DNA from: a virus
DNA length: 64,000 nucleotides
Direction: 5' to 3' (one strand)
IMG/VR virus record: IMGVR_UViG_3300028131_000823
Coordinates: 62,001-126,000 of that record
Shown here: in pieces, positions 1 to 64,000 of the stretch
Layout of the letters: each line of letters begins with the position of its first letter
Numbering within the stretch: the first letter of the stretch is position 1
Notes under the pieces: generated by a model
Databases searched by the model: none
Seen by the model: the letters and a program-made list of their open reading frames with translations, nothing else
What the model was told of the DNA's origin: nothing
Position numbers and translations under genes: made by a program

Positions 1-98
1 AAGATTATAGTCATGAAGCATTCTTAGACAAATTAGATGAATACTATAACGAAAGAATGTTGAAACAATATGCAAAGGATTTTAAAAACCTAGCATAA
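1..98 (+). CDS. 3' end of an unidentified gene (partial)
   Basis: An open frame enters from before the window and ends at TAA 96-98, leaving 32 readable codons including the stop. The visible tail is rich in Asp, Glu, Lys and Tyr and ends KDFKNLA. No family is recognisable from so little. A strong intrinsic terminator follows within 25 bases, so it is probably the last gene of its transcription unit. Confidence 0.6.
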   Translation, partial: DYSHEAFLDKLDEYYNERMLKQYAKDFKNLA

Positions 99-121
99 GA
101 ATAAGTTAGTATTTATAATTA

Positions 122-155
122 AAACCCAAGTTCTCGCAGATCTTGGGTTTTTTTG
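122..155 (+). terminator. intrinsic terminator
   Basis: A 9-bp perfect stem (AAACCCAAG with CTTGGGTTT) encloses an 11-nt loop and runs into a T-tract. It separates the preceding partial gene from the early-type promoter repeat that starts at its end. Confidence 0.85.
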
Positions 156-240
156 TTAATAACTTTAGTAAAAAAGTTGCCTCAAAATTTTCACGGGTCA
201 AAGATTATAGTTATATTAGTATTATAATTAAAACTTAAAC
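155..240 (+). promoter_or_regulatory. early-type promoter repeat, copy 1
   Basis: First of eight copies of an approximately 85-bp intergenic repeat. It has an AACTTT...AAAAAAGTT inverted repeat, then TTTTCACGGG, then a 30-bp core (198-227) beginning TCAAAGATTATAG and ending GTATTATAA, then ATTAAAACTTAAAC. The core ends 16 nt before the next ATG. Promoter function is inferred from copy number, strand and constant spacing. TATAAT at 223-228 could be the -10 element. Confidence 0.75.
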
Positions 241-243
241 TAG

Positions 244-519
244 ATGAGCTATACAAATTTTAACAGACATGAATCAATGAATTCAGAAACTAGAAAAGAA
301 ATCATGAACTTAATTAATGATTTAATAAATTACGATGAACAAATAGATAAAAAATTAAGAAGATCTATTGAAAACAAATTATATGGTTTATTTGATGGTT
401 ATTTATATGATAAACTTCAATTGAATGCATTAGAATGTCCAAGTGATTTAGCAAGTAGAATTATGAAAATATATCATAAATGTGCAATGTACCCAAAGTC
501 AAAAACAATTATATTTTAA
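244..519 (+). CDS. hypothetical protein, 91 aa
   Basis: A small, probably helical, charged protein with no recognised family. ATG at 244 sits 16 nt after the core of early repeat 1, the same distance seen at several other copies, which supports this start. It is likely an early gene, and in T4-like phages such genes often act on the host, but nothing in the sequence gives a function. Confidence 0.65.
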   Translation: MSYTNFNRHESMNSETRKEIMNLINDLINYDEQIDKKLRRSIENKLYGLFDGYLYDKLQLNALECPSDLASRIMKIYHKCAMYPKSKTIIF

Positions 520-522
520 TCT

Positions 523-531
523 GATATATAA
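523..531 (+). promoter_or_regulatory. late-type promoter motif
   Basis: GATATATAA lies between the end of the early gene and the capsid-targeted gene at 558. It is the same motif found upstream of portal, tube, sheath and tape-measure genes, so 558-1782 is probably a late unit. Confidence 0.55.
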
Positions 532-557
532 TATAATATTAAAAATAAAATAACAAG

Positions 558-980
558 ATGAACAATATTAAGAATTTTAACGACTTTATTAATGAGTCTC
601 AAGAAATAAACGAAGGTACTCGTTCTCAATTTGGAAAAATTGATAAAAAAGGAAATATAACTTCAGTTTATATGCATTATGATGGTTATCCAGAAAACGT
701 ATTACCTATTTTAAGAAAAGGTTATAAAGGTGGAAAAAATGTAGATTATGTACTTTCACAAGGAAGTGGTTCAGGTCTTGAAGTAAATCCTAAGAAAATT
801 AACTTTTATAAAGATGATAGAGATTCTCAATCAACTGGTAATGTTGCAACAATTGCAAATTATTTATCAGATGTAGAAGATGATGGTGGAGCAGAATACG
901 TTTATTTATGGGATGAAAGATCAAAGCAATGGATGATGGCATCTTATGGTGAAAGAGACTTAAAGGTTGCAGAAGTTTAA
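558..980 (+). CDS. putative internal head protein with capsid-targeting N-terminus, 140 aa
   Basis: The N-terminus reads MNNIKNFNDFINES and resembles the T4 internal-protein capsid targeting sequence (MKTYQEFIAE), which directs proteins into the prohead core and is cut after the Glu by the gp21 protease. The rest (residues 20-140) is Gly/Asp/Tyr-rich with no recognised domain. It is first of three adjacent genes with the same N-terminal motif (558, 997, 1327) and follows a late-type motif. I infer a protein packaged in the capsid and delivered with the DNA; its activity is unknown. Confidence 0.65.
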   Translation: MNNIKNFNDFINESQEINEGTRSQFGKIDKKGNITSVYMHYDGYPENVLPILRKGYKGGKNVDYVLSQGSGSGLEVNPKKINFYKDDRDSQSTGNVATIANYLSDVEDDGGAEYVYLWDERSKQWMMASYGERDLKVAEV

Positions 981-996
981 AAAAATTAAAGTAACA

Positions 997-1308
997 ATGA
1001 AAAACGTAAAATTATTCGAAGAATTTATAAACGAAGATATTGACTCAAATAAAATATTTGAATTAACTGAACTAGAAAAAAAAATTAATGGCTTTACAGG
1101 CCAAGCACAGGTAAAAGCTAAAGTTGGAGTAACGACATTTTCTGTTTCAAAATACATGATAGTGTTTGATTATGACGAAGCTAATAAAGATTTACCATTT
1201 GTATTTAGACCAGATATGAAATCTGCAAAAGTAGCAAAGGATAAATTAGAAAAAACTGACATGTTTACTCCTGAAATGAACTTAAGAATTGAAGAAATTA
1301 AATATTAA
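997..1308 (+). CDS. putative internal head protein with capsid-targeting N-terminus, 103 aa
   Basis: It begins MKNVKLFEEFINED, the clearest form of the capsid-targeting motif here. ATG 997 is chosen over an upstream in-frame ATG at 967 because it puts the motif at the very N-terminus, as in T4 internal proteins, and avoids overlap with the previous gene. Removal of about 13 residues by the prohead protease would leave a basic protein of about 90 residues with a beta-rich pattern. No known domain. Confidence 0.65.
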   Translation: MKNVKLFEEFINEDIDSNKIFELTELEKKINGFTGQAQVKAKVGVTTFSVSKYMIVFDYDEANKDLPFVFRPDMKSAKVAKDKLEKTDMFTPEMNLRIEEIKY

Positions 1309-1326
1309 AATTAAAAAAACAAAGTT

Positions 1327-1782
1327 ATGAAAAATATAAAATTATTCGAAGAGTTTATCAATGAAAACGATATGATGGCTACAACGCCAGCAGAACTTAA
1401 AAAAATGGCTAAAAAATTTAAACAAATCCATTATGACATGGCCTCCGGTGATTTTGAAGAGGAAGATATAGATGCAAACTTTAAATTTATAACAGACTTT
1501 CTTGGAACAGACCAAATAGTTGAAATAGTTGGAGGAGACCATTGGGCTAATCATTCTTCTGGAAAAGAATTAACAGACATTTATAATGATTTAATCACTA
1601 AGATTAAAAACAAGAAAGACCATGAATTAGATTCAGGAGCAGACTATGTTACAGGTACATTAAATGGAGCAAAGGTAGTTTGTCAATACGATGGTTACAG
1701 TACCCCTACTCATTTATCAATTATGATAAACGTTAATGACATTAAAAAGTTTGACATTAAAACAACACCTTTTGTAGTTTAA
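1327..1782 (+). CDS. putative internal head protein with capsid-targeting N-terminus, 151 aa
   Basis: It starts MKNIKLFEEFINEND, nearly identical to the preceding gene in both protein and DNA over the first 13 codons, while the bodies are unrelated. This is the pattern expected when a targeting tag has been spread by duplication or recombination onto different cargo. The body (residues 20-151) has no recognised family. The gene ends before a terminator at 1828. Confidence 0.65.
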   Translation: MKNIKLFEEFINENDMMATTPAELKKMAKKFKQIHYDMASGDFEEEDIDANFKFITDFLGTDQIVEIVGGDHWANHSSGKELTDIYNDLITKIKNKKDHELDSGADYVTGTLNGAKVVCQYDGYSTPTHLSIMINVNDIKKFDIKTTPFVV

Positions 1783-1827
1783 TATTAGGAAGGTATCATT
1801 AAAAAGTTAATAACTAATTAGTAATTT

Positions 1828-1859
1828 AAAGGAGATTGTATGAAACAATCTCCTTTTTT
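1828..1859 (+). terminator. intrinsic terminator, overlapping a middle-type promoter
   Basis: AAAGGAGATTG pairs with CAATCTCCTTT around a short loop containing TGAAA and is followed by Ts. The AAACAA box of the middle-type promoter at 1843 starts inside the loop and runs into the 3' arm, so terminator and promoter share bases. Confidence 0.85.
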
Positions 1860-1868
1860 AGTATATAA
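1843..1868 (+). promoter_or_regulatory. middle-type promoter AAACAA-N14-ATATAA
   Basis: AAACAA at 1843-1848 and ATATAA at 1863-1868, exactly 14 nt apart, 16 nt before the ATG at 1885. One of eleven sites in the window with identical boxes and spacing. Confidence 0.7.
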
Positions 1869-1884
1869 GTTTTAAAATAACTAT

Positions 1885-2154
1885 ATGAAAAGTATACTAG
1901 AAGAAGCAGATCAAATTATCAATCACAGAAGCGAAGAAAAAGAAAGACAATATGGCCCTTTCAGCGAGGGTATGGATAGAGCAGCATCTATTTTCAATGG
2001 CATGACTGGCTTAGAAGTTACAGGCAGAGAAATGTACATGGCCCTAATAGCTCTTAAATTTTCAAGAGAAAGTTACAATCATAAAAGAGATAACCTCCTA
2101 GATGCAGTTGCGTATATTCAAGGATTAGACAATTACTTAAACGAAAAAGAATGA
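1885..2154 (+). CDS. DUF6378-like phage protein, 89 aa
   Basis: The arrangement of EKERQYGPF near the N-terminus, a central MALIALKFSRE helix and a C-terminal DNLLDAVAYIQG resembles the small phage family DUF6378 (R..YG, lKl.R, Dn..D...Y). This is known in many phages but has no assigned activity; its acidic helical pattern is reminiscent of MazG/dUTPase-type all-alpha pyrophosphatases. It overlaps the next gene by 4 nt (ATGA) and opens a nucleotide/DNA metabolism unit driven by the middle-type promoter just upstream. Confidence 0.6.
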   Translation: MKSILEEADQIINHRSEEKERQYGPFSEGMDRAASIFNGMTGLEVTGREMYMALIALKFSRESYNHKRDNLLDAVAYIQGLDNYLNEKE

Positions 2155-3239
2155 AAATATTATTTACAGGCTGTACGGCCAAACAAACAGACGATGACGC
2201 TTGGAAAAGAGCAAGAGTTAAAAGAATAGATGATAGTAGTATTATCTGTAATTCATTAAGAAAACAAGGTTACACAGTAGACAGAAAGAAAGTTAAATGG
2301 GGAGATGATCTTTCAGAATATGGACTTGCTATTGTAGGCCTTGGTCAATTTGGTTCTAACAATTATTCAGGTGAAATCTTTAACGCATTATATGCAATTA
2401 ATGAATGTGATAATGTTTTAGTTTTTCATGAAGATTGGAAAATTGACGGTACTATGAAATCATTTAAATCAATGTTAGATGATGAAACTTACGAAAAGAC
2501 TATAGCAAAGAAATGGAGTGACGGGAGACACTTTTATGGTGGAGTTGATAATCAACACTTTAATAAAGATGTTGCAAGACAGGTTATACAAGACATGGTA
2601 GATGCAAAATATGACGCCATTATACCGGCATTCGATTGGGGTAATAAACAACTTGTTAGAGATATTATTGGTAGTAAAAATATTTATAATATAGACCTTA
2701 CTCCTTATGTCCTAGAGAATTGGAATATTTCAACAACATATACTTCTCAAATTAAAGAAAGAAAACATATGTTGGCTTCTCTTGTAAATCATAAGCCATG
2801 GGTAAATAGAAATAAATTATCATGGCCTGTAGATTATTTCGGTGCAAAGAGTATTAAAGAGGCAAAGCAGTTAAAAACTGAAACTGATGTTTTTGAAGCT
2901 TGTGGAAAGTATTGGAGTATTTTATGTCCTGAATATCCTCATGCAGGAAGTGGCTGGTTTAGAATTAGATGGGTTTATGCTGCAATACAAAGGTCAGTAT
3001 TACTTTCAAGTGAAAAAGATACAGAAGCATTAGGTCTTCCTAAAGTTAAAGTAGAATCATTAAGTAATACAGAATTAGAAGATTATGCAAATCAACTTTC
3101 AGAAACTGTACTTAGTTATATGTGGACAAAAGATGTATTTGATGTAAAAATAAAAGAGATAGTAGAAACAGTTGGAGAAAATCTTTCAATTAGTTCACAA
3201 CCTACCACTGGAATTAGTAAACAAACTGCGTTGTTTTAA
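2151..3239 (+). CDS. unidentified 362-aa protein, possible GT-B-type glycosyltransferase
   Basis: It starts MKILFTGCTAK, a Rossmann-like first strand. Alternating hydrophobic strands follow to about residue 180. A second half has PVDYFGAKS near 225-240 and GSGWFRIRWVYAA near 265-280, a layout loosely like T4 beta-glucosyltransferase (MKIAIINMG; YGGSFRSGQ; FITLRVWETMAS). This is weak by-eye similarity, so a DNA glycosyltransferase is only a candidate. The extreme C-terminus KQTALF resembles tails on the polymerase C-fragment and flap nuclease in this window. It is translationally coupled (ATGA) to the gene before and lies between nucleotide-pool and polymerase genes. Confidence 0.4.
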   Translation: MKILFTGCTAKQTDDDAWKRARVKRIDDSSIICNSLRKQGYTVDRKKVKWGDDLSEYGLAIVGLGQFGSNNYSGEIFNALYAINECDNVLVFHEDWKIDGTMKSFKSMLDDETYEKTIAKKWSDGRHFYGGVDNQHFNKDVARQVIQDMVDAKYDAIIPAFDWGNKQLVRDIIGSKNIYNIDLTPYVLENWNISTTYTSQIKERKHMLASLVNHKPWVNRNKLSWPVDYFGAKSIKEAKQLKTETDVFEACGKYWSILCPEYPHAGSGWFRIRWVYAAIQRSVLLSSEKDTEALGLPKVKVESLSNTELEDYANQLSETVLSYMWTKDVFDVKIKEIVETVGENLSISSQPTTGISKQTALF

Positions 3240-3262
3240 TAAAAATATAAAGAACAAAAGAA

Positions 3263-3727
3263 ATGGCAAACGAAGATAATCAATGTGCAGATTTAGAGGT
3301 TAAAGACCACTACTCAGAAGGTAAAGATACTTTCGGCATGATTTACAATAAACAAAGAGAATTGCAAAGTAGATTAGGTTTAAATTATGAAAACTTAACT
3401 CTTAAAGAAATTGCAGAAATGTGGATGGTAAATAAACATGCAATGTCAGATGAGCTTAATGAAATGTTTGATGCCTTAGGCGGTATTAATGATGGAATTG
3501 GTTCAGCTGCTTGGAAATATTGGAAACAGGATAATAAGAAAGCAGAAACAATGACAGTTGCAGATTTATCAGAAGCTGATAGGTTAGAATTATTTTATGA
3601 ATGGATCGATGGCCTTCATTTCTATATGAACTTTGCACTTGCAATTGGAATGACTAGTGAGGATATTGTCAACCTTTATATGGCAAAACAAAAAGAGAAT
3701 ATTAACAGACAAGAAAGAGGATATTAA
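3263..3727 (+). CDS. dimeric all-alpha dUTPase-like pyrophosphatase, 154 aa
   Basis: Helical protein with paired acidic metal-binding motifs typical of dimeric dUTPase/MazG-type enzymes: DELNEMFDALGG (about 63-74) followed by WKYWK, and EWIDGLHFYMNFALAIG (about 114-130). Such enzymes hydrolyse dUTP (or another dNTP) to the monophosphate and pyrophosphate, keeping uracil out of DNA and feeding dTMP synthesis. The last base of its TAA is the first base of the polymerase ATG, so translation is probably coupled. Exact nucleotide preference cannot be read. Confidence 0.7.
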   Translation: MANEDNQCADLEVKDHYSEGKDTFGMIYNKQRELQSRLGLNYENLTLKEIAEMWMVNKHAMSDELNEMFDALGGINDGIGSAAWKYWKQDNKKAETMTVADLSEADRLELFYEWIDGLHFYMNFALAIGMTSEDIVNLYMAKQKENINRQERGY

Positions 3728-5127
3728 TGCTATTAGATATTGAACAACGAGATAAAGAAGTAATTGTAAGCTATTATAACACAGAAGGTGAAGTAGCCTT
3801 TAAAAGATACCCAGTTGGTCAATTTCAAAATTGGTATGTAACACATGACAAAGATCGTTACAGACATGAAAGCGCACAAAATTGGGATGGTCGACCTGTT
3901 AAATTATCAAATGCAAGACAATATAATAAATTTTCTTTGATCTATTTTATAGATCAACTTCCAGAAGCTGATAAAAAAGAAATACTTGCATATAATAAAC
4001 CAAGAACATATTTCGTAGACATTGAAACAGAGATTGTAGATGGCTTCCCTAAACCAGAAGAGGCTAAGACACGTATCCTGTCATTCTCTATCATTACACC
4101 AGAAAGAAAGGCTATAGTTTTAGGCTTAAAAGATTTGGATGATATGACAGGTATGCAAGATGATACTAACAAATATTTTAAATCATTGGATAGTGATTGG
4201 AGTCTATCATATTATAAGTTTAAGAATGAATATGATATGGTTTATAACTTTATTCATAAGTTTATGCCTAAGTTTCCAATGATGACAGGTTGGAACTTTA
4301 TTAATTATGATTGGCAATATATTGTTAACCGATGTAAGAGACTACAAATTGATATTAGTGAATCTGCAAAAACAGGTGCAGTTGATAGAATGGATGGCAG
4401 ACCACTTCATATGGGAATACTTGATTATATGCAATTGTATGATAAGTATGATCGTTCTGTAAAGGTTAAAGAATCAAATACCCTTGATTATGTTTCAGGT
4501 CAAATTGTAGGTCTTAAAAAGATTAAATACAATGGCGGCTTACAGGAATTGTATGAAAAAGATTTTAGAAAATATATTTATTATAACATTGTCGATTCAT
4601 GTTTGGTATATTATATAGATCAGAAGATTAAAGCAATGGATGTTCTTTTAACTCTTGCAAATATTACGCAAATGCCACTTTATAAAGCAGCAAGCCCAGT
4701 TGCTATGACAGAAGCATTAATGGCAAGAAAGCTTAAAGAACAAAATAAAATTATTGCAACTGAAAGAAGAGATGACAATAGAAAAGACGGTAGTTATGCC
4801 GGCGCTTTTGTTAAAGAACCAATCGTTGGTTTTTATAGTGGAGTAAGTGCATTTGACTTTGCTTCTCTATACCCTTCAATTATGCGACAATTTAATATTT
4901 CTCCTGATTCTTTTGTTGAAACTGTACAAAAACATGAGATAGAAGAAAAAAGAAAAAATAAAGATTATATTGTTTGTGAAAATGGCGCAGTCTATACAAC
5001 AGAAGATTCTGTCTTGAAAAGAATCCTCACCGACCTGTATAGTCAACGTAAGGAATATAAGGCAAAATCATTTGAATATTTTGAGAAGGCAAGATTAATT
5101 CGAAAAAAAATTAGTCAGCTAAAGTAG
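3727..5127 (+). CDS. 43: DNA polymerase N-terminal fragment (exonuclease and palm motif A)
   Basis: N-terminal half of a family B, T4 gp43-like polymerase. The 3'-5' exonuclease motifs are present: FVDIETE (D98, E100), WNFINYDWQYI (ExoII) and YNIVDSCLVYY (ExoIII). Polymerase motif A, DFASLYPSIM (D377), is near the end. The frame stops after 466 residues, before motif B; motifs B and C are in a separate gene at 10237. The two parts total 868 residues against 898 for T4 gp43, so little seems missing. The break falls between palm motif A and the fingers, where gp43 is known to be split in some Aeromonas T4-like phages. The stop is followed by a late-type motif and a terminator. Confidence 0.92.
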   Translation: MLLDIEQRDKEVIVSYYNTEGEVAFKRYPVGQFQNWYVTHDKDRYRHESAQNWDGRPVKLSNARQYNKFSLIYFIDQLPEADKKEILAYNKPRTYFVDIETEIVDGFPKPEEAKTRILSFSIITPERKAIVLGLKDLDDMTGMQDDTNKYFKSLDSDWSLSYYKFKNEYDMVYNFIHKFMPKFPMMTGWNFINYDWQYIVNRCKRLQIDISESAKTGAVDRMDGRPLHMGILDYMQLYDKYDRSVKVKESNTLDYVSGQIVGLKKIKYNGGLQELYEKDFRKYIYYNIVDSCLVYYIDQKIKAMDVLLTLANITQMPLYKAASPVAMTEALMARKLKEQNKIIATERRDDNRKDGSYAGAFVKEPIVGFYSGVSAFDFASLYPSIMRQFNISPDSFVETVQKHEIEEKRKNKDYIVCENGAVYTTEDSVLKRILTDLYSQRKEYKAKSFEYFEKARLIRKKISQLK

Positions 5128-5147
5128 TCAACTTTTGGGAGGTTGAA

Positions 5148-5156
5148 GATATATAA
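5148..5156 (+). promoter_or_regulatory. late-type promoter motif
   Basis: GATATATAA in the gap after the polymerase N-fragment. The terminator at 5180 lies directly downstream, so a transcript from here would be short unless the terminator is leaky. Function is uncertain. Confidence 0.35.
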
Positions 5157-5179
5157 TCCATCAACAACTACACCCAATC

Positions 5180-5212
5180 AGATGATCAAAATTAGATCAT
5201 CTTTTGTTTTTT
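5180..5212 (+). terminator. intrinsic terminator after polymerase fragment A
   Basis: AGATGATC pairs with GATCATCT around a 7-nt loop, followed by TTTGTTTTTT. It separates the polymerase N-fragment from the ribonucleotide reductase genes, so the two polymerase fragments are probably on different transcripts. Confidence 0.8.
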
Positions 5213-5216
5213 AACA

Positions 5217-5235
5217 GGTTATTAATGTAATAACC
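5217..5235 (+). repeat. 8-bp inverted repeat upstream of nrdB
   Basis: GGTTATTA and TAATAACC flank a 3-nt ATG, giving a 19-bp near-perfect dyad in the nrdB leader. It has no T-tract, so a protein-binding operator or RNA hairpin is more likely than a terminator. Function not shown. Confidence 0.5.
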
Positions 5236-5268
5236 AGGAATGTAAAATTTAAAATATATTAAATAAAT

Positions 5269-6267
5269 ATGAATATTTTCAAAGAAAGAATAGAATACAA
5301 GCCATTTGAATATCCAGAATATTATACAGAAGGTTGGCTTCCACAGGCTCAAGCGTTTTGGTTACATACTGAAATTCCAATGCAGAGTGATATAAAAGAT
5401 TGGAAAGAAAACTTAATGCCACATGAAAGAAATCTTGTTGGTAATATTCTTTTAGGCTTTGCTCAAACTGAATGTGCTGTTAGTGATTATTGGACTACAA
5501 TGGTTACTCATTGGTTTCCAAAACATGAGATCAAACAAATGGCCATGATTTTTGGTAGCCAAGAAACTATTCACGCCACAGCCTATTCTTATTTAAATGA
5601 AACTTTAGGTCTTGAAGATTTTGCTGCATTCCTACATGAGCCATCAATGGCAGATAAGTTTGAACATCTTTCAGGAGTAGAAAATGATTATACACATGAG
5701 GATTTACAAAAGAATCCAGCAGCAAGAAGAGAAGTTGCAAGAAGTTTAGCAACATTTTCAGCATTTGCAGAAGGCGTAAGCCTTTATAGTTCATTTGCAG
5801 TCTTATATTCTTTTCAAATGAGAAACTTATTAAAGGGAATTGGTCAACAAATGAAATGGTCAGTTAGAGACGAATCATTACATTCAAAAATGGGTTGTAA
5901 ATTATTTAGACACATGTGTGATGAATATCCTGAACTTAGAGAAGAAGTTAAAAACGATGTAATAAGAGCTGCTGAGATTATGGTAGAAATGGAACATGCA
6001 TTTATTGATAAGATATTTGAAATGGGAAATCTTGAAAATCTTAAAGCAAACGATCTTAAAAACTTTATTTTAAGAAGAACAAATGAAAAACTTATTGAAT
6101 TAGGTTATAACCAACATTTTGAATTTGATACAGAATCAGCAAAAGAACTTGATTGGTTTTATCATTTAACAGGAGGAGTAGAACATAGCGACTTTTTTGC
6201 AATTAGACCAACTGCATATTCTAAAGCAGGTGAAGATGAGGTCTGGGACGAGGAGTCAATTTTTTAA
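5269..6267 (+). CDS. nrdB: class I ribonucleotide reductase small subunit
   Basis: Ferritin-like R2 subunit, 332 aa. The metal-site signature is complete: E68 (in FAQTE), E99 and H102 (QETIH), the Glu of FAEGVSLY, and the Glu and His of RDESLH. A Tyr (Y106) occupies the radical Tyr position of E. coli NrdB (E..H...Y). The first ligand is Glu where E. coli NrdB has Asp. Glu here together with a retained Tyr is seen in class Id enzymes such as that of Flavobacterium johnsoniae, which use a dimanganese cofactor; the class assignment is inference. It supplies dNTPs with NrdA, whose gene begins 12 nt downstream. Confidence 0.93.
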   Translation: MNIFKERIEYKPFEYPEYYTEGWLPQAQAFWLHTEIPMQSDIKDWKENLMPHERNLVGNILLGFAQTECAVSDYWTTMVTHWFPKHEIKQMAMIFGSQETIHATAYSYLNETLGLEDFAAFLHEPSMADKFEHLSGVENDYTHEDLQKNPAARREVARSLATFSAFAEGVSLYSSFAVLYSFQMRNLLKGIGQQMKWSVRDESLHSKMGCKLFRHMCDEYPELREEVKNDVIRAAEIMVEMEHAFIDKIFEMGNLENLKANDLKNFILRRTNEKLIELGYNQHFEFDTESAKELDWFYHLTGGVEHSDFFAIRPTAYSKAGEDEVWDEESIF

Positions 6268-6278
6268 ATATATAAATT

Positions 6279-8114
6279 ATGGAATTATTTGTAGAACAAG
6301 AAGATTCACCTAAGGCTGATAAAATAGCCCAAAAACTAGGATGGATAAAAGGTACTGACTATCCAGTTTGGGGCCACACTGAAATTTATTTAAAGACAAT
6401 TTCTAAAGGATATTGTTTAGAAGGAGAAACACCAAAGGATGCTTATTGGAGAGTAGCAACCACTATTGCAAGAAGACTTAGAAGATCTGATATGGCTAGT
6501 AAGTTCTTTGATTATATTTGGAAGGGTTGGTTAAATTTAGCGTCTCCAGTACTTTCAAACACTGGTACAGAAAGAGGATTGCCAATTTCTTGTTTTGGAA
6601 TTGATGTTGCAGATAGTATTCATGATATTGGTAAAAAGAATCTTGAAATGATGTTACTTGCAAAGAATGGTGGAGGAGTTGGAATTGGCGTAAATCAAAT
6701 TAGACCTGCAGGAACTGAAATTACAGACAATGGAACTTCAGATGGTGTTGTACCATTTTGTAAAATATATGACTCTACAATTCTCGCTACAAATCAAGGA
6801 GCAGTAAGAAGAGGAGCAGCCTCTGTTAATATAGATATTGAACATGATGATTTTTGGGATTGGTTAGAAATTAGAGAACCAAAGGGAGATATAAATAGAC
6901 AATGTTTAAATATGCACCAATGCGTAATTGTTAGTGATGGCTTTATGCAAAAGGTACAAGAAGGAGATAAAGAAGCAAGAAAGAGATGGACTGCACTTAT
7001 TAAAAAACGTAAAGCAACTGGAGAGCCATATATTATGTATAAAGGAAATGTTAATAGAGCAAATCCTGAAGCATATACAAAGAATGGTTTAAAAGTTTAC
7101 ATGACAAATATTTGTAGTGAAATTACATTACATACTGATGAGAATCACAGTTTTGTTTGTTGTTTAAGTTCATTAAACCTTACAAAATATGACGAGTGGA
7201 AAAACACTGATTTAATTAGAACCGCAACGTGGTTTCTTGATGGTGTTATGGAAGAATTTATTCAAAAGGCAAAATACAGACAAGGCTTTGAAAATGCAGT
7301 TCGTTCTGCTGAAAAAGGTAGAGCACTTGGTCTTGGCGTCTTAGGTTGGCATACATATCTACAAGAAAGAGGTATTCCATTCGAAGGTCTTACAGCACAG
7401 TTTGAAACAAGAAAGATATTTTCTCAAATTAAATTAGAGAGCGAAGCAGCAAGTAGAGAACTTGCAGTAGAATATGGAGAACCACTATGGTGTGTTGGTA
7501 CAGGCATGAGAAATACACATTTAAGAGCAGTTGCACCTACGGTAACTAATTCTAAATTAAGTGGCAATGTTAGCCCAGGTATTGAGCCATGGGCCGCTAA
7601 TGTATTTACTGAACAAACTTCTAAAGGTACATTTATTCGTAAAAATGTTTCACTTGTAAGTTTCCTAGAAAAAATTGGTAAAAATACAAATGCAGTTTGG
7701 AACAAGATTCTTGAAGATAATGGTTCGGTTTACGGTCTAGATTTTATTGACAACTACATGGTAGAGCATAACATGTGGGGAGGTAAAGTTATTGAAAAAC
7801 TAGAATGGGAAAGTTTAGATAAAATGGAACAAACTAAATGGGTTGAAGCAAAAGAAGTATTTAAAACATTTAAAGAAATTAATCAACTTGAACTAGTTAA
7901 GCAGGCTGGAGTTAGACAACAATATATCGATCAATCTTGTAGTCTTAATCTTGCGTTTCCAAATACAGCAAGTCCAAAGTTTATTAATTTAGTTCATTTA
8001 GAAGCCTACAAACAAGGTATTAAGACTCTCTATTATATGAGAACTGAAAGCGTATTAAGAGGTGATATTGCCTCAAGTGCAACTAGCGAAGATTGCGTAT
8101 CATGCGATGGCTAA
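6279..8114 (+). CDS. nrdA: class I ribonucleotide reductase large subunit
   Basis: 611 aa, the catalytic R1 subunit that reduces ribonucleoside diphosphates. Visible catalytic parts are PISCFG (C105, redox Cys), TNICSEI (thiyl Cys with Asn and Glu), CCLSSLNL (second redox Cys), the YYMRTESVLRGD segment with the radical-transfer Tyr pair, and a C-terminal CVSCDG redox pair. There is no N-terminal ATP-cone: the protein is shorter than E. coli NrdA (about 760 aa) and starts directly at the ten-helix region, so overall activity control by dATP at an NrdA cone is unlikely. It forms an operon with nrdB. Confidence 0.94.
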   Translation: MELFVEQEDSPKADKIAQKLGWIKGTDYPVWGHTEIYLKTISKGYCLEGETPKDAYWRVATTIARRLRRSDMASKFFDYIWKGWLNLASPVLSNTGTERGLPISCFGIDVADSIHDIGKKNLEMMLLAKNGGGVGIGVNQIRPAGTEITDNGTSDGVVPFCKIYDSTILATNQGAVRRGAASVNIDIEHDDFWDWLEIREPKGDINRQCLNMHQCVIVSDGFMQKVQEGDKEARKRWTALIKKRKATGEPYIMYKGNVNRANPEAYTKNGLKVYMTNICSEITLHTDENHSFVCCLSSLNLTKYDEWKNTDLIRTATWFLDGVMEEFIQKAKYRQGFENAVRSAEKGRALGLGVLGWHTYLQERGIPFEGLTAQFETRKIFSQIKLESEAASRELAVEYGEPLWCVGTGMRNTHLRAVAPTVTNSKLSGNVSPGIEPWAANVFTEQTSKGTFIRKNVSLVSFLEKIGKNTNAVWNKILEDNGSVYGLDFIDNYMVEHNMWGGKVIEKLEWESLDKMEQTKWVEAKEVFKTFKEINQLELVKQAGVRQQYIDQSCSLNLAFPNTASPKFINLVHLEAYKQGIKTLYYMRTESVLRGDIASSATSEDCVSCDG

Positions 8115-8119
8115 AATGT

Positions 8120-8161
8120 GTGGCGCTTCGGTGGCCACGCTTTAGGACCGTTTAATTACGG
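8120..8161 (+). other. two GC-rich hairpins downstream of nrdA
   Basis: GTGGC/GCCAC (8120-8138) and CCGT/ACGG (8148-8161) precede the terminator at 8167. The GC content here is well above the surroundings. Together with the terminator this is three hairpins in about 80 nt, which could be a structured 3' UTR or small RNA. Confidence 0.4.
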
Positions 8162-8166
8162 GTTTA

Positions 8167-8199
8167 AGAGGGAGATCGTTCGCTACGCTCCCTCTTTTT
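8167..8199 (+). terminator. intrinsic terminator after nrdBA
   Basis: AGAGGGAG pairs with CTCCCTCT around a 13-nt loop, followed by TTTT. A strong terminator closing the nrdB-nrdA operon. Confidence 0.9.
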
Positions 8200-8211
8200 A
8201 TAAAAAACAAT

Positions 8212-8220
8212 GATATATAG
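8212..8220 (+). promoter_or_regulatory. late-type promoter motif
   Basis: GATATATAG, 7 nt before ATG 8228. An in-frame ATG at 8210 overlaps this motif, one reason to prefer the start at 8228. Confidence 0.6.
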
Positions 8221-8227
8221 AAATATT

Positions 8228-9430
8228 ATGATTTTACAATATAACGAATTTTTAACAGAAAAAGAAGTTTCCATATCAAGAAGAAACTTTTATACAAAGG
8301 CTTTTCCACAATTTCTTAATGAAGATGAATTAGTCGAAGCCGCTAATTTAATAAATGAGGGTCTTTTTGATAATCTTTCTTTAGAAAAAATAGAAATGTT
8401 AAATGAGTCAGAACTTTATGAAAGTTTACTTTTAGAATTAAATTTAATACAAAGGCTAAAAGATAAAGCAACAGATGCATATCAAGTTGTAAAAGATAAA
8501 GGTAAAAAAGCTTTAAGTGCTATTCAACAAGGGGTGTTAGCAATTGGAGGTAAAATAGCCAATATTATTAAAAAGATTGTAGAAAATATTAAAGCAGTTG
8601 CTAAAAAAGCATTTGAAGCTGGTAAAAAATTAGCAAATAGCGCAAAGTCAAAAATGATAGCAGCTTTTAAAAATGAATTAGATTCTGGAAAGACTAATGA
8701 CAAAGATGCAATGAAAAACAAACTTAAATCTTTAAAAGACGATGTTCAAAATGGTAAAAAGGTAGGAAAACACGTTATAAAATGGTGTACTAAAGACGTT
8801 GCTAAGGAAACTGCTGACGCAATTATAAAAGGTGCAAAAGAAGATACTGATAAATCAAAGAAAGATAAAGATACAAGTGAATCTATGGGATACAGAAGCA
8901 TGGATTTATTTATGGAACATTCGTTATATAATACATTTTCAGCAGCAATTGATGCAGGTGAAATGGATCTTAATGAAATAGAACAACAATTAAACGAAGC
9001 TGGAGATAAAAAAGCAGCTAAAATTCCATTTATTTCTACTATTGCAAAATTTGTCAATAAGTTTCCACCTTTTAGTATTCTAAAAACGCTTAAAGAAAAA
9101 GGAGCTGAGGTAACAGGAGGATTATTAGGAAATTTATCTAAAATGGCAACTAAAGTAATGGGAGCTCCAGGACCTTATAAGTTTTTAGCAGTTGCTACAT
9201 TCATAGGTCTCGCTCTTGAAATAATAATGAAAGATACTATAAAAACCCTGACTACAAGCGTAATTACTACACTGTTCTTTCCACCAGCTGCTCCATTTAT
9301 TACTGCAGTGTTTAATGCAGCTTATGTACTTGCTGCAATCGCAGCTCTTGAAGTAGTTTTAGGTACTATTGAAGATAATGATGCAGATGATGCAAAGGCA
9401 GCAGCAAAGACATCCTCTAATAAAGCTTAA
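8228..9430 (+). CDS. large capsid-targeted protein with hydrophobic C-terminal region, 400 aa
   Basis: From ATG 8228 the protein begins MILQYNEFLTEKE, matching the capsid-targeting pattern, with a second possible cleavage-type site (FLNED) near residue 32. Residues about 90-150 form a Lys/Ala-rich amphipathic helix region. Residues about 310-380 contain two or three strongly hydrophobic segments (FLAVATFIGLALEII; PFITAVFNAAYVLAAIAALEVVL). A late-type motif precedes it. A capsid protein with membrane-inserting segments suggests a role in DNA or cargo delivery through the host envelope, but that is inference. It is located between nrdA and the sliding clamp, inside the interval that separates the polymerase halves. 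Confidence 0.6.
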   Translation: MILQYNEFLTEKEVSISRRNFYTKAFPQFLNEDELVEAANLINEGLFDNLSLEKIEMLNESELYESLLLELNLIQRLKDKATDAYQVVKDKGKKALSAIQQGVLAIGGKIANIIKKIVENIKAVAKKAFEAGKKLANSAKSKMIAAFKNELDSGKTNDKDAMKNKLKSLKDDVQNGKKVGKHVIKWCTKDVAKETADAIIKGAKEDTDKSKKDKDTSESMGYRSMDLFMEHSLYNTFSAAIDAGEMDLNEIEQQLNEAGDKKAAKIPFISTIAKFVNKFPPFSILKTLKEKGAEVTGGLLGNLSKMATKVMGAPGPYKFLAVATFIGLALEIIMKDTIKTLTTSVITTLFFPPAAPFITAVFNAAYVLAAIAALEVVLGTIEDNDADDAKAAAKTSSNKA

Positions 9431-9439
9431 TTTTTATTG

Positions 9440-9465
9440 AAACAATATTAGTTTATTACATATAA
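9440..9465 (+). promoter_or_regulatory. middle-type promoter AAACAA-N14-ATATAA
   Basis: AAACAA 9440-9445 and ATATAA 9460-9465, 14 nt apart, 27 nt before the clamp gene. Likely promoter of the 9.5-17.7 kb replication operon. Confidence 0.7.
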
Positions 9466-9492
9466 ATCTGTAAATAAACTAAATTATTCAAG

Positions 9493-10236
9493 ATGAAATT
9501 ACAAATCGATCGCATAGACCAGCATGCATTTACAAGTTTTGTTAATAGACTAAAGTTAATAGACTCTTTTATCTATTTCAAAATTAAAGATGGTCAAGTT
9601 ATCTCAACAGCTTACTTACCACAAAGAGACGCTGTAAAACACCATTCAGTCCCATTTGAAAGTATTTTTCAAACGGCCGAAGTACCTCAATTAGGTAAAG
9701 AATTAAAGGTTGCATTCTTCGATGCAGGTAGAATTATAGAAGCATTTAAACAATTTGAGCACGATGCAATTCGCTGCGAGATTGAATTCATAGAGAATGA
9801 ACAAGACTTAGTAGCTTCTACTTTTAGAATTTACAATGATGAGTTGGAAATTACTCTAGCATGTTCAGAGCCATCTCTAGGCTTTAAAGATCTTACACCA
9901 GATCAAATCGATGCAATATTTGCAAAAGCGCCAGATTCTTTTCAATTTGGAATTGATAACCACACTATCAATAAACTTAAATCTCTTTTTAATCTTGAAA
10001 AAGATGAGACATTCGATATTAAATCAAATGGAAAAGGTGTTGAAGTTAAAGGTAAGACATTTAATGTATTGGTTAGTCAATCACCAGAAGGAAATGGCGG
10101 CGCAACACTTTACAAAAAATACTTAACATTATTAGACAAGGAAGAGTACAACGTACACGTTTCTGCAAGCAAAGTTGTTTTTGATTCTAATGAGTCAGAT
10201 ACTTTATTAACAATATCAACTTGCCAAACAGCGTAG
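9493..10236 (+). CDS. 45: sliding clamp, gp45-like
   Basis: 247 aa (T4 gp45 is 228). The sequence has the alternating-strand pattern of a two-domain clamp, with MKLQIDRIDQHAFTSFV at the start, a central FDAGRIIEAFKQF and a C-terminal LLTISTC. Identification rests mainly on fold pattern, length and position: TAG 10236 is immediately followed by the ATG of the polymerase C-fragment, and the operon continues with UvsX and helicase. In T4 the trimeric clamp tethers the polymerase and also activates late transcription with gp55 and gp33. Confidence 0.75.
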   Translation: MKLQIDRIDQHAFTSFVNRLKLIDSFIYFKIKDGQVISTAYLPQRDAVKHHSVPFESIFQTAEVPQLGKELKVAFFDAGRIIEAFKQFEHDAIRCEIEFIENEQDLVASTFRIYNDELEITLACSEPSLGFKDLTPDQIDAIFAKAPDSFQFGIDNHTINKLKSLFNLEKDETFDIKSNGKGVEVKGKTFNVLVSQSPEGNGGATLYKKYLTLLDKEEYNVHVSASKVVFDSNESDTLLTISTCQTA

Positions 10237-11445
10237 ATGGAAGTAACTGAAGCTGTAGAAGAAAACATAGATAATTTATCTATAGAAGAATTAGAAGCAC
10301 TTGCTGCTGATTATGACATCATGAGTAATAAGTTCACGGCCTACGAACAGGCCGTGAAACTTTCGTTAAATAGTATCTATGGTGCATTCGGTAATAAGTG
10401 GTTTCATTTTTTTGATATTAACATTGCAGAATCAATTACTCTTCAAGGTCAAAATGCTATTATTTATTCAGAAACAGTATTAAATAAATACTTTAATGAT
10501 TTTTGGCATAAAGACACTAAGTTACATGAAGAACTTGGAATTAAGGTAAAAGGCAAGTTACATAGGCCATCTGTTATTTACATAGATACAGATTCTAACT
10601 ACGTGCAATTTGGTGAAATGTATGATTCTGTAGAATGGTTAGATGAGTCTAAAAAAATGGATGTTACAACATTTACATTAGAAGTTTACAACCGTAGAAT
10701 TAAGGAATTTATTTCTTTAGCGATGAAAAAATATGCAGTTGTTCATAATACTGATAATTTCTTAGTATTTGAACTAGAATCTATTGCATACTCAGGTATT
10801 TGGATGAAAAAGAAAAAGTATATTCAAGATATTGCATGGGAAGATAAGCTTTCTGTAAAAGATAGACACCCTTCTCTTAAAAAGATTAAGACAATTGGCT
10901 ACGATACTATTCAAAGTTCTACTCCATTATTTGCAAGACAAAAATTAGTAGAAGCACTTAAGTTATTGTTCACAAAGGGAACAAAGCCAGGTCCAGTTGA
11001 ATTACAAGAAATGGTACAATTCTTAAAGCAATGTAAAACTGAATTTAAGCTTGTAAATATAGACGATATTTCTTTTAATAGAAGAACTAATAATATCCAA
11101 CAGTATATTATTGACGATAATAAAGAATTTCAAATTGGACTTAAGTGTCCACCAAATGTAAAGGCTGCAGGTTTTTATAACTATCTCTTAAATAATAATT
11201 CTAAATACAAGAATAAGTATAAGATGATAGCAAATGGTGAAAAACTTAGGATCTATAATACAAAGCACCCTATTTGTGATACATTCGCATATTTACCAGG
11301 AGGGCATCCATATGAGATAGCACCTGAAATTGACTACGATACTCAATTTGGAAAATGCATGATTGATCCAATTAACAGAGTTCTTAAAGCAATAGGCTTA
11401 CAAGAATTAGATACAAACCTAATATATGCTTCGGCATTATTTTAA
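10237..11445 (+). CDS. 43: DNA polymerase C-terminal fragment (fingers, motif C, thumb)
   Basis: 402 aa continuing the gp43-like polymerase from 3727-5127. Motif B KLSLNSIYGAFGN (residues 41-53) and motif C YIDTDSNYV (catalytic D117 and D119) are present, followed by a KKKKYIQDIAWE/GYDTIQSS thumb region as in T4 gp43. The first ~35 residues are an acidic helical extension (EELEALAADYD) that may help dock to the N-fragment. The C-terminus ...IYASALF resembles the clamp-binding tail of T4/RB69 polymerase. It starts directly after the clamp stop codon. A perfect 9-bp GC-rich inverted repeat lies at 10333-10358 just before motif B. Confidence 0.92.
   Translation: MEVTEAVEENIDNLSIEELEALAADYDIMSNKFTAYEQAVKLSLNSIYGAFGNKWFHFFDINIAESITLQGQNAIIYSETVLNKYFNDFWHKDTKLHEELGIKVKGKLHRPSVIYIDTDSNYVQFGEMYDSVEWLDESKKMDVTTFTLEVYNRRIKEFISLAMKKYAVVHNTDNFLVFELESIAYSGIWMKKKKYIQDIAWEDKLSVKDRHPSLKKIKTIGYDTIQSSTPLFARQKLVEALKLLFTKGTKPGPVELQEMVQFLKQCKTEFKLVNIDDISFNRRTNNIQQYIIDDNKEFQIGLKCPPNVKAAGFYNYLLNNNSKYKNKYKMIANGEKLRIYNTKHPICDTFAYLPGGHPYEIAPEIDYDTQFGKCMIDPINRVLKAIGLQELDTNLIYASALF
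10333..10358 (+). repeat. GC-rich 9-bp inverted repeat inside the polymerase gene
   Basis: TTCACGGCC and GGCCGTGAA flank an 8-nt loop within codons for NKFTAYEQAVKL, just before motif B. The ACG, GCC and GTG codons here are uncommon in this AT-rich window, so the tract looks foreign to its surroundings. Confidence 0.6.
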
Positions 11446-11454
11446 AATAAACAC

Positions 11455-11610
11455 ATGAATATAGAAGACTACGTTTGCGAATTAGTGGCTGAAAACCCAA
11501 ACTATACTGAATTAGGAAAAAAGGTTGCAATTCATTTTAGAGAACATTTCTCAGAAAAAATAAATGAAGCAGCTAAACAAAAAAGAATTAAAGACTATGA
11601 ACCTTTCTAA
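11455..11610 (+). CDS. hypothetical protein, 51 aa
   Basis: MNIEDYVCELVAENPNYTEL onward; a small helical protein ending DYEPF. It starts 9 nt after the polymerase fragment and overlaps the next gene by 14 nt, consistent with a real gene in the replication operon. No family recognised. Confidence 0.55.
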   Translation: MNIEDYVCELVAENPNYTELGKKVAIHFREHFSEKINEAAKQKRIKDYEPF

Positions 11611-11773
11611 AGAAGAACAAACCATATTACAAGAGTATGTTGCAATTCAAAAAGAATTTAATACTTTAAAAAATGAGATGAGTAATATTAAACAAAAGGC
11701 TGAAGTCTTAATAAAAGAATTAAACAATATTAGAGAAAAAGAATCTAAGTTATTCGAAAAAATAAACAAATAA
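11597..11773 (+). CDS. small coiled-coil protein, 58 aa
   Basis: Heptad-rich helix (ILQEYVAIQKEFNTLKNEM, then IKELNNIREKESKLFEKI) over nearly the whole length. ATG 11597 is preferred over an in-frame ATG at 11564 because it shortens the overlap with the previous gene from 47 to 14 nt. One base separates it from uvsX. It might be a UvsY-like accessory by position, but UvsY is much larger and no similarity is visible. Confidence 0.55.
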   Translation: MNLSKEEQTILQEYVAIQKEFNTLKNEMSNIKQKAEVLIKELNNIREKESKLFEKINK

Positions 11774-11774
11774 A

Positions 11775-12890
11775 ATGGCAAAAAAGAAAGTTGAATTTAA
11801 TTTCAGTGATATTAACGCTGAATTAGCAAATATAAATCCATTAGGTAGTGTAATGGAAAATAGTGATTTTAGTGAAGTTACAGAATATATTGACACAGGT
11901 AATTATCATTTAAATGCATGTGTAAGTGGTAGTTTATTTGGTGGATGGCCAAACAGTAGAACTTGTGCATTAGCTGGCCCTTCTGGAACAGGTAAAACTT
12001 TCCTCATATTAAATAGTGTAAAACGTGCAATTGACATGGGTTACAATGTTATTTTTTATGATAGTGAAGCTGCTGTTGATAAACAATTAATGACAAAGTT
12101 TGGAATTGATTTAGCTAAGGTTAATTATCAACCGGTCAATACTGTACAAGATTTTAGACATTCAATCACAACGATCACAACTAAAATGCAAGAAGTAAAA
12201 AGAACAGGTGGTACAGTACCTAAGGTTATGATTATTCTTGATAGTGCTGGAAACTTGGCAACTCAAAAAGAAATCAATGATGCAGTCAGTGGTAGTGAAA
12301 AGGCTGATATGACAAGAGCCAAAATTCTTAAATCTATTTTTAGAATTATTATGACTCCATTGGCAGATCTTAAAATACCTTTCTTATTTACTAACCACAC
12401 TTATATGACGCAAGGCTTTATTGCACAACAAATAGCAGGTGGAGGTACAGGTCCTGAATATGCAGCATCAATTGTTTTATTCTTAAATAAAGCACAACTT
12501 AAAGAAGGTACTGAGAAAACAGGAATTATAGTTACGGCGAAACCAAACAAAAACAGATTTGCAAAGCCAACTCCAATTAAATTTCATTTACACTTTACTC
12601 AAGGAATGAATCCTTACGTAGGTCTTGAACAATATGTTTCATGGGATGTTTGTGGAGTTGATAGAGGAAGCTTTGATAAAAATGGAAAACCTGAACTTAA
12701 GGCAACTTCAAGAACTTGGATATGTAAGCACTTAGATAATCCAGTCTCAAATAAAGACTTCTTTACTGAAAAGGTATTTACAAAAGAAGTACTTGAAAAA
12801 ATCAATGAGCACATTCAGCCACTGTTTAATTATAGTGCAATGTCAGAAGACGTTGACGTTGATGCAATATTAGAAGAGACTGCAGAATGA
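11775..12890 (+). CDS. uvsX: RecA-like recombinase UvsX
   Basis: 371 aa, strand-exchange ATPase for recombination-dependent replication and repair. Walker A GPSGTGKT (68-75), Walker B-type VMIILDSAG (about 153-161), and a following ATQKEIND/TNHTYMTQGF segment like the L1/L2 DNA-binding loops of T4 UvsX. It lies between the clamp/polymerase genes and the helicase, as in T4-like genomes. Its stop overlaps the next ATG (ATGA). Confidence 0.9.
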   Translation: MAKKKVEFNFSDINAELANINPLGSVMENSDFSEVTEYIDTGNYHLNACVSGSLFGGWPNSRTCALAGPSGTGKTFLILNSVKRAIDMGYNVIFYDSEAAVDKQLMTKFGIDLAKVNYQPVNTVQDFRHSITTITTKMQEVKRTGGTVPKVMIILDSAGNLATQKEINDAVSGSEKADMTRAKILKSIFRIIMTPLADLKIPFLFTNHTYMTQGFIAQQIAGGGTGPEYAASIVLFLNKAQLKEGTEKTGIIVTAKPNKNRFAKPTPIKFHLHFTQGMNPYVGLEQYVSWDVCGVDRGSFDKNGKPELKATSRTWICKHLDNPVSNKDFFTEKVFTKEVLEKINEHIQPLFNYSAMSEDVDVDAILEETAE

Positions 12891-13183
12891 GTTTACAAAT
12901 AAATGAAGATAAACTTCCTATTAAATATATTTTAGGAATACACGACACATTGCCTTCTTACCCAGATGGATTTGACATTTTATATGAAAAAATAAAAAGA
13001 CACATTGGAGATACTAACCACAATTTCACAAAACATGCAAGTATGAAATATCATTTAAAAAACGCAGATCCAGAAAGAGTGGATAAAGCTTTAGCAGAAT
13101 TAGTTAAAGAAGGTTATATTGAACCGGTAAATGAAACAAAAGGTAAAGAGTCCTATAAAATAATAAACAACCCGTTTAATTAA
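12887..13183 (+). CDS. hypothetical protein, possible winged-helix, 98 aa
   Basis: It occupies the position of T4 gene 40 between uvsX and the helicase but shows no similarity to it. The second half (VDKALAELVKEGYIEPVNET) has the helix-turn-strand pattern of a winged-helix recognition wing. A DNA-binding accessory is possible. ATGA overlap with uvsX indicates coupled translation. Confidence 0.5.
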   Translation: MSLQINEDKLPIKYILGIHDTLPSYPDGFDILYEKIKRHIGDTNHNFTKHASMKYHLKNADPERVDKALAELVKEGYIEPVNETKGKESYKIINNPFN

Positions 13184-13189
13184 ACTAGT

Positions 13190-14506
13190 ATGGAATTTAG
13201 CCAAGATTATGAAAAAATGTTTTTTAGGTTTTCATTAGAAAAACCTAAATATTTACAGGCAATTAAGACAAGTTTTTATTCATCTGAAGAGATTGATATA
13301 CTTTCAACTCTTGCTCTTAAGTTTTTTATGAAGTTTAATGAAACTCCTTCAAAGGAACAGTTAAGACTTCTTGTTAAAAATGCAAAAACGGCTAAAGATA
13401 AAATTAGTGATAGTATAATTAATTTAATATTTGAAGTAGACTTAGATCAATATGATGAAGAGTGGCTAACATCTACTGCAGAATCATGGATTAAATGGAG
13501 AAACTTCGATACAACTCTTATTGACACTATTGAGTTTATTAAAACAACAACTGTAACTCCTGAAAATACTGATCATATAATTACAAAGGTTAAGACATTA
13601 ATAAATGAAAGAAATAATCTTACATTTAACAGTGATCTTGGTCTTGATTTTTTCGATGCAGAATCACATGATCAAAAAGAGACTGATAAAATTAGTACAG
13701 GATATAACTTTTTAGATAGAGTATTAGGCGGAGGATATGACAAAGGCGGTAATTTAGTAGTTTATGCGGGTGAACAGAATATTGGTAAATCCATTTTCTT
13801 AGCAAATGACGCAGCTCAATTCGTTAAGATGGGAACCAACACCGCCGTCATTACCGCTGAAATGGCAGCACATAAATTTGTTAAAAGAATCGGAGCAAAC
13901 CTTTTAGGTATTAACATTAGTGACTATAATGAAAAAGGTAAGAATAAAGATTTTATTAAAAGAAAATTAGAAACAGTAGGAAATGGATTTACTCCTCCAG
14001 GTAGTCTACATGTTAGACAATTCCCAACATCTCAAGCTACTGTGCTTGACATTGAAGCCTATCTTGCACAAATTGAAGAAGAAAAAGGAATTAAGTTAGG
14101 TGCAGTTGTTATAGATTATATTAACATCTTAGCAAATTATAGAAATCAAAACACTGAAAATACTTATATGAAGATTAAGCAAATTGCAGAAGATCTTAGA
14201 GCAATGGGTATTAGAAATAATTGGCTAATCGTTACAGCAACTCAAATTACAAGAAGTGGTTACAACTCTTCAGATATTACAATGACCGATATTGCAGAAT
14301 CTGCAGGTCTTTCTCATACTGCTGATGTTATGCTTGGAATTATTCAAGATGATATTATGAGAGCAGCAAATGAATACAGATTAAAAGTCCTTAAAATCAG
14401 AGATGGTGAAGGCAAGGGAACAAAATGCAAGTTAGATATTAACTACTCATATATGAGATTAATGGAAACTGAAGAAATAACAATGAGTAATTTACACGCA
14501 ATATAG
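13190..14506 (+). CDS. 41: replicative DNA helicase, gp41-like
   Basis: 438 aa DnaB-family 5'-3' helicase. The C-terminal RecA-like domain has Walker A GEQNIGKS (194-201), ITAEM, Walker B-type AVVIDYINILA and a downstream ATQITRSGYN motif. The N-terminal ~150 residues are helical like the gp41/DnaB collar. Length is close to T4 gp41 (475). It lies directly downstream of uvsX and the small gene 12887. No primase gene (gp61) is in the window. Confidence 0.9.
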   Translation: MEFSQDYEKMFFRFSLEKPKYLQAIKTSFYSSEEIDILSTLALKFFMKFNETPSKEQLRLLVKNAKTAKDKISDSIINLIFEVDLDQYDEEWLTSTAESWIKWRNFDTTLIDTIEFIKTTTVTPENTDHIITKVKTLINERNNLTFNSDLGLDFFDAESHDQKETDKISTGYNFLDRVLGGGYDKGGNLVVYAGEQNIGKSIFLANDAAQFVKMGTNTAVITAEMAAHKFVKRIGANLLGINISDYNEKGKNKDFIKRKLETVGNGFTPPGSLHVRQFPTSQATVLDIEAYLAQIEEEKGIKLGAVVIDYINILANYRNQNTENTYMKIKQIAEDLRAMGIRNNWLIVTATQITRSGYNSSDITMTDIAESAGLSHTADVMLGIIQDDIMRAANEYRLKVLKIRDGEGKGTKCKLDINYSYMRLMETEEITMSNLHAI

Positions 14507-14508
14507 AT

Positions 14509-14952
14509 ATGAGAAATAAGCAAGATAAAATATTTGACAATAATTTTGAAGCTCCAGACACGGAGGGAAAGGGATCTATTAACTTTGATTTAGATCCAGC
14601 AGTAAGAGGTAATCTTTCAGAAGAAGAAAATATACACTACGAAATATTAGCCAGGGATATACATGATTTAATTGAAAATTCAAGATTTAAAAAATTCAAC
14701 GTAATAAATGAATTTACAAGTGTAACTCGTCTTAAGAAAATAGACATCAATGAAGTTTATGGATTTATGGTAGATGAGTTAATTAAAAAATACTCAAGAA
14801 TAGATTTATTTTCTGAGTTATGTAATTATTTTAATATACCTCCAAATAAATTTTATAACTCATTATCAAATGTTTATAAAGAAGATCTAATTATGGAATT
14901 AGATAAAAAAACAGGAGTTCTTTCAAGAAAAAATATTAACAAACTTTTTTAA
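14509..14952 (+). CDS. unidentified operon protein, 147 aa, with C-terminal LF tail
   Basis: Acidic N-terminus (about 1-45), helical middle, and a basic C-terminus ending NINKLF. Located 2 nt after the helicase and directly abutting gp47. No family recognised. The small size, helical nature and terminal LF would suit a clamp-binding co-activator of the gp33 type, since no other gp33 candidate is visible, but this is speculation. Confidence 0.45.
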   Translation: MRNKQDKIFDNNFEAPDTEGKGSINFDLDPAVRGNLSEEENIHYEILARDIHDLIENSRFKKFNVINEFTSVTRLKKIDINEVYGFMVDELIKKYSRIDLFSELCNYFNIPPNKFYNSLSNVYKEDLIMELDKKTGVLSRKNINKLF

Positions 14953-16074
14953 ATGATTAAGACAAGTGTTTTAAGTAAACCCGTAAAAAGGGTGTGGGTA
15001 TTAGGCGATCTTCACTTTGGAGTTAGGTCTAATTCTATGGAATGGCTACAAATTCAAAAAGATTTTTTTGAACAGCAGTTTATTCCCACATTAAAGAAAT
15101 ATGTAAAACCAGGTGATGTTTTGGTACAGGTAGGAGATACGTTTGACAACCGCCAGAGTATAAACATCAAAGTTTTAAACTATGCCATGGATCTATTCGA
15201 GAGGCTAGGTGAGATATTGCCGGTCCATGTAATTTGTGGCAATCATGATATTTGGGCTAAGAAGACAAATGAAATTACTTCAATAGATACTCTTAAATGG
15301 ATCCCAAATGTACAAGTTTATACAGACCCTGTTGAGTATGTTTGGAATGATAGAAAAATACTACTAATGCCATGGAGAAGAGATTCAGCACATGAGGCAG
15401 AGACATTAGCAGACTATCCAATGAGTAAGATTGTATTTTGCCATTCTGAAGTTAGAGGTATTTACTTAAACGCAAAGGTAAAGAATCAGCATGGAAATGA
15501 AAGTAATATCTATTCAAAATACACGAGAGTATATAGCGGCCACATTCATTATAGACAAGAAAAGGATAAACTCTTAATGGTTGGTGTACCATATCAACTA
15601 ACAAGATCTGATATGAATAACACTAAAGGATTTGATCTTGTAGATTTAAAGGATATGCAAGAAACTTTCTTTGAAAATACAATATCTCCTCACTTTCTTA
15701 GGTATAATATTAAGATGTTATATGATATGCCACTTGAGAATTTTAAGGCACAAATTAAAAATAATTTTGTAGATCTTTATGTTCCTTCTGAAATAGCAAC
15801 ATCATCTGCATTGTCTAATTTAATTAACAGAGTGCAAAAGATTGGAAGAAGAATTGAGCCAAATATTTATCAAGAAGATAATTTTATAGACAAAGATTTA
15901 TATGACTTAGATGAGATAGAAGAAATGCAAAAGAACTATAGTGTTATGGGACTTTGTGAAAAATACATAGATTCTTCTACATTTGATAACAAGTTAAAAA
16001 AACAGATTAAAGACAAATTAAACCAACTTTATAACGGTTGTGTAAATAATTACGACTTAGACAATGAGAATTAA
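14953..16074 (+). CDS. 47: recombination endonuclease subunit gp47 (Mre11/SbcD-like)
   Basis: 373 aa metallophosphoesterase with a complete two-metal site: GDLHFG (D19, H21), VGDTFDNR, CGNHDIW, CHSEV and SGHIHY. It pairs with gp46 to resect DNA ends for recombination-dependent replication. The ATG abuts the previous stop, and its end overlaps gp46 by 11 nt, which suggests stoichiometric coupled translation of the two subunits. Confidence 0.92.
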   Translation: MIKTSVLSKPVKRVWVLGDLHFGVRSNSMEWLQIQKDFFEQQFIPTLKKYVKPGDVLVQVGDTFDNRQSINIKVLNYAMDLFERLGEILPVHVICGNHDIWAKKTNEITSIDTLKWIPNVQVYTDPVEYVWNDRKILLMPWRRDSAHEAETLADYPMSKIVFCHSEVRGIYLNAKVKNQHGNESNIYSKYTRVYSGHIHYRQEKDKLLMVGVPYQLTRSDMNNTKGFDLVDLKDMQETFFENTISPHFLRYNIKMLYDMPLENFKAQIKNNFVDLYVPSEIATSSALSNLINRVQKIGRRIEPNIYQEDNFIDKDLYDLDEIEEMQKNYSVMGLCEKYIDSSTFDNKLKKQIKDKLNQLYNGCVNNYDLDNEN

Positions 16075-17734
16075 TAGTATAGAATTTAAGAATTTTGCAA
16101 GTTATGGTAATCAAGTTCAAACAATTGAGTTTGAAGACCAAGCACAGTTATATTTAACATTAGGTAAAAACGGACATGGCAAAACCACAATAGCTAATAG
16201 TATTATATATGCACTATATGGAAAGGTTGAAGGTGTAAAACTCGCTGATTTGCCAAATAGAATCAACAAAGAATTATGGGTTAAAATAAACTTACAATGT
16301 AAAGACATGTCAGTTGAGATAGAAAGAGGTCTTATGCCAAATAAGTTTAAAGTATTAATCAATGGAGTAGAGTTTGATAAAGCAGGTAAAAAATCTGTAC
16401 AAGAATATTTAGAAGATGAAATTTTTGGAATACCATATCATGTGTTTAAGAATATTATTATTTTAAGTATTAATGATTTTAAGTCTTTTCTGACTATGAA
16501 TTCAAGTGATAAAAAACAAATCATTGATAAGATGTTTGGTTTTTCAGTTTTAAACGATATGTTCAGGAATGTTAAAGAAGAACGCAAGCAAATTAAAATG
16601 GAAATAGATTCTTATGATTCTGAACTTAATCAGATTATGGAATCAATTTCTTCAGTAAGACTTAAACTAAATAACTTAGTTGAAGAGTCTCATAAGAAAG
16701 ATAAAGCAAAGGTTGAAGCCTTAAAAGATGAACTATTAGAACATGGAGATAATGTTAAGAAATTAAACGAGGCGAGAAGCCATATCGATGGTAAAATTGA
16801 AGGAGTAAGAGATGAAGCAAGTAGTATGGGTATTCAGCAGCGAGACCTTGAACGAGAGAATCAATACCTACAGAAAAAAATTGAATTATACGAATCCGGT
16901 TTTTGTGGTTCATGTGAAACAAAGTTAGATACTGATTGGCACCAGAAAAAAGGAGATGAATTTAAAACACAGATTAAAAATAACTCTAAAAATTCAGGTA
17001 AATTAAAAGAAGAAATTACAATAGCTGAAGGAAAAGTAAGTGAATTAAGAAGTAAGAAAAAACAAGTTGAAACTAGAATTAATAACTTAAGGTACTCTAT
17101 TAAAGATATTAAAGAAGCTTTAATTAAAATAAAGGAATCAACTCAAGACTCAACTCAATTTCAACATTTAAAACAAATTATTGAAGAGTTTGAAAAGTCA
17201 GAAGAAAGCAAATCAGGTAAGAGAGAAGAGATAGCACAGCAAGATGCATTTATGACAATCTTAGAAGAAGTCTTAGGAGATGATGGTGTAAAAAACCTTG
17301 CAGTACAAACTATATTACCAGGCTTAAATGCTAATATCGCAATGATGGCTCAAACAATGCACCTTCCATTTCATATTAGATTTAATGAAAAGTTCGATTG
17401 TATTATTAATCATTTAGGGGAAGATATAAATCCTCTAACACTTTCAACAGGTGAAAGAAAGAAGGCTGACTTTATAGTTATTATTGCTATTATTAAAATA
17501 CTAAAACTAAGGTTTCCACAACTTAATCTTATGTTCTTAGATGAGTTATTAAGTTCTGTAGATCAAGATGGAGTCTATAACGTACTTAAAATTCTTAATG
17601 AAGTAATTAAAGAAAACGGACTAAATACATTTGTGATTAATCATACGGAATTACCTCATGAGATCTTTGATCAGAAAATACAGATTCATAGAGAGAATGG
17701 ATTTTCAAAGTTTACTATTGAAAAAATAGAATGA
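16064..17734 (+). CDS. 46: recombination endonuclease subunit gp46 (Rad50/SbcC-like)
   Basis: 556 aa ABC-type ATPase. Walker A GKNGHGKT (34-41), a long coiled coil broken by a zinc-hook CGSC (C281, C284), then the ABC signature LSTGERKK and Walker B LNLMFLDELLSSVD near the C-terminus. Length matches T4 gp46 (560). It works with gp47 and is the last gene of the replication/recombination operon. Confidence 0.92.
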   Translation: MRINSIEFKNFASYGNQVQTIEFEDQAQLYLTLGKNGHGKTTIANSIIYALYGKVEGVKLADLPNRINKELWVKINLQCKDMSVEIERGLMPNKFKVLINGVEFDKAGKKSVQEYLEDEIFGIPYHVFKNIIILSINDFKSFLTMNSSDKKQIIDKMFGFSVLNDMFRNVKEERKQIKMEIDSYDSELNQIMESISSVRLKLNNLVEESHKKDKAKVEALKDELLEHGDNVKKLNEARSHIDGKIEGVRDEASSMGIQQRDLERENQYLQKKIELYESGFCGSCETKLDTDWHQKKGDEFKTQIKNNSKNSGKLKEEITIAEGKVSELRSKKKQVETRINNLRYSIKDIKEALIKIKESTQDSTQFQHLKQIIEEFEKSEESKSGKREEIAQQDAFMTILEEVLGDDGVKNLAVQTILPGLNANIAMMAQTMHLPFHIRFNEKFDCIINHLGEDINPLTLSTGERKKADFIVIIAIIKILKLRFPQLNLMFLDELLSSVDQDGVYNVLKILNEVIKENGLNTFVINHTELPHEIFDQKIQIHRENGFSKFTIEKIE

Positions 17735-17741
17735 TATATAA
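17733..17741 (+). promoter_or_regulatory. late-type promoter motif
   Basis: GATATATAA overlaps the TGA stop of gp46 and lies 3 nt before the gp15 ATG. It marks the switch from replication genes to structural genes. The very short distance would give a leaderless or nearly leaderless transcript. Confidence 0.5.
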
Positions 17742-17744
17742 TAA

Positions 17745-18518
17745 ATGGCAACATATAATTTAAAATTCAATAGAGACGATAGTGTTATCAGACACCTTAT
17801 AGTGGGTCTTTTAGCTGACTTAAATAAAAAGGTTAGTTTTTATAGACAACTTGATAATGATACTCGATCAGAAATAGATGTCCCCTTTTATTATTCAATT
17901 ACTGGAGATGCTGATTTTTTAAAAGATAATTTTCTTTTTTCAACAGCTAATGGCTTTGAATGTAGTCCAAATCCAGTTGGAGCAGATGGAAATTATGATG
18001 CAATTCCAAGAGGAGTTGTTAATCTTACATCAATGACAGTTGATCCATCAAAGCTTGTAAATAAGAGAAATGTTGGAGAGTACAGTAAGATGAATGATCA
18101 AGGTGTTTTAGAGGGGTATAGGGCAGAGTTTGAACTAATTCCTATGACATTTTCAATTGATATTGAAATACTCTTAAGTAGTCTCTTAGACATCTTTAAA
18201 TGTACTGAACAATTAGTAAAGAAATTATATAAATCTAATCAATATAATGTAGAAGTCGGGCATTTAGAAGAAGGACTATATAGAATGGCAGCCTATTATG
18301 CAATGCCAGACGATTATGGTAAAGAAAGCCCAATTGAATATAGTTTTGACGATAAAGGCAATTATAAAATAACATTCAGTATTGAGGTAAATTCATTTAT
18401 GCCAGCAATAGATTTTGACACAGAGAGACATGCTGGAAATAGAATGTTTAAGATAACTCACGCTTATTCAGATGAAAAACAACTTAACGAATCTTTAGAT
18501 GAGGGTTTAGATATATAA
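17745..18518 (+). CDS. 15: tail sheath stabiliser and completion protein, gp15-like
   Basis: 257 aa (T4 gp15 is 272). The order of blocks follows gp15: RHLIVGLLADLNKKV near the start, VPFYYSITGDADFL, IPRGVVNLTSMTVDP, a long helix IDIEILLSSLLDIFKCTEQLV, and a C-terminal ITFSIEVNSFMPAIDF equivalent to LTFEVNGWMYPPV. gp15 caps the tail tube and sheath and joins the tail to the neck. In T4 it sits between genes 14 and 16; here it is 17 kb away from those, so the cluster has been rearranged. Confidence 0.75.
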   Translation: MATYNLKFNRDDSVIRHLIVGLLADLNKKVSFYRQLDNDTRSEIDVPFYYSITGDADFLKDNFLFSTANGFECSPNPVGADGNYDAIPRGVVNLTSMTVDPSKLVNKRNVGEYSKMNDQGVLEGYRAEFELIPMTFSIDIEILLSSLLDIFKCTEQLVKKLYKSNQYNVEVGHLEEGLYRMAAYYAMPDDYGKESPIEYSFDDKGNYKITFSIEVNSFMPAIDFDTERHAGNRMFKITHAYSDEKQLNESLDEGLDI

Positions 18519-18530
18519 TTAATATATAAA
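18510..18530 (+). promoter_or_regulatory. paired late-type promoter motifs
   Basis: GATATATAA at 18510-18518 overlaps the gp15 stop, and a related AATATATAAA follows at 18521-18530. The structural-type gene at 18550 starts 20 nt downstream. Confidence 0.55.
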
Positions 18531-18549
18531 ATAAATAAAAATATTAAAA

Positions 18550-20025
18550 ATGGCACAAGTTACAAAACAAATTATATCACCTGTATTCGTTACTGAAGCA
18601 GGAGATAGTTATATTGCATTAGATGGTAAAGCATTTTTAGTTGGTGAAAATACAATTACTGAAGCAGAAATTACTACAGCTCCTGGTGAGTTTAGAAGTC
18701 TTGTTTTAGCATTAAACAATTTTACATTAACTAATGAAGGTTTAACATGGTTTAATGGAATTAATAGAATTAGATTCGTAAGAGAATCAAACAATTTTTT
18801 CGTTAACAATAGCGAAGTTTTAGCTGAAAGTTTAACAAATCATTTATTAGCAGCAGGTATTGTAAATTATACAAACAAAGCAAAAATTCAACTTTTTGAA
18901 TATGCTGCAAAAAACATCAATAACTTCGTATCTCTTGATTTTGCTCAAAAAATCGAAGAAGGACAGGTTAAATGTTATGTTATGAAATTAAACGAAGACT
19001 TCTACGTTTATAGAATGAATGAAGCAAATAAGATTTATAAGTTTGGTAAATTAGATGCAAATGCTGCATTTGATTATGTTAAAGAGCAAACAGGTTATGA
19101 AATAACTGATATGACTCAAGAACTTTTAGAAGGTGCAAGAAAACAGGCTGCTGAAAAATTAAATAAAATCAGTGTTCTAGAGCAAATGATAGCGTTCTTA
19201 AAAGATCAAAGAGGAGTTATTGCTGAGGCTGATAAATCAATTCAAGAAGTTAAAGAAGCTGATACATTAATTAACAGTGAAATTAAAAGATTAGAAGAAG
19301 AGGTTGAAGCTATTAAAAACGGTACTGAAAAAGTAGAAGAAAGTTGTGGAAAATGTGGAACAGACGGATGTGTTTGTGAAACTGAAGCTACAACTAAAGA
19401 AACTGAAACTGAAGCTACAACTGAAGAAACTGAAGCTACAACTGAAGAAACTGAAACTGAAGCTACAACTGAAGAAACTGAAACTAAAGCTACAACTGAA
19501 GAAACTACTAACGAAGAAGCCGGAGATGAGGCTGGAGTTGAAGCTGAAGATATTAAAAAAGACACAAAGGATATTACAACGCCCGATACAAAGGAAGAAG
19601 CAGATGATTCTGCACCAAGCGATGAAGGCGAAGAAGGTGCTAAAGAAGTAGTTAAAGAAGATAGAAAATCATTTGAAGAATTATTACAAATAGCAGAAGA
19701 TGCTGCAGCTGATATTGAAGCTAATTTAAATGATTTATCAGAACCTAAAAAATCCGAAGAAGATCAAGAAGAATTAGAAGCATCTATGGATGAAGCTACT
19801 AATGAAGCTGAGATTGAAGAAGAATTAGTAACTAGACAAGATGGCTATGTACCAGGAACTCTTAAATACAAAACTGAAGAATATGCAGAAGGTACGGAGG
19901 TTCAAATTGACGCTGAAGCTTATACAACATCTGGTCAAGATGAATCAATTACAGTATTTGCTGATGAAAAACCAATTAAAGTAAATAAAAGAGATGTTGA
20001 ATTAGCTGACGGCGAAACAGTATAA
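18550..20025 (+). CDS. putative structural protein with acidic repeat linker, 491 aa
   Basis: N-terminal part (1-250) is mixed alpha/beta ending in a coiled coil (INSEIKRLEEEVEAIKNG). A Cys cluster CGKCGTDGCVCE (about 266-277) follows. Next is a low-complexity Thr/Glu repeat (ETEATTEE units, about 278-320), a long acidic region, and a compact C-terminal domain (about 420-491). The layout of two folded ends joined by a flexible acidic tether suits a virion-surface or scaffold-like component. It follows late-type motifs and lies among head/tail genes. No family recognised. Confidence 0.55.
   Translation: MAQVTKQIISPVFVTEAGDSYIALDGKAFLVGENTITEAEITTAPGEFRSLVLALNNFTLTNEGLTWFNGINRIRFVRESNNFFVNNSEVLAESLTNHLLAAGIVNYTNKAKIQLFEYAAKNINNFVSLDFAQKIEEGQVKCYVMKLNEDFYVYRMNEANKIYKFGKLDANAAFDYVKEQTGYEITDMTQELLEGARKQAAEKLNKISVLEQMIAFLKDQRGVIAEADKSIQEVKEADTLINSEIKRLEEEVEAIKNGTEKVEESCGKCGTDGCVCETEATTKETETEATTEETEATTEETETEATTEETETKATTEETTNEEAGDEAGVEAEDIKKDTKDITTPDTKEEADDSAPSDEGEEGAKEVVKEDRKSFEELLQIAEDAAADIEANLNDLSEPKKSEEDQEELEASMDEATNEAEIEEELVTRQDGYVPGTLKYKTEEYAEGTEVQIDAEAYTTSGQDESITVFADEKPIKVNKRDVELADGETV
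19378..19510 (+). repeat. in-frame Thr/Glu tandem repeat
   Basis: Imperfect tandem copies of GAAACTGAAGCTACAACTGA and shorter derivatives, encoding ETEATTEE-type units. The repeat is in frame and probably varies in length by slippage. Confidence 0.75.
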
Positions 20026-20085
20026 AAAATTAAATAAAATTTGACGTTAAACTACAAATCTCTCATTTAACTCAAATACAGTAGA

Positions 20086-20117
20086 AAAGATCAATTGGAA
20101 ACAATTGATCTTTTTTT
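20086..20117 (+). terminator. intrinsic terminator, overlapping a middle-type promoter
   Basis: AAAAGATCAATTG pairs with CAATTGATCTTTT around a GAAA tetraloop and continues into Ts. The AAACAA box of the gp55 promoter starts in the GAAA loop and extends into the 3' stem. Confidence 0.88.
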
Positions 20118-20124
20118 TATATAA
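20099..20124 (+). promoter_or_regulatory. middle-type promoter AAACAA-N14-ATATAA upstream of gp55
   Basis: AAACAA 20099-20104 and ATATAA 20119-20124, 14 nt apart, 18 nt before the gp55 ATG. A late sigma factor transcribed from a middle promoter fits the T4 programme. Confidence 0.72.
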
Positions 20125-20142
20125 TATCTATAAATTTAAAAG

Positions 20143-20526
20143 ATGCCAAGAAAAAAGAATTATTTAAACAATAAAGACTTATATGCACAAATTGTACAAT
20201 CGTTAGATGATGATAGATTAACAAGAGATGCAGAGAAAATGTTACAGTTACTTGCTGAAAAAGCAATTAATAGATTAACTTATGTAAATGAAGATGATAG
20301 AAAAGATTGTTTGCAATTCGCTCTATTAGATTTATTAAAATATTGGAGAAACTTTAACCCTAAATATACAAACGCATTTGCATACTTTACTGAAATTGCA
20401 AAAAGAGGTTATGCTAAAGGTTGGAATAAGCTTCATCCAAATAAAACAAAGGGAACTATCTCAATGGATAGAATAAATTCTGCAAACTCAAGAGAAGATG
20501 GCGGAGGCGGAATGTTTAATATCTAA
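20143..20526 (+). CDS. 55: late-transcription sigma factor, gp55-like
   Basis: 127 aa (T4 gp55 is 185). It shares the order of gp55 features: YLNNKDLYAQI near the start (T4 YVNNKELLQAI), an acidic helical block DDRKDCLQFALLDLLKYWRNFNP with YTNAFAYFTEIAKRGYAKGW (T4 pattern KYKNPHAYITQACFNAFV), then a basic segment. This is the sigma-2-like region that recognises the -10 late promoter. The C-terminus GGGGMFNI is glycine-rich with a terminal hydrophobic patch, at the position of the T4 clamp-binding tail. The GATATATA motifs ahead of structural genes are the likely targets. Confidence 0.75.
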   Translation: MPRKKNYLNNKDLYAQIVQSLDDDRLTRDAEKMLQLLAEKAINRLTYVNEDDRKDCLQFALLDLLKYWRNFNPKYTNAFAYFTEIAKRGYAKGWNKLHPNKTKGTISMDRINSANSREDGGGGMFNI

Positions 20527-20528
20527 TA

Positions 20529-21002
20529 ATGTCAATAAAAAACGTAAGACCAACAAAGAACTCAGGCTTTAATCAAGGCTACTACAATCCACTATATCCT
20601 AAAAAATATGCTGGCAATCCACCTATAATATACAGAAGTTCATGGGAACTTAAGTTTATGAAGATGTGCGATAATAGAGAGGACATTGTATTATGGTCAA
20701 GCGAGCCAGTTGAAATAAAATACTGGAGTTCAATGGATAAAAAGGAACATTCATATTTTCCAGATTTTTATATAAAGGTAAAGAAAGAAACAGGCTTTGA
20801 AGAAAGTCTCATTGAGATTAAGCCTGAAAGTCATATAGTAAAGCCTGAACCACCTACTAAAAATTCAAAACAGGCATTAAAAAATTATAAATTCCTCGCA
20901 GAACAGTATGTTAAAAATAGAGATAAATATAAATATGCGCAGGAATGGTCTAAGTCAAGAGGATTTAGATTTGTTGTAATGACAGAAAAAAGTCTTAAAT
21001 AA
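20529..21002 (+). CDS. 4: head completion nuclease, gp4-like
   Basis: 157 aa (T4 gp4/50 is about 150). Conserved blocks: NPLYPKKYAGNPPIIYRSSWELKFM, DIVLWSSEPVEIKYW, SYFPDFYIKV, LIEIKPES and a C-terminal KSRGFRFVVMTEKSL, matching the gp4 layout (KYRGDPKKITYRSNWE; IEIKPK; RGIKFRILTE). The fold is TnsA-like endonuclease with D in FPDF and E.K in IEIKPE. It is thought to finish packaged DNA before head-tail joining. Its stop overlaps the next ATG. Confidence 0.8.
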   Translation: MSIKNVRPTKNSGFNQGYYNPLYPKKYAGNPPIIYRSSWELKFMKMCDNREDIVLWSSEPVEIKYWSSMDKKEHSYFPDFYIKVKKETGFEESLIEIKPESHIVKPEPPTKNSKQALKNYKFLAEQYVKNRDKYKYAQEWSKSRGFRFVVMTEKSLK

Positions 21003-21586
21003 TGGGAAAGGTTAGAGAAGACATAAAGGAATTAATTAAAGAAGCAAAGAGTAAGACTAGAGCTAAAAGAGCTGCAGAAAATTGGTATCAAACTGGTAAA
21101 AAAACATCAGCTGAAAAAAGTGTACAGCCAATAGGTGGTAGGTTTCAGCCAGGAAAGGTATATATTTTTAGATATACACCAAAATACGCTAAAGAATTAC
21201 CATGGTATGATGCAAACCCAGTCGTATTAGCACTTGATCCTGATGGAAATAATGATGTTGGCATAAACGTTAACCTCTTACCAAGTGATGTTAAAGAAAC
21301 TTTATTAGATAGAGTATATAGTACTTTTGAAAATGAAATTAAAAGAGAATCAATAGGAGGAAGAAAGAACGATGCGCGCCGTCAAAGTCAGCTTTCAATA
21401 ACATGGGAAGAAGCAAAGGGTTTTTTAGCAACTTATAAATTTGCAATTAGACAATACATACCAGGTAGAAAGGTTGGACAGGCAGTGGTCAGTTATGAAA
21501 ATTGGGCAAAGGTAGCACTTTGTGACTTTGCGGATTTAAATGGAACAACATATATTCAACTAGTAAATGAATTTAGAAACAAATAA
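21002..21586 (+). CDS. conserved T4-like protein of unknown role, 194 aa
   Basis: Basic N-terminus (about 1-45) then a compact domain with GKVYIFRYTPKYAKELPWYDANPVVLAL and GINVNLLP, a pattern I associate with conserved T4-superfamily proteins but cannot name with certainty. It shares a one-base overlap with gp4 and precedes the portal gene. In T4 the neighbour of gene 4 is gene 2 (DNA end protector), so a gp2-like role is possible by position only. Confidence 0.5.
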   Translation: MGKVREDIKELIKEAKSKTRAKRAAENWYQTGKKTSAEKSVQPIGGRFQPGKVYIFRYTPKYAKELPWYDANPVVLALDPDGNNDVGINVNLLPSDVKETLLDRVYSTFENEIKRESIGGRKNDARRQSQLSITWEEAKGFLATYKFAIRQYIPGRKVGQAVVSYENWAKVALCDFADLNGTTYIQLVNEFRNK

Positions 21587-21595
21587 AAAAAATTG

Positions 21596-21605
21596 AATAT
21601 ATAAA
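21596..21605 (+). promoter_or_regulatory. late-type promoter motif (AATATATAAA variant)
   Basis: AATATATAAA 22 nt before the portal ATG, with a second TTTATAAAC nearby. A variant of the GATATATA class. Confidence 0.5.
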
Positions 21606-21627
21606 TTTATAAACGATATAAGAAATT

Positions 21628-23232
21628 ATGGCAGGTTTTGCAGATAAGGATCCAAGAAATGGTCCATTAAGTAATAAGAGACCTTTTAGGTTAAACAATA
21701 CATTAAAGTTACTTTCATCATTCGGTATGAGATATGATGATATGATACTTAGACAGTCTCAGGCGGTTGGTCCATTAGAAGATAAGTTTGGTTATGGCCA
21801 AATGAATCCAATGGGATTAGATAATGATGATATGTATGCAGCATTTGCTGCCTTGTCAATGGCCGATACTACAATGCGAAAAAACATTCCTTTTTTCGAT
21901 CAACAATATGAAGTAAAAAGAGATGAACTTAGAAGTTTTTCAGTAAACGATGAGATTGAAGATATTTTAGATATACTATGTGACGAAACTATCGTATATG
22001 ATAATAAAAACTTTTTTGCTTCTCCTGAAATCTTAGGAGTTGAAGTTGCAGATGGAATTCAAAAAGATTTAAACAGATATTTTAGACAAATATACCATGC
22101 ATTTGGATTTAACTCAGATCAATCTGCTTGGTACTATTTTAGAAAATGGTTAATTGATGGTTATTTAGCATTTGAAATTATTTATTCACCTGATCAAAAG
22201 GAAATTATTGGTTTTAAAGAACTTGATCCAATTACATTAGTTCCGGGTTATAATAAAGAAGATGGTAAAAAAGTATGGGTACAATTTAAAGATGATCCAG
22301 TAAAAGAAAGAACCTTATATGATTCTCAAATCATTTACCTTTCTTATTCTTCTATAACAACAGCAGGTAGAGTCAGCTATGTTGAAAGACTTATTAGATC
22401 TTTTAACTTATTAAGAATTATGGAACATACTAGAATTATTTGGGCAGTGACTAATAGTTCTTATAGAATGAAATTTGTTATACCAGTCGGTGGTAAATCT
22501 AAAACAAGAGCAAAACAATCACTTGCACAATTAATGAATTCATATAAAGAAGTAGTTGATTTTGATTGGGAGTCTGGTTCTATGACAACCGATGGTAAAC
22601 CTATGCTACAATTTAATAAAGAATATTGGTTACCAAGTAAAGACGGTGACAGCCCTGAGATTGAAACATTAGATGCATCGGGTCCAGACCTTTCAGATAC
22701 AGAAGCACTTAAATATTTTTCAGATAAACTTAAACATGTTTCTAAAATACCTTATTCTAGATTCTTATATGAAGACGGTGGTGGAGATTTTAATCTTGCT
22801 GCTGATGGAATGATTAGAGATGAAATTAAATTTAGCAAGTTTGTAAAGAGACTAAGATCAGCTTTCCAAGAAATATTGGTTAAGCCACTATATTTACAAA
22901 TGTGTATTGCATATAAAGATTTAGCAGAAGATCCAGGTTTTAAAACACAGGTTGCATTAAGATATAATAGAGATAATGACTTTGCAGCTTTAAAAGAAAT
23001 GGAAATCATGGAAAGAAGACTTGATTTTGTTTCTACAATGAGAGACAGTTTAATGACAACTAATCAAGAAACAATGGAAGAGGAATACTACTTTGATATG
23101 GAGTTCTTAGTTGATAGATACTTACAACTGAGCCCAGATGATATTGCTGCAAATGCAGCAGCTAAGAAAAAGGCTGAAAAACAAGATGCAGAAGCTCCGG
23201 AACCAGAGGATCCAATGGGAATGGGAATATAA
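21628..23232 (+). CDS. 20: portal protein, gp20-like
   Basis: 534 aa (T4 gp20 is 524). Features of the T4-like portal are visible: an early region ending in DDMYAAFAALSMADTTMRKNIP, a wing with WYYFRKWLIDGYLAFEIIY and IIGFKELDPITLVP, the clip/stem region VSYVERLIRSFNLLRIMEHTRIIWAV, and KIPYSRFLYEDGGGDFNLAADGMIRDEIKFSKFVKRLR. Forms the dodecameric ring through which the terminase packages DNA. Located upstream of core protein, protease and capsid genes, as in T4. Confidence 0.92.
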   Translation: MAGFADKDPRNGPLSNKRPFRLNNTLKLLSSFGMRYDDMILRQSQAVGPLEDKFGYGQMNPMGLDNDDMYAAFAALSMADTTMRKNIPFFDQQYEVKRDELRSFSVNDEIEDILDILCDETIVYDNKNFFASPEILGVEVADGIQKDLNRYFRQIYHAFGFNSDQSAWYYFRKWLIDGYLAFEIIYSPDQKEIIGFKELDPITLVPGYNKEDGKKVWVQFKDDPVKERTLYDSQIIYLSYSSITTAGRVSYVERLIRSFNLLRIMEHTRIIWAVTNSSYRMKFVIPVGGKSKTRAKQSLAQLMNSYKEVVDFDWESGSMTTDGKPMLQFNKEYWLPSKDGDSPEIETLDASGPDLSDTEALKYFSDKLKHVSKIPYSRFLYEDGGGDFNLAADGMIRDEIKFSKFVKRLRSAFQEILVKPLYLQMCIAYKDLAEDPGFKTQVALRYNRDNDFAALKEMEIMERRLDFVSTMRDSLMTTNQETMEEEYYFDMEFLVDRYLQLSPDDIAANAAAKKKAEKQDAEAPEPEDPMGMGI

Positions 23233-23240
23233 AAATAGAT

Positions 23241-23249
23241 GATATATAA
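23241..23249 (+). promoter_or_regulatory. late-type promoter motif
   Basis: GATATATAA in the 20-nt gap between portal and the core protein gene, 3 nt before the ATG. Confidence 0.6.
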
Positions 23250-23252
23250 ACT

Positions 23253-23597
23253 ATGAAAATTAAAACATTTAATCAATTTATAACTGAGGCTCAATTAACA
23301 TCTATTAAAGCAGGTGATGATAGTAAAGTAGAGGTCAGCGATCAAAAAACAGCAGATGGTAAAGTTATTTCTGCTCAAGAAATTTTAGGACAAATTATAT
23401 CAGCAGATACTGAAGATGCGTTCAAGGCTTATTTCTATGAAAAATATGGTTCTACTAAATTTGATACAGCAACAATGGGACAAATGATGTCAGCCTATCA
23501 AGATTATTATAAAGAACAAGCTGAAGAAGAGAAGGAAAAAGAAAAAGAAGAGGAAGGCGGAGATGAAGAAGACCCACTAACTGGAATGGATGTTTAA
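23253..23597 (+). CDS. prohead core protein, gp67-like by position
   Basis: 114 aa, starting MKIKTFNQFITEAQ, the capsid-targeting/protease site motif. The C-terminus is a highly acidic and charged tract (EEEKEKEKEEEGGDEEDP). T4 gp67 is also a small, very acidic core protein encoded between portal and protease and degraded during maturation. The position and composition fit; direct sequence similarity is not visible beyond the N-terminus. Confidence 0.6.
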   Translation: MKIKTFNQFITEAQLTSIKAGDDSKVEVSDQKTADGKVISAQEILGQIISADTEDAFKAYFYEKYGSTKFDTATMGQMMSAYQDYYKEQAEEEKEKEKEEEGGDEEDPLTGMDV

Positions 23598-23617
23598 GAA
23601 AAAGACTTTAAGTTAAA

Positions 23618-23625
23618 GATATATA
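23618..23625 (+). promoter_or_regulatory. late-type promoter motif (GATATATA)
   Basis: GATATATA followed by C, 19 nt before the protease-scaffold ATG. Same octamer as the other late sites. Confidence 0.5.
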
Positions 23626-23644
23626 CAAAAAAGAAAAAAACAAA

Positions 23645-25543
23645 ATGGATAGACTTATAAATAAGCCTAGCGATTATAATTTATTAATAGTTGAAAAATC
23701 TTCTAGTGTTTTAGAGCAAACAGGAGAAACAAAGGACTATGTTTTAGAAGGTGTTTTTGGTGAGATTGATGTTAAAAATAAGAATAACAGAATCTATACT
23801 GAAGATGAATATCTTCCACAAATTAAATCGTTACAAGACAAAATCGGAGGTTCTAAATTACTTGGTGAATTAGACCATCCTCAACAATTTGACATTTCTC
23901 TTAAAAACGTATCACACGTTGTCGAAGAGTTAAGGTATGATCAAGAAAACAAGAAAGTAATGGGTAAAATCAGATTATTAGATACTGATGCTGGTAAACA
24001 AGCTAAAGCATTAGTTGATGCTGGTGTACCATTACATATTAGTTCTAGAGCTGCTGGAGAAGTTTCAGAAGGCGGTAAAGTTAAAATCAAACAATTATTT
24101 ACTTATGATTTAGTTGCAGATCCAGGATTTGAGAATGCACAATTAAACAGAGTTAATGAATCTTATGGTTTTGCTAACGATGAAAGCTTATTTATATATG
24201 AAGTATTTAAAAAAGAGATAAATAATAAAACAACAAACGAAAATAAAAAAGAGCAAACAATGGAAGAATTTGTAAAAACAGATGACTTCAACAATTACAC
24301 TAAGTATTTGGCTGAGCAAATAAAAGGATTAAAGTCTACTCTTACAGAATTATCAGAAACTTCAACTGAAGGATCTGCTACTACAAATGAAGACATTAAA
24401 ACCGTAACTGCTCACAATGATCATATTGTTGAATCAATAAACAATTTAACAGAGTATGTTAAATACGTTGCAGAAAAAACTGATCAAAATATTCAATATT
24501 CAGAATATTTAGCAGAAAAAACTGATCAAAATATTCAATATGCTGAGCATATTGCTGAAAAGGCTGATCAAGGAATTTCTTATACTGAACATATTGCTGA
24601 ATCAGTAACTAAATTAAAAGACTATAGCAATTATATTGCTGAATCTTATAATGATGGTACAGAAACTAATGAAAAATTAGTAGAGTATGTTAACTATTTA
24701 AAAGATAACGTACAAAATGTTAGCGAATATGCTAATTATATTGCAGAGTCAATCAATGAAAACCTAGTAGTTGAAGCTGATGATGTTACTGCTAAAGAAT
24801 TTGATGCAGCTGATAAAGATAACGAACTTGAAAAAGTTGGTGATAATTCAGGAGAAGGCACGGTTGCAGATAAAACCGGCGATGCAGGAGTTGATGGTGA
24901 AGATGTAAAATCTGATCTAGAAGAAGTTGACAATGATGAAAAAAGACAAGCTAAAGGTAAAGACGCGAACAGTAAAGCTCCTACTAATTCAGGTGCTGAT
25001 GGTGCTGATGATCCATTAGAATCTTATAAATCAGAAATATCTAGTAAATTAACATCTTTATTAGAATCTGCAAAGACAAAAGAAAATAATGATCCACATT
25101 TCTTTAAATTAGTTGGTTCATCTACTGCTGAAAAATATAATGCATTAAACGAAGATGCAAGAACAGTGGTAAGAACAGAAGTAGAAGGTGCAGGATTTTT
25201 AACTGAATCTCAGATAGTTAGAATTATTGAAAACACTATAACTGTTACTGAAGAAAATAACAATCAACCGTTAGTTCTTTCAGCAATGCCAACAGAATAT
25301 AAAACAAAATGGGAAAATCTTTCTGAAGCTAAGAAAAATCAATTACTTGCACAGTCAAGAACTCACAAAGTTGAGACTGAATATCAAGTAAGAAACTTCT
25401 GGCAAACAAGAGACCTTAGAGAAACTGCACCAGTAATGGAAAAAGTTGCTATGGTAACTGAAAAGAAAGAGGTTGCTACTAAAACACTTCCTTATAACTT
25501 AGATGGTGTTGCAGAAGCAATGGCAAAAAGATTTAAAAAATAA
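23645..25543 (+). CDS. 21-22: prohead protease (gp21-like) fused to scaffold (gp22-like), 632 aa
   Basis: Residues 1-200 are a T4 gp21-type maturation protease: LEGVFGEIDVKNKNNRIY, LGELDHPQ with catalytic His78, and HISSRAAG with catalytic Ser (133 or 134). Residues about 206-632 look like the core scaffold: a coiled-coil-rich, acidic region with five or six repeats of the YAEYIAEK type (about 270-375), several of them carrying Glu at possible cleavage sites. T4 encodes 21 and 22 as separate genes. An internal in-frame ATG at 24260 (residue 206) with an AAACA leader could make free scaffold. The protease would cut scaffold, capsid and the targeted internal proteins. Confidence 0.85.
   Translation: MDRLINKPSDYNLLIVEKSSSVLEQTGETKDYVLEGVFGEIDVKNKNNRIYTEDEYLPQIKSLQDKIGGSKLLGELDHPQQFDISLKNVSHVVEELRYDQENKKVMGKIRLLDTDAGKQAKALVDAGVPLHISSRAAGEVSEGGKVKIKQLFTYDLVADPGFENAQLNRVNESYGFANDESLFIYEVFKKEINNKTTNENKKEQTMEEFVKTDDFNNYTKYLAEQIKGLKSTLTELSETSTEGSATTNEDIKTVTAHNDHIVESINNLTEYVKYVAEKTDQNIQYSEYLAEKTDQNIQYAEHIAEKADQGISYTEHIAESVTKLKDYSNYIAESYNDGTETNEKLVEYVNYLKDNVQNVSEYANYIAESINENLVVEADDVTAKEFDAADKDNELEKVGDNSGEGTVADKTGDAGVDGEDVKSDLEEVDNDEKRQAKGKDANSKAPTNSGADGADDPLESYKSEISSKLTSLLESAKTKENNDPHFFKLVGSSTAEKYNALNEDARTVVRTEVEGAGFLTESQIVRIIENTITVTEENNNQPLVLSAMPTEYKTKWENLSEAKKNQLLAQSRTHKVETEYQVRNFWQTRDLRETAPVMEKVAMVTEKKEVATKTLPYNLDGVAEAMAKRFKK
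24260..25543 (+). CDS. 22: possible internal translation product: free scaffold, 427 aa
   Basis: In-frame ATG at codon 206 of the protease-scaffold gene, preceded by AAAAAAGAGCAAACA, an A-rich leader resembling the authentic starts of neighbouring genes. It would give a scaffold beginning MEEFVKTDDFNNYTK, and a short N-terminal EF motif similar to the targeting tags. It would solve the problem that scaffold is needed in large excess over protease. Inference only. Confidence 0.4.
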   Translation: MEEFVKTDDFNNYTKYLAEQIKGLKSTLTELSETSTEGSATTNEDIKTVTAHNDHIVESINNLTEYVKYVAEKTDQNIQYSEYLAEKTDQNIQYAEHIAEKADQGISYTEHIAESVTKLKDYSNYIAESYNDGTETNEKLVEYVNYLKDNVQNVSEYANYIAESINENLVVEADDVTAKEFDAADKDNELEKVGDNSGEGTVADKTGDAGVDGEDVKSDLEEVDNDEKRQAKGKDANSKAPTNSGADGADDPLESYKSEISSKLTSLLESAKTKENNDPHFFKLVGSSTAEKYNALNEDARTVVRTEVEGAGFLTESQIVRIIENTITVTEENNNQPLVLSAMPTEYKTKWENLSEAKKNQLLAQSRTHKVETEYQVRNFWQTRDLRETAPVMEKVAMVTEKKEVATKTLPYNLDGVAEAMAKRFKK

Positions 25544-25627
25544 TAAACAATCGACGATTTGGTGACAGAAGCAGAAAGCCGAAATAATAAGTCGAAATTA
25601 AACAAACAAAAAATAGAAATTTATAAA

Positions 25628-27034
25628 ATGGCAAATTTAATAAATGAAGCTGAAATCAGAGCAACATGGTCTCCAATTATCGAGAGCGCTACTGGTATCA
25701 ACGAAGCTTCAAAATTAGCATGGATGTCTGAGTACTGTCATAATCACAAACTTTATGAAGACGCAAACATCATGTCACTTTCAAACAATCCAGGTCCTAT
25801 GAATATCGGTGGTATGGGTGCAGTAGCATTCCCATCTGATTTTGGTGGTATCGGAGCTGCAGGTACTGCAGATGGTTCAGGTGACAAGTCTCCAACTTTA
25901 CTTCCTTTAGCGATGCAAGTTGCAGCACAAACAATCGGTTTAGATTTAGTTCCAGTTGTACCAATGGCTGGTCCTATGGGTCTTTTATCTTACTTAGACT
26001 TCGTATACGAAGGTGGTAGATTAGACAACGCTGAAGCTCCATTATACATCAAAACAGCTAACACAGCTGCAGGTAACGATGTATTAGCAGGTGTTTCAAG
26101 AATCGATGGTCAAAACATCATACAAATCGTAGATGCATTAACAGTAGATTCGTCTACTAAAATTACAGATAGATATGCTGACGCAGAATTAGTTGCGGCA
26201 TTAAACGATCATATCCCAGGATTTGTAGGTCAAGCAGATGGTAAACCATTTGATAGAGCTACTGGTGAATCTACGGCTGATAATTTAATGGGTCTTTCTT
26301 TATTCTCTAAAGCAATTGAAGCAAAAACTTACCAAGTTGCTGCTGCAGTTACTAGAGAACAAGTTCAAGATTTAAAACAATTCGGTGTTGATGCTGTTGC
26401 TCAAGTTGAGGCAGTTTTAACTAACGAATTAACACAAACTATTAATGATTTAATCATTGACGAAATCAAAACATTAGCGGAAGCTAACATGACTGCATCT
26501 GGAGTTTCTTTAGATGTTGCGTTAACTGTACCAGCTGCAGGTGGTCAAACTGAAGGTTCTGAACACAGAAAAGTATTAACTGGTATTTTAGCTGCTGCTA
26601 ACTTAGTTGCAAACAGAGGTAGAAGAGGTGCAGGTAACTTCGCGGTTGTAGGACCACAAGTTGCTACATTAATTCAATCTGTTGCTGGTTTCGTACCTAA
26701 TCCATTCGCTAACACAGCTACTCAAGCTGCTGGTGCTATTTACCCAGTAGGTTCTGTTGCAGGTGTTCAAGTTTATACTAACCCAAAATGGTCTTGGTCT
26801 TATAACCAAGTATTAGTTGGTAGAAAAGGTGATGGTAATGGTCCAGGTCTTGTATTCATGCCTTACTTAATGGCAGAATCTGTACAAGCAATAGCTGAAG
26901 GAACTATGGCTCCTAAAGTTGCTGTTAAATCAAGATTCGCATTAGTTGCTGCAGGTTTCCACCCTGAAACACAATATGCTGAGTTTACAATTACTACGCC
27001 AAGTGCGGCATTAGATATGATTAACATAGCTTAA
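25628..27034 (+). CDS. 23: major capsid protein, gp23-like
   Basis: 468 aa from ATG 25628 (T4 gp23 is 521 before cleavage). An upstream in-frame TTG at 25559 is rejected because the ATG has the usual AAA leader and gives MANLINEAEIRATWSPIIE, comparable to the start of gp23. Characteristic parts are KSPTLLPLAMQVAAQTIGLDLVPVVPMAGPMGLL, the FSKAIEAKTYQVAAAVTREQVQDLK helix, and FVPNPFANTATQAAGAIYPVGSVAGVQVY. Codon use is more selective here (repeated GGT, GCT, ATC), as expected of the most expressed gene. A strong terminator follows. Confidence 0.93.
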   Translation: MANLINEAEIRATWSPIIESATGINEASKLAWMSEYCHNHKLYEDANIMSLSNNPGPMNIGGMGAVAFPSDFGGIGAAGTADGSGDKSPTLLPLAMQVAAQTIGLDLVPVVPMAGPMGLLSYLDFVYEGGRLDNAEAPLYIKTANTAAGNDVLAGVSRIDGQNIIQIVDALTVDSSTKITDRYADAELVAALNDHIPGFVGQADGKPFDRATGESTADNLMGLSLFSKAIEAKTYQVAAAVTREQVQDLKQFGVDAVAQVEAVLTNELTQTINDLIIDEIKTLAEANMTASGVSLDVALTVPAAGGQTEGSEHRKVLTGILAAANLVANRGRRGAGNFAVVGPQVATLIQSVAGFVPNPFANTATQAAGAIYPVGSVAGVQVYTNPKWSWSYNQVLVGRKGDGNGPGLVFMPYLMAESVQAIAEGTMAPKVAVKSRFALVAAGFHPETQYAEFTITTPSAALDMINIA

Positions 27035-27061
27035 TAATTACTAATTAGTAAATAATAAATT

Positions 27062-27094
27062 AAGGGTTCTAAGAAATTAGAACCCTTTTTTTTT
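27062..27094 (+). terminator. intrinsic terminator after the capsid gene
   Basis: AAGGGTTCTAA pairs with TTAGAACCCTT around a 4-nt loop and is followed by a long T-tract. One of the strongest terminators in the window. Confidence 0.92.
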
Positions 27095-27107
27095 ACATTT
27101 TTTTAAT

Positions 27108-27116
27108 GATATATAG
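27108..27116 (+). promoter_or_regulatory. late-type promoter motif
   Basis: GATATATAG followed by ATTATAAG, the extended form also seen at the sheath gene; 30 nt before ATG 27147. Confidence 0.65.
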
Positions 27117-27146
27117 ATTATAAGATTATAAATAAAATAAATTAAA

Positions 27147-28010
27147 ATGAAAAAGACATTAATCCTAAATGAGAAGGTTTTAACTATAAGCGAATGGTTA
27201 ACTGAAAACCAACCAGGTGAAATCCAAACAACTCAAACAACCGATATAAAATCAGATATTGATACAATATTAACAAAATTAAAAGATTTAGAAGATAATA
27301 TTGAAGAAGCATTAAATTCATATGAAGAATATGTAACTACTTTAAATGAAAATGAATTAAACGAAGACGAAGCTGGAAAAATAAAAGATTTTGTGTTTAT
27401 TGCTCCTAGAGTAAGAAAGATGCAACAAAAGGCAAATAAAATAAGACTTAATAAAGTAGATCTTGATTTTGCTATAGCAAATGCACCGTCTGATAAAAAG
27501 AAAAGACTTCAAGCTAAAGCTAAAGATTTAGGAAAAGATGTTACAGAATTAGAAGATTCTATAGATGATTATCAAAAAGATTCAGGAGCAACTTATTCTT
27601 TAAAAATCAAAAACATGGAAAGAATTAAAGGTAAACTATCTGCTATTAAAAGAAAGACAGGTCTTGAAGATGATCCAAATAAAAAAGCTGATTTAAAAAG
27701 ACAAATGCAAACTTTAGCCGATGGCTTTAAAGATGAAGCAGAAGCTGCTAAAGAACTTCAAGATAAAGAAGGTCCAAGTAAGGAAGAAATGGCTAAAGAA
27801 AAATTTAAAAATCAAAAGGAAGCATTGATTAAACAAGGTTTTAAACAAGGTGAAGGTCCTGAAGGATCAGATAAGAAAACTATTAAAGACCCTGAAGGAA
27901 ATGCTATTGTTTTCCACAAACCAGAAGTTGAAACAGGTGGAATAGATACAGGATCAGGATATAATGAATCACAATTTGATGGTTCAGGAAGACAAGCTCC
28001 TATTATTTAA
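27147..28010 (+). CDS. putative head protein, coiled-coil, 287 aa
   Basis: The N-terminus contains LTISEWLTENQ (about residues 12-22), a weaker match to the targeting/cleavage motif. The rest is Lys/Glu-rich and helical (residues about 35-230: DTILTKLKDLEDNIEEAL, then KDEAEAAKELQDKEG). A Gly/Ser-rich C-terminus ends RQAPII. It sits directly after the capsid gene where T4 has the vertex gene 24, but it does not look like gp24. A packaged or core-associated protein is likely. No family recognised. Confidence 0.55.
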   Translation: MKKTLILNEKVLTISEWLTENQPGEIQTTQTTDIKSDIDTILTKLKDLEDNIEEALNSYEEYVTTLNENELNEDEAGKIKDFVFIAPRVRKMQQKANKIRLNKVDLDFAIANAPSDKKKRLQAKAKDLGKDVTELEDSIDDYQKDSGATYSLKIKNMERIKGKLSAIKRKTGLEDDPNKKADLKRQMQTLADGFKDEAEAAKELQDKEGPSKEEMAKEKFKNQKEALIKQGFKQGEGPEGSDKKTIKDPEGNAIVFHKPEVETGGIDTGSGYNESQFDGSGRQAPII

Positions 28011-28017
28011 GACTAAA

Positions 28018-28635
28018 ATGATACCTAAGAAAATTCATCAAATTTGGATTGGCAATTCTCCAATTCCTGAAAAGTGCAAATTATTTATGGAACGTATGTA
28101 TAATTTGCACCCTGATTGGGAATATAAATTATGGACAAATGATGATATATTTAAAATTCATTATAAAGAAGATAAATTTTTACAAAGTTATTGGAAAGAC
28201 GTCGATACTCATTTTAAACCAGCACATATCGCAGATAGAGCAAGATTATTAATCTTAAGAGATTTTGGTGGAGTTTACGTAGATGTAGATGCAAATCCTA
28301 TAAGATCATTTAATAATATTATTGAAAATATTAATGAAAATACTTCATTTTTTGGTGGAGTAAGACCTAAGAGCATAGAAGAGAAAAGAGGAGCACTTAT
28401 TGACTGTACTGTTATGGGAGCCTCTAAAGATTCTAGAATTATCAAAGAAGTTTTATCTATTTACAAAAATGTAGATTGGGCATGGGGAGGAAGAGCAATT
28501 TCAGATAAAATGTTTGAATGTTTAGGGCCAGATGTTTCTTTATTTAATTATAAAAGCTTTTACGATACTAAAATAACGGAAGATACTATTGTAATTCATG
28601 ATACTCCAGAAAATAGATTATGGTCTTGGAAATAA
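28018..28635 (+). CDS. glycosyltransferase with DXD motif (Gly_transf_sug type), 205 aa
   Basis: Starts MIPKKIHQIWIGN, then HIADRARLLILRDFGGVYVDVDANP with the DXD nucleotide-sugar site at D89 and D91. This is the signature of the PF04488 family (capsular polysaccharide and Och1-like sugar transferases), which transfer a sugar from a nucleotide donor. ATG 28018 is used because the longer frame from 27964 overlaps the previous gene. Targets could be virion protein, host surface glycan or phage DNA; context does not decide. Confidence 0.8.
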   Translation: MIPKKIHQIWIGNSPIPEKCKLFMERMYNLHPDWEYKLWTNDDIFKIHYKEDKFLQSYWKDVDTHFKPAHIADRARLLILRDFGGVYVDVDANPIRSFNNIIENINENTSFFGGVRPKSIEEKRGALIDCTVMGASKDSRIIKEVLSIYKNVDWAWGGRAISDKMFECLGPDVSLFNYKSFYDTKITEDTIVIHDTPENRLWSWK

Positions 28636-28672
28636 AAAACAAGAGTATATATTGAAAAGGTAAAAATATTTG

Positions 28673-28698
28673 AAACAATTTATTTAATTATCATATAA
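28673..28698 (+). promoter_or_regulatory. middle-type promoter AAACAA-N14-ATATAA
   Basis: AAACAA 28673-28678 and ATATAA 28693-28698, 14 nt apart, 25 nt before the secreted repeat protein. It also reads as TTGAAA with TATAAT at 18-nt spacing. Confidence 0.7.
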
Positions 28699-28723
28699 TA
28701 ATAGTTAAATTAAACACACAAAT

Positions 28724-29239
28724 ATGAAAAAATCAATAATCACAGGTATGCTGTTTTTAGCAATTGTTTCAATTTCTGCACAAGAAAAAGGAACTAAAAA
28801 CACTAAACCTATTAAATATACAAAAGGAACTAATAGTTCTGTTATAGTTGAAAAGGAAGTTAAGACTGAAAAAACTACACCAGTATCTATTAGACCTACA
28901 AACAGTAACTCAACGAATAGAGCTGCTGTGAATTCTACTAACTCTAGAGAAGTTAACACAATGAGACCAGAAAAGGTTAAAGTTAATACTAACAGAGCTG
29001 CACAGAATTCTAACGAAACAATGAGACCAGAAAAGGTTAAAGTTAATACTAACAGAGCTGCTCAAACAACTGTTGAAACAAACAGACCAGAGAAGCCAGT
29101 TATTATTAAAGAAAAAGAAGAAAAAACTAATCTTAATAGAGCTGCTCAGTCTGAGGTTATAACTGATAAACCAGAAAAGGTTAAAGAAGAAAAGCCAAGA
29201 AAAGAAAAGCCTTCTAAAAAAGAAAGAAAAGAAAAGTAG
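28724..29239 (+). CDS. secreted Asn/Arg/Lys-rich repeat protein, 171 aa
   Basis: A clear Sec signal peptide: MKKS, a hydrophobic core ITGMLFLAIVSI, then SAQ at residues 18-20, the SxAQ ending common in Flavobacteria exported proteins. The mature part is basic and disordered. It contains near-identical repeats of RPEKVKVNTNRAAQ separated by 6-7 residues, with shortened copies before and after, and a Lys/Glu/Arg tail. No known family. Expression from a middle-type promoter and export to the periplasm suggest action on the host envelope, for example superinfection exclusion, but this is not demonstrated. Confidence 0.65.
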   Translation: MKKSIITGMLFLAIVSISAQEKGTKNTKPIKYTKGTNSSVIVEKEVKTEKTTPVSIRPTNSNSTNRAAVNSTNSREVNTMRPEKVKVNTNRAAQNSNETMRPEKVKVNTNRAAQTTVETNRPEKPVIIKEKEEKTNLNRAAQSEVITDKPEKVKEEKPRKEKPSKKERKEK

Positions 29240-29245
29240 AATCTT

Positions 29246-29740
29246 TTGAAAATTCAAAAATCAAACAATCCTAAACAAGCCCATCGATATGGTATAAAAC
29301 TCGATGGGCTTCCTAGGAGTATCAGACAATTTCTAATAGAAAATAGAAGCCTAAATGAATGGGCAAATGATGTTCAATTCCTCGAACAAATAATTAGAAT
29401 AGAGTCAAATAATCTCAAACTTAAGAATAGTACAAAAAGAAATAAACTTTATTTTGACTGTACGACAGAGACGCCAGTCCCAATGGACGACTTAGTGGAA
29501 TCTTATGATACTGTAGAATGGACTTGTGCAATCAGTATGAAACCCATTCAATCTAAGTTTAATAATTTCAGTCTAGAAAATTTTATACACCCTGAGTACC
29601 TCGATGTGCTTGAGGCACCGATGGTAGATAGTCGAATACTTAAAAGCAGTGTTGAATTTCGTAAATATTGCAAAAAACTCTTATTAGAAGAACAAAAAGA
29701 GTTCATGAGAGTTATTAAAAAGGGATCAACGATTAATTGA
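29246..29740 (+). CDS. hypothetical protein, 164 aa, TTG start
   Basis: The frame has no ATG near its beginning; TTG 29246 gives MKIQKSNNPKQAHRYGIKL and lies 6 nt after the previous stop. An 11-bp inverted repeat occupies codons 11-22. The protein is mixed alpha/beta with no recognised family. It ends convergently with the minus-strand gene, overlapping its 3' end by 15 nt. Confidence 0.5.
   Translation: MKIQKSNNPKQAHRYGIKLDGLPRSIRQFLIENRSLNEWANDVQFLEQIIRIESNNLKLKNSTKRNKLYFDCTTETPVPMDDLVESYDTVEWTCAISMKPIQSKFNNFSLENFIHPEYLDVLEAPMVDSRILKSSVEFRKYCKKLLLEEQKEFMRVIKKGSTIN
29277..29311 (+). repeat. 11-bp perfect inverted repeat near a gene start
   Basis: AAGCCCATCGA and TCGATGGGCTT flank a 13-nt spacer. 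It is GC-richer than its surroundings and has no T-tract. It could be an RNA hairpin affecting the TTG-start gene or a leftover terminator. Confidence 0.55.
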
Positions 29741-30445
29741 TCTTCCTTTCATATTATTGTGCCAATAATGTTTAATATATTTACCACTAGATAGTGCATC
29801 AAATGGCATAACCTTTACATTAATATTACTTCCATTTTTTATACATTTCCATAAAGAGTAATTAACACTTAATTGATCTCTTCTAGAACCATTTACATAT
29901 TCATTAGACCATGTTTTAAACATGTTTATGCAATTGCTATTATTTCTCATTACTATTAACCCAGTTGCAAAAAGTCCATTATTTTTTGGATAATCCTCTT
30001 TATTATATTTTTTAACAACTTTATCAATTATTTCAGCATGATCTAATTTTAGAGCTCTTACAACACTAGCTTCTTTATATACACAGTCTCTTTGAGGGTG
30101 TTTCATGAATGCAACATCGTAATTATTATTATCTAATTCATATTCTTTCATGAAATTATTAAGATCATCTTTTATTAAAACATCCCCATGTACACATACG
30201 ATATTTTCATATAAAGATCCTTTAAATAATTTGTAAAATTCAAGCCTATGCATCATTGCAATTCTTTTTGGATCATCAATAGATTCATATTCTTTAGACA
30301 ATGGTCTAATATCCCAAATATCTGACTTTAATTCTTTATTATCAGTATAAAGTATATAGTCCCATCCTTCTGTTTTAACTAAAGGTTCTTTTAAGCTTCC
30401 ATACTCTCCAACTGTAAATGCGTATATTGCGTTTTTATTACTCAT
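29726..30445 (-). CDS. DUF616-like glycosyltransferase-fold protein, 239 aa; only minus-strand gene
   Basis: Starts MSNKNAIYAFTVGEYGSL, then DYILYTDN and DDPKRIAMMHRLEFYKLF. VCVHGDVLIKDDL stands where related families have a DXD site, and a C-terminal QLSVNYSLWKC follows. This is the layout of DUF616-type proteins (GT-A-like). The only gene in the window on the minus strand; a late-type motif lies upstream on the same strand. Its isolated orientation and convergent overlap with the gene at 29246 suggest acquisition as a cassette. Substrate unknown. Confidence 0.65.
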   Translation of the reverse strand: MSNKNAIYAFTVGEYGSLKEPLVKTEGWDYILYTDNKELKSDIWDIRPLSKEYESIDDPKRIAMMHRLEFYKLFKGSLYENIVCVHGDVLIKDDLNNFMKEYELDNNNYDVAFMKHPQRDCVYKEASVVRALKLDHAEIIDKVVKKYNKEDYPKNNGLFATGLIVMRNNSNCINMFKTWSNEYVNGSRRDQLSVNYSLWKCIKNGSNINVKVMPFDALSSGKYIKHYWHNNMKGRSINR

Positions 30446-30460
30446 GAATATTTATTGTTT

Positions 30461-30471
30461 GTTTATATATC
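30461..30471 (-). promoter_or_regulatory. late-type promoter motif on the minus strand
   Basis: Read on the minus strand this is GATATATAAAC, 15 nt before the ATG of the DUF616 gene. The orientation match with the only reversed gene is independent evidence that the motif is a directional promoter element. Confidence 0.65.
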
Positions 30472-30500
30472 AACTTAATTAAAATTATATTTTGCTAATT

Positions 30501-30585
30501 GTTTATAACTTTTGAAAAAAAGTGTTAAAAAGTTTTCACAAGTCAAAGATTATAGTTATATTAGTATTATAATTAAAACTTAATA
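30501..30585 (+). promoter_or_regulatory. early-type promoter repeat, copy 2
   Basis: Same architecture as copy 1; the 30-bp core is at 30543-30572 and ends 16 nt before ATG 30589. CACAAG replaces CACGGG just before the core. Confidence 0.75.
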
Positions 30586-30588
30586 ATA

Positions 30589-30864
30589 ATGCATAATAAA
30601 AACACAACCATCGATAAAGTAGCTTTAGAATTATTTAATAAACACTACAGTGAATTAAATAAGACTAAACAATTCGAATGTAATCAAGAAATGGTAAACA
30701 ATCCAAAATGGCTAGCTCCTTTCTGGAAGCAGCCAATTTATAAATCAGAAACTCAAAAAATTTGGGATGAAATAATTAACCATGCAAATAAAGCGGGTAA
30801 GGTAGTAGATTGTGGAGCTTGTAAAAACAACGGATGCATCGTTTGTGAAGAAACAAATCATTAA
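30589..30864 (+). CDS. hypothetical protein with C-terminal Cys cluster, 91 aa
   Basis: Mostly helical body followed by VDCGACKNNGCIVCEE, a C-x2-C-x4-C-x2-C arrangement suited to a zinc or iron-sulfur site. Driven by early repeat copy 2. No family recognised. Confidence 0.6.
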   Translation: MHNKNTTIDKVALELFNKHYSELNKTKQFECNQEMVNNPKWLAPFWKQPIYKSETQKIWDEIINHANKAGKVVDCGACKNNGCIVCEETNH

Positions 30865-30876
30865 TAAATCATATAA
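30851..30876 (+). promoter_or_regulatory. middle-type promoter AAACAA-N14-ATATAA upstream of the clamp loader
   Basis: AAACAA 30851-30856 overlaps the end of the previous gene; ATATAA 30871-30876 is 14 nt on. The clamp-loader ATG is 18 nt downstream. Confidence 0.72.
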
Positions 30877-30894
30877 TAACTAAACAAAAAATAA

Positions 30895-31854
30895 ATGCAA
30901 GCAGTTCAACAACTATTCACAGAAAAATACAGACCTAGTAATCTATCAGAACTTATTTTACCAGAAAGAGTTATGGCCAAATTCAAAGATGGCTTAGTTC
31001 AAAACGTTTTATTAGCTGGTTCTCCAGGTACTGGTAAAACTTCTACTGCAAAGGCTATTGTTAATCAATTCAATATGCCATATCTTTATATTAACGCATC
31101 AACCGATACATCAGTAGATGTTATTAGAACAAGAATTACAGATTTTTGTTCAACTGTTTCAATCATGGATGGACCAAGTTCTATGAAGGTTGTAATACTT
31201 GATGAGGTAGATGGTGTTAGTGATCAGTTTTTTAAAGCATTGCGCGCGACTATGGAAACATTCGCATCAAATAGTAGATTTATAGCCACTTGTAATTACA
31301 TTAATAAATTACCAGATCCTATACTTTCAAGATTTGAAGTTATTAACTTTGATTTTGACAAAGAGGAAGAGGCTGAATTGACTAAAAAATACATGAGAAG
31401 AGTTTATGAGATTTGCACAAAAGAAGAAATGTCAATCGATAAAGCTGCTCTACTTGAATTTGTAAGAAGAAATTTTCCAGATTTAAGAAGTACATTAAAT
31501 AAGTTACAAGGATTTAAGGCACAAGGAACTACAGAAATTAAGGTAGACGATGTTAAGAGATTTAATTCAGTCTATAAAGACGTATTTGAATTAATATTTA
31601 ATGAAACAAATCCTGTTAGTAACTATAAAATACTAGTAAGCAATTATTCTAATAGAGTAGATGATGTGTTACAAAGCTTAGGTGAAGACTTCATCGAATA
31701 CATTCAACAGGAAAAGGCACAAAGTGCAAATCACATTCCTGAAATTGTAGTAGAAGTAGCAAAGCATCAAGCACAAAGGTTACATGTTATTGATCCTGTT
31801 ATTACAATGCTTTCACTTGTATATAAGATACAAGAAATAATTAGAAAAAATTAA
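30895..31854 (+). CDS. 44: clamp loader large subunit, gp44-like AAA+ ATPase
   Basis: 319 aa, the same length as T4 gp44. TEKYRPSNLSELI at the N-terminus, Walker A GSPGTGKT (42-49), Walker B VVILDEVDGV, sensor 1 FIATCNYINKLPDPILSRF with the SRF trans-acting Arg motif. It loads gp45 onto primer-template junctions with gp62. The following genes, flap nuclease then gp62-like, are spaced by only 1-3 nt. Confidence 0.93.
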   Translation: MQAVQQLFTEKYRPSNLSELILPERVMAKFKDGLVQNVLLAGSPGTGKTSTAKAIVNQFNMPYLYINASTDTSVDVIRTRITDFCSTVSIMDGPSSMKVVILDEVDGVSDQFFKALRATMETFASNSRFIATCNYINKLPDPILSRFEVINFDFDKEEEAELTKKYMRRVYEICTKEEMSIDKAALLEFVRRNFPDLRSTLNKLQGFKAQGTTEIKVDDVKRFNSVYKDVFELIFNETNPVSNYKILVSNYSNRVDDVLQSLGEDFIEYIQQEKAQSANHIPEIVVEVAKHQAQRLHVIDPVITMLSLVYKIQEIIRKN

Positions 31855-31857
31855 ATT

Positions 31858-33090
31858 ATGATGAGAAAAGGCGGACATACATTACTTATTGACGGTAACT
31901 ATTTTTTACATAGTCGCCTCTTTGTTTTACCAAGACCAAAGAATGGTGTAATGTTAGAAGATGAAGCATCGCGTGCTTCACTAATGAGAAAACTTGCAAT
32001 TGATCTTGCATCAGAAGTAAGAAAAATGCGCGGCTTCATAGACAAGGTCGTTGTTGCAGTAGATGCAAGAAGCTGGCGTAAAGATTTATTTCCAACTGCA
32101 GAATATAAAGGCACAAGAAAAGCAGATAGTTCTATAGATTGGAATGCGGTCTATGGTGTATATGAAGAATTTCAAAACATCTTACAAAAACATGGCGTAG
32201 TTGTACATAAAATAGAAGGTGCAGAAGCAGACGATGTATTATTTGGCTGGTCAACTTTACTTATTAACAGAGGTCGCAATTCTATTATATGGACAGGCGA
32301 TAAAGATCTTATTCAGCTTGTTAACTATTCAAAGGCTAATGATTCTTATTCCCTGTGGTATTCCCCGGTACAGAAAAGTCTATATTGTTTCAAGGATTTT
32401 ATTAATGTCTTAGACACATCTGAAACAACTGACACAGACGACCTATTATTTAATCTATCTACATACTCAGGTGTTAGAGAAGAATATAAAATTGCAATTA
32501 AAGATTGGATTCAATCTAATAAAGTTAAATTAACAGAAGTTAATTGCGACGAATTTATGTTCAATAAGCTATTGATTGGCGATAAGTCAGATAATATCCC
32601 ATCAGTTGTGTTATGGCAGAAAGAAATGAAAGGCGGCAAACTTAGAACATATTCAATTACAGAAAAACTCGCAGATAAAATATTTCAACAATACAATAAA
32701 GAAAATAGTCAATTTGTTATCGATCAATTGTTTAATAAAGATGAAATAGAAAAACTCGCAGATGTAGTTTATAGAGTTATAGGTAAATCATCAATTGCAC
32801 AAATTAAAAATAACATCTCACAGAATATGAGTCTAATGATGTTGCATACTAAAGTTATTCCAGATGCAATTCAAAATGAAATATATTCAAGTGTAGAATC
32901 AGAATTAAAAGTATTAGAAGGTACAGATCTTTCTCAATTGACTAATAAAGAAAAAATCTTAGAAGGTACAGGTTGGCTAAAGGTTAGTCAAACACCAAAG
33001 CAATATGATGCCTTTGCAAATATTCCTGAAACAAAAGAGAAAAAGAAGTTAAAACTAGTAGGTAAGAAAACAAACACTAAACTTTTTTAA
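31858..33090 (+). CDS. rnh: 5'-3' exonuclease/flap endonuclease, T4 RNase H-like
   Basis: 410 aa (T4 RNase H is 305). Acidic metal-site motifs of the FEN/RNase H family are present: LLIDGNYF, VVAVDARSWRKDLFPTAEYKGTR, GAEADDVLFGW, WTGDKDLIQLV and GDKSDNIPSV. It removes RNA primers and flaps from lagging-strand fragments. The extra length lies mainly in the middle (about 180-235) and C-terminus. The terminal NTKLF matches the LF ending of the polymerase C-fragment. Confidence 0.9.
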   Translation: MMRKGGHTLLIDGNYFLHSRLFVLPRPKNGVMLEDEASRASLMRKLAIDLASEVRKMRGFIDKVVVAVDARSWRKDLFPTAEYKGTRKADSSIDWNAVYGVYEEFQNILQKHGVVVHKIEGAEADDVLFGWSTLLINRGRNSIIWTGDKDLIQLVNYSKANDSYSLWYSPVQKSLYCFKDFINVLDTSETTDTDDLLFNLSTYSGVREEYKIAIKDWIQSNKVKLTEVNCDEFMFNKLLIGDKSDNIPSVVLWQKEMKGGKLRTYSITEKLADKIFQQYNKENSQFVIDQLFNKDEIEKLADVVYRVIGKSSIAQIKNNISQNMSLMMLHTKVIPDAIQNEIYSSVESELKVLEGTDLSQLTNKEKILEGTGWLKVSQTPKQYDAFANIPETKEKKKLKLVGKKTNTKLF

Positions 33091-33091
33091 T

Positions 33092-33517
33092 ATGTTAGAT
33101 GAAACTAAACTTTTTGACTTTGTAAAAATCATGTTTACAAAGAGAGATAGTTATGCAAATGTAAAAGAATCTTCTAAAAAGAGACATCATTTTATGATTA
33201 ATCGTTTTATGTCAATTAAGTTTCCAGCAAATGCACAATTATTTAATTTTAATGGCATTAATGGAAGTAAAGTAATTGATTCTTGGCAAATGGTTGCAAG
33301 TCGTTTTAATAAAGTGCCAGGTTGGATATATACTAGAACAAAGAGTTCTAATAAAAATGTTAAAGAAAAATATCAGCCATCTGATGAAGCTTTAAGATTT
33401 TATATGGAAAAAAACGAAATTGGTAAGAGAGAAGTAGAAGAATTAAAGGAGTTTAATAAAGAACAATTTTACTCTGATCTTAAGAAATTAGAAAATCAAA
33501 TAAAAGTTTATGCCTAG
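33092..33517 (+). CDS. 62: clamp loader small subunit, gp62-like
   Basis: 141 aa (T4 gp62 is 187). The block KRHHFMINRFMSIKFPANAQLFNFNGINGSKVIDSWQ resembles the gp62 core ([25 protein letters not shown] in T4; FMVNRGLSYF in cyanophages). In T4 gp62 follows gp44; here only the flap nuclease separates them. Pairing with gp44 to load the clamp is the likely role. Similarity is partial and by eye. Confidence 0.6.
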   Translation: MLDETKLFDFVKIMFTKRDSYANVKESSKKRHHFMINRFMSIKFPANAQLFNFNGINGSKVIDSWQMVASRFNKVPGWIYTRTKSSNKNVKEKYQPSDEALRFYMEKNEIGKREVEELKEFNKEQFYSDLKKLENQIKVYA

Positions 33518-34145
33518 ATATTTATTTCCAGAAGTAATCGCAGTTACTTTATATAAATATAATTCAATAGATGGAAAACTTTATACATTAATATGTAACG
33601 AGTGTAAAATTAAACAACATCAAAATACTATATTAGTAAGAAGAGAAGACATCGCTAGACTTTTATATAAATACTTTAGAAATGAAGTAGATGATTTGCC
33701 TTTAATCCCTCATGAGGTTTTACATAAAAAGGCAAACACTGTCTATTTTCTTAAAAAGATATTAGAAGAAATGCCTAACTTAAGATGGTTTCAAATATCT
33801 TATTCTAAAAATAGTAGATTTACTAGATTGAGTGAAAATACAAAAGGTGAAAAAACTTTAAACTTTGAGTTTAAGGCTATTAGAGGTAGTTTTAGAACTT
33901 TTGATTTTTTTAAAGAAAAAGACATGGAGTTTGTTAATTATGTTTTAAAAGAAGTAGGTTGCATAAAAAATATTAATTATTCTTTAGTAAAATTAAAAGC
34001 TCTTTCAGATAGACTTGAAAAACTAGGAGTAACTGATGACCAAAATGTAAAAAATGTCTGCGATAGAATTTTACAAGAATTTGATTATTGGTATGAAGAC
34101 AATCCAGAAGCGTTAATAATTACTGACTATTTGGAAGATATATAG
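33510..34145 (+). CDS. unidentified protein, 211 aa
   Basis: Overlaps the end of the gp62-like gene by 8 nt, so it is likely co-translated with replication genes. Mixed alpha/beta with a basic middle (YSKNSRFTRLSENTKGEK) and acidic C-terminus. No family recognised. A helicase loader (gp59) or other replication accessory would fit the location but there is no visible similarity. Confidence 0.55.
   Translation: MPRYLFPEVIAVTLYKYNSIDGKLYTLICNECKIKQHQNTILVRREDIARLLYKYFRNEVDDLPLIPHEVLHKKANTVYFLKKILEEMPNLRWFQISYSKNSRFTRLSENTKGEKTLNFEFKAIRGSFRTFDFFKEKDMEFVNYVLKEVGCIKNINYSLVKLKALSDRLEKLGVTDDQNVKNVCDRILQEFDYWYEDNPEALIITDYLEDI
34137..34145 (+). promoter_or_regulatory. late-type promoter motif at a gene end
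   Basis: GATATATAG forms the last codons (ED-I-stop) of the preceding gene, 19 nt before the small membrane protein. It may start the late neck/terminase unit. Confidence 0.45.
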
Positions 34146-34164
34146 CAAAAAGAAGCCTTGCTAT

Positions 34165-34413
34165 ATGGAAAATAAAAAATCTTATTTAGAAAAGATATTA
34201 ATGGACGTCGATGGTCAGCCATCGTCTAAAAGACTTATTACATTAATTTCTTTTGTTTTAATTTCAACTGCATTTATTGTAAACATTTTTGTTGAAATTC
34301 CATTAAAGGAATATATGTTTGAAGGCATGTTATGGTTAGCAGGCGCAGGCCTTGGTTTTACTACTGTTGAAAAATTTAGTAGAAAAACAGGTGTTTCAGG
34401 AGACGAGGATTAA
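34165..34413 (+). CDS. small two-helix membrane protein, possible holin, 82 aa
   Basis: Two hydrophobic segments, LITLISFVLISTAFIVNIF (about 24-42) and MFEGMLWLAGAGLGFTTV (about 51-68), with a charged N-terminus DVDGQPSSKR and a C-terminal Lys/Asp tail. Size and topology are those of class II holins and the phrasing resembles small phage membrane proteins, but it lies far from the lytic transglycosylase at 53.7 kb. Holin is a candidate only. Confidence 0.5.
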   Translation: MENKKSYLEKILMDVDGQPSSKRLITLISFVLISTAFIVNIFVEIPLKEYMFEGMLWLAGAGLGFTTVEKFSRKTGVSGDED

Positions 34414-34436
34414 TTATAAAATCAGATAAATAAAAT

Positions 34437-36398
34437 ATGGTTACAGGTTATATAGCAACTGAAGTCGGAGATAAGATAATTGCAAAATTAGTAGACCCTT
34501 ATTTAAAGGTTAAAAAAATTTTAGATTGGAATATTAAGACTGCATTTTCAAATGAATTTACAGTTGGTAAATTAACATTTGAGACAGGAAATTCCACAGT
34601 CACTGGTCTCGGTACAAATTTAGACTTAAACAATGGAGACATCGTAATGGCAGGTGGTTATGAGTTTGTAGTAGATAATACTCCTAATATTGAAACTTTA
34701 GTTTTACAAACACCTTCACAAGTAGATCTCACTGATGTTACCTTTTATGTTAAGACAGATCAATATAATTATTTTAGCTATGAATTTAGATGGAGCCAAA
34801 ATGATATTATAGAAAAAGGTGGAGAACATGCTGAATGGCATCCACTCACAAAGGGAACTTTAGTAGGGGAATTATTAGATATAGATTTTGATCCAAGTAA
34901 ACCTCTTTGGTTAGAGATTAGATCAACTGTCGAAGACATACAACCACTACATGATCTTATATTTTTAAGCATTACATATACAATAGAATATGAAGATGGA
35001 ACAGTCGTTGAATGTCCACAAACATGTGTAGACTGCGAACCATTTGAATTAGACGGATGCACTAATATTATAGTAGAATGCGATACTGCTAATTTATATA
35101 ATCCTTATGGTTTACAAAAACCAGCACATCTTTATAAGAGTCTTTCAAATCTTGCAAACAACGTCTATGGCCATAATGTAACTTATTATAGAGTAGAGCC
35201 AAACGTAAGAAGTAGAGACGTTATTTTAAAAGAATATTCGTTATATGACGTAATTGAAAAGGCAAGTATTAAGGTAATGGTACCTAATAATGAGTTTCCA
35301 ACAGAGCAGGCTAATTTTGATATATTTGGAATGGGATTTGAAGACTTTGAAATCCACATTACAGGTGAAGAATTCAGAAAACATTTTAGTGAGAATAAAA
35401 TTCCACGCAGTAGAGACTATTTATATTTTCCTTTTAACAATAAAATGTACGAGGTTAGTATGACAAGTCTCGCAGATGAATTTAATAGAGAACTTACATA
35501 TTTTAAAGTAATGTTGAAAAAATATGAAAATAGGACTTCAACAAATAAAGAAGGTTTTGAAGAAGATCTTACAGATTTAGTAAAAGGAGTTGAAGAAATA
35601 TTTGGAGAAGAAATTAAAGAAGAGCAAGAAAAGGTTACAAAACCTCTGCAATATCAAAGTACTCACCATAGGGCACAGGATGGAGTTAGAAAATTTGTAC
35701 ATAAAGATCTTGCATTAAACGATATTAATCTTAAAAATAGATGGACTGTTGTTACAAGAAATTATTATGACATGTCAACTGTATTAGCAGATGAATTTCA
35801 AGCACCTGCTGTTGTTTATGAAGCTATGTCTAATTTAAAAATGAATGAAAATAGGGCATTTACGTTTTGGGTAAACCCAACAAATACTTTTAATTTTACA
35901 GATAGTGAAAATCATGAAATAATAGATGGTACTAATATTCTAGACAAGGGCTTAATTATAAGTATATCAAATATGTACATTAAAATTATTATAAATGCAC
36001 AAGAGTATTCATTTTTACACAATATAATTTTAAGTAAAGATAAATGGTACGGGGTTGTAGTTAATTTAAGTAATACATATGGAGAGGTAAGTGCATATAT
36101 TTATGTATTAGACAAACAAAATAATTATACAGATCCAACTGGCCAAACTGACTTAGAACAAGGGTTCGCTGGTAATTTAGAAACATTATCCCCTCATATT
36201 TGGGAAACTGATGTTAATTGGAGTCTTAGAGGAAATAAATTTAATGTAACTAATATTAGAATGTTTGATAAGACAATTGAAGAGGAGCAACACACGAACG
36301 TATTGCAGCAATATGTTGTAAGAGACTCTCAACGTGCTTTAATAATTGATAATGCAATACCTTCATTACAGCTACAAAAATATGGTAGTTCAAGATAA
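34437..36398 (+). CDS. 14: neck protein gp14-like with extra beta and lectin-like domains, 653 aa
   Basis: The middle (about 220-370) follows T4 gp14: LYNPYG..., VTYYRVEPNVRSRDVILKE, FDIFGMGFEDFEIHITGEEFRKHF, PRSRDYLYFPFNNKMYEVSM (T4: CYYVPREYVSPDLIFGED; LIYFPMDNSLFEI). The N-terminal 200 residues are beta-rich. Residues about 425-635 look like a concanavalin/LamG jelly-roll (FTFWVNPTNTFNF, WYGVVVNLSNTYGEVSAYIYVLD, NVTNIRMFDKTI). T4 gp14 is only 256 aa. Directly upstream of terminase genes, as in T4. The added domains could bind glycans at the neck; inferred. Confidence 0.75.
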   Translation: MVTGYIATEVGDKIIAKLVDPYLKVKKILDWNIKTAFSNEFTVGKLTFETGNSTVTGLGTNLDLNNGDIVMAGGYEFVVDNTPNIETLVLQTPSQVDLTDVTFYVKTDQYNYFSYEFRWSQNDIIEKGGEHAEWHPLTKGTLVGELLDIDFDPSKPLWLEIRSTVEDIQPLHDLIFLSITYTIEYEDGTVVECPQTCVDCEPFELDGCTNIIVECDTANLYNPYGLQKPAHLYKSLSNLANNVYGHNVTYYRVEPNVRSRDVILKEYSLYDVIEKASIKVMVPNNEFPTEQANFDIFGMGFEDFEIHITGEEFRKHFSENKIPRSRDYLYFPFNNKMYEVSMTSLADEFNRELTYFKVMLKKYENRTSTNKEGFEEDLTDLVKGVEEIFGEEIKEEQEKVTKPLQYQSTHHRAQDGVRKFVHKDLALNDINLKNRWTVVTRNYYDMSTVLADEFQAPAVVYEAMSNLKMNENRAFTFWVNPTNTFNFTDSENHEIIDGTNILDKGLIISISNMYIKIIINAQEYSFLHNIILSKDKWYGVVVNLSNTYGEVSAYIYVLDKQNNYTDPTGQTDLEQGFAGNLETLSPHIWETDVNWSLRGNKFNVTNIRMFDKTIEEEQHTNVLQQYVVRDSQRALIIDNAIPSLQLQKYGSSR

Positions 36399-36401
36399 TC
36401 G

Positions 36402-36410
36402 AATATATAG
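36402..36410 (+). promoter_or_regulatory. late-type promoter motif (AATATATAG variant)
   Basis: AATATATAG followed by ATTATAAAAC, the extended form also seen at 27108 and 38909, 18 nt before the gp16 ATG. Confidence 0.55.
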
Positions 36411-36428
36411 ATTATAAAACTATAGATA

Positions 36429-37082
36429 ATGTCAGAGAAAAAGAAAACTATTTCAGAACAAGCCGACGAGATTAAAAAAGAGTTAGAAGATCTTTTAGGC
36501 CCAGATGAAAAAATAGACGTAGAGCAAGATCCAAGCGATTTGCCAGTTCCTAAATTTCATAATGCAACTCCAGCAATTAATTATGGTGATATGAAAGCTG
36601 GCGCTGAAAAGCAGGCTAAGAAAACTATCACAAGTCTTATGCAATTTTATCTCGAAGCTGACATTATAGAGAAGGATGAATATTTAATGGCTAAAAAGAA
36701 AATGGACGAAATGACAATGAGTTCATTAGTCTATCAATTAAATGCAGGTGAGAGAGCCCTAACTACATTGTTAGAAACTATAGAAGGTGGAGAACTTGCA
36801 CCTAGAATGTTCGAGGTACTTGCCACACTACAGAAATCAATGTTAGATATTATTAAGAGCCAGACAATGTATTTAATGGCAACTGAAGAAAGTACAAAGA
36901 GAATTGCAAGAGACATTGAACTTTATAAAAAGAGAGACGATGACCAAGAGTTAGACAGTAGAGTCGGTGGTAATAACTCAAGTGCAAATATACAAAGAGG
37001 TACTAAAGACCTTATGAATCAAATCCAGGCTGGAATTCAACAAGCTGATATAGAAGACGCAGAGACAGAAGACAATGAGTGA
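36429..37082 (+). CDS. 16: terminase small subunit, gp16-like
   Basis: 217 aa (T4 gp16 is 164). Long central helices (ITSLMQFYLEADIIEKDEYLMAKKKMDEMTMSSLVYQLNAGERALTTL is the core, about 65-115) and a helical C-terminal part, as in T4-type small terminases that oligomerise and stimulate gp17. Its last codons overlap the gp17 start by 8 nt. Identification rests on position and helical layout more than motif identity. Confidence 0.75.
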   Translation: MSEKKKTISEQADEIKKELEDLLGPDEKIDVEQDPSDLPVPKFHNATPAINYGDMKAGAEKQAKKTITSLMQFYLEADIIEKDEYLMAKKKMDEMTMSSLVYQLNAGERALTTLLETIEGGELAPRMFEVLATLQKSMLDIIKSQTMYLMATEESTKRIARDIELYKKRDDDQELDSRVGGNNSSANIQRGTKDLMNQIQAGIQQADIEDAETEDNE

Positions 37083-38889
37083 TAATTTTTGGATACCAAA
37101 AGAAACTGATCAAGCTACAAGTGACCGATTAGTGTGGTCTACTAAAAAAGTAGAAGACCTTGAAGTTGCGATGGACCAAGGTTATAAGCCTCAGGTTAAA
37201 ATGCCATTTTATGAAGGTAGACAATTTTTAAGAAGAGGTAATATTGTTTTTGAATATACAGATGAAGAAATTCAAGAACTTGCAAGGTGTGCTGCAGATA
37301 TTGTTTATTTTGCAGAGAAATACGCAGTGGTTCTTACAGATGAGGGTATTCAACAAGTAAAATTGAGAGACTATCAAAAGGATATGTTGAGAGCCTTTCA
37401 AGAAAATAGATTTAATATATGTCTTGCAAGTAGGCAAATGGGTAAGACTGTTATGGCATCTATATTTAATGCCTGGTTTTTAACATTCTCTACAGACAAG
37501 AATACATTACTGCTTGCAAATAAATCAGATACTACAAAAGAAATTATAGATAAAGCAAAGGTTGTTATAGAAAACTTACCTTTCTTTATGAAGCCAGGAA
37601 TTACAAAGTATGATGTAATGAATGTAAAGTGTGATAATGGAAGTAGACTTGTAGGGCAAAGTACAACTGCAAAGGCAGGTATTGGTTTTACAATTCACCT
37701 CTTGTTCTTGGATGAGTTTGCCCACATTCACCCTTCAATTGTTGATACTTTTTACGAAAACGTTTATCCAACACTTTCAGCGTCTAAGGTTTCAAGGATT
37801 ATTATTACAAGTACGCCAAATGGCTTTAACAAATTTTATAAGATTTATAGTGCCGCTGAGCGAGGAGATAATGAATATGCTCCAATGAGAATAGATTGGT
37901 GGCAACATCCAGATAGAGATGATGCATGGTATAAAAGAGAACTTGGAAACTTAGGAAGCATAGAAGCATTCAATAGACAATATGGAAATGAATTTGTAAG
38001 TTCATCAAATCTTTTATTAGATCCAGGTTCTATGAAGAATTTAAGAAGTAAAATGAAAGACTATCAATTTCATGAAATAGATGAATTTGTAGATGCACAA
38101 ATAGAAACTAAAGGTTTTTTAAGTTGGCATCCTGGATTTGATGTCGAAACATTAGGAGACCAAGACAAATATTGGCTACTTTCAGTCGATATTGCTGAAG
38201 GCAATGGGGGTGACTACTCAATCATTAATATATTTAGAGTTGATCCAATGACAAAAAAGGAAATGGATAATCTGGCAACGCCTGGTGCAATGTATGACTT
38301 CTTTAAACTTAATCAAGTAGGCACATTTAGATCAAATGAACATGTAATAGAAGATTTTGCAAAATGCTTATATATTATAAGCGTAGATCTTTTATATAGT
38401 GAAAACGTTAAGATGGTTATAGAATTTAATACATATGGTTCTGTATTACTTAAATATTTACAAACAGTATTTCCAAGAAGAAATGATTTTGATGAAGAGA
38501 TGGTGCTTAGATTTAAACATAGACATGATGCAAAAGGAGTTAAACATGGTATTAAAATAAAAAATGATAACAAGCCAATATTTTGTCAAAATTTTAAATC
38601 GTTGTTTGAAACTAATAGAATGAATATAACTGAATTTGAAACTGCAAATGAAATAAGTCTTTTTGGTACACTACCAAGTGGCAAATATGGTGCACAAATG
38701 GGACATGATGACCTTGCAATGTCAAGTATAATTGCAACTGAATTTTTTAACACAACGGCATATGCAGATTCAATAGAAGAATTACTAGATATTATAGATC
38801 CAGAAATTCATGACTATATGGAATTAACACTGTATAAAGACAGTCAAGAACAAGGAGACCTTAACTTTGACATTTACGACTTATTATAG
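37075..38889 (+). CDS. 17: terminase large subunit, gp17-like
   Basis: 604 aa (T4 610). ATPase domain with Walker A ASRQMGKT (118-125), Walker B LLFLDEFAHI (D213, E214) and coupling motif ITSTPNG; nuclease domain with SVDIAEGNGGDYS (about 370-382), VIEFNTYG and GHDDLAMS. This is the packaging motor that cuts concatemers and fills the head. Overlap with gp16 suggests translational coupling. Confidence 0.95.
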   Translation: MSDNFWIPKETDQATSDRLVWSTKKVEDLEVAMDQGYKPQVKMPFYEGRQFLRRGNIVFEYTDEEIQELARCAADIVYFAEKYAVVLTDEGIQQVKLRDYQKDMLRAFQENRFNICLASRQMGKTVMASIFNAWFLTFSTDKNTLLLANKSDTTKEIIDKAKVVIENLPFFMKPGITKYDVMNVKCDNGSRLVGQSTTAKAGIGFTIHLLFLDEFAHIHPSIVDTFYENVYPTLSASKVSRIIITSTPNGFNKFYKIYSAAERGDNEYAPMRIDWWQHPDRDDAWYKRELGNLGSIEAFNRQYGNEFVSSSNLLLDPGSMKNLRSKMKDYQFHEIDEFVDAQIETKGFLSWHPGFDVETLGDQDKYWLLSVDIAEGNGGDYSIINIFRVDPMTKKEMDNLATPGAMYDFFKLNQVGTFRSNEHVIEDFAKCLYIISVDLLYSENVKMVIEFNTYGSVLLKYLQTVFPRRNDFDEEMVLRFKHRHDAKGVKHGIKIKNDNKPIFCQNFKSLFETNRMNITEFETANEISLFGTLPSGKYGAQMGHDDLAMSSIIATEFFNTTAYADSIEELLDIIDPEIHDYMELTLYKDSQEQGDLNFDIYDLL

Positions 38890-38908
38890 AATACTCTAGA
38901 TTTAGGTA

Positions 38909-38917
38909 GATATATAG
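38909..38917 (+). promoter_or_regulatory. late-type promoter motif
   Basis: GATATATAG followed by ATTATAAAAAC, 33 nt before the sheath ATG. Confidence 0.65.
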
Positions 38918-38950
38918 ATTATAAAAACTAAAAAAAAATAGATAAAAATT

Positions 38951-41227
38951 ATGGCACTTAGTCCTCAATTATTACAATTCAAATCTTCGGGAGTTTACCG
39001 TTTAGAATTTGATAAGTCCCAGGTATCAAGTATATCTGCTGAGACAATAAGATTAGTTGCGGGTCACTCAAGAAAGGGACCTTACAACACGCCGGTTTTC
39101 GTTGAAGATACAGAAACTTTTGTTTTAATCTTTGGTGGAATCGACAAAAAATTAGAAAAGAAAGGAATGTTCTTTCACAGATCATGTTTAGAAGCATTAA
39201 AAAGAGGTCCAATCCTTGCTATGAACTTAGCAAGTTTTGATTCTAATGATGTAGCTTCTTATGCTAAAATTAGTACAGATGGTTCTGATGATGCAGCTGC
39301 AAACGTTTCAGCTACAGATGAATTTGCAAAATTTCATAATACTGATAAGTTTATGTTTCCATCTGATCAATCAGTTTTAGAAACATTAGGAGATTTAGAA
39401 ACATCTCTTACAGCTTTAAATTTAGTAAACATCGGTCAAAAAAACATTACAGTTATTGTAAGACAAGCACAGGATTTAGATAATTCTTTTAATGTTATTG
39501 CAAGAGAGTGGTATGGTGAAGACAATATTCCAGATGGAATTAACGAGTTTGATTATATTTCAGACTACATGGTAGATGTTTTAGTATTTCAAGGAAAATT
39601 CGAAGCTTCTGCAATGGATTTAGATCCAGTTTATGGAGATTATTTTACTTCAACTGGTTTATTAAAAGATAAATTAGTAGATTTTGCAAATGAAAGACAA
39701 GTTAGTTTATTAGCACAATATACTGGTTCAATTATCCCAGGATTTACAGATTTAGAAGGTAATGGTTTATACGTTGAACAACAAATAAACGCAGAGTCTA
39801 GAAGAACAGGTTTATTCTGTGCAATTAATGAAGCTGCAGTTGAAGCTGGAAATACTGATTTAATAGGTAACGCATATGATGCGACAGATGCTAATACTTT
39901 ACTTTCATATAGTTTAAGTGCAGGTGATAGATCAATTGATTTTTCTGGAACTGACTTTGTATTTGCTGCAACAGGTTCATCATTTACATTTACGTCAGCA
40001 AATAACGATGCATTGACATTATCTGTAGGCGATTATATGCCAGCATCTGCTGCTGATACTTTAGCTAGAGTAACAAGAATTTCTAAAACAACAACAGGCG
40101 TTTCTCCAAATGAAATAAGTGTTTATACTGTGAGTTGTTCACAACCAGTTGACGCTACATTTGATCCAGCTACTGATCTTGCTGTTAAATCATTTGAAGC
40201 TTCTGCTACTGAATATTCTTTATTTAATTTAAATAAAGCAACAATTGATGATCAAACAATTCAAAATTGTTTAACTGCATTCTCAAGTGGAGGTGTTAAA
40301 GCTGCATTAGTAGATAGAGACGTCATTGATTTAAGATATATTGTTGATTCTTTTGGATCTTATGAAGGTGGTATATTAAATAAAGCTGAATTTACACAAA
40401 TTGCAAAAGAGAGACAAAACGTTTCTTGTATTTTAAATGCTCCAACTGTTGAAGAATTTAAAAAATCTACAGATCCATCCTTTACAGATGCATTTACTGG
40501 AAGTTTTGAAACAAGATTTGTAAAAGACGGAGGTGATTTATCACAGAATCCAACTGGTACATATTCTTTACCTTCAATTGGAGATGGTGCTAATTACGGA
40601 TTCTACTATGGTCCTGGTTTAAATGTAAGAGAAAACGGTAAAGTAACAGTTGTTCCACCAGCGGCTTATGTTTCTAATAACTACATTGATAAATTTACAG
40701 ATTCATTACCATGGTCAATCGTCGCAGGTCCAAGAAGAGGAGTTATTGGCGGTACTAATGTAATTGGAGCTGAATATCCATTTGATAAATCAGATAGAGA
40801 TAACTTAGAACCATTTGGTTATAACCCAATCGTATTCGAAAGAGGAGTTGGTCTTGTAATTAAAGGTAATAAAACTGCACAACAGACTATTAAGTCTGCT
40901 TTAAGTTCTGCTCACGTTAGAGAAGTATTAATTTACATTGAAAACGGTATTGCAGATATTCTTAAAGATTATGTTTTTGAATTTAACACTGCACAAACAA
41001 GATTAGAGATTAAAACTCTTGCAGATTCATTTATGGAATCAGTTCTTGCAGATCAAGGTGTTTACGCTTATAAAAACGTAATGGATCAGACAAATAATAC
41101 TAATGAAATTATCGATAACAACATGGGTATCTTAGATACATTTGTTGAACCGGTTAAAGGTTTAGAGATTATAGTTCATAGAACAACAATCTTAAATACT
41201 GGAGAAATCGCAACAGGTAACTTCTAA
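38951..41227 (+). CDS. 18: tail sheath protein, gp18-like
   Basis: 758 aa (T4 gp18 is 659). Begins with SGVYRLEFDKSQVSSISAETIRLVAGHSRKGPYNTP, the conserved N-terminal arm and first strands of contractile sheath proteins. The C-terminal domain has ADYGFYYGPG-type and RRGVIGGTNVIG segments, then VREVLIYIENGIADILKDYVFEFNTAQTRLEI and VKGLEIIVHRTTI. The middle (about 150-430) is the variable protruding region. Forms the contractile helix around the gp19 tube. Confidence 0.93.
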   Translation: MALSPQLLQFKSSGVYRLEFDKSQVSSISAETIRLVAGHSRKGPYNTPVFVEDTETFVLIFGGIDKKLEKKGMFFHRSCLEALKRGPILAMNLASFDSNDVASYAKISTDGSDDAAANVSATDEFAKFHNTDKFMFPSDQSVLETLGDLETSLTALNLVNIGQKNITVIVRQAQDLDNSFNVIAREWYGEDNIPDGINEFDYISDYMVDVLVFQGKFEASAMDLDPVYGDYFTSTGLLKDKLVDFANERQVSLLAQYTGSIIPGFTDLEGNGLYVEQQINAESRRTGLFCAINEAAVEAGNTDLIGNAYDATDANTLLSYSLSAGDRSIDFSGTDFVFAATGSSFTFTSANNDALTLSVGDYMPASAADTLARVTRISKTTTGVSPNEISVYTVSCSQPVDATFDPATDLAVKSFEASATEYSLFNLNKATIDDQTIQNCLTAFSSGGVKAALVDRDVIDLRYIVDSFGSYEGGILNKAEFTQIAKERQNVSCILNAPTVEEFKKSTDPSFTDAFTGSFETRFVKDGGDLSQNPTGTYSLPSIGDGANYGFYYGPGLNVRENGKVTVVPPAAYVSNNYIDKFTDSLPWSIVAGPRRGVIGGTNVIGAEYPFDKSDRDNLEPFGYNPIVFERGVGLVIKGNKTAQQTIKSALSSAHVREVLIYIENGIADILKDYVFEFNTAQTRLEIKTLADSFMESVLADQGVYAYKNVMDQTNNTNEIIDNNMGILDTFVEPVKGLEIIVHRTTILNTGEIATGNF

Positions 41228-41242
41228 AAAATATAAATTTTA

Positions 41243-41275
41243 TTAAGAGGGTTGAAATATACCCTCTTAATTTTT
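41243..41275 (+). terminator. intrinsic terminator after sheath gene
   Basis: TTAAGAGGGT pairs with ACCCTCTTAA around an 8-nt loop, followed by TTTTT. Confidence 0.85.
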
Positions 41276-41289
41276 AAAGAAATTTTAAA

Positions 41290-41298
41290 GATATATAA
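41290..41298 (+). promoter_or_regulatory. late-type promoter motif
   Basis: GATATATAA, 22 nt before the tube protein ATG and just after the sheath terminator. Confidence 0.65.
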
Positions 41299-41320
41299 TT
41301 AAAAATAAAAGAAAAACAAA

Positions 41321-41875
41321 ATGGCATTACCACATTATTCAAACGATCAAACTAGTAAGAAGGGTAAGAATTTCGAACCAGTATTAGCTAATATGTTTGA
41401 GGTAACTATTCTTCCTCCAGCAGGCGTTGGTGGCCAAGAACAGTTAATTCAACATGTAAATTCAATTAGTGGTTTAGAACTTCATAAAGAATTAGGAGTT
41501 GTAGATCAAAAATTTAAATGGTCAACTAGATCTTATTCTGGTATTCCTGCTGATTCATTCTTAGATGTTACTGTGAATTTTTCATTAAACTTAAACGATG
41601 CAAATCAAATGTATCTATATAAAACAATGAGAGATTGGTACAGATTAGCATACAATCCAGAAACTGGTGAAGTTGGTCTTAAAAAAGACTATGTAGGAAC
41701 ATTAGTTATAGTACAATTTAACAGAGCAGGTGATATTTATAGAAAAATCACATGTGAAGATTGTTTTATTACTTCAGGTCTTAACCCAAATGCAGAATTA
41801 AATTATGAAACTGCAGATGCTCAAGCATTAGATGTTACTTGGAGAGTTAACACATGGGCTGAGGAATTAGTTTAA
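41321..41875 (+). CDS. 19: tail tube protein, gp19-like
   Basis: 184 aa (T4 163). FEVTILPPAG, HVNSISGLELHKELGVVDQKFKWSTRSYSGIPADSFLDVTVNFSLNL (first half) and MYLYKTMRDWYRLAYNPETG, with a C-terminal LNYETADAQALDVTWRVNTW, match the T4-type tube fold. It builds the inner tube through which DNA passes. Flanked by its own late motif and terminator, so it can be made at high level. Confidence 0.9.
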   Translation: MALPHYSNDQTSKKGKNFEPVLANMFEVTILPPAGVGGQEQLIQHVNSISGLELHKELGVVDQKFKWSTRSYSGIPADSFLDVTVNFSLNLNDANQMYLYKTMRDWYRLAYNPETGEVGLKKDYVGTLVIVQFNRAGDIYRKITCEDCFITSGLNPNAELNYETADAQALDVTWRVNTWAEELV

Positions 41876-41896
41876 AAAAAATTAGAGTTTAAAATT

Positions 41897-41926
41897 TAGA
41901 GAAGATGTAAGTCTTCTCTATTTTTT
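41897..41926 (+). terminator. intrinsic terminator after tube gene
   Basis: TAGAGAAGA pairs with TCTTCTCTA around a 6-nt loop and is followed by TTTTTT. Confidence 0.88.
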
Positions 41927-41958
41927 GCTTGGTAAAAATATTATATTATTATAATAAT

Positions 41959-42153
41959 ATGTCAAAGGAAGACTACATAGTAAACAAATTAATTAAAAAA
42001 ATTCAAGTGCTTTTAACAGAACCTGAGTTTGAAGAATTAAATCACATTATATTAAGTAAGGCAATGGCTGAAAAACAAAGGCCTAAATCTGTTAGTGCTT
42101 TTGTAAGAGATTTAATACAGAAAGAAATTAAAAAAAATTCTGAAACAAAATAA
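41959..42153 (+). CDS. small ribbon-helix-helix-like protein, 64 aa
   Basis: From ATG 41959: a short basic start, strand KIQVLLTEPEFEELN, then two helices ending RPKSVSAFVRDLIQKEIKK. This strand-helix-helix pattern is like CopG/Arc DNA-binding proteins. The upstream in-frame ATG at 41929 is inside a run following the terminator and is less likely. A transcription regulator acting in the tail region is possible. Confidence 0.55.
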   Translation: MSKEDYIVNKLIKKIQVLLTEPEFEELNHIILSKAMAEKQRPKSVSAFVRDLIQKEIKKNSETK

Positions 42154-42168
42154 AAAACAATTATATAA
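42143..42168 (+). promoter_or_regulatory. middle-type promoter AAACAA-N14-ATATAA
   Basis: AAACAA 42143-42148 and ATATAA 42163-42168, 14 nt apart, 18 nt before the tail chaperone gene; the first box overlaps the end of the small RHH gene. Confidence 0.65.
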
Positions 42169-42186
42169 TCTAACAAACACATCAAC

Positions 42187-43191
42187 ATGAGTGAAGACAA
42201 TAAAGATTTTGATAAGTTCTTAAATAAGAAAGAACAAGAAGGAGGAGCATTTGAAAATACTTCTCAAGAATCTACAAATAAAGAAAATGTAGAAACAGTT
42301 GATCCTATTGAGGATACGATAAATAAACAAGGATTAGGCTCAGTAAATATGTCTAAATTTGGAAAGCAAAATGCTGAAAGTTCAAACTTTCATTTAGGCT
42401 ATCATTCAGTTGATATGGAAACTCTTTTTTCTAGAGGACGTTTCTATCCACAAGATACTAAAATTTCTATTAGATCAGCAAAGGTTGCTGAAATTAGACA
42501 TTTTTCAACAATGAATGAAAATAGTCTTTTAGATATCGAAGAAAAATTAAACGGTATTGTTAAAGCGTGTATGAGAATTGAAGCTCCTAATAAAAAACTT
42601 TCTTATAAAGATCTTTTAGAAGAAGATAGAATAGCAATTCTTTTACAAATTAGAGATTTATCATTTCCAGAAGCTGAAAATAAATTAATGTTAAAGGCTG
42701 AAAATAGTTATGGAACAACTAAAGATGTTGAATTAGCCACAAGAAACTTTATTACTACTGAAATTCCAGCAGAAATTGAAAAGTATTATGATGCAGTTGC
42801 AAGATGTTTTAGAATCCAAACTAAAAGTTCAGGTGAAATCTTAATGAAGCCACCATGCATTGGCGTAATGGAAGAAGTTACAAAATATATTAAAGAACAG
42901 CAAGAAAAAAAGAAAAGATGGGATCAAGCATTTATTCAAATCTTACCATATATTCAACTTGATTGGAGAGGATTTAATCAAACAGAAATATTTAATTCTG
43001 AGGTTGCATTCCAAGGATGGAACGAAAAGAAATACATGGTAACATATAGACTTGCAGAGAAAATGAAAATAGGTGCAGAGCCTGAAATGTTAGTAGACGT
43101 AGATGGAGAAGACGTTAGTGTCCCTCTTCAGTTCCCAGGTGGAATCAAAAGTCTTTTCATTATTTCAGATCTCGCTGGAGAACTTCTTTAA
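42187..43191 (+). CDS. tail assembly chaperone / baseplate hub assembly protein (gp26-like), zero-frame product, 334 aa
   Basis: Acidic disordered N-terminus (1-65), then GYHSVDMETLFSRGRFYPQDTKISIRSAKVAEIRHFSTM and a helical domain (NGIVKACMRIEA, EDRIAILLQIRDLSF), a pattern found in T4-like hub/tail-assembly proteins encoded before the tape measure. The frame ends CTT CTT TAA, and an 80-codon open frame continues without a start codon of its own in the +1 frame. A long and a short product from one gene is the usual form of tail assembly chaperones. Naming as gp26-like is tentative. Confidence 0.65.
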   Translation: MSEDNKDFDKFLNKKEQEGGAFENTSQESTNKENVETVDPIEDTINKQGLGSVNMSKFGKQNAESSNFHLGYHSVDMETLFSRGRFYPQDTKISIRSAKVAEIRHFSTMNENSLLDIEEKLNGIVKACMRIEAPNKKLSYKDLLEEDRIAILLQIRDLSFPEAENKLMLKAENSYGTTKDVELATRNFITTEIPAEIEKYYDAVARCFRIQTKSSGEILMKPPCIGVMEEVTKYIKEQQEKKKRWDQAFIQILPYIQLDWRGFNQTEIFNSEVAFQGWNEKKYMVTYRLAEKMKIGAEPEMLVDVDGEDVSVPLQFPGGIKSLFIISDLAGELL

Positions 43192-43192
43192 G
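43177..43192 (+). other. probable programmed +1 ribosomal frameshift site
   Basis: GGAG (43177-43180), then AACTT, CTT (43186-43188), TAA (43189-43191) and G. CTT followed by a stop is the slip codon of the bacterial prfB +1 frameshift (CTT TGA C), and the purine-rich GGAGAA upstream sits where prfB has its Shine-Dalgarno-like stimulator. Slipping CTT to TTT and reading AAG next joins the two frames exactly. Confidence 0.6.
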
Positions 43193-43432
43193 ACTAAATT
43201 CTATCTGGGGTTTCATTTACATCTCCAGCCTAGCGAAATAGATAATCTCGAGTATTATGAGTATTTCTATTATGTTCAAAACCTTTCTGATCATTTGAAA
43301 AAACAAAACAAATCAGAAAGCGAACAAAATGAACAAGCGCAAGAACAATATGGTAATTATAAGCAGAAGATGCCTAATATGAACCAATATAAATCTCCTA
43401 AGATGCCAAGCATTAAGATGCCAAAAATCTGA
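43190..43432 (+). CDS. frameshift extension of the tail assembly chaperone, 80 codons
   Basis: Read in +1 from AAG 43190: KTKFYLGFHLHLQPSEIDNL, then EYYEYFYYVQNLSDHLKKQN and a Lys/Met/Pro tail ending MPSIKMPKI. FYLGFHLHLQPSEID... is a well-formed domain, not a shadow frame. Fusion with the upstream gene gives about 414 aa. The in-frame ATG at 43103 lies inside the upstream gene and is not needed. TGA 43430 abuts a late-type motif for the tape measure. Confidence 0.65.
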   Translation, partial: KTKFYLGFHLHLQPSEIDNLEYYEYFYYVQNLSDHLKKQNKSESEQNEQAQEQYGNYKQKMPNMNQYKSPKMPSIKMPKI

Positions 43433-43442
43433 GATATATAAA
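43433..43442 (+). promoter_or_regulatory. late-type promoter motif
   Basis: GATATATAAA overlapping the chaperone stop codon, 20 nt before the tape-measure start. Confidence 0.6.
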
Positions 43443-43462
43443 GAAAAAACAGTGTTAAACAT

Positions 43463-46400
43463 TTGAGCGCTTTTAAATCTCCATTTGAAAAATTAAGCTA
43501 CGAAGCACAAAGGGAAATTGCAGATTCTGTACAACCTGGAGGTGCAATGTATGATCTTTTAGAAGACATTGCAGATAATATTAATCAATTAAATGCTAGA
43601 GAATCTGAGGTCAAAAGAGTATCTCTTTTTGGTGGACTAACTATCAAAGAGGCTTTAGCATGGAAATTTTTAGGAGAAAAAGGACTTAAAGCAATAGGCG
43701 AAGGATTTGGGGCAATAGCAGATGTTATTGACGGTATGAAAACCGGGGGTGATGAAGCAAAGGAAAAGATGGAGGCAATTGCTTCAGGATTAGAAGCAAT
43801 AAAAGGACTTGGAAAAGCCATCTTTGAATTTGCAGGATATTTATTACTAGCAACGCCGTTACTAATGATAGGAGTATTAGCGGCTCCATTATTTGCACTT
43901 AGTTTATTTATAATAACAATGGCACTGTCATTTGCAGCAAAGCCTTTAGCAGATAAACAGACTCAAGAGGCTTTAGTAGCTATGGGAGATATTGGAATGG
44001 GCTTGCTAAAACTAGGAGGAAGTCTTCTTGTTTTTGCATTAATTTCTCCATTTGCAATAATAGGAGTAATAGCAGCATTTATAGTTATATCAACACTTGG
44101 GCTAGCCTTCAAAGTACTAGATGCACTTGGAATTACAGATGACATGGAAAAAATGGCAAAAGCACTTGCAATGACAGGATTAGCAATATTATCATTAGGG
44201 GTTTCATTAGCTCTTTTTAGATTAATGCATCCTTCAGAAATGGAGCTTTTAAAACTATCAGTAGCGGTAGGACTTACTATAATTGGATTTGCATTAGCCT
44301 TTGGAATTATTGGCATATTTAAAGACGAAATAATGGACGGTGCGTATGCATTAATGCTTACTGGACTAGCAATAGTAGTCTTAGGACTTTCTATGTACTT
44401 ATTTAATATGGCTCTTCAAGGAATTGATGATAAATGGGAATTTTTACTTCAACTAGGTATTACACTAGGTGGATTAGGACTTGTAATGTTTGTCATAGGA
44501 AAGGATGCAGAAGGTGTTGCAATGGGAGCAGGTGCAATGATAGTTGCAGGAATAGCAATAATAGCAATAGCAATAGGGGTTAAAATATTTTCATCTGCTA
44601 TAGAAGGCTTAGATAGTCCATGGGAATTTTTAGCACAGGTAGGAGTTACGGTTGCAGGGCTTGGTCTTGCGATGGCAGGTGCTGGTCTTATTGCGCCGAT
44701 GATTGCATTAGGTGCAGGAGCAATGATACTGGCAGGTGGAGCATTAATCGCCATAGCAATAGGCGTTAAATTAATGAGTAAAGTATTTGAGGGAAATGCA
44801 TGGGCAAACATGGTAGCAGATTCAGGAAGAGTAACTGAATCAACACTTGGATTTGGAGGAGGCAGACCAATGAGTAATTTAGAAGTACTAATGACTGCAA
44901 TTGGCTATTCATTTATGTGGAATCCATTTCAAGCTATTGGTATAGCAGGAGGTGCAGGTGCAATGCTATTAGCAGGTGCAGCAATGGTCTCAATAGGTAA
45001 AGGAATTGAAAAATTTCAAGGGTTAAGCATCGACTATGATACTTTTCCAGATCAACTTAGCACACTTACAAATACACTAGCTGAAACATTTGGTAAAATA
45101 GGTGAAGATTATGGTGGAGCTGGTTTATTTGGTTTAGGTGGAGGACTTGTTTATCAAGGAATTCAAAGTGTAATGGGAATGGGTAACGCTCTTAGTAGTA
45201 TTGCATATGGAATGTCAAAAATGGCTAAATTAGAATTTCCAACATATAACCCAGATGGAAGTGTCAAAGAAATTATTACATTGAATAGTGGTACTATGAA
45301 AACTATTAATGAAAATGTAGCAGATATGGTATCAAGTCTCGCAACCGCATTTGGAGACATAGGTAAAAAATACCCTTCTAAAAGTGCCGGAGGAGTTATG
45401 GGCTTTCTTGGATTTACAAAAGAAAACCCAGTTACGGCAGGTATTAGAGCAGTTAGTGGAATGGGAGGAGCAATTGGAGGAATTGCTAACGGAATGAAAG
45501 ATATGGCAGCTCTTAAATTTAATGTATATGGAGATCCAAGTAAACCTGAAAAAATTACAGAAATAATAGATTTAACTAAAGGCGATATGCTAAAAAAGGT
45601 AGGAGATAATATAATGAAATTAGTCTCTACGCTGGTTGATGGATTTGCAGCCATAGGAAAGACTTATAAAGATTGGAGAACAGCAGGAGATGCTGCAAGA
45701 GGACTTTCACTTGCACAGGAGATGGGACCTATACTTGGAGATATTGTTCAATCAATGTCTGAGTTTGCAAAAGGAGGAATGGAAGAAGTGCCTAAGAAAA
45801 TAAATGAATTTTTAGTAGAATTTGCAAAAAACTTACAAGAACTTGCAAAGGTAGATGGCAGTGCCGTTAAGTCAGTAGGAAATGGAATTGAATGGTTTTT
45901 TGATGCATTTCAAGATGAACAAGAAGGTATAGATGTAATGATAGCAATGGGCAAAGAAGCAGATGCATTAAATAATGTATCTTCATTCATAGAAAAAATA
46001 GGAGCAGTTCCAGCAACTATTACTAAAACTGCAGATGCAATTAAAACAATGAGTATTTCCATGCCAAAAATGAGCCTTTTATTTTTAGGAGATGCAACAG
46101 ACTTTGTTGAAGAATCTGGTAAATTTGGAAATCACGTTATTGTAGGAAGGGCTATAAAGGATATTACAAATAGTATGGTAACTTTAGGTGAAGTAAACGT
46201 TGAAGGTTTTCCAACTATGTTAGACTTTATAGAAGATCTTGAAGACATTGATTTAAGCGATATTAAAAAAGATTTAAGACATGTTGCAAAATCTTATCAA
46301 ATGATAGGAGAAACAACAAATAGTTTAGATATTGAAGCAATCGTAGAAACTTCAAATATGTTTAAAGCTCTTGCGTATCTTTCTGAACAAGGAGGAGAAG

Positions 46401-46720
46401 ATGCAATCGAAGCACTCGGTGATGATTTAATAGAAGCAGTCGAAAAACTTGCATTAATGATAGCAGACTTTGGAGGAACAGTTGAAGAAGCAAGAGAAGG
46501 TAATCAATCATTTATAGATGGAGCAATAGACACTATTAAATCTGGAGCTAAAACTCTTTTCGGAGGAGGTTTTAGTTCAGGAGGAGGAAGTACATCGAAT
46601 TCACAAAGCACTGTTGTTAACAACACAGATCAATCTGCCCTTCTTGCTGAAATTAAAAGACTACAAAATATTTTAATGTCAGGTGAAGCTACATTCCAAG
46701 TAGAAAGTAACGCGTTTTAA
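43463..46720 (+). CDS. tail tape-measure protein (gp29 role), 1085 aa, TTG start
   Basis: The longest gene in the window. It follows the frameshifting chaperone gene, the standard place for a tape measure. Residues about 110-510 are alternating hydrophobic and Gly/Ala-rich helices (for example GAGAMIVAGIAIIAIAIGVKI, which recurs in similar form several times). Residues about 560-900 carry helical repeats separated by GGVMGFLG/GGAIGGIANGM loops. The C-terminus has a Gly/Ser/Thr stretch, then DQSALLAEIKRLQNIL. TTG 43463 is the only sensible start. At 1085 aa it is nearly twice T4 gp29 (590), implying a longer tail. Confidence 0.8.
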   Translation: MSAFKSPFEKLSYEAQREIADSVQPGGAMYDLLEDIADNINQLNARESEVKRVSLFGGLTIKEALAWKFLGEKGLKAIGEGFGAIADVIDGMKTGGDEAKEKMEAIASGLEAIKGLGKAIFEFAGYLLLATPLLMIGVLAAPLFALSLFIITMALSFAAKPLADKQTQEALVAMGDIGMGLLKLGGSLLVFALISPFAIIGVIAAFIVISTLGLAFKVLDALGITDDMEKMAKALAMTGLAILSLGVSLALFRLMHPSEMELLKLSVAVGLTIIGFALAFGIIGIFKDEIMDGAYALMLTGLAIVVLGLSMYLFNMALQGIDDKWEFLLQLGITLGGLGLVMFVIGKDAEGVAMGAGAMIVAGIAIIAIAIGVKIFSSAIEGLDSPWEFLAQVGVTVAGLGLAMAGAGLIAPMIALGAGAMILAGGALIAIAIGVKLMSKVFEGNAWANMVADSGRVTESTLGFGGGRPMSNLEVLMTAIGYSFMWNPFQAIGIAGGAGAMLLAGAAMVSIGKGIEKFQGLSIDYDTFPDQLSTLTNTLAETFGKIGEDYGGAGLFGLGGGLVYQGIQSVMGMGNALSSIAYGMSKMAKLEFPTYNPDGSVKEIITLNSGTMKTINENVADMVSSLATAFGDIGKKYPSKSAGGVMGFLGFTKENPVTAGIRAVSGMGGAIGGIANGMKDMAALKFNVYGDPSKPEKITEIIDLTKGDMLKKVGDNIMKLVSTLVDGFAAIGKTYKDWRTAGDAARGLSLAQEMGPILGDIVQSMSEFAKGGMEEVPKKINEFLVEFAKNLQELAKVDGSAVKSVGNGIEWFFDAFQDEQEGIDVMIAMGKEADALNNVSSFIEKIGAVPATITKTADAIKTMSISMPKMSLLFLGDATDFVEESGKFGNHVIVGRAIKDITNSMVTLGEVNVEGFPTMLDFIEDLEDIDLSDIKKDLRHVAKSYQMIGETTNSLDIEAIVETSNMFKALAYLSEQGGEDAIEALGDDLIEAVEKLALMIADFGGTVEEAREGNQSFIDGAIDTIKSGAKTLFGGGFSSGGGSTSNSQSTVVNNTDQSALLAEIKRLQNILMSGEATFQVESNAF

Positions 46721-46744
46721 ACAAATTTCTTTTTTCATATATAA
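46719..46744 (+). promoter_or_regulatory. middle-type promoter AAACAA-N14-ATATAA
   Basis: AAACAA 46719-46724 and ATATAA 46739-46744, 14 nt apart. Only 5 nt separate the second box from ATG 46750, so the transcript would be leaderless or nearly so. Confidence 0.65.
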
Positions 46745-46749
46745 ATAGT

Positions 46750-46974
46750 ATGAAAACAACAGAAACTACGTTTTATGAATCAAGTACAATTAAATGTTCA
46801 CAATATAATTTTAAAGATAAAATAATGTTAGTAACATTTAATTCAGGGATAACGTATCAATATGATAACGTCGATATTAAAACTTATGAAAAGTTCTCTA
46901 TGGCTGAATCACAAGGTAAGGCCCTAAACGAGCATATTAAAAATACAGAAATTAAAGCAACTAAAGTAGTATAA
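46750..46974 (+). CDS. KTSC-domain protein, 74 aa
   Basis: Matches the KTSC domain pattern: ESSTIKCSQYNFKDKIMLVTFNSGITYQYDNVDIKTYEKFSMAESQGKALNEHI, residues about 10-63. The family is found alone or fused to other domains in bacteria and phages; its role is not established (RNA binding has been suggested for related proteins). First gene of the unit with the AlaRS-like gene. Confidence 0.75.
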   Translation: MKTTETTFYESSTIKCSQYNFKDKIMLVTFNSGITYQYDNVDIKTYEKFSMAESQGKALNEHIKNTEIKATKVV

Positions 46975-46994
46975 ATATTTAAATTAATAAAAAA

Positions 46995-47132
46995 ATGTCA
47001 AGAGTAAAAGCAGCAGGAAATGGAAATATAGACGGCATAAGCAAGAAAAGAAAAGGAGTTCATGCTAAGTCAAGTTCAAAAAATAAAAATTCAAAAAAAT
47101 ATAAAAAGCCTTATAGTAGAGGAGGAAGATAG
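46995..47132 (+). CDS. very basic small protein, 45 aa
   Basis: Begins MSRVKAAGNGNIDG, then is almost entirely Lys, Arg, Ser, Asn and Gly, ending PYSRGGR. It lies between the KTSC gene and the AlaRS-like gene, and its TAG is followed directly by the next ATG. The composition suggests binding to nucleic acid. No family recognised. Confidence 0.55.
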   Translation: MSRVKAAGNGNIDGISKKRKGVHAKSSSKNKNSKKYKKPYSRGGR

Positions 47133-47984
47133 ATGAACGTTTTACAAAAATACATTACATATTGTGAAAAGAAAGGAATTGCTTTTCAAATGGATAATCA
47201 TGTAAGACCTTATGACGATACGACACTTTTTTGTCCAGCTGGCATGCAGCAGTTTAAAGATCGTTTTAAAAATCCAGATAATACTACAGTTGCAAATGTT
47301 CAATCCTGTTTAAGACTACAAGACATTGACGAGATAGGAGATGGAAGCCATCTTTTATACTTTAACATGTTAGGTCTTTTTAGTTTTGGAGAAATGACAG
47401 TTAACCAAGCCGTTGAATTTTGGATGGAATTTGTACAAGAAGAACTTAAAATCCAAGTAGACTGTGCAACAATTCATTCTGATAAGTTTGATAATTGGAA
47501 ATGGATGTATGATATTTATAAAACTCCATTAAAATTAGACGATGAATGTATTTGGACTGATGGAGAAATGGGAGGTTATTGTACAGAGTTTTACCATAAA
47601 GGAATAGAAATAGGTAATATAGTAAATACGTCAGATAAATTTATAGATGTCGGGTTTGGACTTGAAAGACTTGAGGCTATAGTTAATGGCACTGAGGTAA
47701 AGAGTGCAAACGAGACACTTGAAGAGACTATTTTAAAGATAGCAGATTCTGGTTATAAGCCAGGTCCACAGAAACAAGGATATGTACTTCGTAAACTTCT
47801 TAGAATCTTATACAATAATAATGGTTATATGGATCATCCATTTTTTAAGAGGGAAGTTGAAAGACAAGAAAAAACAAAACTTAGGTATCTTAGACTTAAG
47901 GAAAAGCACCAAGATAAAGATAAAGAATGGTGGTTTGATACACATGGTATCGATATTGATGAAATGAACGAATTAGGACTATGA
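47133..47984 (+). CDS. alanyl-tRNA synthetase-like catalytic core protein, 283 aa
   Basis: Aligns by eye with the N-terminal domain of bacterial AlaRS: LFCPAGMQQFKDRF (AlaRS LFTNAGMNQFKD), QSCLRLQDIDEIG, FNMLGLFSFGEMTVNQAVEFW (FEMLGNFSFGDYFKHDAI), GGYCTEFYH, class II motif 3 VGFGLERLEAI and GYVLRKLLR. The motif 2 arginine-containing RHHTFFE reads SHLLYFN here, so the Arg and Glu normally contacting ATP are not conserved. Editing and C-Ala domains are absent (E. coli AlaRS is 876 aa). It may be an altered synthetase or a repurposed paralogue. It overlaps rmlC by 4 nt, and a tRNA-Ala gene lies 12 kb downstream. Confidence 0.8.
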   Translation: MNVLQKYITYCEKKGIAFQMDNHVRPYDDTTLFCPAGMQQFKDRFKNPDNTTVANVQSCLRLQDIDEIGDGSHLLYFNMLGLFSFGEMTVNQAVEFWMEFVQEELKIQVDCATIHSDKFDNWKWMYDIYKTPLKLDDECIWTDGEMGGYCTEFYHKGIEIGNIVNTSDKFIDVGFGLERLEAIVNGTEVKSANETLEETILKIADSGYKPGPQKQGYVLRKLLRILYNNNGYMDHPFFKREVERQEKTKLRYLRLKEKHQDKDKEWWFDTHGIDIDEMNELGL

Positions 47985-48529
47985 CGATAAAAGAATCTTA
48001 TATAAAGGGTTTATTTGAAATAGTTCCTCAAACATTTAAAGATGATAGAGGAGAATTTGTAGAAACTTATAATGAGGAAAAATTAAAAGACATTATTCCA
48101 TATCAATTTGTACAAGACAATCAAAGTATTTCTAAAAAAGGAGTCTTTAGAGGCATTCATATGCAAATGGGAGATTGGGCTCAAGGTAAACTTGTAAGAG
48201 TTTCAAGCGGTGCAGCCATTGATTATGCTGTAGATCTTAGACCAGATTCTGCGACTTTTGGTCAATGGGATAGTGTAATGTTAACACCTGAAGCAAATAA
48301 TCAATATTGGGTTCCACCTGGATTTGGACATGCATTTTTAGCATTAGAAGATAATACAACATTTTGTTATAAATGTACTAATTTATATAATAAGGAAAGT
48401 GAAGAATGTATAAAGTGGAACGATAGTGATATTTATTTAGAATTTTTACATTATAATGGAGACATATTAGTTTCTGAAAAAGACGAACAAGGAATTACAC
48501 TAAAAGAATTTAAAAACAAACATTGTTAA
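47981..48529 (+). CDS. rmlC: dTDP-4-dehydrorhamnose 3,5-epimerase-like (RmlC), 182 aa
   Basis: Cupin epimerase with the family layout: FKDDRGEFVETYN, QDNQSISKKGVFRGIHMQ (catalytic His in RGIH), QGKLVRVSSGAAIDYAVDLR, TFGQWDSVML and VPPGFGHAFLALED. It normally epimerises a dTDP-keto sugar in rhamnose synthesis. No rmlA, B or D is seen, so it would work with host enzymes or on another sugar nucleotide. Coupled by ATGA overlap to the AlaRS-like gene, an unusual pairing. Confidence 0.88.
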   Translation: MTIKESYIKGLFEIVPQTFKDDRGEFVETYNEEKLKDIIPYQFVQDNQSISKKGVFRGIHMQMGDWAQGKLVRVSSGAAIDYAVDLRPDSATFGQWDSVMLTPEANNQYWVPPGFGHAFLALEDNTTFCYKCTNLYNKESEECIKWNDSDIYLEFLHYNGDILVSEKDEQGITLKEFKNKHC

Positions 48530-48543
48530 GCCCTTAATATTTA

Positions 48544-48553
48544 GATATATAAA
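48544..48553 (+). promoter_or_regulatory. late-type promoter motif
   Basis: GATATATAAA, 21 nt before the capsid-targeted gene at 48575. Confidence 0.65.
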
Positions 48554-48574
48554 TAAAGTAAAGAAAACAACATT

Positions 48575-49246
48575 ATGAAATATACTAAATTATTTGAAGA
48601 ATTTGTAAATGAAGCTAAATTCTCATTCGGGAAAAAAGGAATTATGCAAAGAGCTCAGGAAATCCTAGACATGGCCAAAGATTCTAAAGATTTAGGCTTT
48701 ATAGAAAAAATAGCAAATAGCGGTAATTTACCAGATTATAATCAACATGTAAATATTAATGTTGAAAAACCAGATCAATATAAAATATTACAAGGAAGCA
48801 ACGCATTGTTATTAGCAAAGGAAATTAAAAAAGTTATTAAAAAATATAAAAAACACGAGGTTGTCGATGAAATGAGAGGACGTTTAGTATCTAAAGACGG
48901 AAAAGTCCTTCATGAATTTAAACCAGATGGAAAAATCCTAGGAGTTGCAAATAGACATGCCATGAATTTACCATTCTTTTCCGCCGATACTAATGAACCA
49001 TCATTTATAATTGGAGTAAACTGCGGTGATAGAATTAATAATAGCATTAAGGAAAAAATGTTTAATGAGGTCTATCAGTTATTATTTGTATTTAACGAGT
49101 CTAACAATATTGATAGAGGTGTAAGTATAGAGGTTATCTCATATGATGATGACCACAGTATTATTGGATTGGCTGTAAGAAGTAAAGATAATTTAATTAG
49201 TGGTTCTGCTGCAATGACGGCAAAATCGATAATGGAAGTAAAGTAA
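48575..49246 (+). CDS. putative internal head protein with capsid-targeting N-terminus, 223 aa
   Basis: Begins MKYTKLFEEFVNEAKF, almost the same tag as the genes at 997 and 1327, although 47 kb away. The body has a helical basic segment (LLLAKEIKKVIKKYKKH, about 89-105) and an alpha/beta C-terminal domain (about 115-223). A late-type motif precedes it. Predicted to be packaged in the capsid and trimmed after Glu by the prohead protease. Function unknown. Confidence 0.65.
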   Translation: MKYTKLFEEFVNEAKFSFGKKGIMQRAQEILDMAKDSKDLGFIEKIANSGNLPDYNQHVNINVEKPDQYKILQGSNALLLAKEIKKVIKKYKKHEVVDEMRGRLVSKDGKVLHEFKPDGKILGVANRHAMNLPFFSADTNEPSFIIGVNCGDRINNSIKEKMFNEVYQLLFVFNESNNIDRGVSIEVISYDDDHSIIGLAVRSKDNLISGSAAMTAKSIMEVK

Positions 49247-49262
49247 ACTTAACATTTTTAAG

Positions 49263-49355
49263 ATGAAAAAATACATTAACAAATACACACTAACATGGGC
49301 TGCATATCTGATAGCAGCATCTATTGCGCTTTACCTATTATACTGGTATGGGTAA
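49263..49355 (+). CDS. 30-aa single-helix membrane peptide
   Basis: MKKYINKYTLTW followed by a hydrophobic helix AAYLIAASIALYLLYW. Basic N-terminus and aromatic ends fit a membrane-inserted micropeptide. It lies between a late gene and early repeat copy 3. Supported only by an intact frame and composition. Confidence 0.4.
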   Translation: MKKYINKYTLTWAAYLIAASIALYLLYWYG

Positions 49356-49357
49356 AT

Positions 49358-49443
49358 TGTTCATAACTTTTTAAAAAAAGTGCTCTAAAATTTTCACGAG
49401 TCAAAGATTATAGTTATATTAGTATTATAATTAAAACTTAAAC
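49358..49443 (+). promoter_or_regulatory. early-type promoter repeat, copy 3
   Basis: TTCATAACTTTTT...AAAAAAAGTGC inverted repeat, TTTTCACGAG, then the 30-bp core at 49401-49430, ending 16 nt before ATG 49447. Confidence 0.75.
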
Positions 49444-49446
49444 AAA

Positions 49447-49899
49447 ATGGAAATAATAGAAAATTTAAAACATGTAAGTAGCAACACTGTATTTGCTGGT
49501 ACTGTTACTCAAAAAGACAATAAAGGTAAACAATTAAAATTTACGGTTTCAAATCATTTAGAAGAAGGAGTTGAATACAAATTCAGATATACTTGTAAAT
49601 GTAGAGCTGGATTTTTAAATATCAATAACCAAACAGCTACGCCTGAACAATTTATCTCATCAACTTATGCTTTTTTAGATAATGTACAAGTTTTGAAAAA
49701 ATTCGATGACGGTACTGAACATTGGTTTAATGTATTAACTACTAAAGGTGGTAAATTTCACTCAATTGATAAAGCATTCTTAAACCACTTAAAAGTAACT
49801 CACATGCACAATGCTTGGAAAAAAATGGTTGACTATGATCTTTGGAAAAATATGAACACAAAAACCCATGCCAGTTACGCATATAAAATAAACAAATAA
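49447..49899 (+). CDS. hypothetical protein, 150 aa
   Basis: Beta-rich first half (NTVFAGTVTQKDNKGKQLKF, YKFRYTCKCRAGFL) and a helical second half with many aromatic and His residues (FLNHLKVTHMHNAWKKMVDY). Expressed from early repeat 3. No family recognised. Confidence 0.65.
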   Translation: MEIIENLKHVSSNTVFAGTVTQKDNKGKQLKFTVSNHLEEGVEYKFRYTCKCRAGFLNINNQTATPEQFISSTYAFLDNVQVLKKFDDGTEHWFNVLTTKGGKFHSIDKAFLNHLKVTHMHNAWKKMVDYDLWKNMNTKTHASYAYKINK

Positions 49900-49900
49900 T

Positions 49901-50056
49901 ATGTCGGATTTAATTGCAATAATCGGAGTAATCGCAGCAACTTATTTAATGGGTTGGCTACGAGGCTCTGAAACAGAAAGAACAAGAATTAGAAGAATGT
50001 TAAACTATACCATGGATGAATGGGAAGAACTGTTTAAAAAACACAAAGATGAGTAA
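49901..50056 (+). CDS. 51-aa membrane-anchored small protein
   Basis: N-terminal hydrophobic helix LIAIIGVIAATYLMGWL then a charged cytoplasmic-type tail (GSETERTRIRRMLNYTMDEWEELFKKH). Overlaps the next small frame by 8 nt. Probably part of the early unit from copy 3. Confidence 0.5.
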   Translation: MSDLIAIIGVIAATYLMGWLRGSETERTRIRRMLNYTMDEWEELFKKHKDE

Positions 50057-50174
50057 TGTAATAAATAATAATCTTTTGGAAAAGTTTTTTCAAAAGTATC
50101 TAGACTTAGGTTATACTGATAAAGAAGCAGAATTAAAAGCAAATAACGACTTTTGGGAAACTTTAAACGTTTAA
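50049..50174 (+). CDS. hypothetical protein, 41 aa
   Basis: MSNVINNNLLEKFFQKYLDL, then GYTDKEAELKANNDFWETLNV. The helical pattern and position (overlap upstream, early repeat 4 directly at its stop) support a real gene. No family. Confidence 0.4.
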   Translation: MSNVINNNLLEKFFQKYLDLGYTDKEAELKANNDFWETLNV

Positions 50175-50262
50175 TTGTTCATAACTTTTTGAAAAAAGTT
50201 GCCTCTAGATTTTTTTATGTCAAAGATTATAGTTATATTAGTATTATAATTAAAACTTAAAC
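50175..50262 (+). promoter_or_regulatory. early-type promoter repeat, copy 4
   Basis: AACTTTTTGAAAAAAGTT forms a complete inverted repeat; the core is at 50220-50249 and ends 16 nt before ATG 50266. TTTTTATG replaces the usual CACGGG segment, so that part is not essential to the class. Confidence 0.75.
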
Positions 50263-50265
50263 AAA

Positions 50266-50451
50266 ATGAATAATATAGAAAAATTAGAGAAAAGCCTAAG
50301 TTTCCATACAGAAATGGGAAACATTGGTATGGTTAATACTCTTAAGCCACTGCTTATAAAAAAAATAAAAGATCTTCTTTTATTTAACATGGACATGGGA
50401 AATAAAGGTATGACTAGTATTCTTACTAACAAACTTAATAAACTTAAATAA
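50266..50451 (+). CDS. small internally duplicated protein, 61 aa
   Basis: Two similar halves: FHTEMGNIGMVNTLKPLL (13-30) and FNMDMGNKGMTSILTNKL (40-57), each a helix-GN.GM-helix unit. The duplication is visible at the DNA level too. No family recognised; small internally paired helical proteins like this often dimerise. Confidence 0.6.
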   Translation: MNNIEKLEKSLSFHTEMGNIGMVNTLKPLLIKKIKDLLLFNMDMGNKGMTSILTNKLNKLK

Positions 50452-50452
50452 T

Positions 50453-50608
50453 ATGAATTGGAATAAAATAATAGATCAATTAGATGACAAGATGGATTAT
50501 ATGGGAGAATCAAAAATGATGCACAATAGATATTGGGTGCACAGAGCTGCCATGACAATGAAAAAATTAATTAATCACAAATTAACACTTGAAAAAAATG
50601 GAAAATAA
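50453..50608 (+). CDS. hypothetical protein, 51 aa
   Basis: MNWNKIIDQLDDKMDYMGES, then a His/Met-rich helix. One base separates it from the previous stop, and it overlaps the next gene by 11 nt. Consistent with a tightly packed early unit. No family. Confidence 0.45.
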   Translation: MNWNKIIDQLDDKMDYMGESKMMHNRYWVHRAAMTMKKLINHKLTLEKNGK

Positions 50609-50972
50609 AATTAAAGCAGAATGGTATGAAGATATATTAGAAGCATTAGGTGCTGAAAATATAACAAGTAAAACTCAAAAGAAAAATGGTACTTCAATGT
50701 GGAGATTAAGAACCGGAGAAACTGTTGCAGAATATTCTAGTGGATATGTTAGAAAAATAATATATGCTAATCATTATAATGGCAAAAGGTTTCAATATAC
50801 TTGTTGGCAACTAAACCCAACTGAAACTTATGAAAAATCTTATACAAGTCCATTTAATGGAGAGACTTATAATCATACAGGTAAAGATAGAATTATGCTT
50901 TGCACAAGAGAAGAAAGAATGGAAAAACTTGTAAATTATGCAACTAAAAAAATGTTAAAAAAAGTTGCCTAA
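50598..50972 (+). CDS. hypothetical protein, 124 aa
   Basis: Starts MENKIKAEWYEDILEALG from ATG 50598; an upstream in-frame TTG at 50589 is unnecessary. Beta-rich centre (SMWRLRTGETVAEYSSG, RKIIYANHYNGKRFQYTCW) and a helical tail. The last codons (MLKKVA) are encoded by the upstream half of early repeat 5, so the gene end has merged with a promoter. No family. Confidence 0.6.
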   Translation: MENKIKAEWYEDILEALGAENITSKTQKKNGTSMWRLRTGETVAEYSSGYVRKIIYANHYNGKRFQYTCWQLNPTETYEKSYTSPFNGETYNHTGKDRIMLCTREERMEKLVNYATKKMLKKVA

Positions 50973-51029
50973 AAATTTTCACGGGTCAAAGATTATAGTT
51001 ATATTAGTATTATAAATTTAAAACGTAAA
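50951..51029 (+). promoter_or_regulatory. early-type promoter repeat, copy 5
   Basis: AAAAAAAGTTGCCT, TTTTCACGGG, then the core at 50986-51015, 17 nt before ATG 51033. Its first part is coding sequence of the previous gene. Confidence 0.72.
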
Positions 51030-51032
51030 AAA

Positions 51033-51500
51033 ATGACAGATCAAAAATGGGTAATATTCGACTTAGATGGAACTTTAGCGAATATAGATACAAGAAGAAA
51101 GCTTGCAACTAAGCCAAATGGTAAAATAGATTGGGATATATTTTTCGATCCTGCAAATATAAAGTTAGATCAGCCAAATCATGCTGTGATAAAAATGGCT
51201 CAAATTCTTGCAGAGTCTGGTCACATGATCGCTATCTTTAGTGGTAGAAGTAAAGGTACTCAATTGACTACTAAGAGTTGGTTGGTTAAACACAAAGTAC
51301 CTTTTCATGTAATTAAGATGAGACCAACTGGCAAAGATTGGATGTTTAAGCCAGACGATCAACTTAAACAAAACTGGTTAGATGATTTATTTCCAGATAA
51401 AAGCAACATTGTTTGTGTCTTTGATGACAGAGATAAAGTTGTAAAAATGTGGAGAAATAACGACCTAACATGTATGCAAGTTGCTCCAGGCGACTTTTAA
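51033..51500 (+). CDS. HAD-type polynucleotide 3'-phosphatase-like protein, 155 aa
   Basis: HAD motif I FDLDGTLA (D10, D12), motif II IFSGRSKGTQLTTKSWL, and C-terminal VFDDRDKVVKMWRNNDLTCMQVAPGDF, which closely follows the phosphatase domain of T4 polynucleotide kinase ([26 protein letters not shown]). The kinase domain is missing. It would remove 3' phosphates from nucleic acid ends, for tRNA repair or DNA repair with the ligase encoded downstream. Early promoter. Confidence 0.8.
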   Translation: MTDQKWVIFDLDGTLANIDTRRKLATKPNGKIDWDIFFDPANIKLDQPNHAVIKMAQILAESGHMIAIFSGRSKGTQLTTKSWLVKHKVPFHVIKMRPTGKDWMFKPDDQLKQNWLDDLFPDKSNIVCVFDDRDKVVKMWRNNDLTCMQVAPGDF

Positions 51501-51501
51501 T

Positions 51502-51527
51502 AAACAATATTAATTTTATTCATATAA
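51502..51527 (+). promoter_or_regulatory. middle-type promoter AAACAA-N14-ATATAA
   Basis: AAACAA 51502-51507 and ATATAA 51522-51527, 14 nt apart, 9 nt before ATG 51537. Confidence 0.68.
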
Positions 51528-51536
51528 TATAAAGAA

Positions 51537-51761
51537 ATGATAGAAATTTTAGGATATACAGCAACTGCTTTAATTATATTTTCATTTACGATAGAAAATA
51601 TAAAAAGATTAAGAACCGTTAATACAATAGGATGTTTTTTATTTACAATATATGGGCTTTATATTTTAAGCATTCCAATTATAATTACCAACATGGTGAT
51701 TATGGCAATAAACTTACATCAACTTTTAAAAATTATAAAAGAAGAAAGTGGACTTGAATAG
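51537..51761 (+). CDS. small membrane protein with three helices, 74 aa
   Basis: Three hydrophobic stretches: ILGYTATALIIFSFTI, RTVNTIGCFLFTIYGLYIL and IPIIITNMVIMAINLHQLL. This resembles YgjV/SemiSWEET-like small membrane proteins (a three-helix unit with conserved N and G). Host inner membrane is the likely site; substrate unknown. Confidence 0.55.
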   Translation: MIEILGYTATALIIFSFTIENIKRLRTVNTIGCFLFTIYGLYILSIPIIITNMVIMAINLHQLLKIIKEESGLE

Positions 51762-51771
51762 TTATTATGCA

Positions 51772-51894
51772 ATGACAGCTTCTAAAAGAAATGGCACACC
51801 CATTGAGTATGAAATGGAAGCAATGGGATATGTAAAAGATTATTATATAGGCTCAGGTGCATGGCACTGGAAAAAAAGTGAAAAAAAGTGTTAA
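51772..51894 (+). CDS. hypothetical protein, 40 aa
   Basis: MTASKRNGTPIEYEMEAMGY, then VKDYYIGSGAWHWKKSEKKC. The C-terminal KKSEKKC is encoded by the first part of early repeat 6. Short but with a coherent composition and tight placement. Confidence 0.4.
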   Translation: MTASKRNGTPIEYEMEAMGYVKDYYIGSGAWHWKKSEKKC

Positions 51895-51950
51895 AAAGTT
51901 TTCACGGGTCAAAGATTATAGTTATATTAGTATTATAATTAAAACAAAGA
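51870..51950 (+). promoter_or_regulatory. early-type promoter repeat, copy 6
   Basis: AAAAAAAGTG, TTTTCACGGG, then the core at 51909-51938, 18 nt before the ligase ATG. The upstream half overlaps the previous coding region. Confidence 0.72.
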
Positions 51951-51956
51951 TAAAAT

Positions 51957-53249
51957 ATGTTAGAAAAAATAAAAGCTTTTGTAGAGCAAAGTAACTCATC
52001 AAACTCAAACTTAGACAAGTTAAAAGTATTAGAACAGTTTAAGGATGATCTAGAGGTCACTAGAATGCTCAAGTATGTATACTCACCATTTAAACAATAT
52101 TATGTTACTTCAAAAAATCTAAAGAAGAGAAGTGACCTAATGAACTCTCACACTGACAATAATTTGTTTAATTTATTAGATAGATTAAACAATAGAGAAA
52201 TTACAGGCCATACTGCAATTGCAGAAGTTAATGGTTTTATTAATAACAATGAAGAATACGCAGATCTTATTTATAATATTATTGATAGGAATCTTAAAAC
52301 AAGATCTACGACTTCGATGATTAATAAAATTATTCCAGGCTGTGTTCCAACATTTGATGTAGCATTGGCATCTGCGTATGATGATAAAACTAAAAAGAAA
52401 GTAAATTTCATAGAAGACGATTGGTACCTTAGCAGGAAACTTGATGGTGTTAGATGTCTTGCAATCTTTAATGAATGGGGAGAAGTAAGTCTCTACTCAA
52501 GAAGTGGTAAATCATTTCTTACATTAGAGAATGTTAGACAAGAACTTGAAAGTTTAGAACTTACAAACATGGTAATGGATGGTGAAATATGCATGGTAGA
52601 CGAAGATGGAAATGAGGACTTTCAATCAATTATTAAAGAGATTAAAAGAAAGAACCACATAATTGAAAAGCCATTATTTCAAGCATTTGATTTAATTACA
52701 GCAGAGGATTTTGCAAATAAAGTTTCAAAAGAGCCCTTATATCTTAGACTACAGACGCTTGAGATGATTCTAGGCAATCCAAACCTAGAGTATATTAAAT
52801 ATTTACAACAGTATTTAACTACTGGTGAGGACATGGTAAAGGAACAAATGGCAATCGCAGCTAAAGAAGGTTGGGAAGGTTTGATGCTAAGAAAAGACGA
52901 TGTTTATAAAGGTAAGAGAAGCCAAGACATTTTAAAGGTTAAAAAAATGTTTGATGCTGAATATGTCGTAGTAGGTCTTGAAAATGCAATTAACAGAGTA
53001 ATTGTAGATGGTAAAGAAGTAGATGAGATGATGCTTAAAAATGTAGTTATAGAACATAAAGGCAATAGAGTACAAGTTGGCAGTGGCTTTAGTCTTGAAC
53101 AAAAAAGAAACTTTTTTGAAAATCCTAATAAAATATTAAACAAAACCATAACTGTGCAATACTTCGAAGAAACTACAAATCAAGAAGGAGAACATTCACT
53201 AAGGTTCCCAGTAATTAAAGCAGTCTACGAAGAAGCCAGGGATTTTTAA
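51957..53249 (+). CDS. 30: ATP-dependent DNA ligase, gp30-like
   Basis: 430 aa (T4 487). Nucleotidyltransferase motif I KLDGVR with the adenylated Lys161, motif III-type NMVMDGEICMVD, motif IV EGLMLRKDD and motif V DILKVKKM, followed by an OB-fold. An N-terminal helical domain (1-120) precedes the catalytic core. Joins Okazaki fragments and repairs nicks. Under an early-type repeat. Confidence 0.93.
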   Translation: MLEKIKAFVEQSNSSNSNLDKLKVLEQFKDDLEVTRMLKYVYSPFKQYYVTSKNLKKRSDLMNSHTDNNLFNLLDRLNNREITGHTAIAEVNGFINNNEEYADLIYNIIDRNLKTRSTTSMINKIIPGCVPTFDVALASAYDDKTKKKVNFIEDDWYLSRKLDGVRCLAIFNEWGEVSLYSRSGKSFLTLENVRQELESLELTNMVMDGEICMVDEDGNEDFQSIIKEIKRKNHIIEKPLFQAFDLITAEDFANKVSKEPLYLRLQTLEMILGNPNLEYIKYLQQYLTTGEDMVKEQMAIAAKEGWEGLMLRKDDVYKGKRSQDILKVKKMFDAEYVVVGLENAINRVIVDGKEVDEMMLKNVVIEHKGNRVQVGSGFSLEQKRNFFENPNKILNKTITVQYFEETTNQEGEHSLRFPVIKAVYEEARDF

Positions 53250-53259
53250 AGAAAACAAA

Positions 53260-53523
53260 ATGAAAAAAGCGCTAAAACTAGTACAATTTTTTATAATTTT
53301 AATTCTTTTATCTTGTATTATAATTTTAAGAAAAAATATAAAAAATTCAGAAAATAAACATAAGCAAAAGGAAGCTTTATTAGTAGATCAATATTTAGAC
53401 TTACAGATAGACAACAGTAAATTATTAGACCATATTAATTTATTAGACGATGAAATAAAAATATTAGGATCATGTTGTGCAAATGAGGGTTTAACTGCTA
53501 AAGACGCAGAATATGGCGATTAG
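53260..53523 (+). CDS. membrane-anchored coiled-coil protein, spanin-like candidate, 87 aa
   Basis: N-terminal hydrophobic helix LVQFFIILILLSCIIIL (about 8-24) then a periplasmic-type coiled coil (KHKQKEALLVDQYLDLQIDNSKLLDHINLL) and a Cys pair (GSCC). This is the shape of an i-spanin (Rz). It overlaps a small basic gene and is two genes before a lytic transglycosylase, supporting a lysis role. No sequence family confirmed. Confidence 0.5.
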   Translation: MKKALKLVQFFIILILLSCIIILRKNIKNSENKHKQKEALLVDQYLDLQIDNSKLLDHINLLDDEIKILGSCCANEGLTAKDAEYGD

Positions 53524-53683
53524 ACTTCGAAGCAGAAGAATGAGACACAGGCTTTATGTAGAAGCAAGAATCCATGAATTGCACCAGAAAATAGTTAAAC
53601 AAGTAATAGAAAAAGGAACAGTAAACCACAAGGCAAGAGAATTATTATTAAAATACCATAGTAAATTAAATAAAAAATTATGA
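53513..53683 (+). CDS. small basic helical protein, 56 aa
   Basis: MAIRLRSRRMRHRLYVEARI onward; very Arg/Lys/His-rich helix. Overlaps the previous gene by 11 nt and the next by 4 nt (ATGA). No lipobox is visible, so it does not look like an o-spanin. Role unknown. Confidence 0.5.
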   Translation: MAIRLRSRRMRHRLYVEARIHELHQKIVKQVIEKGTVNHKARELLLKYHSKLNKKL

Positions 53684-54198
53684 TTTTTGAAACAATTTCA
53701 GTACCTAAATTTTCAACACTATTAGTACCATTAGCATTTATAGCAGGTTCAATGAAAGAAGAACCTAAAGAAGAATTTTGCATAGATGATAGTAATTTAG
53801 TAATAGAAAAAAAGATAGTAGAAAAACAATTAATTGTCGATTCTACTCTAATACATGCATTAATAAACGTAGAAAGCAGAGGAAATGCAAAATGCATAGG
53901 AGATACGCATCTTGCAGAGCCATCAATTGGCGTCTTACAAATACGTCCAATTATGGTTAGAGAAGTTAATAGAATCCTAAAAATTCAAGGTTCTAAGAAG
54001 CGTTATAAAAGAAAAGACAGATATAGTAGAACAAAATCTATTGAAATGTTTGTTATTTGGAGAGACTTTCATCACAGAGGAGCAAGTGATGAAACAATTG
54101 CAAAATGTTGGAATGGCGGCCCAAAAGGCAGAAAGCTAATTAAGACTCAGCATTATTGGAATAAAGTACAAAAAGAACTTAAAGAAATAAGAGGATGA
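53680..54198 (+). CDS. lytic transglycosylase-like protein, 172 aa
   Basis: An N-terminal hydrophobic segment (TLLVPLAFIAGS, about 13-24) may export or anchor the protein. The catalytic region has IHALINVESRGN (E65), SIGVLQIRP (about 82-90) and a later KCWNGGPKG, matching SLT/goose-type lysozyme folds (ES.G, Gl.Qi.p, aYN.G). It would cut peptidoglycan for lysis or entry. It overlaps the genes on both sides. Confidence 0.7.
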   Translation: MIFETISVPKFSTLLVPLAFIAGSMKEEPKEEFCIDDSNLVIEKKIVEKQLIVDSTLIHALINVESRGNAKCIGDTHLAEPSIGVLQIRPIMVREVNRILKIQGSKKRYKRKDRYSRTKSIEMFVIWRDFHHRGASDETIAKCWNGGPKGRKLIKTQHYWNKVQKELKEIRG

Positions 54199-54428
54199 AA
54201 AATTTAGAAAATAGACTTAGGCTTTTTATAAATTGGCTTGAAGACGCAGAGTTCTATAGAGATCACTATAGAGATGGACAACTTGAGACAATGATTAAGA
54301 ATGCACAAGAAGAAACTTGTAGAAAAGTGGCAGATTATTTAAGAGAAGTTTTAGATATGTCAGATGCTGCAGTTAATGAGTGTTTAGATAAGCCAGAAAT
54401 TTTAGACGTAGACGAACAAGAAAAATGA
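54195..54428 (+). CDS. hypothetical protein, 77 aa
   Basis: Acidic helical protein (MKNLENRLRLFINWLEDAEF, then a KVADYLREVLDMSDAAVNECL segment). Overlaps neighbours by 4 nt on both sides. No family recognised. Confidence 0.6.
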   Translation: MKNLENRLRLFINWLEDAEFYRDHYRDGQLETMIKNAQEETCRKVADYLREVLDMSDAAVNECLDKPEILDVDEQEK

Positions 54429-54607
54429 ATATAGATCAATCATATGATAATGCTTATAGATTATACATGGGTGAAATAGACTATGATGATTTAGGCGAAG
54501 AGTTTTGGTTACCGGTTGACCATACAGATAGAGATGTAATATTAAAACATTATGAAAATGAAGAAGAATATGAACGTTGCCAAAAAATAGTAAATGCAGT
54601 TAGTTAG
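54425..54607 (+). CDS. hypothetical protein, 60 aa
   Basis: Very acidic and Tyr-rich (YDNAYRLYMGEIDYDDLGEE). ATGA overlap upstream and a 14-nt overlap with the thioesterase gene downstream. The negative charge resembles small phage DNA-mimic proteins, but this is not more than a remark. Confidence 0.5.
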   Translation: MNIDQSYDNAYRLYMGEIDYDDLGEEFWLPVDHTDRDVILKHYENEEEYERCQKIVNAVS

Positions 54608-54977
54608 TACACACCCAATAAAAAAATCAGATTTAGGCTTTCATGGAAACTTGTTTGGAGGGAAACTTCTGGCTTGGTTAGATGCAGCCGCAGCAAGCTA
54701 TGCAGCAGAAATGTGCGATACTCCAAGAATGGTAACAAAATGTATCGATAAATGTGTTTTCACAAAGCCAGCAAAGGAAGGTCAACTACTAAAAATGTAT
54801 GCTAAGATAGATAGTATAGGAACAACTTCTATAGATTTATATTTAGAAGCCAGAAGCCATAATGTTTATAATGGCAAACAAAATATTATTTTACAAACAA
54901 ATATAAAGTTTGTAAGAATTGATGAGATGGGAGATGCAATTCCAATTTCAGAAAGAGTAAAGGATAAATTTAAATAA
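54594..54977 (+). CDS. hot-dog fold acyl-CoA thioesterase-like protein, 127 aa
   Basis: HGNLFGGKLLAWLDAAAASYAAEM (17-40) is the thioesterase signature with N19 and catalytic-type D30 (pattern N..GG.l..w.D). VTKCIDKCVFTKPAKEGQLLKMYAKI and TSIDLYLEARSHN follow as in YciA-type enzymes. These hydrolyse acyl-CoA to free acid and CoA. This is a metabolic gene unusual for a T4-like phage; it could alter membrane lipid turnover late in infection. Placed directly after lysis-type genes. Confidence 0.8.
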   Translation: MQLVSTHPIKKSDLGFHGNLFGGKLLAWLDAAAASYAAEMCDTPRMVTKCIDKCVFTKPAKEGQLLKMYAKIDSIGTTSIDLYLEARSHNVYNGKQNIILQTNIKFVRIDEMGDAIPISERVKDKFK

Positions 54978-54983
54978 AATAAA

Positions 54984-55730
54984 ATGGCACATATACAATG
55001 GGGCGGATATAAATGGCGTCCAAGAGAAAAATGGGGAACATATCACCCTGACAAAACATATTGCTATTATGATAGAAGCGCAATAGAAATAAATGAAAAG
55101 GACGAAATGATCTTAAAGACTCAAATGAATCCAAAAACATTTAAAGGCAAGTCACTTCATTATAATTCAGAATTAACAGAGCTTGAAATTCCAATAGGAG
55201 TAGGTTTAGTATCAAGCGTTGATGGCTTTGGCTATGGATATTTTGAAATAGAAGCTAAGTTACCAACAGGTAAGAATCTATGGCCTGCATTTTGGATGAG
55301 TCCATTTGAAAGTTGGCCACCTGAAATTGATGTCTTTGAGGCTTATTCAAAAAACAAAGAACACTTTTTTCATTTTAATCTTTTTAATCCATTTGGCTTT
55401 TGGAGAGTTGAAACTAATTTTCACTGTGGAAAGCAACCCGATAATTATAATTTAGGAGCAAAGACACATTGGCTAGGTTGGAAAAATCCAGCAAAACACT
55501 TTAATAAATTTGGATGTTTATGGACTGAAGATGTGATTAAAATATTTTATAATGATAGACTAGTTAGAGAGCTTAAAGATCCAAAGTTATTAGATGAATA
55601 TCGTGGTAAATCAATGAATGTAAAAATAAATGCACATGTTGATGCAGGTGTAGATGTAAACAATCACCCTACTTCAGAATATGTTGTAAGAAATTTTAAA
55701 TATAAATCTTTATCAGAGTTAAACAATTAA
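54984..55730 (+). CDS. glycoside hydrolase family 16 protein, 248 aa
   Basis: Beta-jelly-roll glycanase. VDGFGYGYFEIEAKLPTGKNLWPAFWMS leads to the catalytic signature EIDVFE (E114, D116, E119), and KFGCLWTEDVIKIFYNDRLVRE forms the later strands. GH16 enzymes cut beta-1,3/1,4-glucans, agarose, carrageenan or related galactans, which are common in marine Bacteroidetes habitats. No signal peptide is seen, so it may be a virion part or act after lysis. Specificity cannot be assigned. Confidence 0.85.
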   Translation: MAHIQWGGYKWRPREKWGTYHPDKTYCYYDRSAIEINEKDEMILKTQMNPKTFKGKSLHYNSELTELEIPIGVGLVSSVDGFGYGYFEIEAKLPTGKNLWPAFWMSPFESWPPEIDVFEAYSKNKEHFFHFNLFNPFGFWRVETNFHCGKQPDNYNLGAKTHWLGWKNPAKHFNKFGCLWTEDVIKIFYNDRLVRELKDPKLLDEYRGKSMNVKINAHVDAGVDVNNHPTSEYVVRNFKYKSLSELNN

Positions 55731-55746
55731 TTTTTTTAGTATATAA
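55721..55746 (+). promoter_or_regulatory. middle-type promoter AAACAA-N14-ATATAA
   Basis: AAACAA 55721-55726 and ATATAA 55741-55746, 14 nt apart, 5 nt before ATG 55752, implying a near-leaderless mRNA. Confidence 0.68.
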
Positions 55747-55751
55747 TAAAC

Positions 55752-55919
55752 ATGGAAGAAGCTGAATACAACAAGATAGAAATAGAAATTTTAAAGGAAA
55801 TGGAAAGCCTATTAGCGAGTGAAACTAATACTTCCAATTTAAAAGAAATACAAGGACTAAGAGAAAAACTTAGGAAATTAAGATTAGAGAACTTAGATAA
55901 GTCAAACATTCGTAATTAA
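55752..55919 (+). CDS. small coiled-coil protein, 55 aa
   Basis: Helical throughout: YNKIEIEILKEMESLLA, then LKEIQGLREKLRKLRLENL. Directly downstream of a middle-type promoter and 7 nt before the guanylate-kinase gene. No family. Confidence 0.55.
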   Translation: MEEAEYNKIEIEILKEMESLLASETNTSNLKEIQGLREKLRKLRLENLDKSNIRN

Positions 55920-55926
55920 ATAATAC

Positions 55927-56400
55927 ATGAAAATAATATTAGTAGGCAAGGCAGCAGCAGGTAAAGATTATTTTAGAGCAAGGCTGGCAGATAAAGGATT
56001 TAAAGGAGCTGTAAGCCACACAACAAGATCTCCAAGAGAAACAGAAACAGAAGGTGTAGATTATTATTATACAGATGATGAGACCTTTATGAAAATTGTA
56101 GAATCAGGTGATATGCTTGAGTATATGGATTTTAAAGGTTGGAAATATGGAATGACAAGAGAAGAATATGAAAAAAGTGATGTTTTAATTATGTCACCAG
56201 ATGGTCTTAAGTTATTACCAGAAGAAATTAAAAAGGAATGTTTAATAATTTATTTAGACATTAACCCTACCACAAGGTTAACTAGATTAATCTTGAGAGA
56301 TGATAAAGCTTACCATCCAATGTCAAGAGAGATAGAGGATATGAAGCAATTTAACGAATTCGAAGATTATGATCTACGAGTGACCAATCCAGAATTTTAG
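55927..56400 (+). CDS. gmk: guanylate kinase-like nucleotide kinase, 157 aa
   Basis: P-loop GKAAAGKD (7-14) then SHTTRSPRETETEGVDYYY (about 30-48), the GMP-binding signature of guanylate kinases, FKGWKYGMTREEYE and a LID-type TRLTRLILRDD. It is shorter than bacterial Gmk (about 200 aa). Phosphorylates (d)GMP to (d)GDP, recycling host nucleotides together with ribonucleotide reductase. T4 uses gp1 for a similar role; this is a different family member. Confidence 0.82.
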   Translation: MKIILVGKAAAGKDYFRARLADKGFKGAVSHTTRSPRETETEGVDYYYTDDETFMKIVESGDMLEYMDFKGWKYGMTREEYEKSDVLIMSPDGLKLLPEEIKKECLIIYLDINPTTRLTRLILRDDKAYHPMSREIEDMKQFNEFEDYDLRVTNPEF

Positions 56401-56410
56401 GATATATAAA
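56401..56410 (+). promoter_or_regulatory. late-type promoter motif
   Basis: GATATATAAA immediately after the kinase stop codon, 24 nt before ATG 56435. Confidence 0.6.
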
Positions 56411-56434
56411 TAGTAATTTTAAAACAAACAAACA

Positions 56435-56971
56435 ATGACGAATTTAGAAGATTTAAAAACAGAAAGAACAGAACTTGAAGGTAAAGTTACTGAACTTGCA
56501 AAGGCAAATGCGGCTATGATTTTTAACGTAGAAGTTGAAGACGTATCAATGATTAAAACAATACAAGACCACCTAAATAAAGGATATACTTGGGAAACTA
56601 AGAATGCAGCAATTGTTGTAACTTTATTTGATAGGTTAAAGGCAGAAAGAAGTAGAATTAAAAAAGAACTTGAAACAGCAGGTGACGATTATAAAGTAAC
56701 ACTAGAGCTTAAGGCTTATGAGTTAAATGGTCTCTATCAAGCACTCTTAAATGTACAAGGAACTGGCGTTGAAAGCGCAAGAAAATTTGTAAAGATGCTT
56801 ACAATGGTAGGTGAGTCAGTGACTAATGCAATGAATGAACTTACTGAATCTAATAAAGAAATTTCAGAAATGCATGTTAGATTAAGAGATCTTGACACTA
56901 ACATTACTGCAATTGAAAATACGGAAGAAGTTGAACCTACTTTAGAAACTGCAGATGAGACAAAAGGCTAA
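56435..56971 (+). CDS. coiled-coil protein, 178 aa
   Basis: Helical, charged protein: EDLKTERTELEGKVTELAKA at the N-terminus, KAERSRIKKELETAGD in the middle and an acidic C-terminal tail. Preceded by a late-type motif. Overlaps the nuclease-like gene by 17 nt. Possibly structural; no family recognised. Confidence 0.55.
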   Translation: MTNLEDLKTERTELEGKVTELAKANAAMIFNVEVEDVSMIKTIQDHLNKGYTWETKNAAIVVTLFDRLKAERSRIKKELETAGDDYKVTLELKAYELNGLYQALLNVQGTGVESARKFVKMLTMVGESVTNAMNELTESNKEISEMHVRLRDLDTNITAIENTEEVEPTLETADETKG

Positions 56972-57491
56972 GAGTCAAAAAAGATTAGACTTCATGGAAT
57001 TAATTTCTGAAGCTATTACACAAGACGATATATTTAATACAATTGATTATAAAAACAAGACTGAAGATCAAATCAAACAATTTGTTTATCCTCATCTTGT
57101 ACAATCACTAACTCAATATTTAGTTGAAAATACTGACACTACTGCTGAAAAAGCAAAAGCAAAGGTAAAAAGAAACTTAAAATGGGAAGGCGATGTTAAT
57201 ACTACCGTACACCATACATTATTTATGGGAACATTAAATAGACCAGATATGGTACTAGAAATGAACGGTATGAATATCGCAATTGAGTTTAGAAGAGGCG
57301 AAAGTGGAAATAGCTTAAGAAGTGGAATCGGACAAAGCCTTGTTTATTCAACAAATTATGATTTTGTAATGTATCTTTTTATTGATACATCAAAAGACCA
57401 AAGAATCAAGAATGCTCAAACAGGCACGAAAGAAGCTCAGTTAATGATGGATCTTTGGAATAGATACAACATTAAATTCACAGTAGCCTAA
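56955..57491 (+). CDS. PD-(D/E)XK nuclease-like protein, 178 aa
   Basis: The core NRPDMVLEMNGMNIAIEFRRGESGNSLRSGIGQSLVY (about 97-133) has the restriction-endonuclease fold pattern: PD...E..., then IAIEFRR in place of the usual ExK, and a following helix with GQ. The Lys is replaced by Arg, so metal-dependent cleavage is possible but not certain. The start could be 56955 or the ATG at 56994. Overlaps genes on both sides. Confidence 0.6.
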   Translation: MRQKAKSQKRLDFMELISEAITQDDIFNTIDYKNKTEDQIKQFVYPHLVQSLTQYLVENTDTTAEKAKAKVKRNLKWEGDVNTTVHHTLFMGTLNRPDMVLEMNGMNIAIEFRRGESGNSLRSGIGQSLVYSTNYDFVMYLFIDTSKDQRIKNAQTGTKEAQLMMDLWNRYNIKFTVA

Positions 57492-58015
57492 TGGGTAAAA
57501 CATTTATAACAGGTAATATGCAATTAGGGCGCCAATCAGCTATTGGAAAATGGAAGCGCCCTTATAGCACAGTAGATTCAATGACTTCTGATTTAATTAA
57601 AAATTGGAATGAGGTTGTAACTAATGAAGACGTTGTATATCATCTTGGTAATTTTGCATGGGATCCTAAAACAGCATATGATTCATTGCTTTTATTAAAA
57701 GGTAAAAAGATTTTTATGATAATTGGAGAAAATGATCAGCCAATTCTAGATCTTTATAATAAGGGCAATTTACCTAAAAATGTAAAAATATTAGATCCAT
57801 ATTTTTCAATAGACGTTTTAAAGATATGTTTAAACTACTGGCCTATGCAGGAATGGCCTAAAAAATCTAAAAAGTATTATGGAGTTATAGGCTATCCAAC
57901 TCGTAAATACAAAACAGTACCAAAAAAGAGAATGATAAATTGTAGCACTGATCAATGTAACTTTAAGCCACAGGATATTAATTCACTGATGGACTTATTA
58001 AAAGAAATAACATGA
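57491..58015 (+). CDS. degenerate metallophosphoesterase-like protein, 174 aa
   Basis: The overall pattern follows small calcineurin-like phosphoesterases (SDTHFGH, NWN..V..DD.VYHLGDF, LNGKK..I.GNHD, HYP...W, HGHTH). All metal-ligand motifs are changed: TGNMQLGR, LGNFAW, IGENDQ, NYWPMQEWP and IGYPTRK. NWNEVVTNEDVVYHLG and LKGKKIFMIIG are retained, so the fold should be intact while the two-metal centre is lost. Likely a non-enzymatic binding protein. One-base overlap with the previous gene. Confidence 0.7.
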   Translation: MGKTFITGNMQLGRQSAIGKWKRPYSTVDSMTSDLIKNWNEVVTNEDVVYHLGNFAWDPKTAYDSLLLLKGKKIFMIIGENDQPILDLYNKGNLPKNVKILDPYFSIDVLKICLNYWPMQEWPKKSKKYYGVIGYPTRKYKTVPKKRMINCSTDQCNFKPQDINSLMDLLKEIT

Positions 58016-58128
58016 TGACATTTTTCGAATTCACATTTCAATCAATATGGCACTTTCTCGGAATGGTGCTACTAATTTCTATCGTGGGCAATACCGTCCT
58101 TGATTTAATAAAAATTTTTAAGAAATAA
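58012..58128 (+). CDS. 38-aa single-helix membrane peptide
   Basis: MMTFFEFTFQSIW then FLGMVLLISIVGNTVLDLIKIF, one hydrophobic helix with a basic end. Overlaps the previous gene by 4 nt (ATGA) and ends just before early repeat 7. Confidence 0.45.
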   Translation: MMTFFEFTFQSIWHFLGMVLLISIVGNTVLDLIKIFKK

Positions 58129-58213
58129 TTGTTAATAACTTTTAGGAAAAAAGTGCCTAAAAGTTTTCACGGGTCAAAGATTATAGTTATATTAGTATTA
58201 TAATTAAAACTTA
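58129..58213 (+). promoter_or_regulatory. early-type promoter repeat, copy 7
   Basis: TTAATAACTTTT...AAAAAAGTGCC, TTTTCACGGG, core at 58174-58203, 13 nt before ATG 58217. Confidence 0.75.
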
Positions 58214-58216
58214 AAC

Positions 58217-58408
58217 ATGACAAACATAATCGACACTTGGACTAAAAAAGAATTTTTACAGGTAATGAGCGACGCCTATAAAGACGCACACGGGATTAGA
58301 CCTAGAGGAATTAAATATTCTGAATGGTCTTTAGCAGAACTTAAAGATGAGTTCTTAATGCTGTGTTCAATCGCAGCCGAAAATGAACAGTGGGATAGAG
58401 AACATTAA
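58217..58408 (+). CDS. hypothetical protein, 63 aa
   Basis: MTNIIDTWTKKEFLQVMSDA, then a GIRPRGIKYSEWSLAELKDEF segment; acidic C-terminus. It stands alone between two early repeats (copies 7 and 8), so it is a single-gene early unit or a leader to the sigma gene. The segment resembles short phage proteins of unknown role. Confidence 0.6.
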   Translation: MTNIIDTWTKKEFLQVMSDAYKDAHGIRPRGIKYSEWSLAELKDEFLMLCSIAAENEQWDREH

Positions 58409-58409
58409 A

Positions 58410-58500
58410 TTGTTCATAACTTTTGAAAAAAAGTGCCCAAAAAATTTCACGGGTCAAAAATTATAGTTATATTAGTATTATAAATTAAAAACGTAAAAAA
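58410..58500 (+). promoter_or_regulatory. early-type promoter repeat, copy 8 (sigma gene)
   Basis: Core at 58454-58483, with TCAAAAATT in place of TCAAAGATT, the only base change seen in the core among the eight copies. It lies 25 nt before the sigma-factor gene, longer than other copies. Confidence 0.72.
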
Positions 58501-58508
58501 CAATAAAT

Positions 58509-59117
58509 ATGCCAAAAACAAAAATCACTTACAGAGAATTAGCAGAAAACTTCGTAGCAACAAGATCACATAAAGATTATAATGCAATTTACAATAGAGT
58601 AAAGCCAGGTCTTAAAACTTATATCTACAAAATAGTAAAAGACAACAGTATCGCAAGCGACTTAACATCAAATGTGCTAATTAAACTGTGGACTAAAATC
58701 GATCAATATAAACCAGAATGGCAAATTACAACATGGTTATACAAGATCGCATTCAATGAAGCCCTAGGTTATATTAAAGAAAGAAACAAAAAATCATCAC
58801 TTGATCAACTAAGAGAATTCGGTGTGCAAGTAGGTGATGATGGTATTATTAATGGTTCTGCAAATGGACTCTTAATGGAATACGAACAAAAAACTGAAAA
58901 TGACTACATTGAAGAAGACGAAGAGCTTATGCAAAAATACGAAAGTGCACTTAAAGCAATTGTAGATCTTAAGCCAATGTACAAAGAAATCATGGAAGAT
59001 AGACTTTTAAAAGGTATGAAATATGAAGACATTTCTGCAAAACATAAGGTCAATTTACAAACAGTTAAAAACAGAATCCGTAGAGGTAAAACATTAATCG
59101 CAGAAAAAATATCATAA
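58509..59117 (+). CDS. ECF-like RNA polymerase sigma factor, 202 aa
   Basis: Sigma region 2 is represented by NAIYNRVKPGLKTYIYKIVKDNSIASDLTSNVLIKLWTKIDQYKP and WQITTWLYKIAFNEALGYIKERN (residues about 25-95). Region 4 is represented by ALKAIVDLKPMYKEIMEDRLLKGMKYEDISAKHKVNLQTVKNRIRRGK (about 155-198), a helix-turn-helix. An acidic insert separates them. This is the host ECF layout, distinct from gp55. It could redirect host polymerase to one of the phage promoter classes. Its own promoter is a slightly altered early repeat. Confidence 0.85.
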   Translation: MPKTKITYRELAENFVATRSHKDYNAIYNRVKPGLKTYIYKIVKDNSIASDLTSNVLIKLWTKIDQYKPEWQITTWLYKIAFNEALGYIKERNKKSSLDQLREFGVQVGDDGIINGSANGLLMEYEQKTENDYIEEDEELMQKYESALKAIVDLKPMYKEIMEDRLLKGMKYEDISAKHKVNLQTVKNRIRRGKTLIAEKIS

Positions 59118-59139
59118 TCTTAAATCTTAAAAAAATAAA

Positions 59140-59388
59140 ATGAATAATCAAACAAACGATAGAAAGACAAGCCAATTATTAGCAAACTTAAATAAAAGAG
59201 CATTGATGCTTGTAGAAATTTACAACTACTATGAACAAGTTGGAGAAGACATTGATAAAGAAAAAATTGATATGTTAACTGATCAAAAACTAGAAGATCT
59301 ACATGGTCACTGTATGTGGGAGATGGATCAGTTTGAAACTCAGGAAGAAAAAGATATTAAGAATGGTTTGTACGGTGAGGAATATTAA
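59140..59388 (+). CDS. hypothetical protein, 82 aa
   Basis: Helical acidic protein (TSQLLANLNKRALMLVEIYN, then YEQVGEDIDKEKIDMLTDQKL). Lies 22 nt after the sigma gene and may be co-transcribed with it. An anti-sigma role is conceivable from position only. Confidence 0.5.
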   Translation: MNNQTNDRKTSQLLANLNKRALMLVEIYNYYEQVGEDIDKEKIDMLTDQKLEDLHGHCMWEMDQFETQEEKDIKNGLYGEEY

Positions 59389-59391
59389 TAG

Positions 59392-59400
59392 GATATATAA
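59392..59400 (+). promoter_or_regulatory. late-type promoter motif
   Basis: GATATATAA whose last bases are the first As of a middle-type promoter, giving a tandem late/middle arrangement. Confidence 0.5.
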
Positions 59401-59424
59401 ACAAATCTAAAACATAACATATAA
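59399..59424 (+). promoter_or_regulatory. middle-type promoter AAACAA-N14-ATATAA
   Basis: AAACAA 59399-59404 and ATATAA 59419-59424, 14 nt apart, 5 nt before ATG 59430. Confidence 0.68.
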
Positions 59425-59429
59425 TAAAC

Positions 59430-59714
59430 ATGGAAGAACAAACACATATTTTAGACATTTTAATAGAAAAAATATCTAAAGGATTAGATAAAGATGTTAA
59501 AGTTTACTTAGCAATGGATGACGATAAAAAGGAATTACTTGCTATAAAAAAAGGAGATGATGAAAGAGGCTTAGACCTTGCACAAATAGTCAACTCTTAT
59601 GGATTTTATAGAATTTATCAAGCAGATTCTGAAGAAGAAGCACTAGATAAATTAGCTGAAGGACTTGTTAAGTCTATAACAAATATGTTAGAGACAGAAA
59701 ATTCTGAAAAATAA
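59430..59714 (+). CDS. hypothetical protein, 94 aa
   Basis: Acidic alpha/beta protein (HILDILIEKISKGLDKDVKV, then YLAMDDDKKELLAIKKG). Directly upstream of tRNA-Ala with 6 nt between, so the tRNA may be processed from its transcript. No family. Confidence 0.6.
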   Translation: MEEQTHILDILIEKISKGLDKDVKVYLAMDDDKKELLAIKKGDDERGLDLAQIVNSYGFYRIYQADSEEEALDKLAEGLVKSITNMLETENSEK

Positions 59715-59720
59715 AAAGAT

Positions 59721-59794
59721 GGGGGTATAGCTCAGTTGGCTAGAGCGCCTGCCTTGCACGCAGGAGGCCGTGGGTTCGAATCCCTCTACCTCCA
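59721..59794 (+). tRNA. tRNA-Ala (anticodon TGC)
   Basis: Cloverleaf read directly: acceptor GGGGGTA with TACCTCC, D-arm GCTC/GAGC, anticodon arm CCTGC-CTTGCAC-GCAGG with TGC, T-loop TTCGAAT. The acceptor has G3 opposite T70, the G:U pair that is the main identity signal for alanyl-tRNA synthetase. Discriminator A; CCA is not encoded. One T:T mismatch in the T-stem is shared with the tRNA-Thr below. The phage also encodes an AlaRS-like protein at 47133. Confidence 0.95.
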
Positions 59795-59805
59795 CTATCT
59801 TAATT

Positions 59806-60636
59806 ATGAAAAATCTTATATTAACCGCTAGTCTTGGAGATAGACCTTTTAAAAAATATGCGTTCTTTTCAATGGAAGAATATGCTAAAAAAACAAATGC
59901 AGATTTTATAGTAGCAGAAGATATAGAAATTCCAAAAGAATTAAAAGAACTAAAAGTAGGTAGAGGAAATAATACATCGTATTTAAAAAAGATACTGTGG
60001 ATAAGAAAATATTTAAAAGAATACGATAAAGTATTATGGCTAGATGACACATGTTACGTGAATCCAAATTGTCCAAATTTATTTAATTTTGTTCCAAGTG
60101 GATATGTGGCAGCTGCTTCTGAATCTCAATTAATGTATGTTGGCTTTAAAGAAGCATATAAGGATTTTTTAAAAAGGTGGACCATTTATAAAAACGAAAG
60201 AGACACTACATTTAATACAGGTGTTATTTTATATACTAAAGAGTGTAAACATATGTTTAGTAATGATAATTTACTAAATACAATTGCTAAATTGTGTTTG
60301 ACTTCTCAATGGCCACAACAATTACTTACAAACTATTTGATAATAATTAATAATATTCCAAGAATTGTTTTAGATTCTAAATTTAATAGAATGCATATAT
60401 GTGAAAAATACGAACCATATATAGAAAGACGCGAATTAATTAGTGAGAAAGAAGGTAAAATAAAAGACGTGTCAGATGAATTTTTTAAAAAAAATTTTAA
60501 ATTTAATAAAAAGCTTTTAAAACAAGATCCATTTGTATATGAGGCATTTATATATCACCTTGCAGGAAAATCAAAAGAAGTTAGAGAAAACCTTCTTAAA
60601 CAAATACATAAAACTTTTTCAAAAGTAAAAATATGA
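59806..60636 (+). CDS. glycosyltransferase-like protein, 276 aa
   Basis: The start MKNLILTASLGDRPFKKYAFFSMEEYAKKTNADFIV and the block YLKEYDKVLWLDDTCYVNPNCPNLF (about 67-91, with an LDD acidic cluster) resemble GT-A family 8-like transferases where a strand leads to DXD. FNTGVILYTKE later fits the family. ATG 59806 is used because the longer frame starts inside the tRNA. Overlaps the next gene by 4 nt, pairing a sugar transferase with a nucleotidyltransferase. Confidence 0.6.
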   Translation: MKNLILTASLGDRPFKKYAFFSMEEYAKKTNADFIVAEDIEIPKELKELKVGRGNNTSYLKKILWIRKYLKEYDKVLWLDDTCYVNPNCPNLFNFVPSGYVAAASESQLMYVGFKEAYKDFLKRWTIYKNERDTTFNTGVILYTKECKHMFSNDNLLNTIAKLCLTSQWPQQLLTNYLIIINNIPRIVLDSKFNRMHICEKYEPYIERRELISEKEGKIKDVSDEFFKKNFKFNKKLLKQDPFVYEAFIYHLAGKSKEVRENLLKQIHKTFSKVKI

Positions 60637-61064
60637 AAATAGGAATTACATGTTCAACATTTGACCTTTTACATGCAGGTCATATTAAAATGCTAGAAGA
60701 AGCCAAGAGTCAATGTGACTACCTAATATGTGCTCTTCAAACAGATCCAACAATTGACAGACCAGGTACAAAAAATAAGCCAATTCAATCTTTAGTAGAA
60801 AGGTTTATTCAATTAGAAGGTTGTAGTTACGTGGATAAAATATTACCATATCAAACTGAGAAAGACTTAATTGATATTTTTAGTTCATTTAAACTTGATG
60901 TAAGAATTATAGGTGGAGAATATTTTGGCAAGGAATTTACAGCAAAAGACATTTGTGAAAAAAGAGGTATTGAAATCTTTTACAACAAAAGAGATCATGG
61001 GTTTTCAAGCACTGAATTAAGAAATAGAATTTTTGAATTAGAACTTAAAAAAAGAAACAAATAA
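60633..61064 (+). CDS. cytidylyltransferase-like protein (TagD/HxGH family), 143 aa
   Basis: STFDLLHAGHIKML with the HxGH motif (H14, H17), then a CDYLICALQTDPT strand and C-terminal RDHGFSSTELRNRI (the ISST-type motif). Family members make CDP-glycerol, CDP-ethanolamine or ADP-sugars from the phosphorylated compound and CTP or ATP. Coupled to the glycosyltransferase-like gene by ATGA overlap, so it may supply an activated donor. Substrate not assignable. Confidence 0.85.
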   Translation: MKIGITCSTFDLLHAGHIKMLEEAKSQCDYLICALQTDPTIDRPGTKNKPIQSLVERFIQLEGCSYVDKILPYQTEKDLIDIFSSFKLDVRIIGGEYFGKEFTAKDICEKRGIEIFYNKRDHGFSSTELRNRIFELELKKRNK

Positions 61065-61080
61065 AAACTTCTTTATATAA
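61055..61080 (+). promoter_or_regulatory. middle-type promoter AAACAA-N14-ATATAA
   Basis: AAACAA 61055-61060 lies in the last codons of the previous gene; ATATAA 61075-61080 is 14 nt on. The histone-like gene starts 33 nt downstream. Confidence 0.68.
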
Positions 61081-61113
61081 TATTAGTAAATTAATAAAAA
61101 TAAAACATAAATT

Positions 61114-61296
61114 ATGACAGAATTATTAGAACAATTACAAACAACTTTAGATAGTATTCAAGATGATGCTTCAAAGTTCAATGAAAAAGGCAACAAGGCT
61201 GCTGGTACTAGAGTAAGAAAAGGAATGCAAGCTATTAAAGCTTTAGCACAAGACGTAAGAGTACACGTTTCTGAAACTAATAAAGCTAACGGTTAA
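61114..61296 (+). CDS. histone H1-like (Hc1) DNA-binding protein, 60 aa
   Basis: Matches the short Bacteroidetes/Chlamydia Hc1 N-terminal family: acidic helix (LLEQLQTTLDSIQDDASKF), then the signature EKGNKAAGTRVRKGMQAIKALAQDVR (about 24-49). The host family packages or regulates DNA; the basic C-terminal extension of Hc1 is absent. A phage copy could condense phage DNA or compete with the host protein. Driven by a middle-type promoter. Confidence 0.85.
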   Translation: MTELLEQLQTTLDSIQDDASKFNEKGNKAAGTRVRKGMQAIKALAQDVRVHVSETNKANG

Positions 61297-61309
61297 ATTA
61301 CAAAATTAG

Positions 61310-61363
61310 TAGACAGGTTACATGACCTTCTAGGCACCTCTAGATAACTTTGTTTCCTGTCTA
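61310..61363 (+). other. 54-nt hairpin upstream of tRNA-Thr
   Basis: TAGACAGG pairs with CCTGTCTA across a 38-nt apical region that itself contains TCTAG and CTAGA. TTATGTTTTT follows, so it could act as a terminator, a tRNA-processing signal or a small RNA. Confidence 0.45.
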
Positions 61364-61373
61364 TTATGTTTTT

Positions 61374-61447
61374 GCCTTTGTAGCTCAGCTGGCTAGAGCA
61401 GCTGATTTGTAATCAGCAGGTCGTGGGTTCGAGTCCCTCCAAAGGCT
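61374..61447 (+). tRNA. tRNA-Thr (anticodon TGT)
   Basis: Acceptor GCCTTTG with CAAAGGC, D-arm GCTC/GAGC, anticodon arm GCTGA-TTTGTAA-TCAGC with TGT, T-loop TTCGAGT, discriminator T. CCA is not encoded. Its T-stem GTGGG/CCCTC is the same as in tRNA-Ala. ACA is the Thr codon read by this tRNA and is common in the window. Confidence 0.95.
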
Positions 61448-61460
61448 CTAAATAAAAATT

Positions 61461-61952
61461 ATGAAACTAACAAGTATTTTATATTGGTTATATCAACCCT
61501 TTAGTTATTGGTATAACTTTATTCTAGAATTTAGAATTTGGTTTATTTTTCAAACTACTACTAAGCGAAACAGAAAAAAACTCGAAGAACGTGATTTAAG
61601 AGTCGATTGGATCGGTAGAGTTTATGGTGTTGTGAATATGCCAGATGAAGTTTTAGGTGCTGCTGAGGAAATACAACAAGCCTTTGTATTAAAACAACTT
61701 GGCCAATTCGGAGGTATCTTAAATGAACTTAAATTATCAAACGTTGTCTATCCACAGATGCAAGAAATTAAAGGCAGTGGAGCATATCTTGTTATATTTT
61801 GGCCAGTTCTTGATCGATTAAATGTATTTGCAATTATCGGTAGTATATTATATACTCTAATCTATGCATTTATTGTTTATTTAATAGCAAGAATTTTTAT
61901 AATCAATGAAGTATTTGGAAACTTATTTGATTTTATCAATAAATTATTATAA
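61461..61952 (+). CDS. membrane-associated protein, 163 aa
   Basis: Aromatic N-terminal membrane segment (LYWLYQPFSYWYNFILEF), a soluble middle (about 35-110), and a C-terminal pair of hydrophobic helices (AFIVYLIARIFIINEV). One-base overlap with the nuclease gene (TAATGG). No family recognised. Possibly a tail or membrane factor. Confidence 0.5.
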   Translation: MKLTSILYWLYQPFSYWYNFILEFRIWFIFQTTTKRNRKKLEERDLRVDWIGRVYGVVNMPDEVLGAAEEIQQAFVLKQLGQFGGILNELKLSNVVYPQMQEIKGSGAYLVIFWPVLDRLNVFAIIGSILYTLIYAFIVYLIARIFIINEVFGNLFDFINKLL

Positions 61953-62707
61953 TGGAAGAAGTAAAAAGAGTCCACAAAGATGGCAAAAGGTTTTATCAAG
62001 TCACAAAGGATAATAAGGTAATTGCAACACTACCTTCTGTAACTACGGTTATGGGAGAGATGTCAGATAAGAGTGGCCTTGAAAAATGGAAAAAAAGAGT
62101 TGGTGAAAAAGAGGCAAATAGAATTAGTCAGCTATCCATGAATAGAGGTACAATTATGCACCGTCAAATAGAATTATATAAAGGATTTGCAGGTACTCCA
62201 GAAGAAATGAAAGAACAGCTTACTGAAGTTTGTAAGACCGATGAAGAAATTAACGAAATAGTAAAATTAGAGAATGGTGAATTATATTTAGAAGAAGCAT
62301 GGAAAATGTTTGATAAATTCTTTTATAATCAAAGTAGATTCTTTTCAAGAATAGATGAGGTATTGGATGCTGAAAGGTTTCTTTGGACTCTTAAAGGTGG
62401 TGAATATGCAGGTACGCTTGATAATGTATCAAGAATGAAAGATGGCAGCGTACAAATCATAGACTATAAAAATAGTAGAAGACCTAAAAGAATTGAATGG
62501 GTTAGAGATTATTTTAGACAAACTGCAGCATATTGGGTAGCCTATTGGGATAGAACAGGTATTAAAGCTGATGGAGCTGAAATATGGATAGCCAATGAAG
62601 AGGATGATATGCCACAGTGTTTTACATTGGATCAAGAAGACCTAATGGATAATTATAAAAGCTTTATGGAAACAAGAAAGGCTTTCAAGAACAAGTTCGG
62701 ATATTAA
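61952..62707 (+). CDS. RecB-like PD-(D/E)XK exonuclease, 251 aa
   Basis: Motif H MNRGTIMHRQIELYKG (about 63-78), an acidic metal ligand in YAGTLDNVSRM, VQIIDYKNSRRPK (D.YK, the ExK-type site), and YFRQTAAYWVAY (QxxY motif). This is the layout of the RecB/Cas4-type nuclease domain used by many phages to process DNA ends. Likely role in recombination or host DNA degradation. Confidence 0.82.
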   Translation: MEEVKRVHKDGKRFYQVTKDNKVIATLPSVTTVMGEMSDKSGLEKWKKRVGEKEANRISQLSMNRGTIMHRQIELYKGFAGTPEEMKEQLTEVCKTDEEINEIVKLENGELYLEEAWKMFDKFFYNQSRFFSRIDEVLDAERFLWTLKGGEYAGTLDNVSRMKDGSVQIIDYKNSRRPKRIEWVRDYFRQTAAYWVAYWDRTGIKADGAEIWIANEEDDMPQCFTLDQEDLMDNYKSFMETRKAFKNKFGY

Positions 62708-62710
62708 GAG

Positions 62711-62719
62711 GATATATAA
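62711..62719 (+). promoter_or_regulatory. late-type promoter motif
   Basis: GATATATAA just after the nuclease stop, 22 nt before ATG 62742. Confidence 0.6.
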
Positions 62720-62741
62720 TCCTATAAAAAAACTTAAAGAC

Positions 62742-64000
62742 ATGTTTAAAAATTTATCTGAAAAGTTATTTCCTTTTTTAATAGCATTAACTGCACTATC
62801 CGTAAGTGCCTCTGCGGCGTTTTATTCAGTCAGTGGTTTAAGTAAACTTTTTGCAGGTGCAAGTCTTGCGGTTATCATAATGGCAGGTAGTCTTGAAGTT
62901 GCTAAACTAGTTATCGCATCATTATTATATCAATATAGAAATACAATTCCAAAAATGCTTAAGTATTATTTAACAATAGCATGTTTTGTTTTAGTATTAA
63001 TAACATCAATGGGTATTTATGGATTTTTAAGTGCGGCATATCAAGAAACTGCAAATAAAGAAGGTAATAGAGATGCACAAATTACTTTAATAGAAACTAA
63101 GAGAGATAATGTACAAGGTCAATTAGATGTTTATACCGAAGAAAAATCTAATATTGATGAGGCAGTTACAGAATTAAGAAAAGGACTTTCAAATAATAAA
63201 GTTCAATGGAGAGATAAAGAAACAGGTCAAATTATTACATCAACTTCAAGTAGAACAAGAAAAGCTTTAGAAAAACAACTTGATCAGGCTATAGGCCGAC
63301 AAGATGTTATTAACGAAAAAGTAGATGTATTAAATGAAAAACTATTTAATTTTGAAGCTGAAATAGTTGAAGCAAAAATAGGAGACGGTAGTGCAGGTGA
63401 ACTTGGCCCATTAAAATATTTAGCAAGTGTTACAGGAGTTCCAATGGATAAAATTATTAATGTGCTTTTATTAATTATAATATTTGTATTTGATCCACTT
63501 GCAATTGCATTGGTAATTGCAGCTAACTTTGCATTTGAAAGACTTAAGAAAAAACAAAAGGAATGGATTGAAGATAAGGCATTTTCAGAACACGTTGATG
63601 AAATTCTACATGAAGATGAAGAAAACATTTTAGATGTGAATTCACCTTTACCAGGAGAAGAACATAAAGAAGATGAATGGGGAAGTGAAGGCCCACCATG
63701 GTATGACGAGGACTATGATGAAGATTCACCAAATAAAGAATTAAAACAAGCTGATGAAAGATATAAAGAAAACTTAACGGAAGAAGAAGAAGCTTGGAAA
63801 GATGAAATAGATGAAACTGAACATTTATTATCTTTAGAAAAAAATAAAGAATATTTAGAAGATTCAATAGAACAAGCTGAGGAAATAGAAAAAACCTTTC
63901 AAGGAAGTGAAGGACTTTTAAAAGAGACTAAAGAAGAATCAAACAAAAATGGTTTTTTAAATAAAGAAACTAAAAAAGAAGAAACTAAAAAAGATTTATT
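62742..64000 (+). CDS. multi-helix membrane protein with coiled coil and long acidic tail (partial)
   Basis: At least 419 codons; runs off the window. Hydrophobic segments: LFPFLIALTALSVSASAAFY (about 9-28), LFAGASLAVIIMAGSLEVAKL, YYLTIACFVLVLITSMGIYGF (about 80-100), then a coiled coil (about 115-235) and a fourth segment IINVLLLIIIFVFDPLAIALVIAAN (about 243-267), followed by a very acidic Asp/Glu tail. The order of three helices, coiled coil, helix, cytoplasmic tail resembles DUF4407-type membrane proteins. Preceded by a late-type motif. Confidence 0.6.
   Translation, partial: MFKNLSEKLFPFLIALTALSVSASAAFYSVSGLSKLFAGASLAVIIMAGSLEVAKLVIASLLYQYRNTIPKMLKYYLTIACFVLVLITSMGIYGFLSAAYQETANKEGNRDAQITLIETKRDNVQGQLDVYTEEKSNIDEAVTELRKGLSNNKVQWRDKETGQIITSTSSRTRKALEKQLDQAIGRQDVINEKVDVLNEKLFNFEAEIVEAKIGDGSAGELGPLKYLASVTGVPMDKIINVLLLIIIFVFDPLAIALVIAANFAFERLKKKQKEWIEDKAFSEHVDEILHEDEENILDVNSPLPGEEHKEDEWGSEGPPWYDEDYDEDSPNKELKQADERYKENLTEEEEAWKDEIDETEHLLSLEKNKEYLEDSIEQAEEIEKTFQGSEGLLKETKEESNKNGFLNKETKKEETKKDL

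Follow-up and report, generated by a model that had tools for sequence, protein, structure and literature searches.

The hexamer pair AAACAA-N14-ATATAA, hereafter class C, likely marks the middle promoters of a T4-like phage of Bacteroidota, read by an ECF-type sigma factor that the phage itself encodes, within an early-middle-late relay; we put the probability of this reading at about three in four (0.74). The window, i.e. the whole stretch of DNA analysed (64,000 nt), corresponds to positions 62001–126000 of the 204,977-b IMG/VR record IMGVR_UViG_3300028131_000823, and its phage is denoted G000.

The first-pass annotation had listed eleven copies, always on the + strand. All eleven coordinates and strands are exact, against 0.11 copies expected in the window and a maximum of one in 100 shuffles; the strand rule holds within the window, but the whole 205-kb record contains 22 copies, 21 forward and one reverse. 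Read backwards, the motif has no copies in the whole record. When spacings of 0–40 nt between the hexamers are counted on the + strand of the record, 21 pairs fall at spacing 14, whilst the other 40 spacings sum to 35 (mean 0.9; Poisson p ~5e-22 for the excess), confirming a strongly enriched 14-nt class ahead of genes. The first-pass description needs two further corrections: the near-variants AAACTA and AAACAT are also present at gene starts, and relatives have a spacer of 17 or 18 nt (AAAC to TATAA). One-mismatch versions of the motif show no overall enrichment, with a few at gene starts only. In an unbiased hexamer-pair search, the top pairs resemble tandem repeats in coding sequence or segments of class A (see below); outside these kinds, AAACAA-14-ATATAA was the best pair.

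Each of the 22 exact sites in the record is followed by an ORF or tRNA gene in the same direction. The distance from site to ATG in the window is 5–33 nt, as first reported, provided that site 55721 is counted via a 55-codon ORF; two record sites lacking a close ORF lie 43 nt upstream of a tRNA-Arg and 14 nt upstream of a tRNA-Glu, respectively, and the sole minus-strand copy (record 182330) has an ATG ORF shortly downstream in its own direction. The -10 element is ATATAA(T), with AAACAA 15 bp before TATAAT, and the class C logo contains no TTTG, i.e. no Bacteroidota TAnnTTTG -7 box. A reading of class C as a palindromic operator (TTGAAACAA) was dropped because the flanking bases vary between sites. 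Amongst the genes previously named behind the motif (Table 1), gp55 (PHROG, 2e-10), the clamp loader (1e-71) and the histone-like Hc1 (1e-22) have sequence matches, whereas the clamp gene has none and its assignment draws on a low-confidence structure model (pLDDT 58), used as support only, which matches PCNA/beta clamps. With clamp, clamp loader, gp55, Hc1 and tRNA genes behind class C, a separate class before the structural genes, and orthologues that keep their class, the proposal of a middle promoter class is well supported.

Table 1. Promoter-like elements and associated genes, in window coordinates
Feature	Position	Strand	Downstream gene	Remarks
Class C site	1843–1868	+	DUF6378 gene 1885–2154	exact motif; class kept in G014, G023
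Class C site	9440–9465	+	sliding clamp 9493–10236	exact motif
Class C site	20099–20124	+	gp55	exact motif
Class C site	28673–28698	+	28724–29239, no assigned function	class kept in G002
Class C site	30851–30876	+	clamp loader 30895–31854	exact motif
Class C site	42143–42168	+	42187–43191, no assigned function	exact motif
Class C site	46719–46744	+	KTSC-domain gene 46750–46974	ATG 5 nt downstream, predicted leaderless; equal gap in G002
Class C site	51502–51527	+	51537–51761	exact motif
Class C site	55721–55746	+	ATG 55752 (55 aa)	ATG 5 nt downstream; exact motif
Class C site	59399–59424	+	59430–59714	overlaps class B octamer 59392–59399
Class C site	61055–61080	+	histone H1-like Hc1 61114–61296	class kept in G023, LR756500
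gp55-type late sigma factor, 127 aa	20143–20526	+		phrog_234, 2.1e-10
ECF-type sigma factor, 202 aa	58509–59117	+		regions 2 and 4 (PF04542, PF08281); proposed class C reader
Gene next after sigma gene, 82 aa	59140–59388			
Class A element	58407–58490	+	sigma gene	core TATATTAG 58468–58475; conserved upstream of sigma gene in G014, G023
Class A core TATATTAG	212–219	+	244–519	
Class A core	30557–30564	+	30589–30864	
Class A core	49415–49422	+	49447–49899	
Class A core	50234–50241	+	ORF 50266–50451	
Class A core	51000–51007	+	51033–51500	
Class A core	51923–51930	+	DNA ligase 51957–53249	
Class A core	58188–58195	+	58217–58408	
Class B octamer	23618–23625	+	prohead protease 23645–25543	kept in G014, G023, LR756500
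Class B octamer	38909–38916	+	tail sheath 38951–41227	kept in G014, G023, LR756500
Class B octamer	41290–41297	+	tail tube 41321–41875	kept in G014, G023, LR756500
Class B octamer GATAAATA	34425–34432	+	ATG 34437	ATG 4 nt downstream, predicted leaderless

Involvement of a phage factor, also suggested in the first-pass annotation, is well supported on the same grounds. The phage carries an ECF-type sigma factor, and the upstream box matches an ECF -35. Sigma region 2 (40.9 bits; cut-off 24) is directly followed by region 4 (30.7 bits; cut-off 25.7), with no Pfam match to Sigma-70 region 3 in the protein. Its closest solved relatives are SigW and SigE (PDB profile search, 7e-14), with AlgU also matched; a foldseek search with a low-confidence model (pLDDT 60), taken as support only, likewise returned SigW, AlgU and SigE. 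The modelled region 4 superposes on sigmaE4 bound to -35 DNA at 1.0 Å over about 60 residues. A scan of cellular genomes revealed no close cellular source (22–32% identity). The sigma factors of G014 and G023 are 52–58% identical to that of G000.

In SigW the -35 element TGAAAC receives base and backbone contacts from T168, K170, T171, R172 and R175 (PMC6713349); the phage protein has T185, K187, N188, R189 and R192 at these positions, the T, K, R and R thus being equal. These four residues are kept in the sigma factors of G014, G023 and LR756500, all of which carry the motif, and both arginines are altered in G024 and Lak, where the motif is absent (the whole Lak sequence was searched for it, and part of that sequence was read), a correlation that is confounded by ancestry as G024 and Lak are also more distant relatives. 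The AAC core of ECF -35 elements is present, as GAAAC, in G000, G014, G023 and LR756500, and the likeness to B. subtilis SigW and E. coli SigE (-35 TGAAAC or GGAACTT) extends to a similar -35/-10 spacing; the phage system differs in its -10 (TATAAT versus CGT) and in its regulon (phage genes versus envelope stress). A -10 of the CGT type is common, but not universal, among ECF promoters; that class C lacks it counts against our preferred reading. We infer that host core RNA polymerase with the phage sigma factor would read class C, region 4 binding GAAAC as the -35 and region 2 binding TATAAT as the -10.

The analogy with T4 middle promoters drawn earlier holds as a functional comparison, but not for the mechanism. 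Both combine a box near -30 with a -10, have replication, tRNA and late sigma genes behind them and, as predicted for class C, take the middle place in a T4-like programme. The MotA box of T4, TGCTTtA, lies 12 ± 1 bp before the -10 (PMC2988021), whereas the box here is GAAAC, at 15 bp from TATAAT, and an ECF sigma is encoded whilst MotA (PF09158) and AsiA (PF09010) are undetectable in five records. We consider T4-like sigma appropriation improbable, in which ATATAA would be recognised by host sigma-A and AAACAA bound by a phage activator that acts as MotA does but has no sequence relationship to it. In its favour, the box has its centre near -30 like the MotA box (PMC2988021), and phage PAU has the motif (23 GAAAC-N17-TATAA sites on one strand, none on the other) with no detectable orthologue of the ECF-type sigma; besides the missing MotA/AsiA matches, however, Bacteroidota sigma-A wants TAnnTTTG (PMC9723704), which the class C -10 does not resemble, and the only proteins common to the motif-bearing genomes, PAU included, and absent in G024 are ribonucleotide reductase and a DNA end protector of the gp2 type. 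The PAU sites count against our preferred reading: either PAU arrived at the motif by convergence, or a promoter of this type can be recognised by some other factor.

Comparison of G000 with G002 at the 16 loci with an aligned site (four loci without one were set aside) reveals no differences at 192 box positions versus 26 at 224 spacer positions (p 8e-8), indicating selection on the boxes. For middle-gene orthologues in three divergent relatives (G014, G023 and LR756500), class B is found in none and strict class C in only 10 of 18, the latter proportion counting against our preferred reading; late-gene orthologues have class B in 11 of 15 and class C in none (p 3e-6 for the partition). Across divergent relatives class C reduces to GAAAC-N17/18-TATAAT: the clamp orthologues of G014 and G023 have GAAAC-N17 with a variant -10 (TACAAT/TAGAAT), and most of 80 IMG/VR relatives show, by reading, a GAAAC-N17/18-TATAA footprint at the clamp loader. 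No exchange of class was found among the orthologues examined, which argues against gp55 reading classes B and C alike, with a separate -35 binder or a gp33-like co-activator adding the class C upstream box. The -10 regions of the two classes resemble each other, both being rich in A and T (GATATATAAT and YATATAAT), and a few sites belong to both classes (record 47830 and 154078; window 59392), but the gp55 gene itself lies behind class C and the offset of near-ATG copies differs, 4 nt for class B and 5–6 nt for class C; we regard dual reading by gp55 as no less improbable than a MotA analogue.

Class B, GATA(A/T)ATA, is located upstream of the sheath, tube and protease genes in four phages. 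Judged by its sequence it appears to be a variant of the T4 late promoter octamer (gp55, TATAAATA); it lies before structural genes, and a gp55 homologue (phrog_234) is present. It differs in its first position, G, being mostly GATATATA, and in the many copies 4 nt from ATG. Plain TATAAATA is not strand-biased (30 versus 26).

The order of the proposed relay is based on gene placement, the sigma gene lying behind class A (TATATTAGTA) in three lineages (G000, G014 and G023) and the gp55 gene behind class C. Class A, an early-type element whose probable reader is the housekeeping sigma of the host, would drive the sigma gene; the phage sigma would then activate the clamp, clamp loader, Hc1, tRNA and gp55 genes, and gp55 would direct late transcription from class B before the tail and head genes. 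The host is probably a member of the Bacteroidota; the class A core is one base off the TAnnTTTG consensus of that phylum, which counts against this scheme. That a host ECF sigma, rather than that of the phage, reads class C seems slightly less probable again than the two alternatives above. Seven ECF sigmas are present in Flavobacterium psychrophilum (PMC9723704), but the ECF motif known from that species carries CGT as its -10 (PMC9723704), the phage encodes a sigma of its own that is preceded by an early-type element, and presence of the motif tracks the contact residues of the phage sigma.

Class B and C sites lie either 4–6 nt from an ATG or at least about 14 nt away, with few in between. 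From this clustering near the ATG many leaderless mRNAs are predicted, the start points of many class B and C sites probably coinciding with the ATG. The strongly constrained position of many near-ATG copies would also suit a translation or RNA-processing signal rather than a promoter, but this is very unlikely given that two tRNA genes are also preceded by the motif, that distances reach about 34 nt, that the motif has a -35/-10 architecture, and that it follows a terminator hairpin at gp55. At that site GAAAC forms the loop of the hairpin (20089–20110, then T8; -16.6 kcal/mol); the hairpin at the G014 gp55 site (-19.3 kcal/mol) has a different stem, and a further terminator-like hairpin (-15.2 kcal/mol) contains the box at 1843 within its loop. 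Strong hairpins occur at few sites only, namely gp55, DUF6378 and many PAU sites; a general overlap with terminators was rejected, as spanning hairpins are no more frequent at G000 sites (13 of 45) than at control TATAA sites (214 of 666).

The SPO1 cascade uses host sigma-A, then gp28 for middle and gp33/34 for late genes. The relay proposed here would likewise express middle genes via a phage-encoded sigma, differing in the ECF type of that sigma, the SigW-like -35, the T4-type gp55 late stage and its setting in a Bacteroidota phage. We lean slightly towards the broader view that a lineage of T4-like jumbo phages of Bacteroidota swapped MotA/AsiA appropriation for an ECF sigma of its own, with a relay that passes from the host sigma via the ECF sigma to gp55 and a readable three-class promoter code, between roughly a quarter and a third of middle and late mRNAs starting at AUG, well above the proportion of a few per cent that has been reported in a flavobacterial host, and some -35 boxes doubling as the terminator loop of the upstream gene.

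A survey noted sigma factors in jumbo phages of Bacteroidota, relatives of Lak and PAU (PMC7824862); the literature searched contains almost no description of transcription control in these phages, and no earlier description of a class C promoter was found in the open-access literature. The present analysis offers a promoter code for all three stages, with a proposed reader named for each, and suggests that sequence alone suffices to annotate promoters in metagenomic phage genomes. As orthogonal expression tools for Bacteroidota, phage ECF sigmas with -35 boxes of the SigW type would be usable. This phylum does not use Shine-Dalgarno sequences, and the predicted leaderless mRNAs would give a system for leaderless translation in Bacteroidota.

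All eleven AAACAA-N14-ATATAA pairs (class C) that the first-pass annotation had located in the window are exact, and the whole 204,977-base record (G000), in which the window spans bases 62001–126000, holds 21 forward copies and one reverse. The preference for a 14-nt spacing, also proposed there, is borne out, with 21 + strand pairs at this spacing versus 35 summed over the other 40 spacings in the range 0–40 (p about 5e-22). The exact sites in G000 are each followed, after 5–33 nt, by a co-directional ATG ORF, except for two, which stand before tRNA-Arg and tRNA-Glu. One-mismatch forms are hardly enriched in G000; AAACTA and AAACAT variants are likewise found upstream of genes. Short repeats of 27-base period (AAGGTGCT...), apparently coding, dominate a hexamer-pair search of this record.

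Comparison with the close relative G002 reveals an alignable class C site kept at 16 of 20 loci; across these 16, changes affect 0/192 box positions and 26/224 spacer positions, a count that leaves out the four loci lacking an aligned site. Upstream of the clamp loader gene, a GAAAC-17/18-TATAA footprint, judged by eye, persists in most of 80 IMG/VR relatives despite turnover of flanking DNA, the exact pattern being present in 13. AAAC-N17-TATAA is the top spacing in the spectra of the more divergent G014, G023, LR756500 and PAU, with 18 the runner-up in three of them. The spectrum of the Lak stretch does not peak at 17, and GAAAC-N17-TATAA is not in excess of a backward control in the whole Lak and G024 records. 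Before the gene for gp55, the T4-type late sigma homologue, the box forms the loop of a terminator-like hairpin whose stem differs between G000 and G014, with hairpin and box retained.

Selected features (window positions unless stated)
Feature	Position	Observation
Phage ECF sigma gene	58509-59117	202 aa
Class A copy	58407-58490	example of copies conserved across ~80 nt, starting TTGTTAATAACTTTT
Class B/class C overlap	59392-59424	octamer and box share one base; possible dual middle/late promoter
GAAAC in hairpin	20089-20118; 1830-1855	box is the loop of the preceding gene's terminator-like hairpin; arrangement frequent in PAU
Family B DNA polymerase	3727-5127; 10237-11445	split into two separate genes that flank reductase and clamp genes
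PAU site	35783 (PAU)	example of sites reading GAAAC-N17-AGTATAA

K-mer enrichment upstream of genes detected two further classes. Late-type class B (GATATATA/GATAAATA; 63 on +, 11 on −) precedes tail sheath, tail tube and prohead protease genes, whilst early-type class A, an element of ~80 nt with 3′ end TATATTAGTATTATAA in 13 copies, precedes the DNA ligase and ECF sigma genes; its conserved length far exceeds what a promoter needs, and the upstream portion may bind another factor. Among orthologues in G014, G023 and LR756500, middle-type genes carry class C in 10/18 and class B in 0/18 cases, structural genes class B in 11/15 and class C in 0/15 (p 3e-6, computed on 21 classified orthologues).

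The proposed reader of class C is the phage ECF sigma, in which sigma-70 regions 2 and 4 exceed Pfam cut-offs. Its closest solved relatives are SigW, AlgU and SigE, a kinship with which a low-confidence structure model agrees; region 4 of the model superposes on sigmaE4-DNA at 1.0 Å. SigW recognises TGAAAC through T168, K170, T171, R172 and R175 (PMC6713349), which align with T185, K187, N188, R189 and R192 of the phage protein. The T, K, R and R are retained in G014, G023 and LR756500, which have GAAAC promoters (the LR756500 protein has a ~40-residue insertion within the region 4 helix-turn-helix, ahead of an intact recognition helix); these promoters are absent from G024 (R to L, R to Q) and Lak (R to Y, R to K). 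This correlation draws on a small number of genomes, and ancestry confounds it.

Two observations do not fit this explanation. PAU, which infects a Sphingobacterium (PMC3738902), has 23 GAAAC-N17-TATAA sites, all on the same strand, yet a search found no orthologue of the ECF sigma there, and its own sigma, gp1, is of a different type; in addition, the class C −10 differs from the CGT usual at ECF promoters. No alternative activator tracking the motif was found among proteins common to the motif genomes: apart from ribonucleotide reductase and a DNA end protector, none is both present in PAU and absent from G024.

Class A TATATTAG lies 33 nt before the ECF sigma gene start in G000, and class A also precedes this gene in G014 and G023, whose sigma proteins are just 52–58% identical to that of G000. 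Class C precedes the gp55 gene in all three. The simplest reading is a relay in which host sigma would lead to the ECF sigma, and this to gp55; we infer that host sigma reads class A because TATATTAG is one base off TAnnTTTG.

In G000, G014 and G023 together, the class B octamer lies exactly 4 nt from the ATG in 23/99 cases, with one at 9–17 nt and the remainder mostly at least 18 nt away, and relaxed class C lies 5–6 nt away in 22/75 (p 3e-16 and 6e-12, respectively, versus uniform). Since the −10 box is placed at −12 to −7, these ATGs would fall at about +1, predicting leaderless starts; at 21/23 near class B sites the frame is closed immediately upstream. Class A lies 21–33 nt from the gene start in every copy, and no near-ATG group was seen in LR756500 or PAU. 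Leaderless mRNAs make up 5.5% in F. psychrophilum (PMC9723704), and leaders exceed 10 nt in 87% of F. johnsoniae transcripts (PMC6847099). The host phylum of the G000 phage is itself inferred from relatives, phages of Prevotella, Tenacibaculum, Chryseobacterium and Sphingobacterium.

The earlier analogy with T4 middle promoters holds for the similar working of the class, but not for the factor, as searches for the MotA and AsiA families detected neither. Phage-encoded sigma relays operate in SPO1 (PMC9429907), and the kind of relay is therefore already known; new here are that the sigma is of ECF type, that its proposed box resembles that of SigW, that the relay is joined to gp55, and that leaderless starts are predicted.

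Follow-up and report, generated by a model that had tools for sequence, protein, structure and literature searches.

Two overlapping frames at 42187–43432

The question raised by this locus is whether two overlapping open reading frames in a phage tail gene cluster represent two genes or one gene that is decoded in two ways. The window, by which we mean the whole stretch of 64,000 nucleotides analysed, comes from a virus record of 204,977 bases, and positions 42187–43432 of its + strand very probably hold a single gene that is decoded two ways by a programmed +1 shift at CTT TAA. From sequence comparison we infer the occurrence of this shift, its rate, its +1 rather than −2 direction and the chaperone role of the products.

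The zero-frame gene (42187–43191, + strand) encodes 334 aa, was assigned to phrog_36717 and has the 3′ end GGAGAA CTT CTT TAA G. Reading in the +1 frame continues without interruption from the AAG at 43190 to the TGA at 43430–43432, giving an extension of 80 codons plus the stop (43190–43432, + strand) whose translation begins KTKFYLGFHLHLQPSEID. The ending CTT CTT TAA and the 80 open codons had been pointed out in an earlier note on this DNA and were confirmed. A run of 80 open codons arose by chance in 0.14 % of shuffles of the same bases. The gene order is tail sheath (38951–41227, +; phrog_34521, E 5e-128), tail tube (41321–41875, +; phrog_45 tail tube, E 1.8e-8), the 42187–43191 gene and an ORF of 1085 aa with a TTG start (43463–46720, +), and the overlap of the two frames is conserved. 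Profile searches with the 1085-aa ORF gave no PHROG or Pfam match, and this gene is a presumed tape measure gene by position and size only. A small ORF (41929–42153) that lies between the tail tube gene and the zero-frame gene weakly matches the ribbon-helix-helix (CopG) family, with a score under the Pfam cut-off.

According to the proposed mechanism, most ribosomes would stop at the UAA that follows CUU CUU, releasing the 334-aa protein. Some would pause at this UAA (43189–43191, +, followed by G), whereupon the peptidyl-tRNA-Leu in the P site would slip from CUU to UUU within the slippery CTT_T (43186–43189, +; the last CTT is 43186–43188), and the next codon read would be AAG. The shifted product would comprise 414 aa, including the 80-aa tail. 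The shorter protein would correspond to T4 gp26 and lambda gpG and the longer one to T4 gp51 and lambda gpGT; neither would be part of the virion, and both would act as chaperones, coating the tape measure and recruiting the tail tube or the hub.

Conservation of the junction and direction of the proposed shift

For a first set of relatives, viral contigs were scanned using only the zero-frame protein, with peptide patterns that avoided the junction. Of the loci recovered, 40 had an intact junction, and each of these ended in CTT TAA G/A and carried the +1 extension. Further scans brought the set to 67 distinct related sequences (43–100 % protein identity), which were compared on a tree. The final codon was CTT in all 67, with no parsimony changes on the tree, compared with 8 changes at the penultimate codon and 13, 18, 18, 20 and 20 at the other conserved leucine columns (same tree, n=67); such sequence counts are not counts of independent events, and the tree count corrects for kinship only partly. 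The penultimate leucine codon was CTT, CTA or TTA, which indicates that conservation at the nucleotide level is focused on the P-site codon. TTA is the commonest leucine codon in the window (624, versus 313 for CTT). The zero-frame stop was TAA in 67 of 67 relatives, followed by G in 59 and by A in 8.

In the final ~14 codons upstream of the shift site (43147–43188, +), synonymous difference was about 0.07, compared with 0.43 ± 0.05 in 14-codon windows elsewhere in the gene, and the drop was also seen in a smaller, overlapping sequence set. Downstream of the stop, the extension frame was open in every one of the 67 relatives and the remaining two frames were interrupted in every one. Its dN/dS of about 0.17 among relatives indicates purifying selection, and its first residues, K-T/A-K-F-Y-L, were conserved directly after the stop. 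Conservation of CTT TAA and of the extension among relatives, which the earlier note had suggested as a check, was seen in all 67. The central claim of that note, a prfB-like +1 shift at CTT TAA in the tail-assembly chaperone gene of a T4-related phage, is supported by the invariance of CTT TAA R and also by the synonymous constraint, by the lack of a conserved start and by the gp26/gp51 homology of both halves, as described below.

The two frames might instead be two separate genes, the second having its own start inside the first or being reached by termination–reinitiation, as in most compact phage operons. The +1 ORF of the window holds an ATG at 43103 as well as GTGs, so that a gene finder calls a protein of 109 aa, and 52 of the 67 relatives have a GTG at −51; the latter, however, follows from GGTGGA, which encodes a conserved Gly-Gly pair in frame 0. 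No ATG, GTG or TTG in the open +1 frame is common to the relatives: 45 of the 67 have no ATG, L036/L037 offer only a TTG at −30, and L226 and L227 are without any start codon upstream in this frame. Moreover, the constraint is limited to the last ~14 codons and does not span from a start, and separate initiation leaves the invariant CTT unexplained, so that for this locus it is quite improbable. Two separately started genes, which the earlier note had named as evidence against a shift, were not found in close relatives, but may occur in distant MaF61, which carries ATGATGAGTAA, and in some huge-phage records. An ATG, TTG or GTG lies just past the stop in PAU, PTm1 and several huge-phage records, and the loci of MaF61, PAU and huge-phage records (L044, L047, L053–L056) have one in the extension frame at or just past the stop. 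Most distant relatives (MaF61, PAU, LR756501/502/504 and LR745206) may use a separate ORF2 start; in the distant relatives with this possibility the junction codon differs too.

If one gene is decoded in two frames, the direction of the change has to be considered, as a −2 slip reaches the same frame as a +1 slip and tail genes of the Mu type are known to use −2 shifts. A −2 slip, however, would move the tRNA-Leu that had read CUU onto UUC or a still poorer partner, the penultimate codon can vary among the three leucine codons given above, and an invariant codon with an adjacent UAA is the signature of a +1 slip; a −2 slip was judged very improbable. A −1 slippery heptamer (X XXY YYZ) was absent from the window site, and the extension lies in the +1 frame. 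Transcriptional slippage, sequencing error or decay of the gene have nothing in their favour except the disrupted frame itself and are scarcely credible, given an identical junction in 67 distinct sequences, a longest homopolymer of TTT and purifying selection on both parts.

With regard to the favoured +1 shift, UAA is normally an efficient stop that is read by both release factors. This efficiency counts against a +1 shift and, because both factors read UAA, a dependence of the shift on RF1/RF2 is at most possible. A search for a phage-encoded release factor (PF00472) across the 204,977 bases of the possibly incomplete record gave no match. Slippage at UAA has a precedent, since CTTTAA makes up 1.4 % of prfB shift sites (PMC12421855), and the shift codon of prfB is classically CUU_U, with UUU_U as the rarer alternative (PMC5009743, PMC12421855). 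The prfB site (CUU UGA C) and the window share a CUU P-site codon, an adjacent stop and a slip to UUU, and Shine–Dalgarno-like purines are found upstream in prfB and in the window's clade. The element is placed 3 nt upstream of CUU in prfB, whereas in the window the distance is 5 nt and the element is not universal among relatives. In addition, prfB has the weak, RF2-dependent stop UGA C, whereas the window family invariably has UAA with G or A as the next base, and since the window gene is a putative tail chaperone gene no autoregulatory loop is implied, unlike in prfB. The proposed site would work like prfB but is no copy of the prfB element.

Relationship to T4 gp26 and gp51 and proposed routes to two protein lengths

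PF12322 includes both gp26 (208 aa) and gp51 (249 aa) of T4. The window protein by itself gave no Pfam match; close relatives pass the PF12322 cut-off of 24.5 bits (LR756500, 29.2 bits; PAU, 33.9 bits), and an alignment of the window family matched T4 gp26/gp51 and cyanophage gp26 (hhalign probability 96.1, E 3.5e-9), which points to a distant PF12322 (T4_baseplate) member. The predicted fold of the zero-frame part matched BFVD entries named ‘baseplate hub assembly chaperone’ and ‘T4 gp51-like’ (E 1e-6 to 2e-4). The extension, a candidate ‘T’ domain, matched phrog_634 (E 7.7e-7) and gp51 tails (hhalign probability 92, E 6e-7), and the tail matched in this way is present in gp51 and absent from gp26. 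Because the core matches PF12322 and the extension matches the gp51-only tail, the two predicted forms correspond to gp26 (short) and gp51 (long).

A review of T4 lists both gp26 and gp51 as chaperones of hub assembly and states that the particle contains no gp51 (PMC3004832). It is nevertheless conceivable that the shift is real and that its products are structural or regulatory proteins of the baseplate or hub and not chaperones of the G/GT type, given that PF12322 members are annotated as baseplate hub and that gp26 has been placed in the T4 hub by genetic work (cited in PMC3004832). Such a role appears unlikely in view of the chaperone listing of both proteins and the absence of gp51 from the particle in the same review, the position of the gene between the tail tube and presumed tape measure genes, and the recurrence of short/long pairs by three routes. 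By analogy, the two forms would be functionally equivalent to lambda gpG and gpGT: in lambda, too, one gene upstream of the tape measure gives a short and a C-terminally extended chaperone, although lambda uses a −1 shift on a slippery heptamer and the window a predicted +1 shift at a stop. No homologue among chaperones of the lambda type was found, and a PDB fold search gave nothing significant; the HK97 chaperone 2ob9, at E 2.4, was not counted as evidence.

In T4 (L057; NC_000866, 115802–117228), gp26 and gp51, which belong to the same family as the window protein, are paralogs encoded on opposite strands, gp51 being gp26 plus the tail, a two-gene G/GT form with no frameshift. A two-gene G/GT form by paralogy has also been described for gp143/gp144 of phage 0305phi8-36 (PMC2147016), which parallels T4 gp26/gp51, without a frameshift, in another phage lineage.

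The cyanophage loci (L141, Syn9, NC_008296 6478–7391; L142, P-SSM2; L143–L222) and those of the KVP40 type agree with the window in family and gene order and likewise have an overlapping, out-of-frame ORF2, which is annotated as a second gene and lies in the −1 frame behind U UUU UUC, whereas that of the window is in the +1 frame. In 78 of 78 distinct contigs, cyanophage gp26 ended in T TTT TTC, one codon and a stop; the gp51 tail lay in the −1 frame, and gp51 homology began ahead of the annotated gp51 start. Cyanophage gp26/gp51 is probably a classical −1 frameshift annotated as two genes. The gp51 of cyanophages and marine vibriophages is without ~200 N-terminal residues, a gap noted but left unexplained by Sullivan et al. 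(PMC3037559), and the proposed −1 shift from gp26 would explain the missing residues. The same U UUU UUC heptamer was found in KVP40 (L231), Aeromonas phage AS-szw (L233) and Stenotrophomonas phage Ps15 (L234), with TTTTTTT in the same place in phiN3 (L232) and TTTTTTG in RL38J1 (L235). ORF2 of AS-szw is without any annotation.

Other junctions were found in more divergent phages. In the Lak group (L051, L052 and L223–L225), the homologous junction is TTT TAA T in the Lak megaphages, which read TAG as Q, and CTT TAA T in L225, a 47 %-identical relative of these; TTT and CTT are the two prfB shift codons, which favours the +1 reading. The extension of the Lak group is longer than that of the window family. 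The junctions ATT TAA T in the Chryseobacterium phages MA9V, TTA TGA T in PTm1 and TTA TAA A in pT24 fit poorly with a slip of the CUU/UUU type. These loci (L045, L046, L048 and L049) keep an overlapping extension; Chryseobacteria have an altered anti-Shine–Dalgarno sequence (PMC8710568). Outside this family, a very likely +1 shift has been reported for the tail chaperone of halovirus HSTV-2 (PMC5009743), which, unlike the window phage, is an archaeal virus with an archaeal host.

Frameshifting in tail chaperones has been called general ‘except T4’ (PMC5009743). The comparison of these loci suggests that the T4 exception and the short cyanophage gp51 share one answer, namely that gp26 and gp51 are the short and the long chaperone. 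A single need, for two protein lengths in a set ratio, would then be met by three routes within one family: gene paralogy in T4, −1 frameshifting in cyanophages and, in a Bacteroidota-type lineage, a shift by +1. The last of these would offer a +1 site other than that of prfB that is open to direct testing, in hosts making little use of Shine–Dalgarno pairing. A search of literature that included few subscription journals found no report of frameshifting in gp26/gp51 of T4-type phages, and any claim of novelty extends to that literature only.

Host-type signals and candidate stimulators

The earlier note had compared a purine-rich GGAGAA upstream of the junction with the stimulator of prfB. 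GGAG is indeed present in the window (43177–43180, +), but 5 nt rather than 3 nt before the slippery CTT, and it is clade-specific: it was found in 61 of the 67 sequences, all in the window's own clade. Sequences without it include the LR756500 group, and the loci concerned are L038, L039, L095 and the L226/L227/L230 group. Shine–Dalgarno help to the shift from this GGAG is possible; the case for it as a stimulator is weakened by the clade specificity, by the spacing and by the likely Bacteroidota hosts, which barely use Shine–Dalgarno pairing. Only 2 of the 45 larger ORFs in the window had a Shine–Dalgarno tetramer before the start, compared with 10 % of random 15-nt windows, and the −3 position before window starts was mostly A, initiation signals that match the Bacteroidota pattern. 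All named isolates among the relatives have Bacteroidota hosts except PAU, which is recorded as a Sphingomonas phage, and the hosts are likely to be Bacteroidota. In F. johnsoniae ribosomes the anti-Shine–Dalgarno sequence is occluded, yet the prfB shift is retained (PMC8710568).

No covariation or stability signal for an RNA structure was detected around the site (alignment fold of 5 weak pairs; z −1.4 to +0.4). As a tentative proposal, which we would hold to be somewhat less probable than its opposite, an efficient +1 shift at UAA in Bacteroidota hosts with an occluded anti-Shine–Dalgarno sequence might be driven by the constrained ~42-nt/14-codon tract and not by Shine–Dalgarno pairing, acting either through the nascent peptide LFIISDLxGELL or through an mRNA contact. 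If so, the tract would be a stimulator of a new kind, and release-factor level might tune this phage process.

Among the other features of the window, an ORF at 47133–47984 may encode an N-terminal fragment of alanyl-tRNA synthetase. The same window carries a tRNA-Ala(TGC) gene at 59721–59795, and a tRNA-Thr(TGT) is located at 61374.
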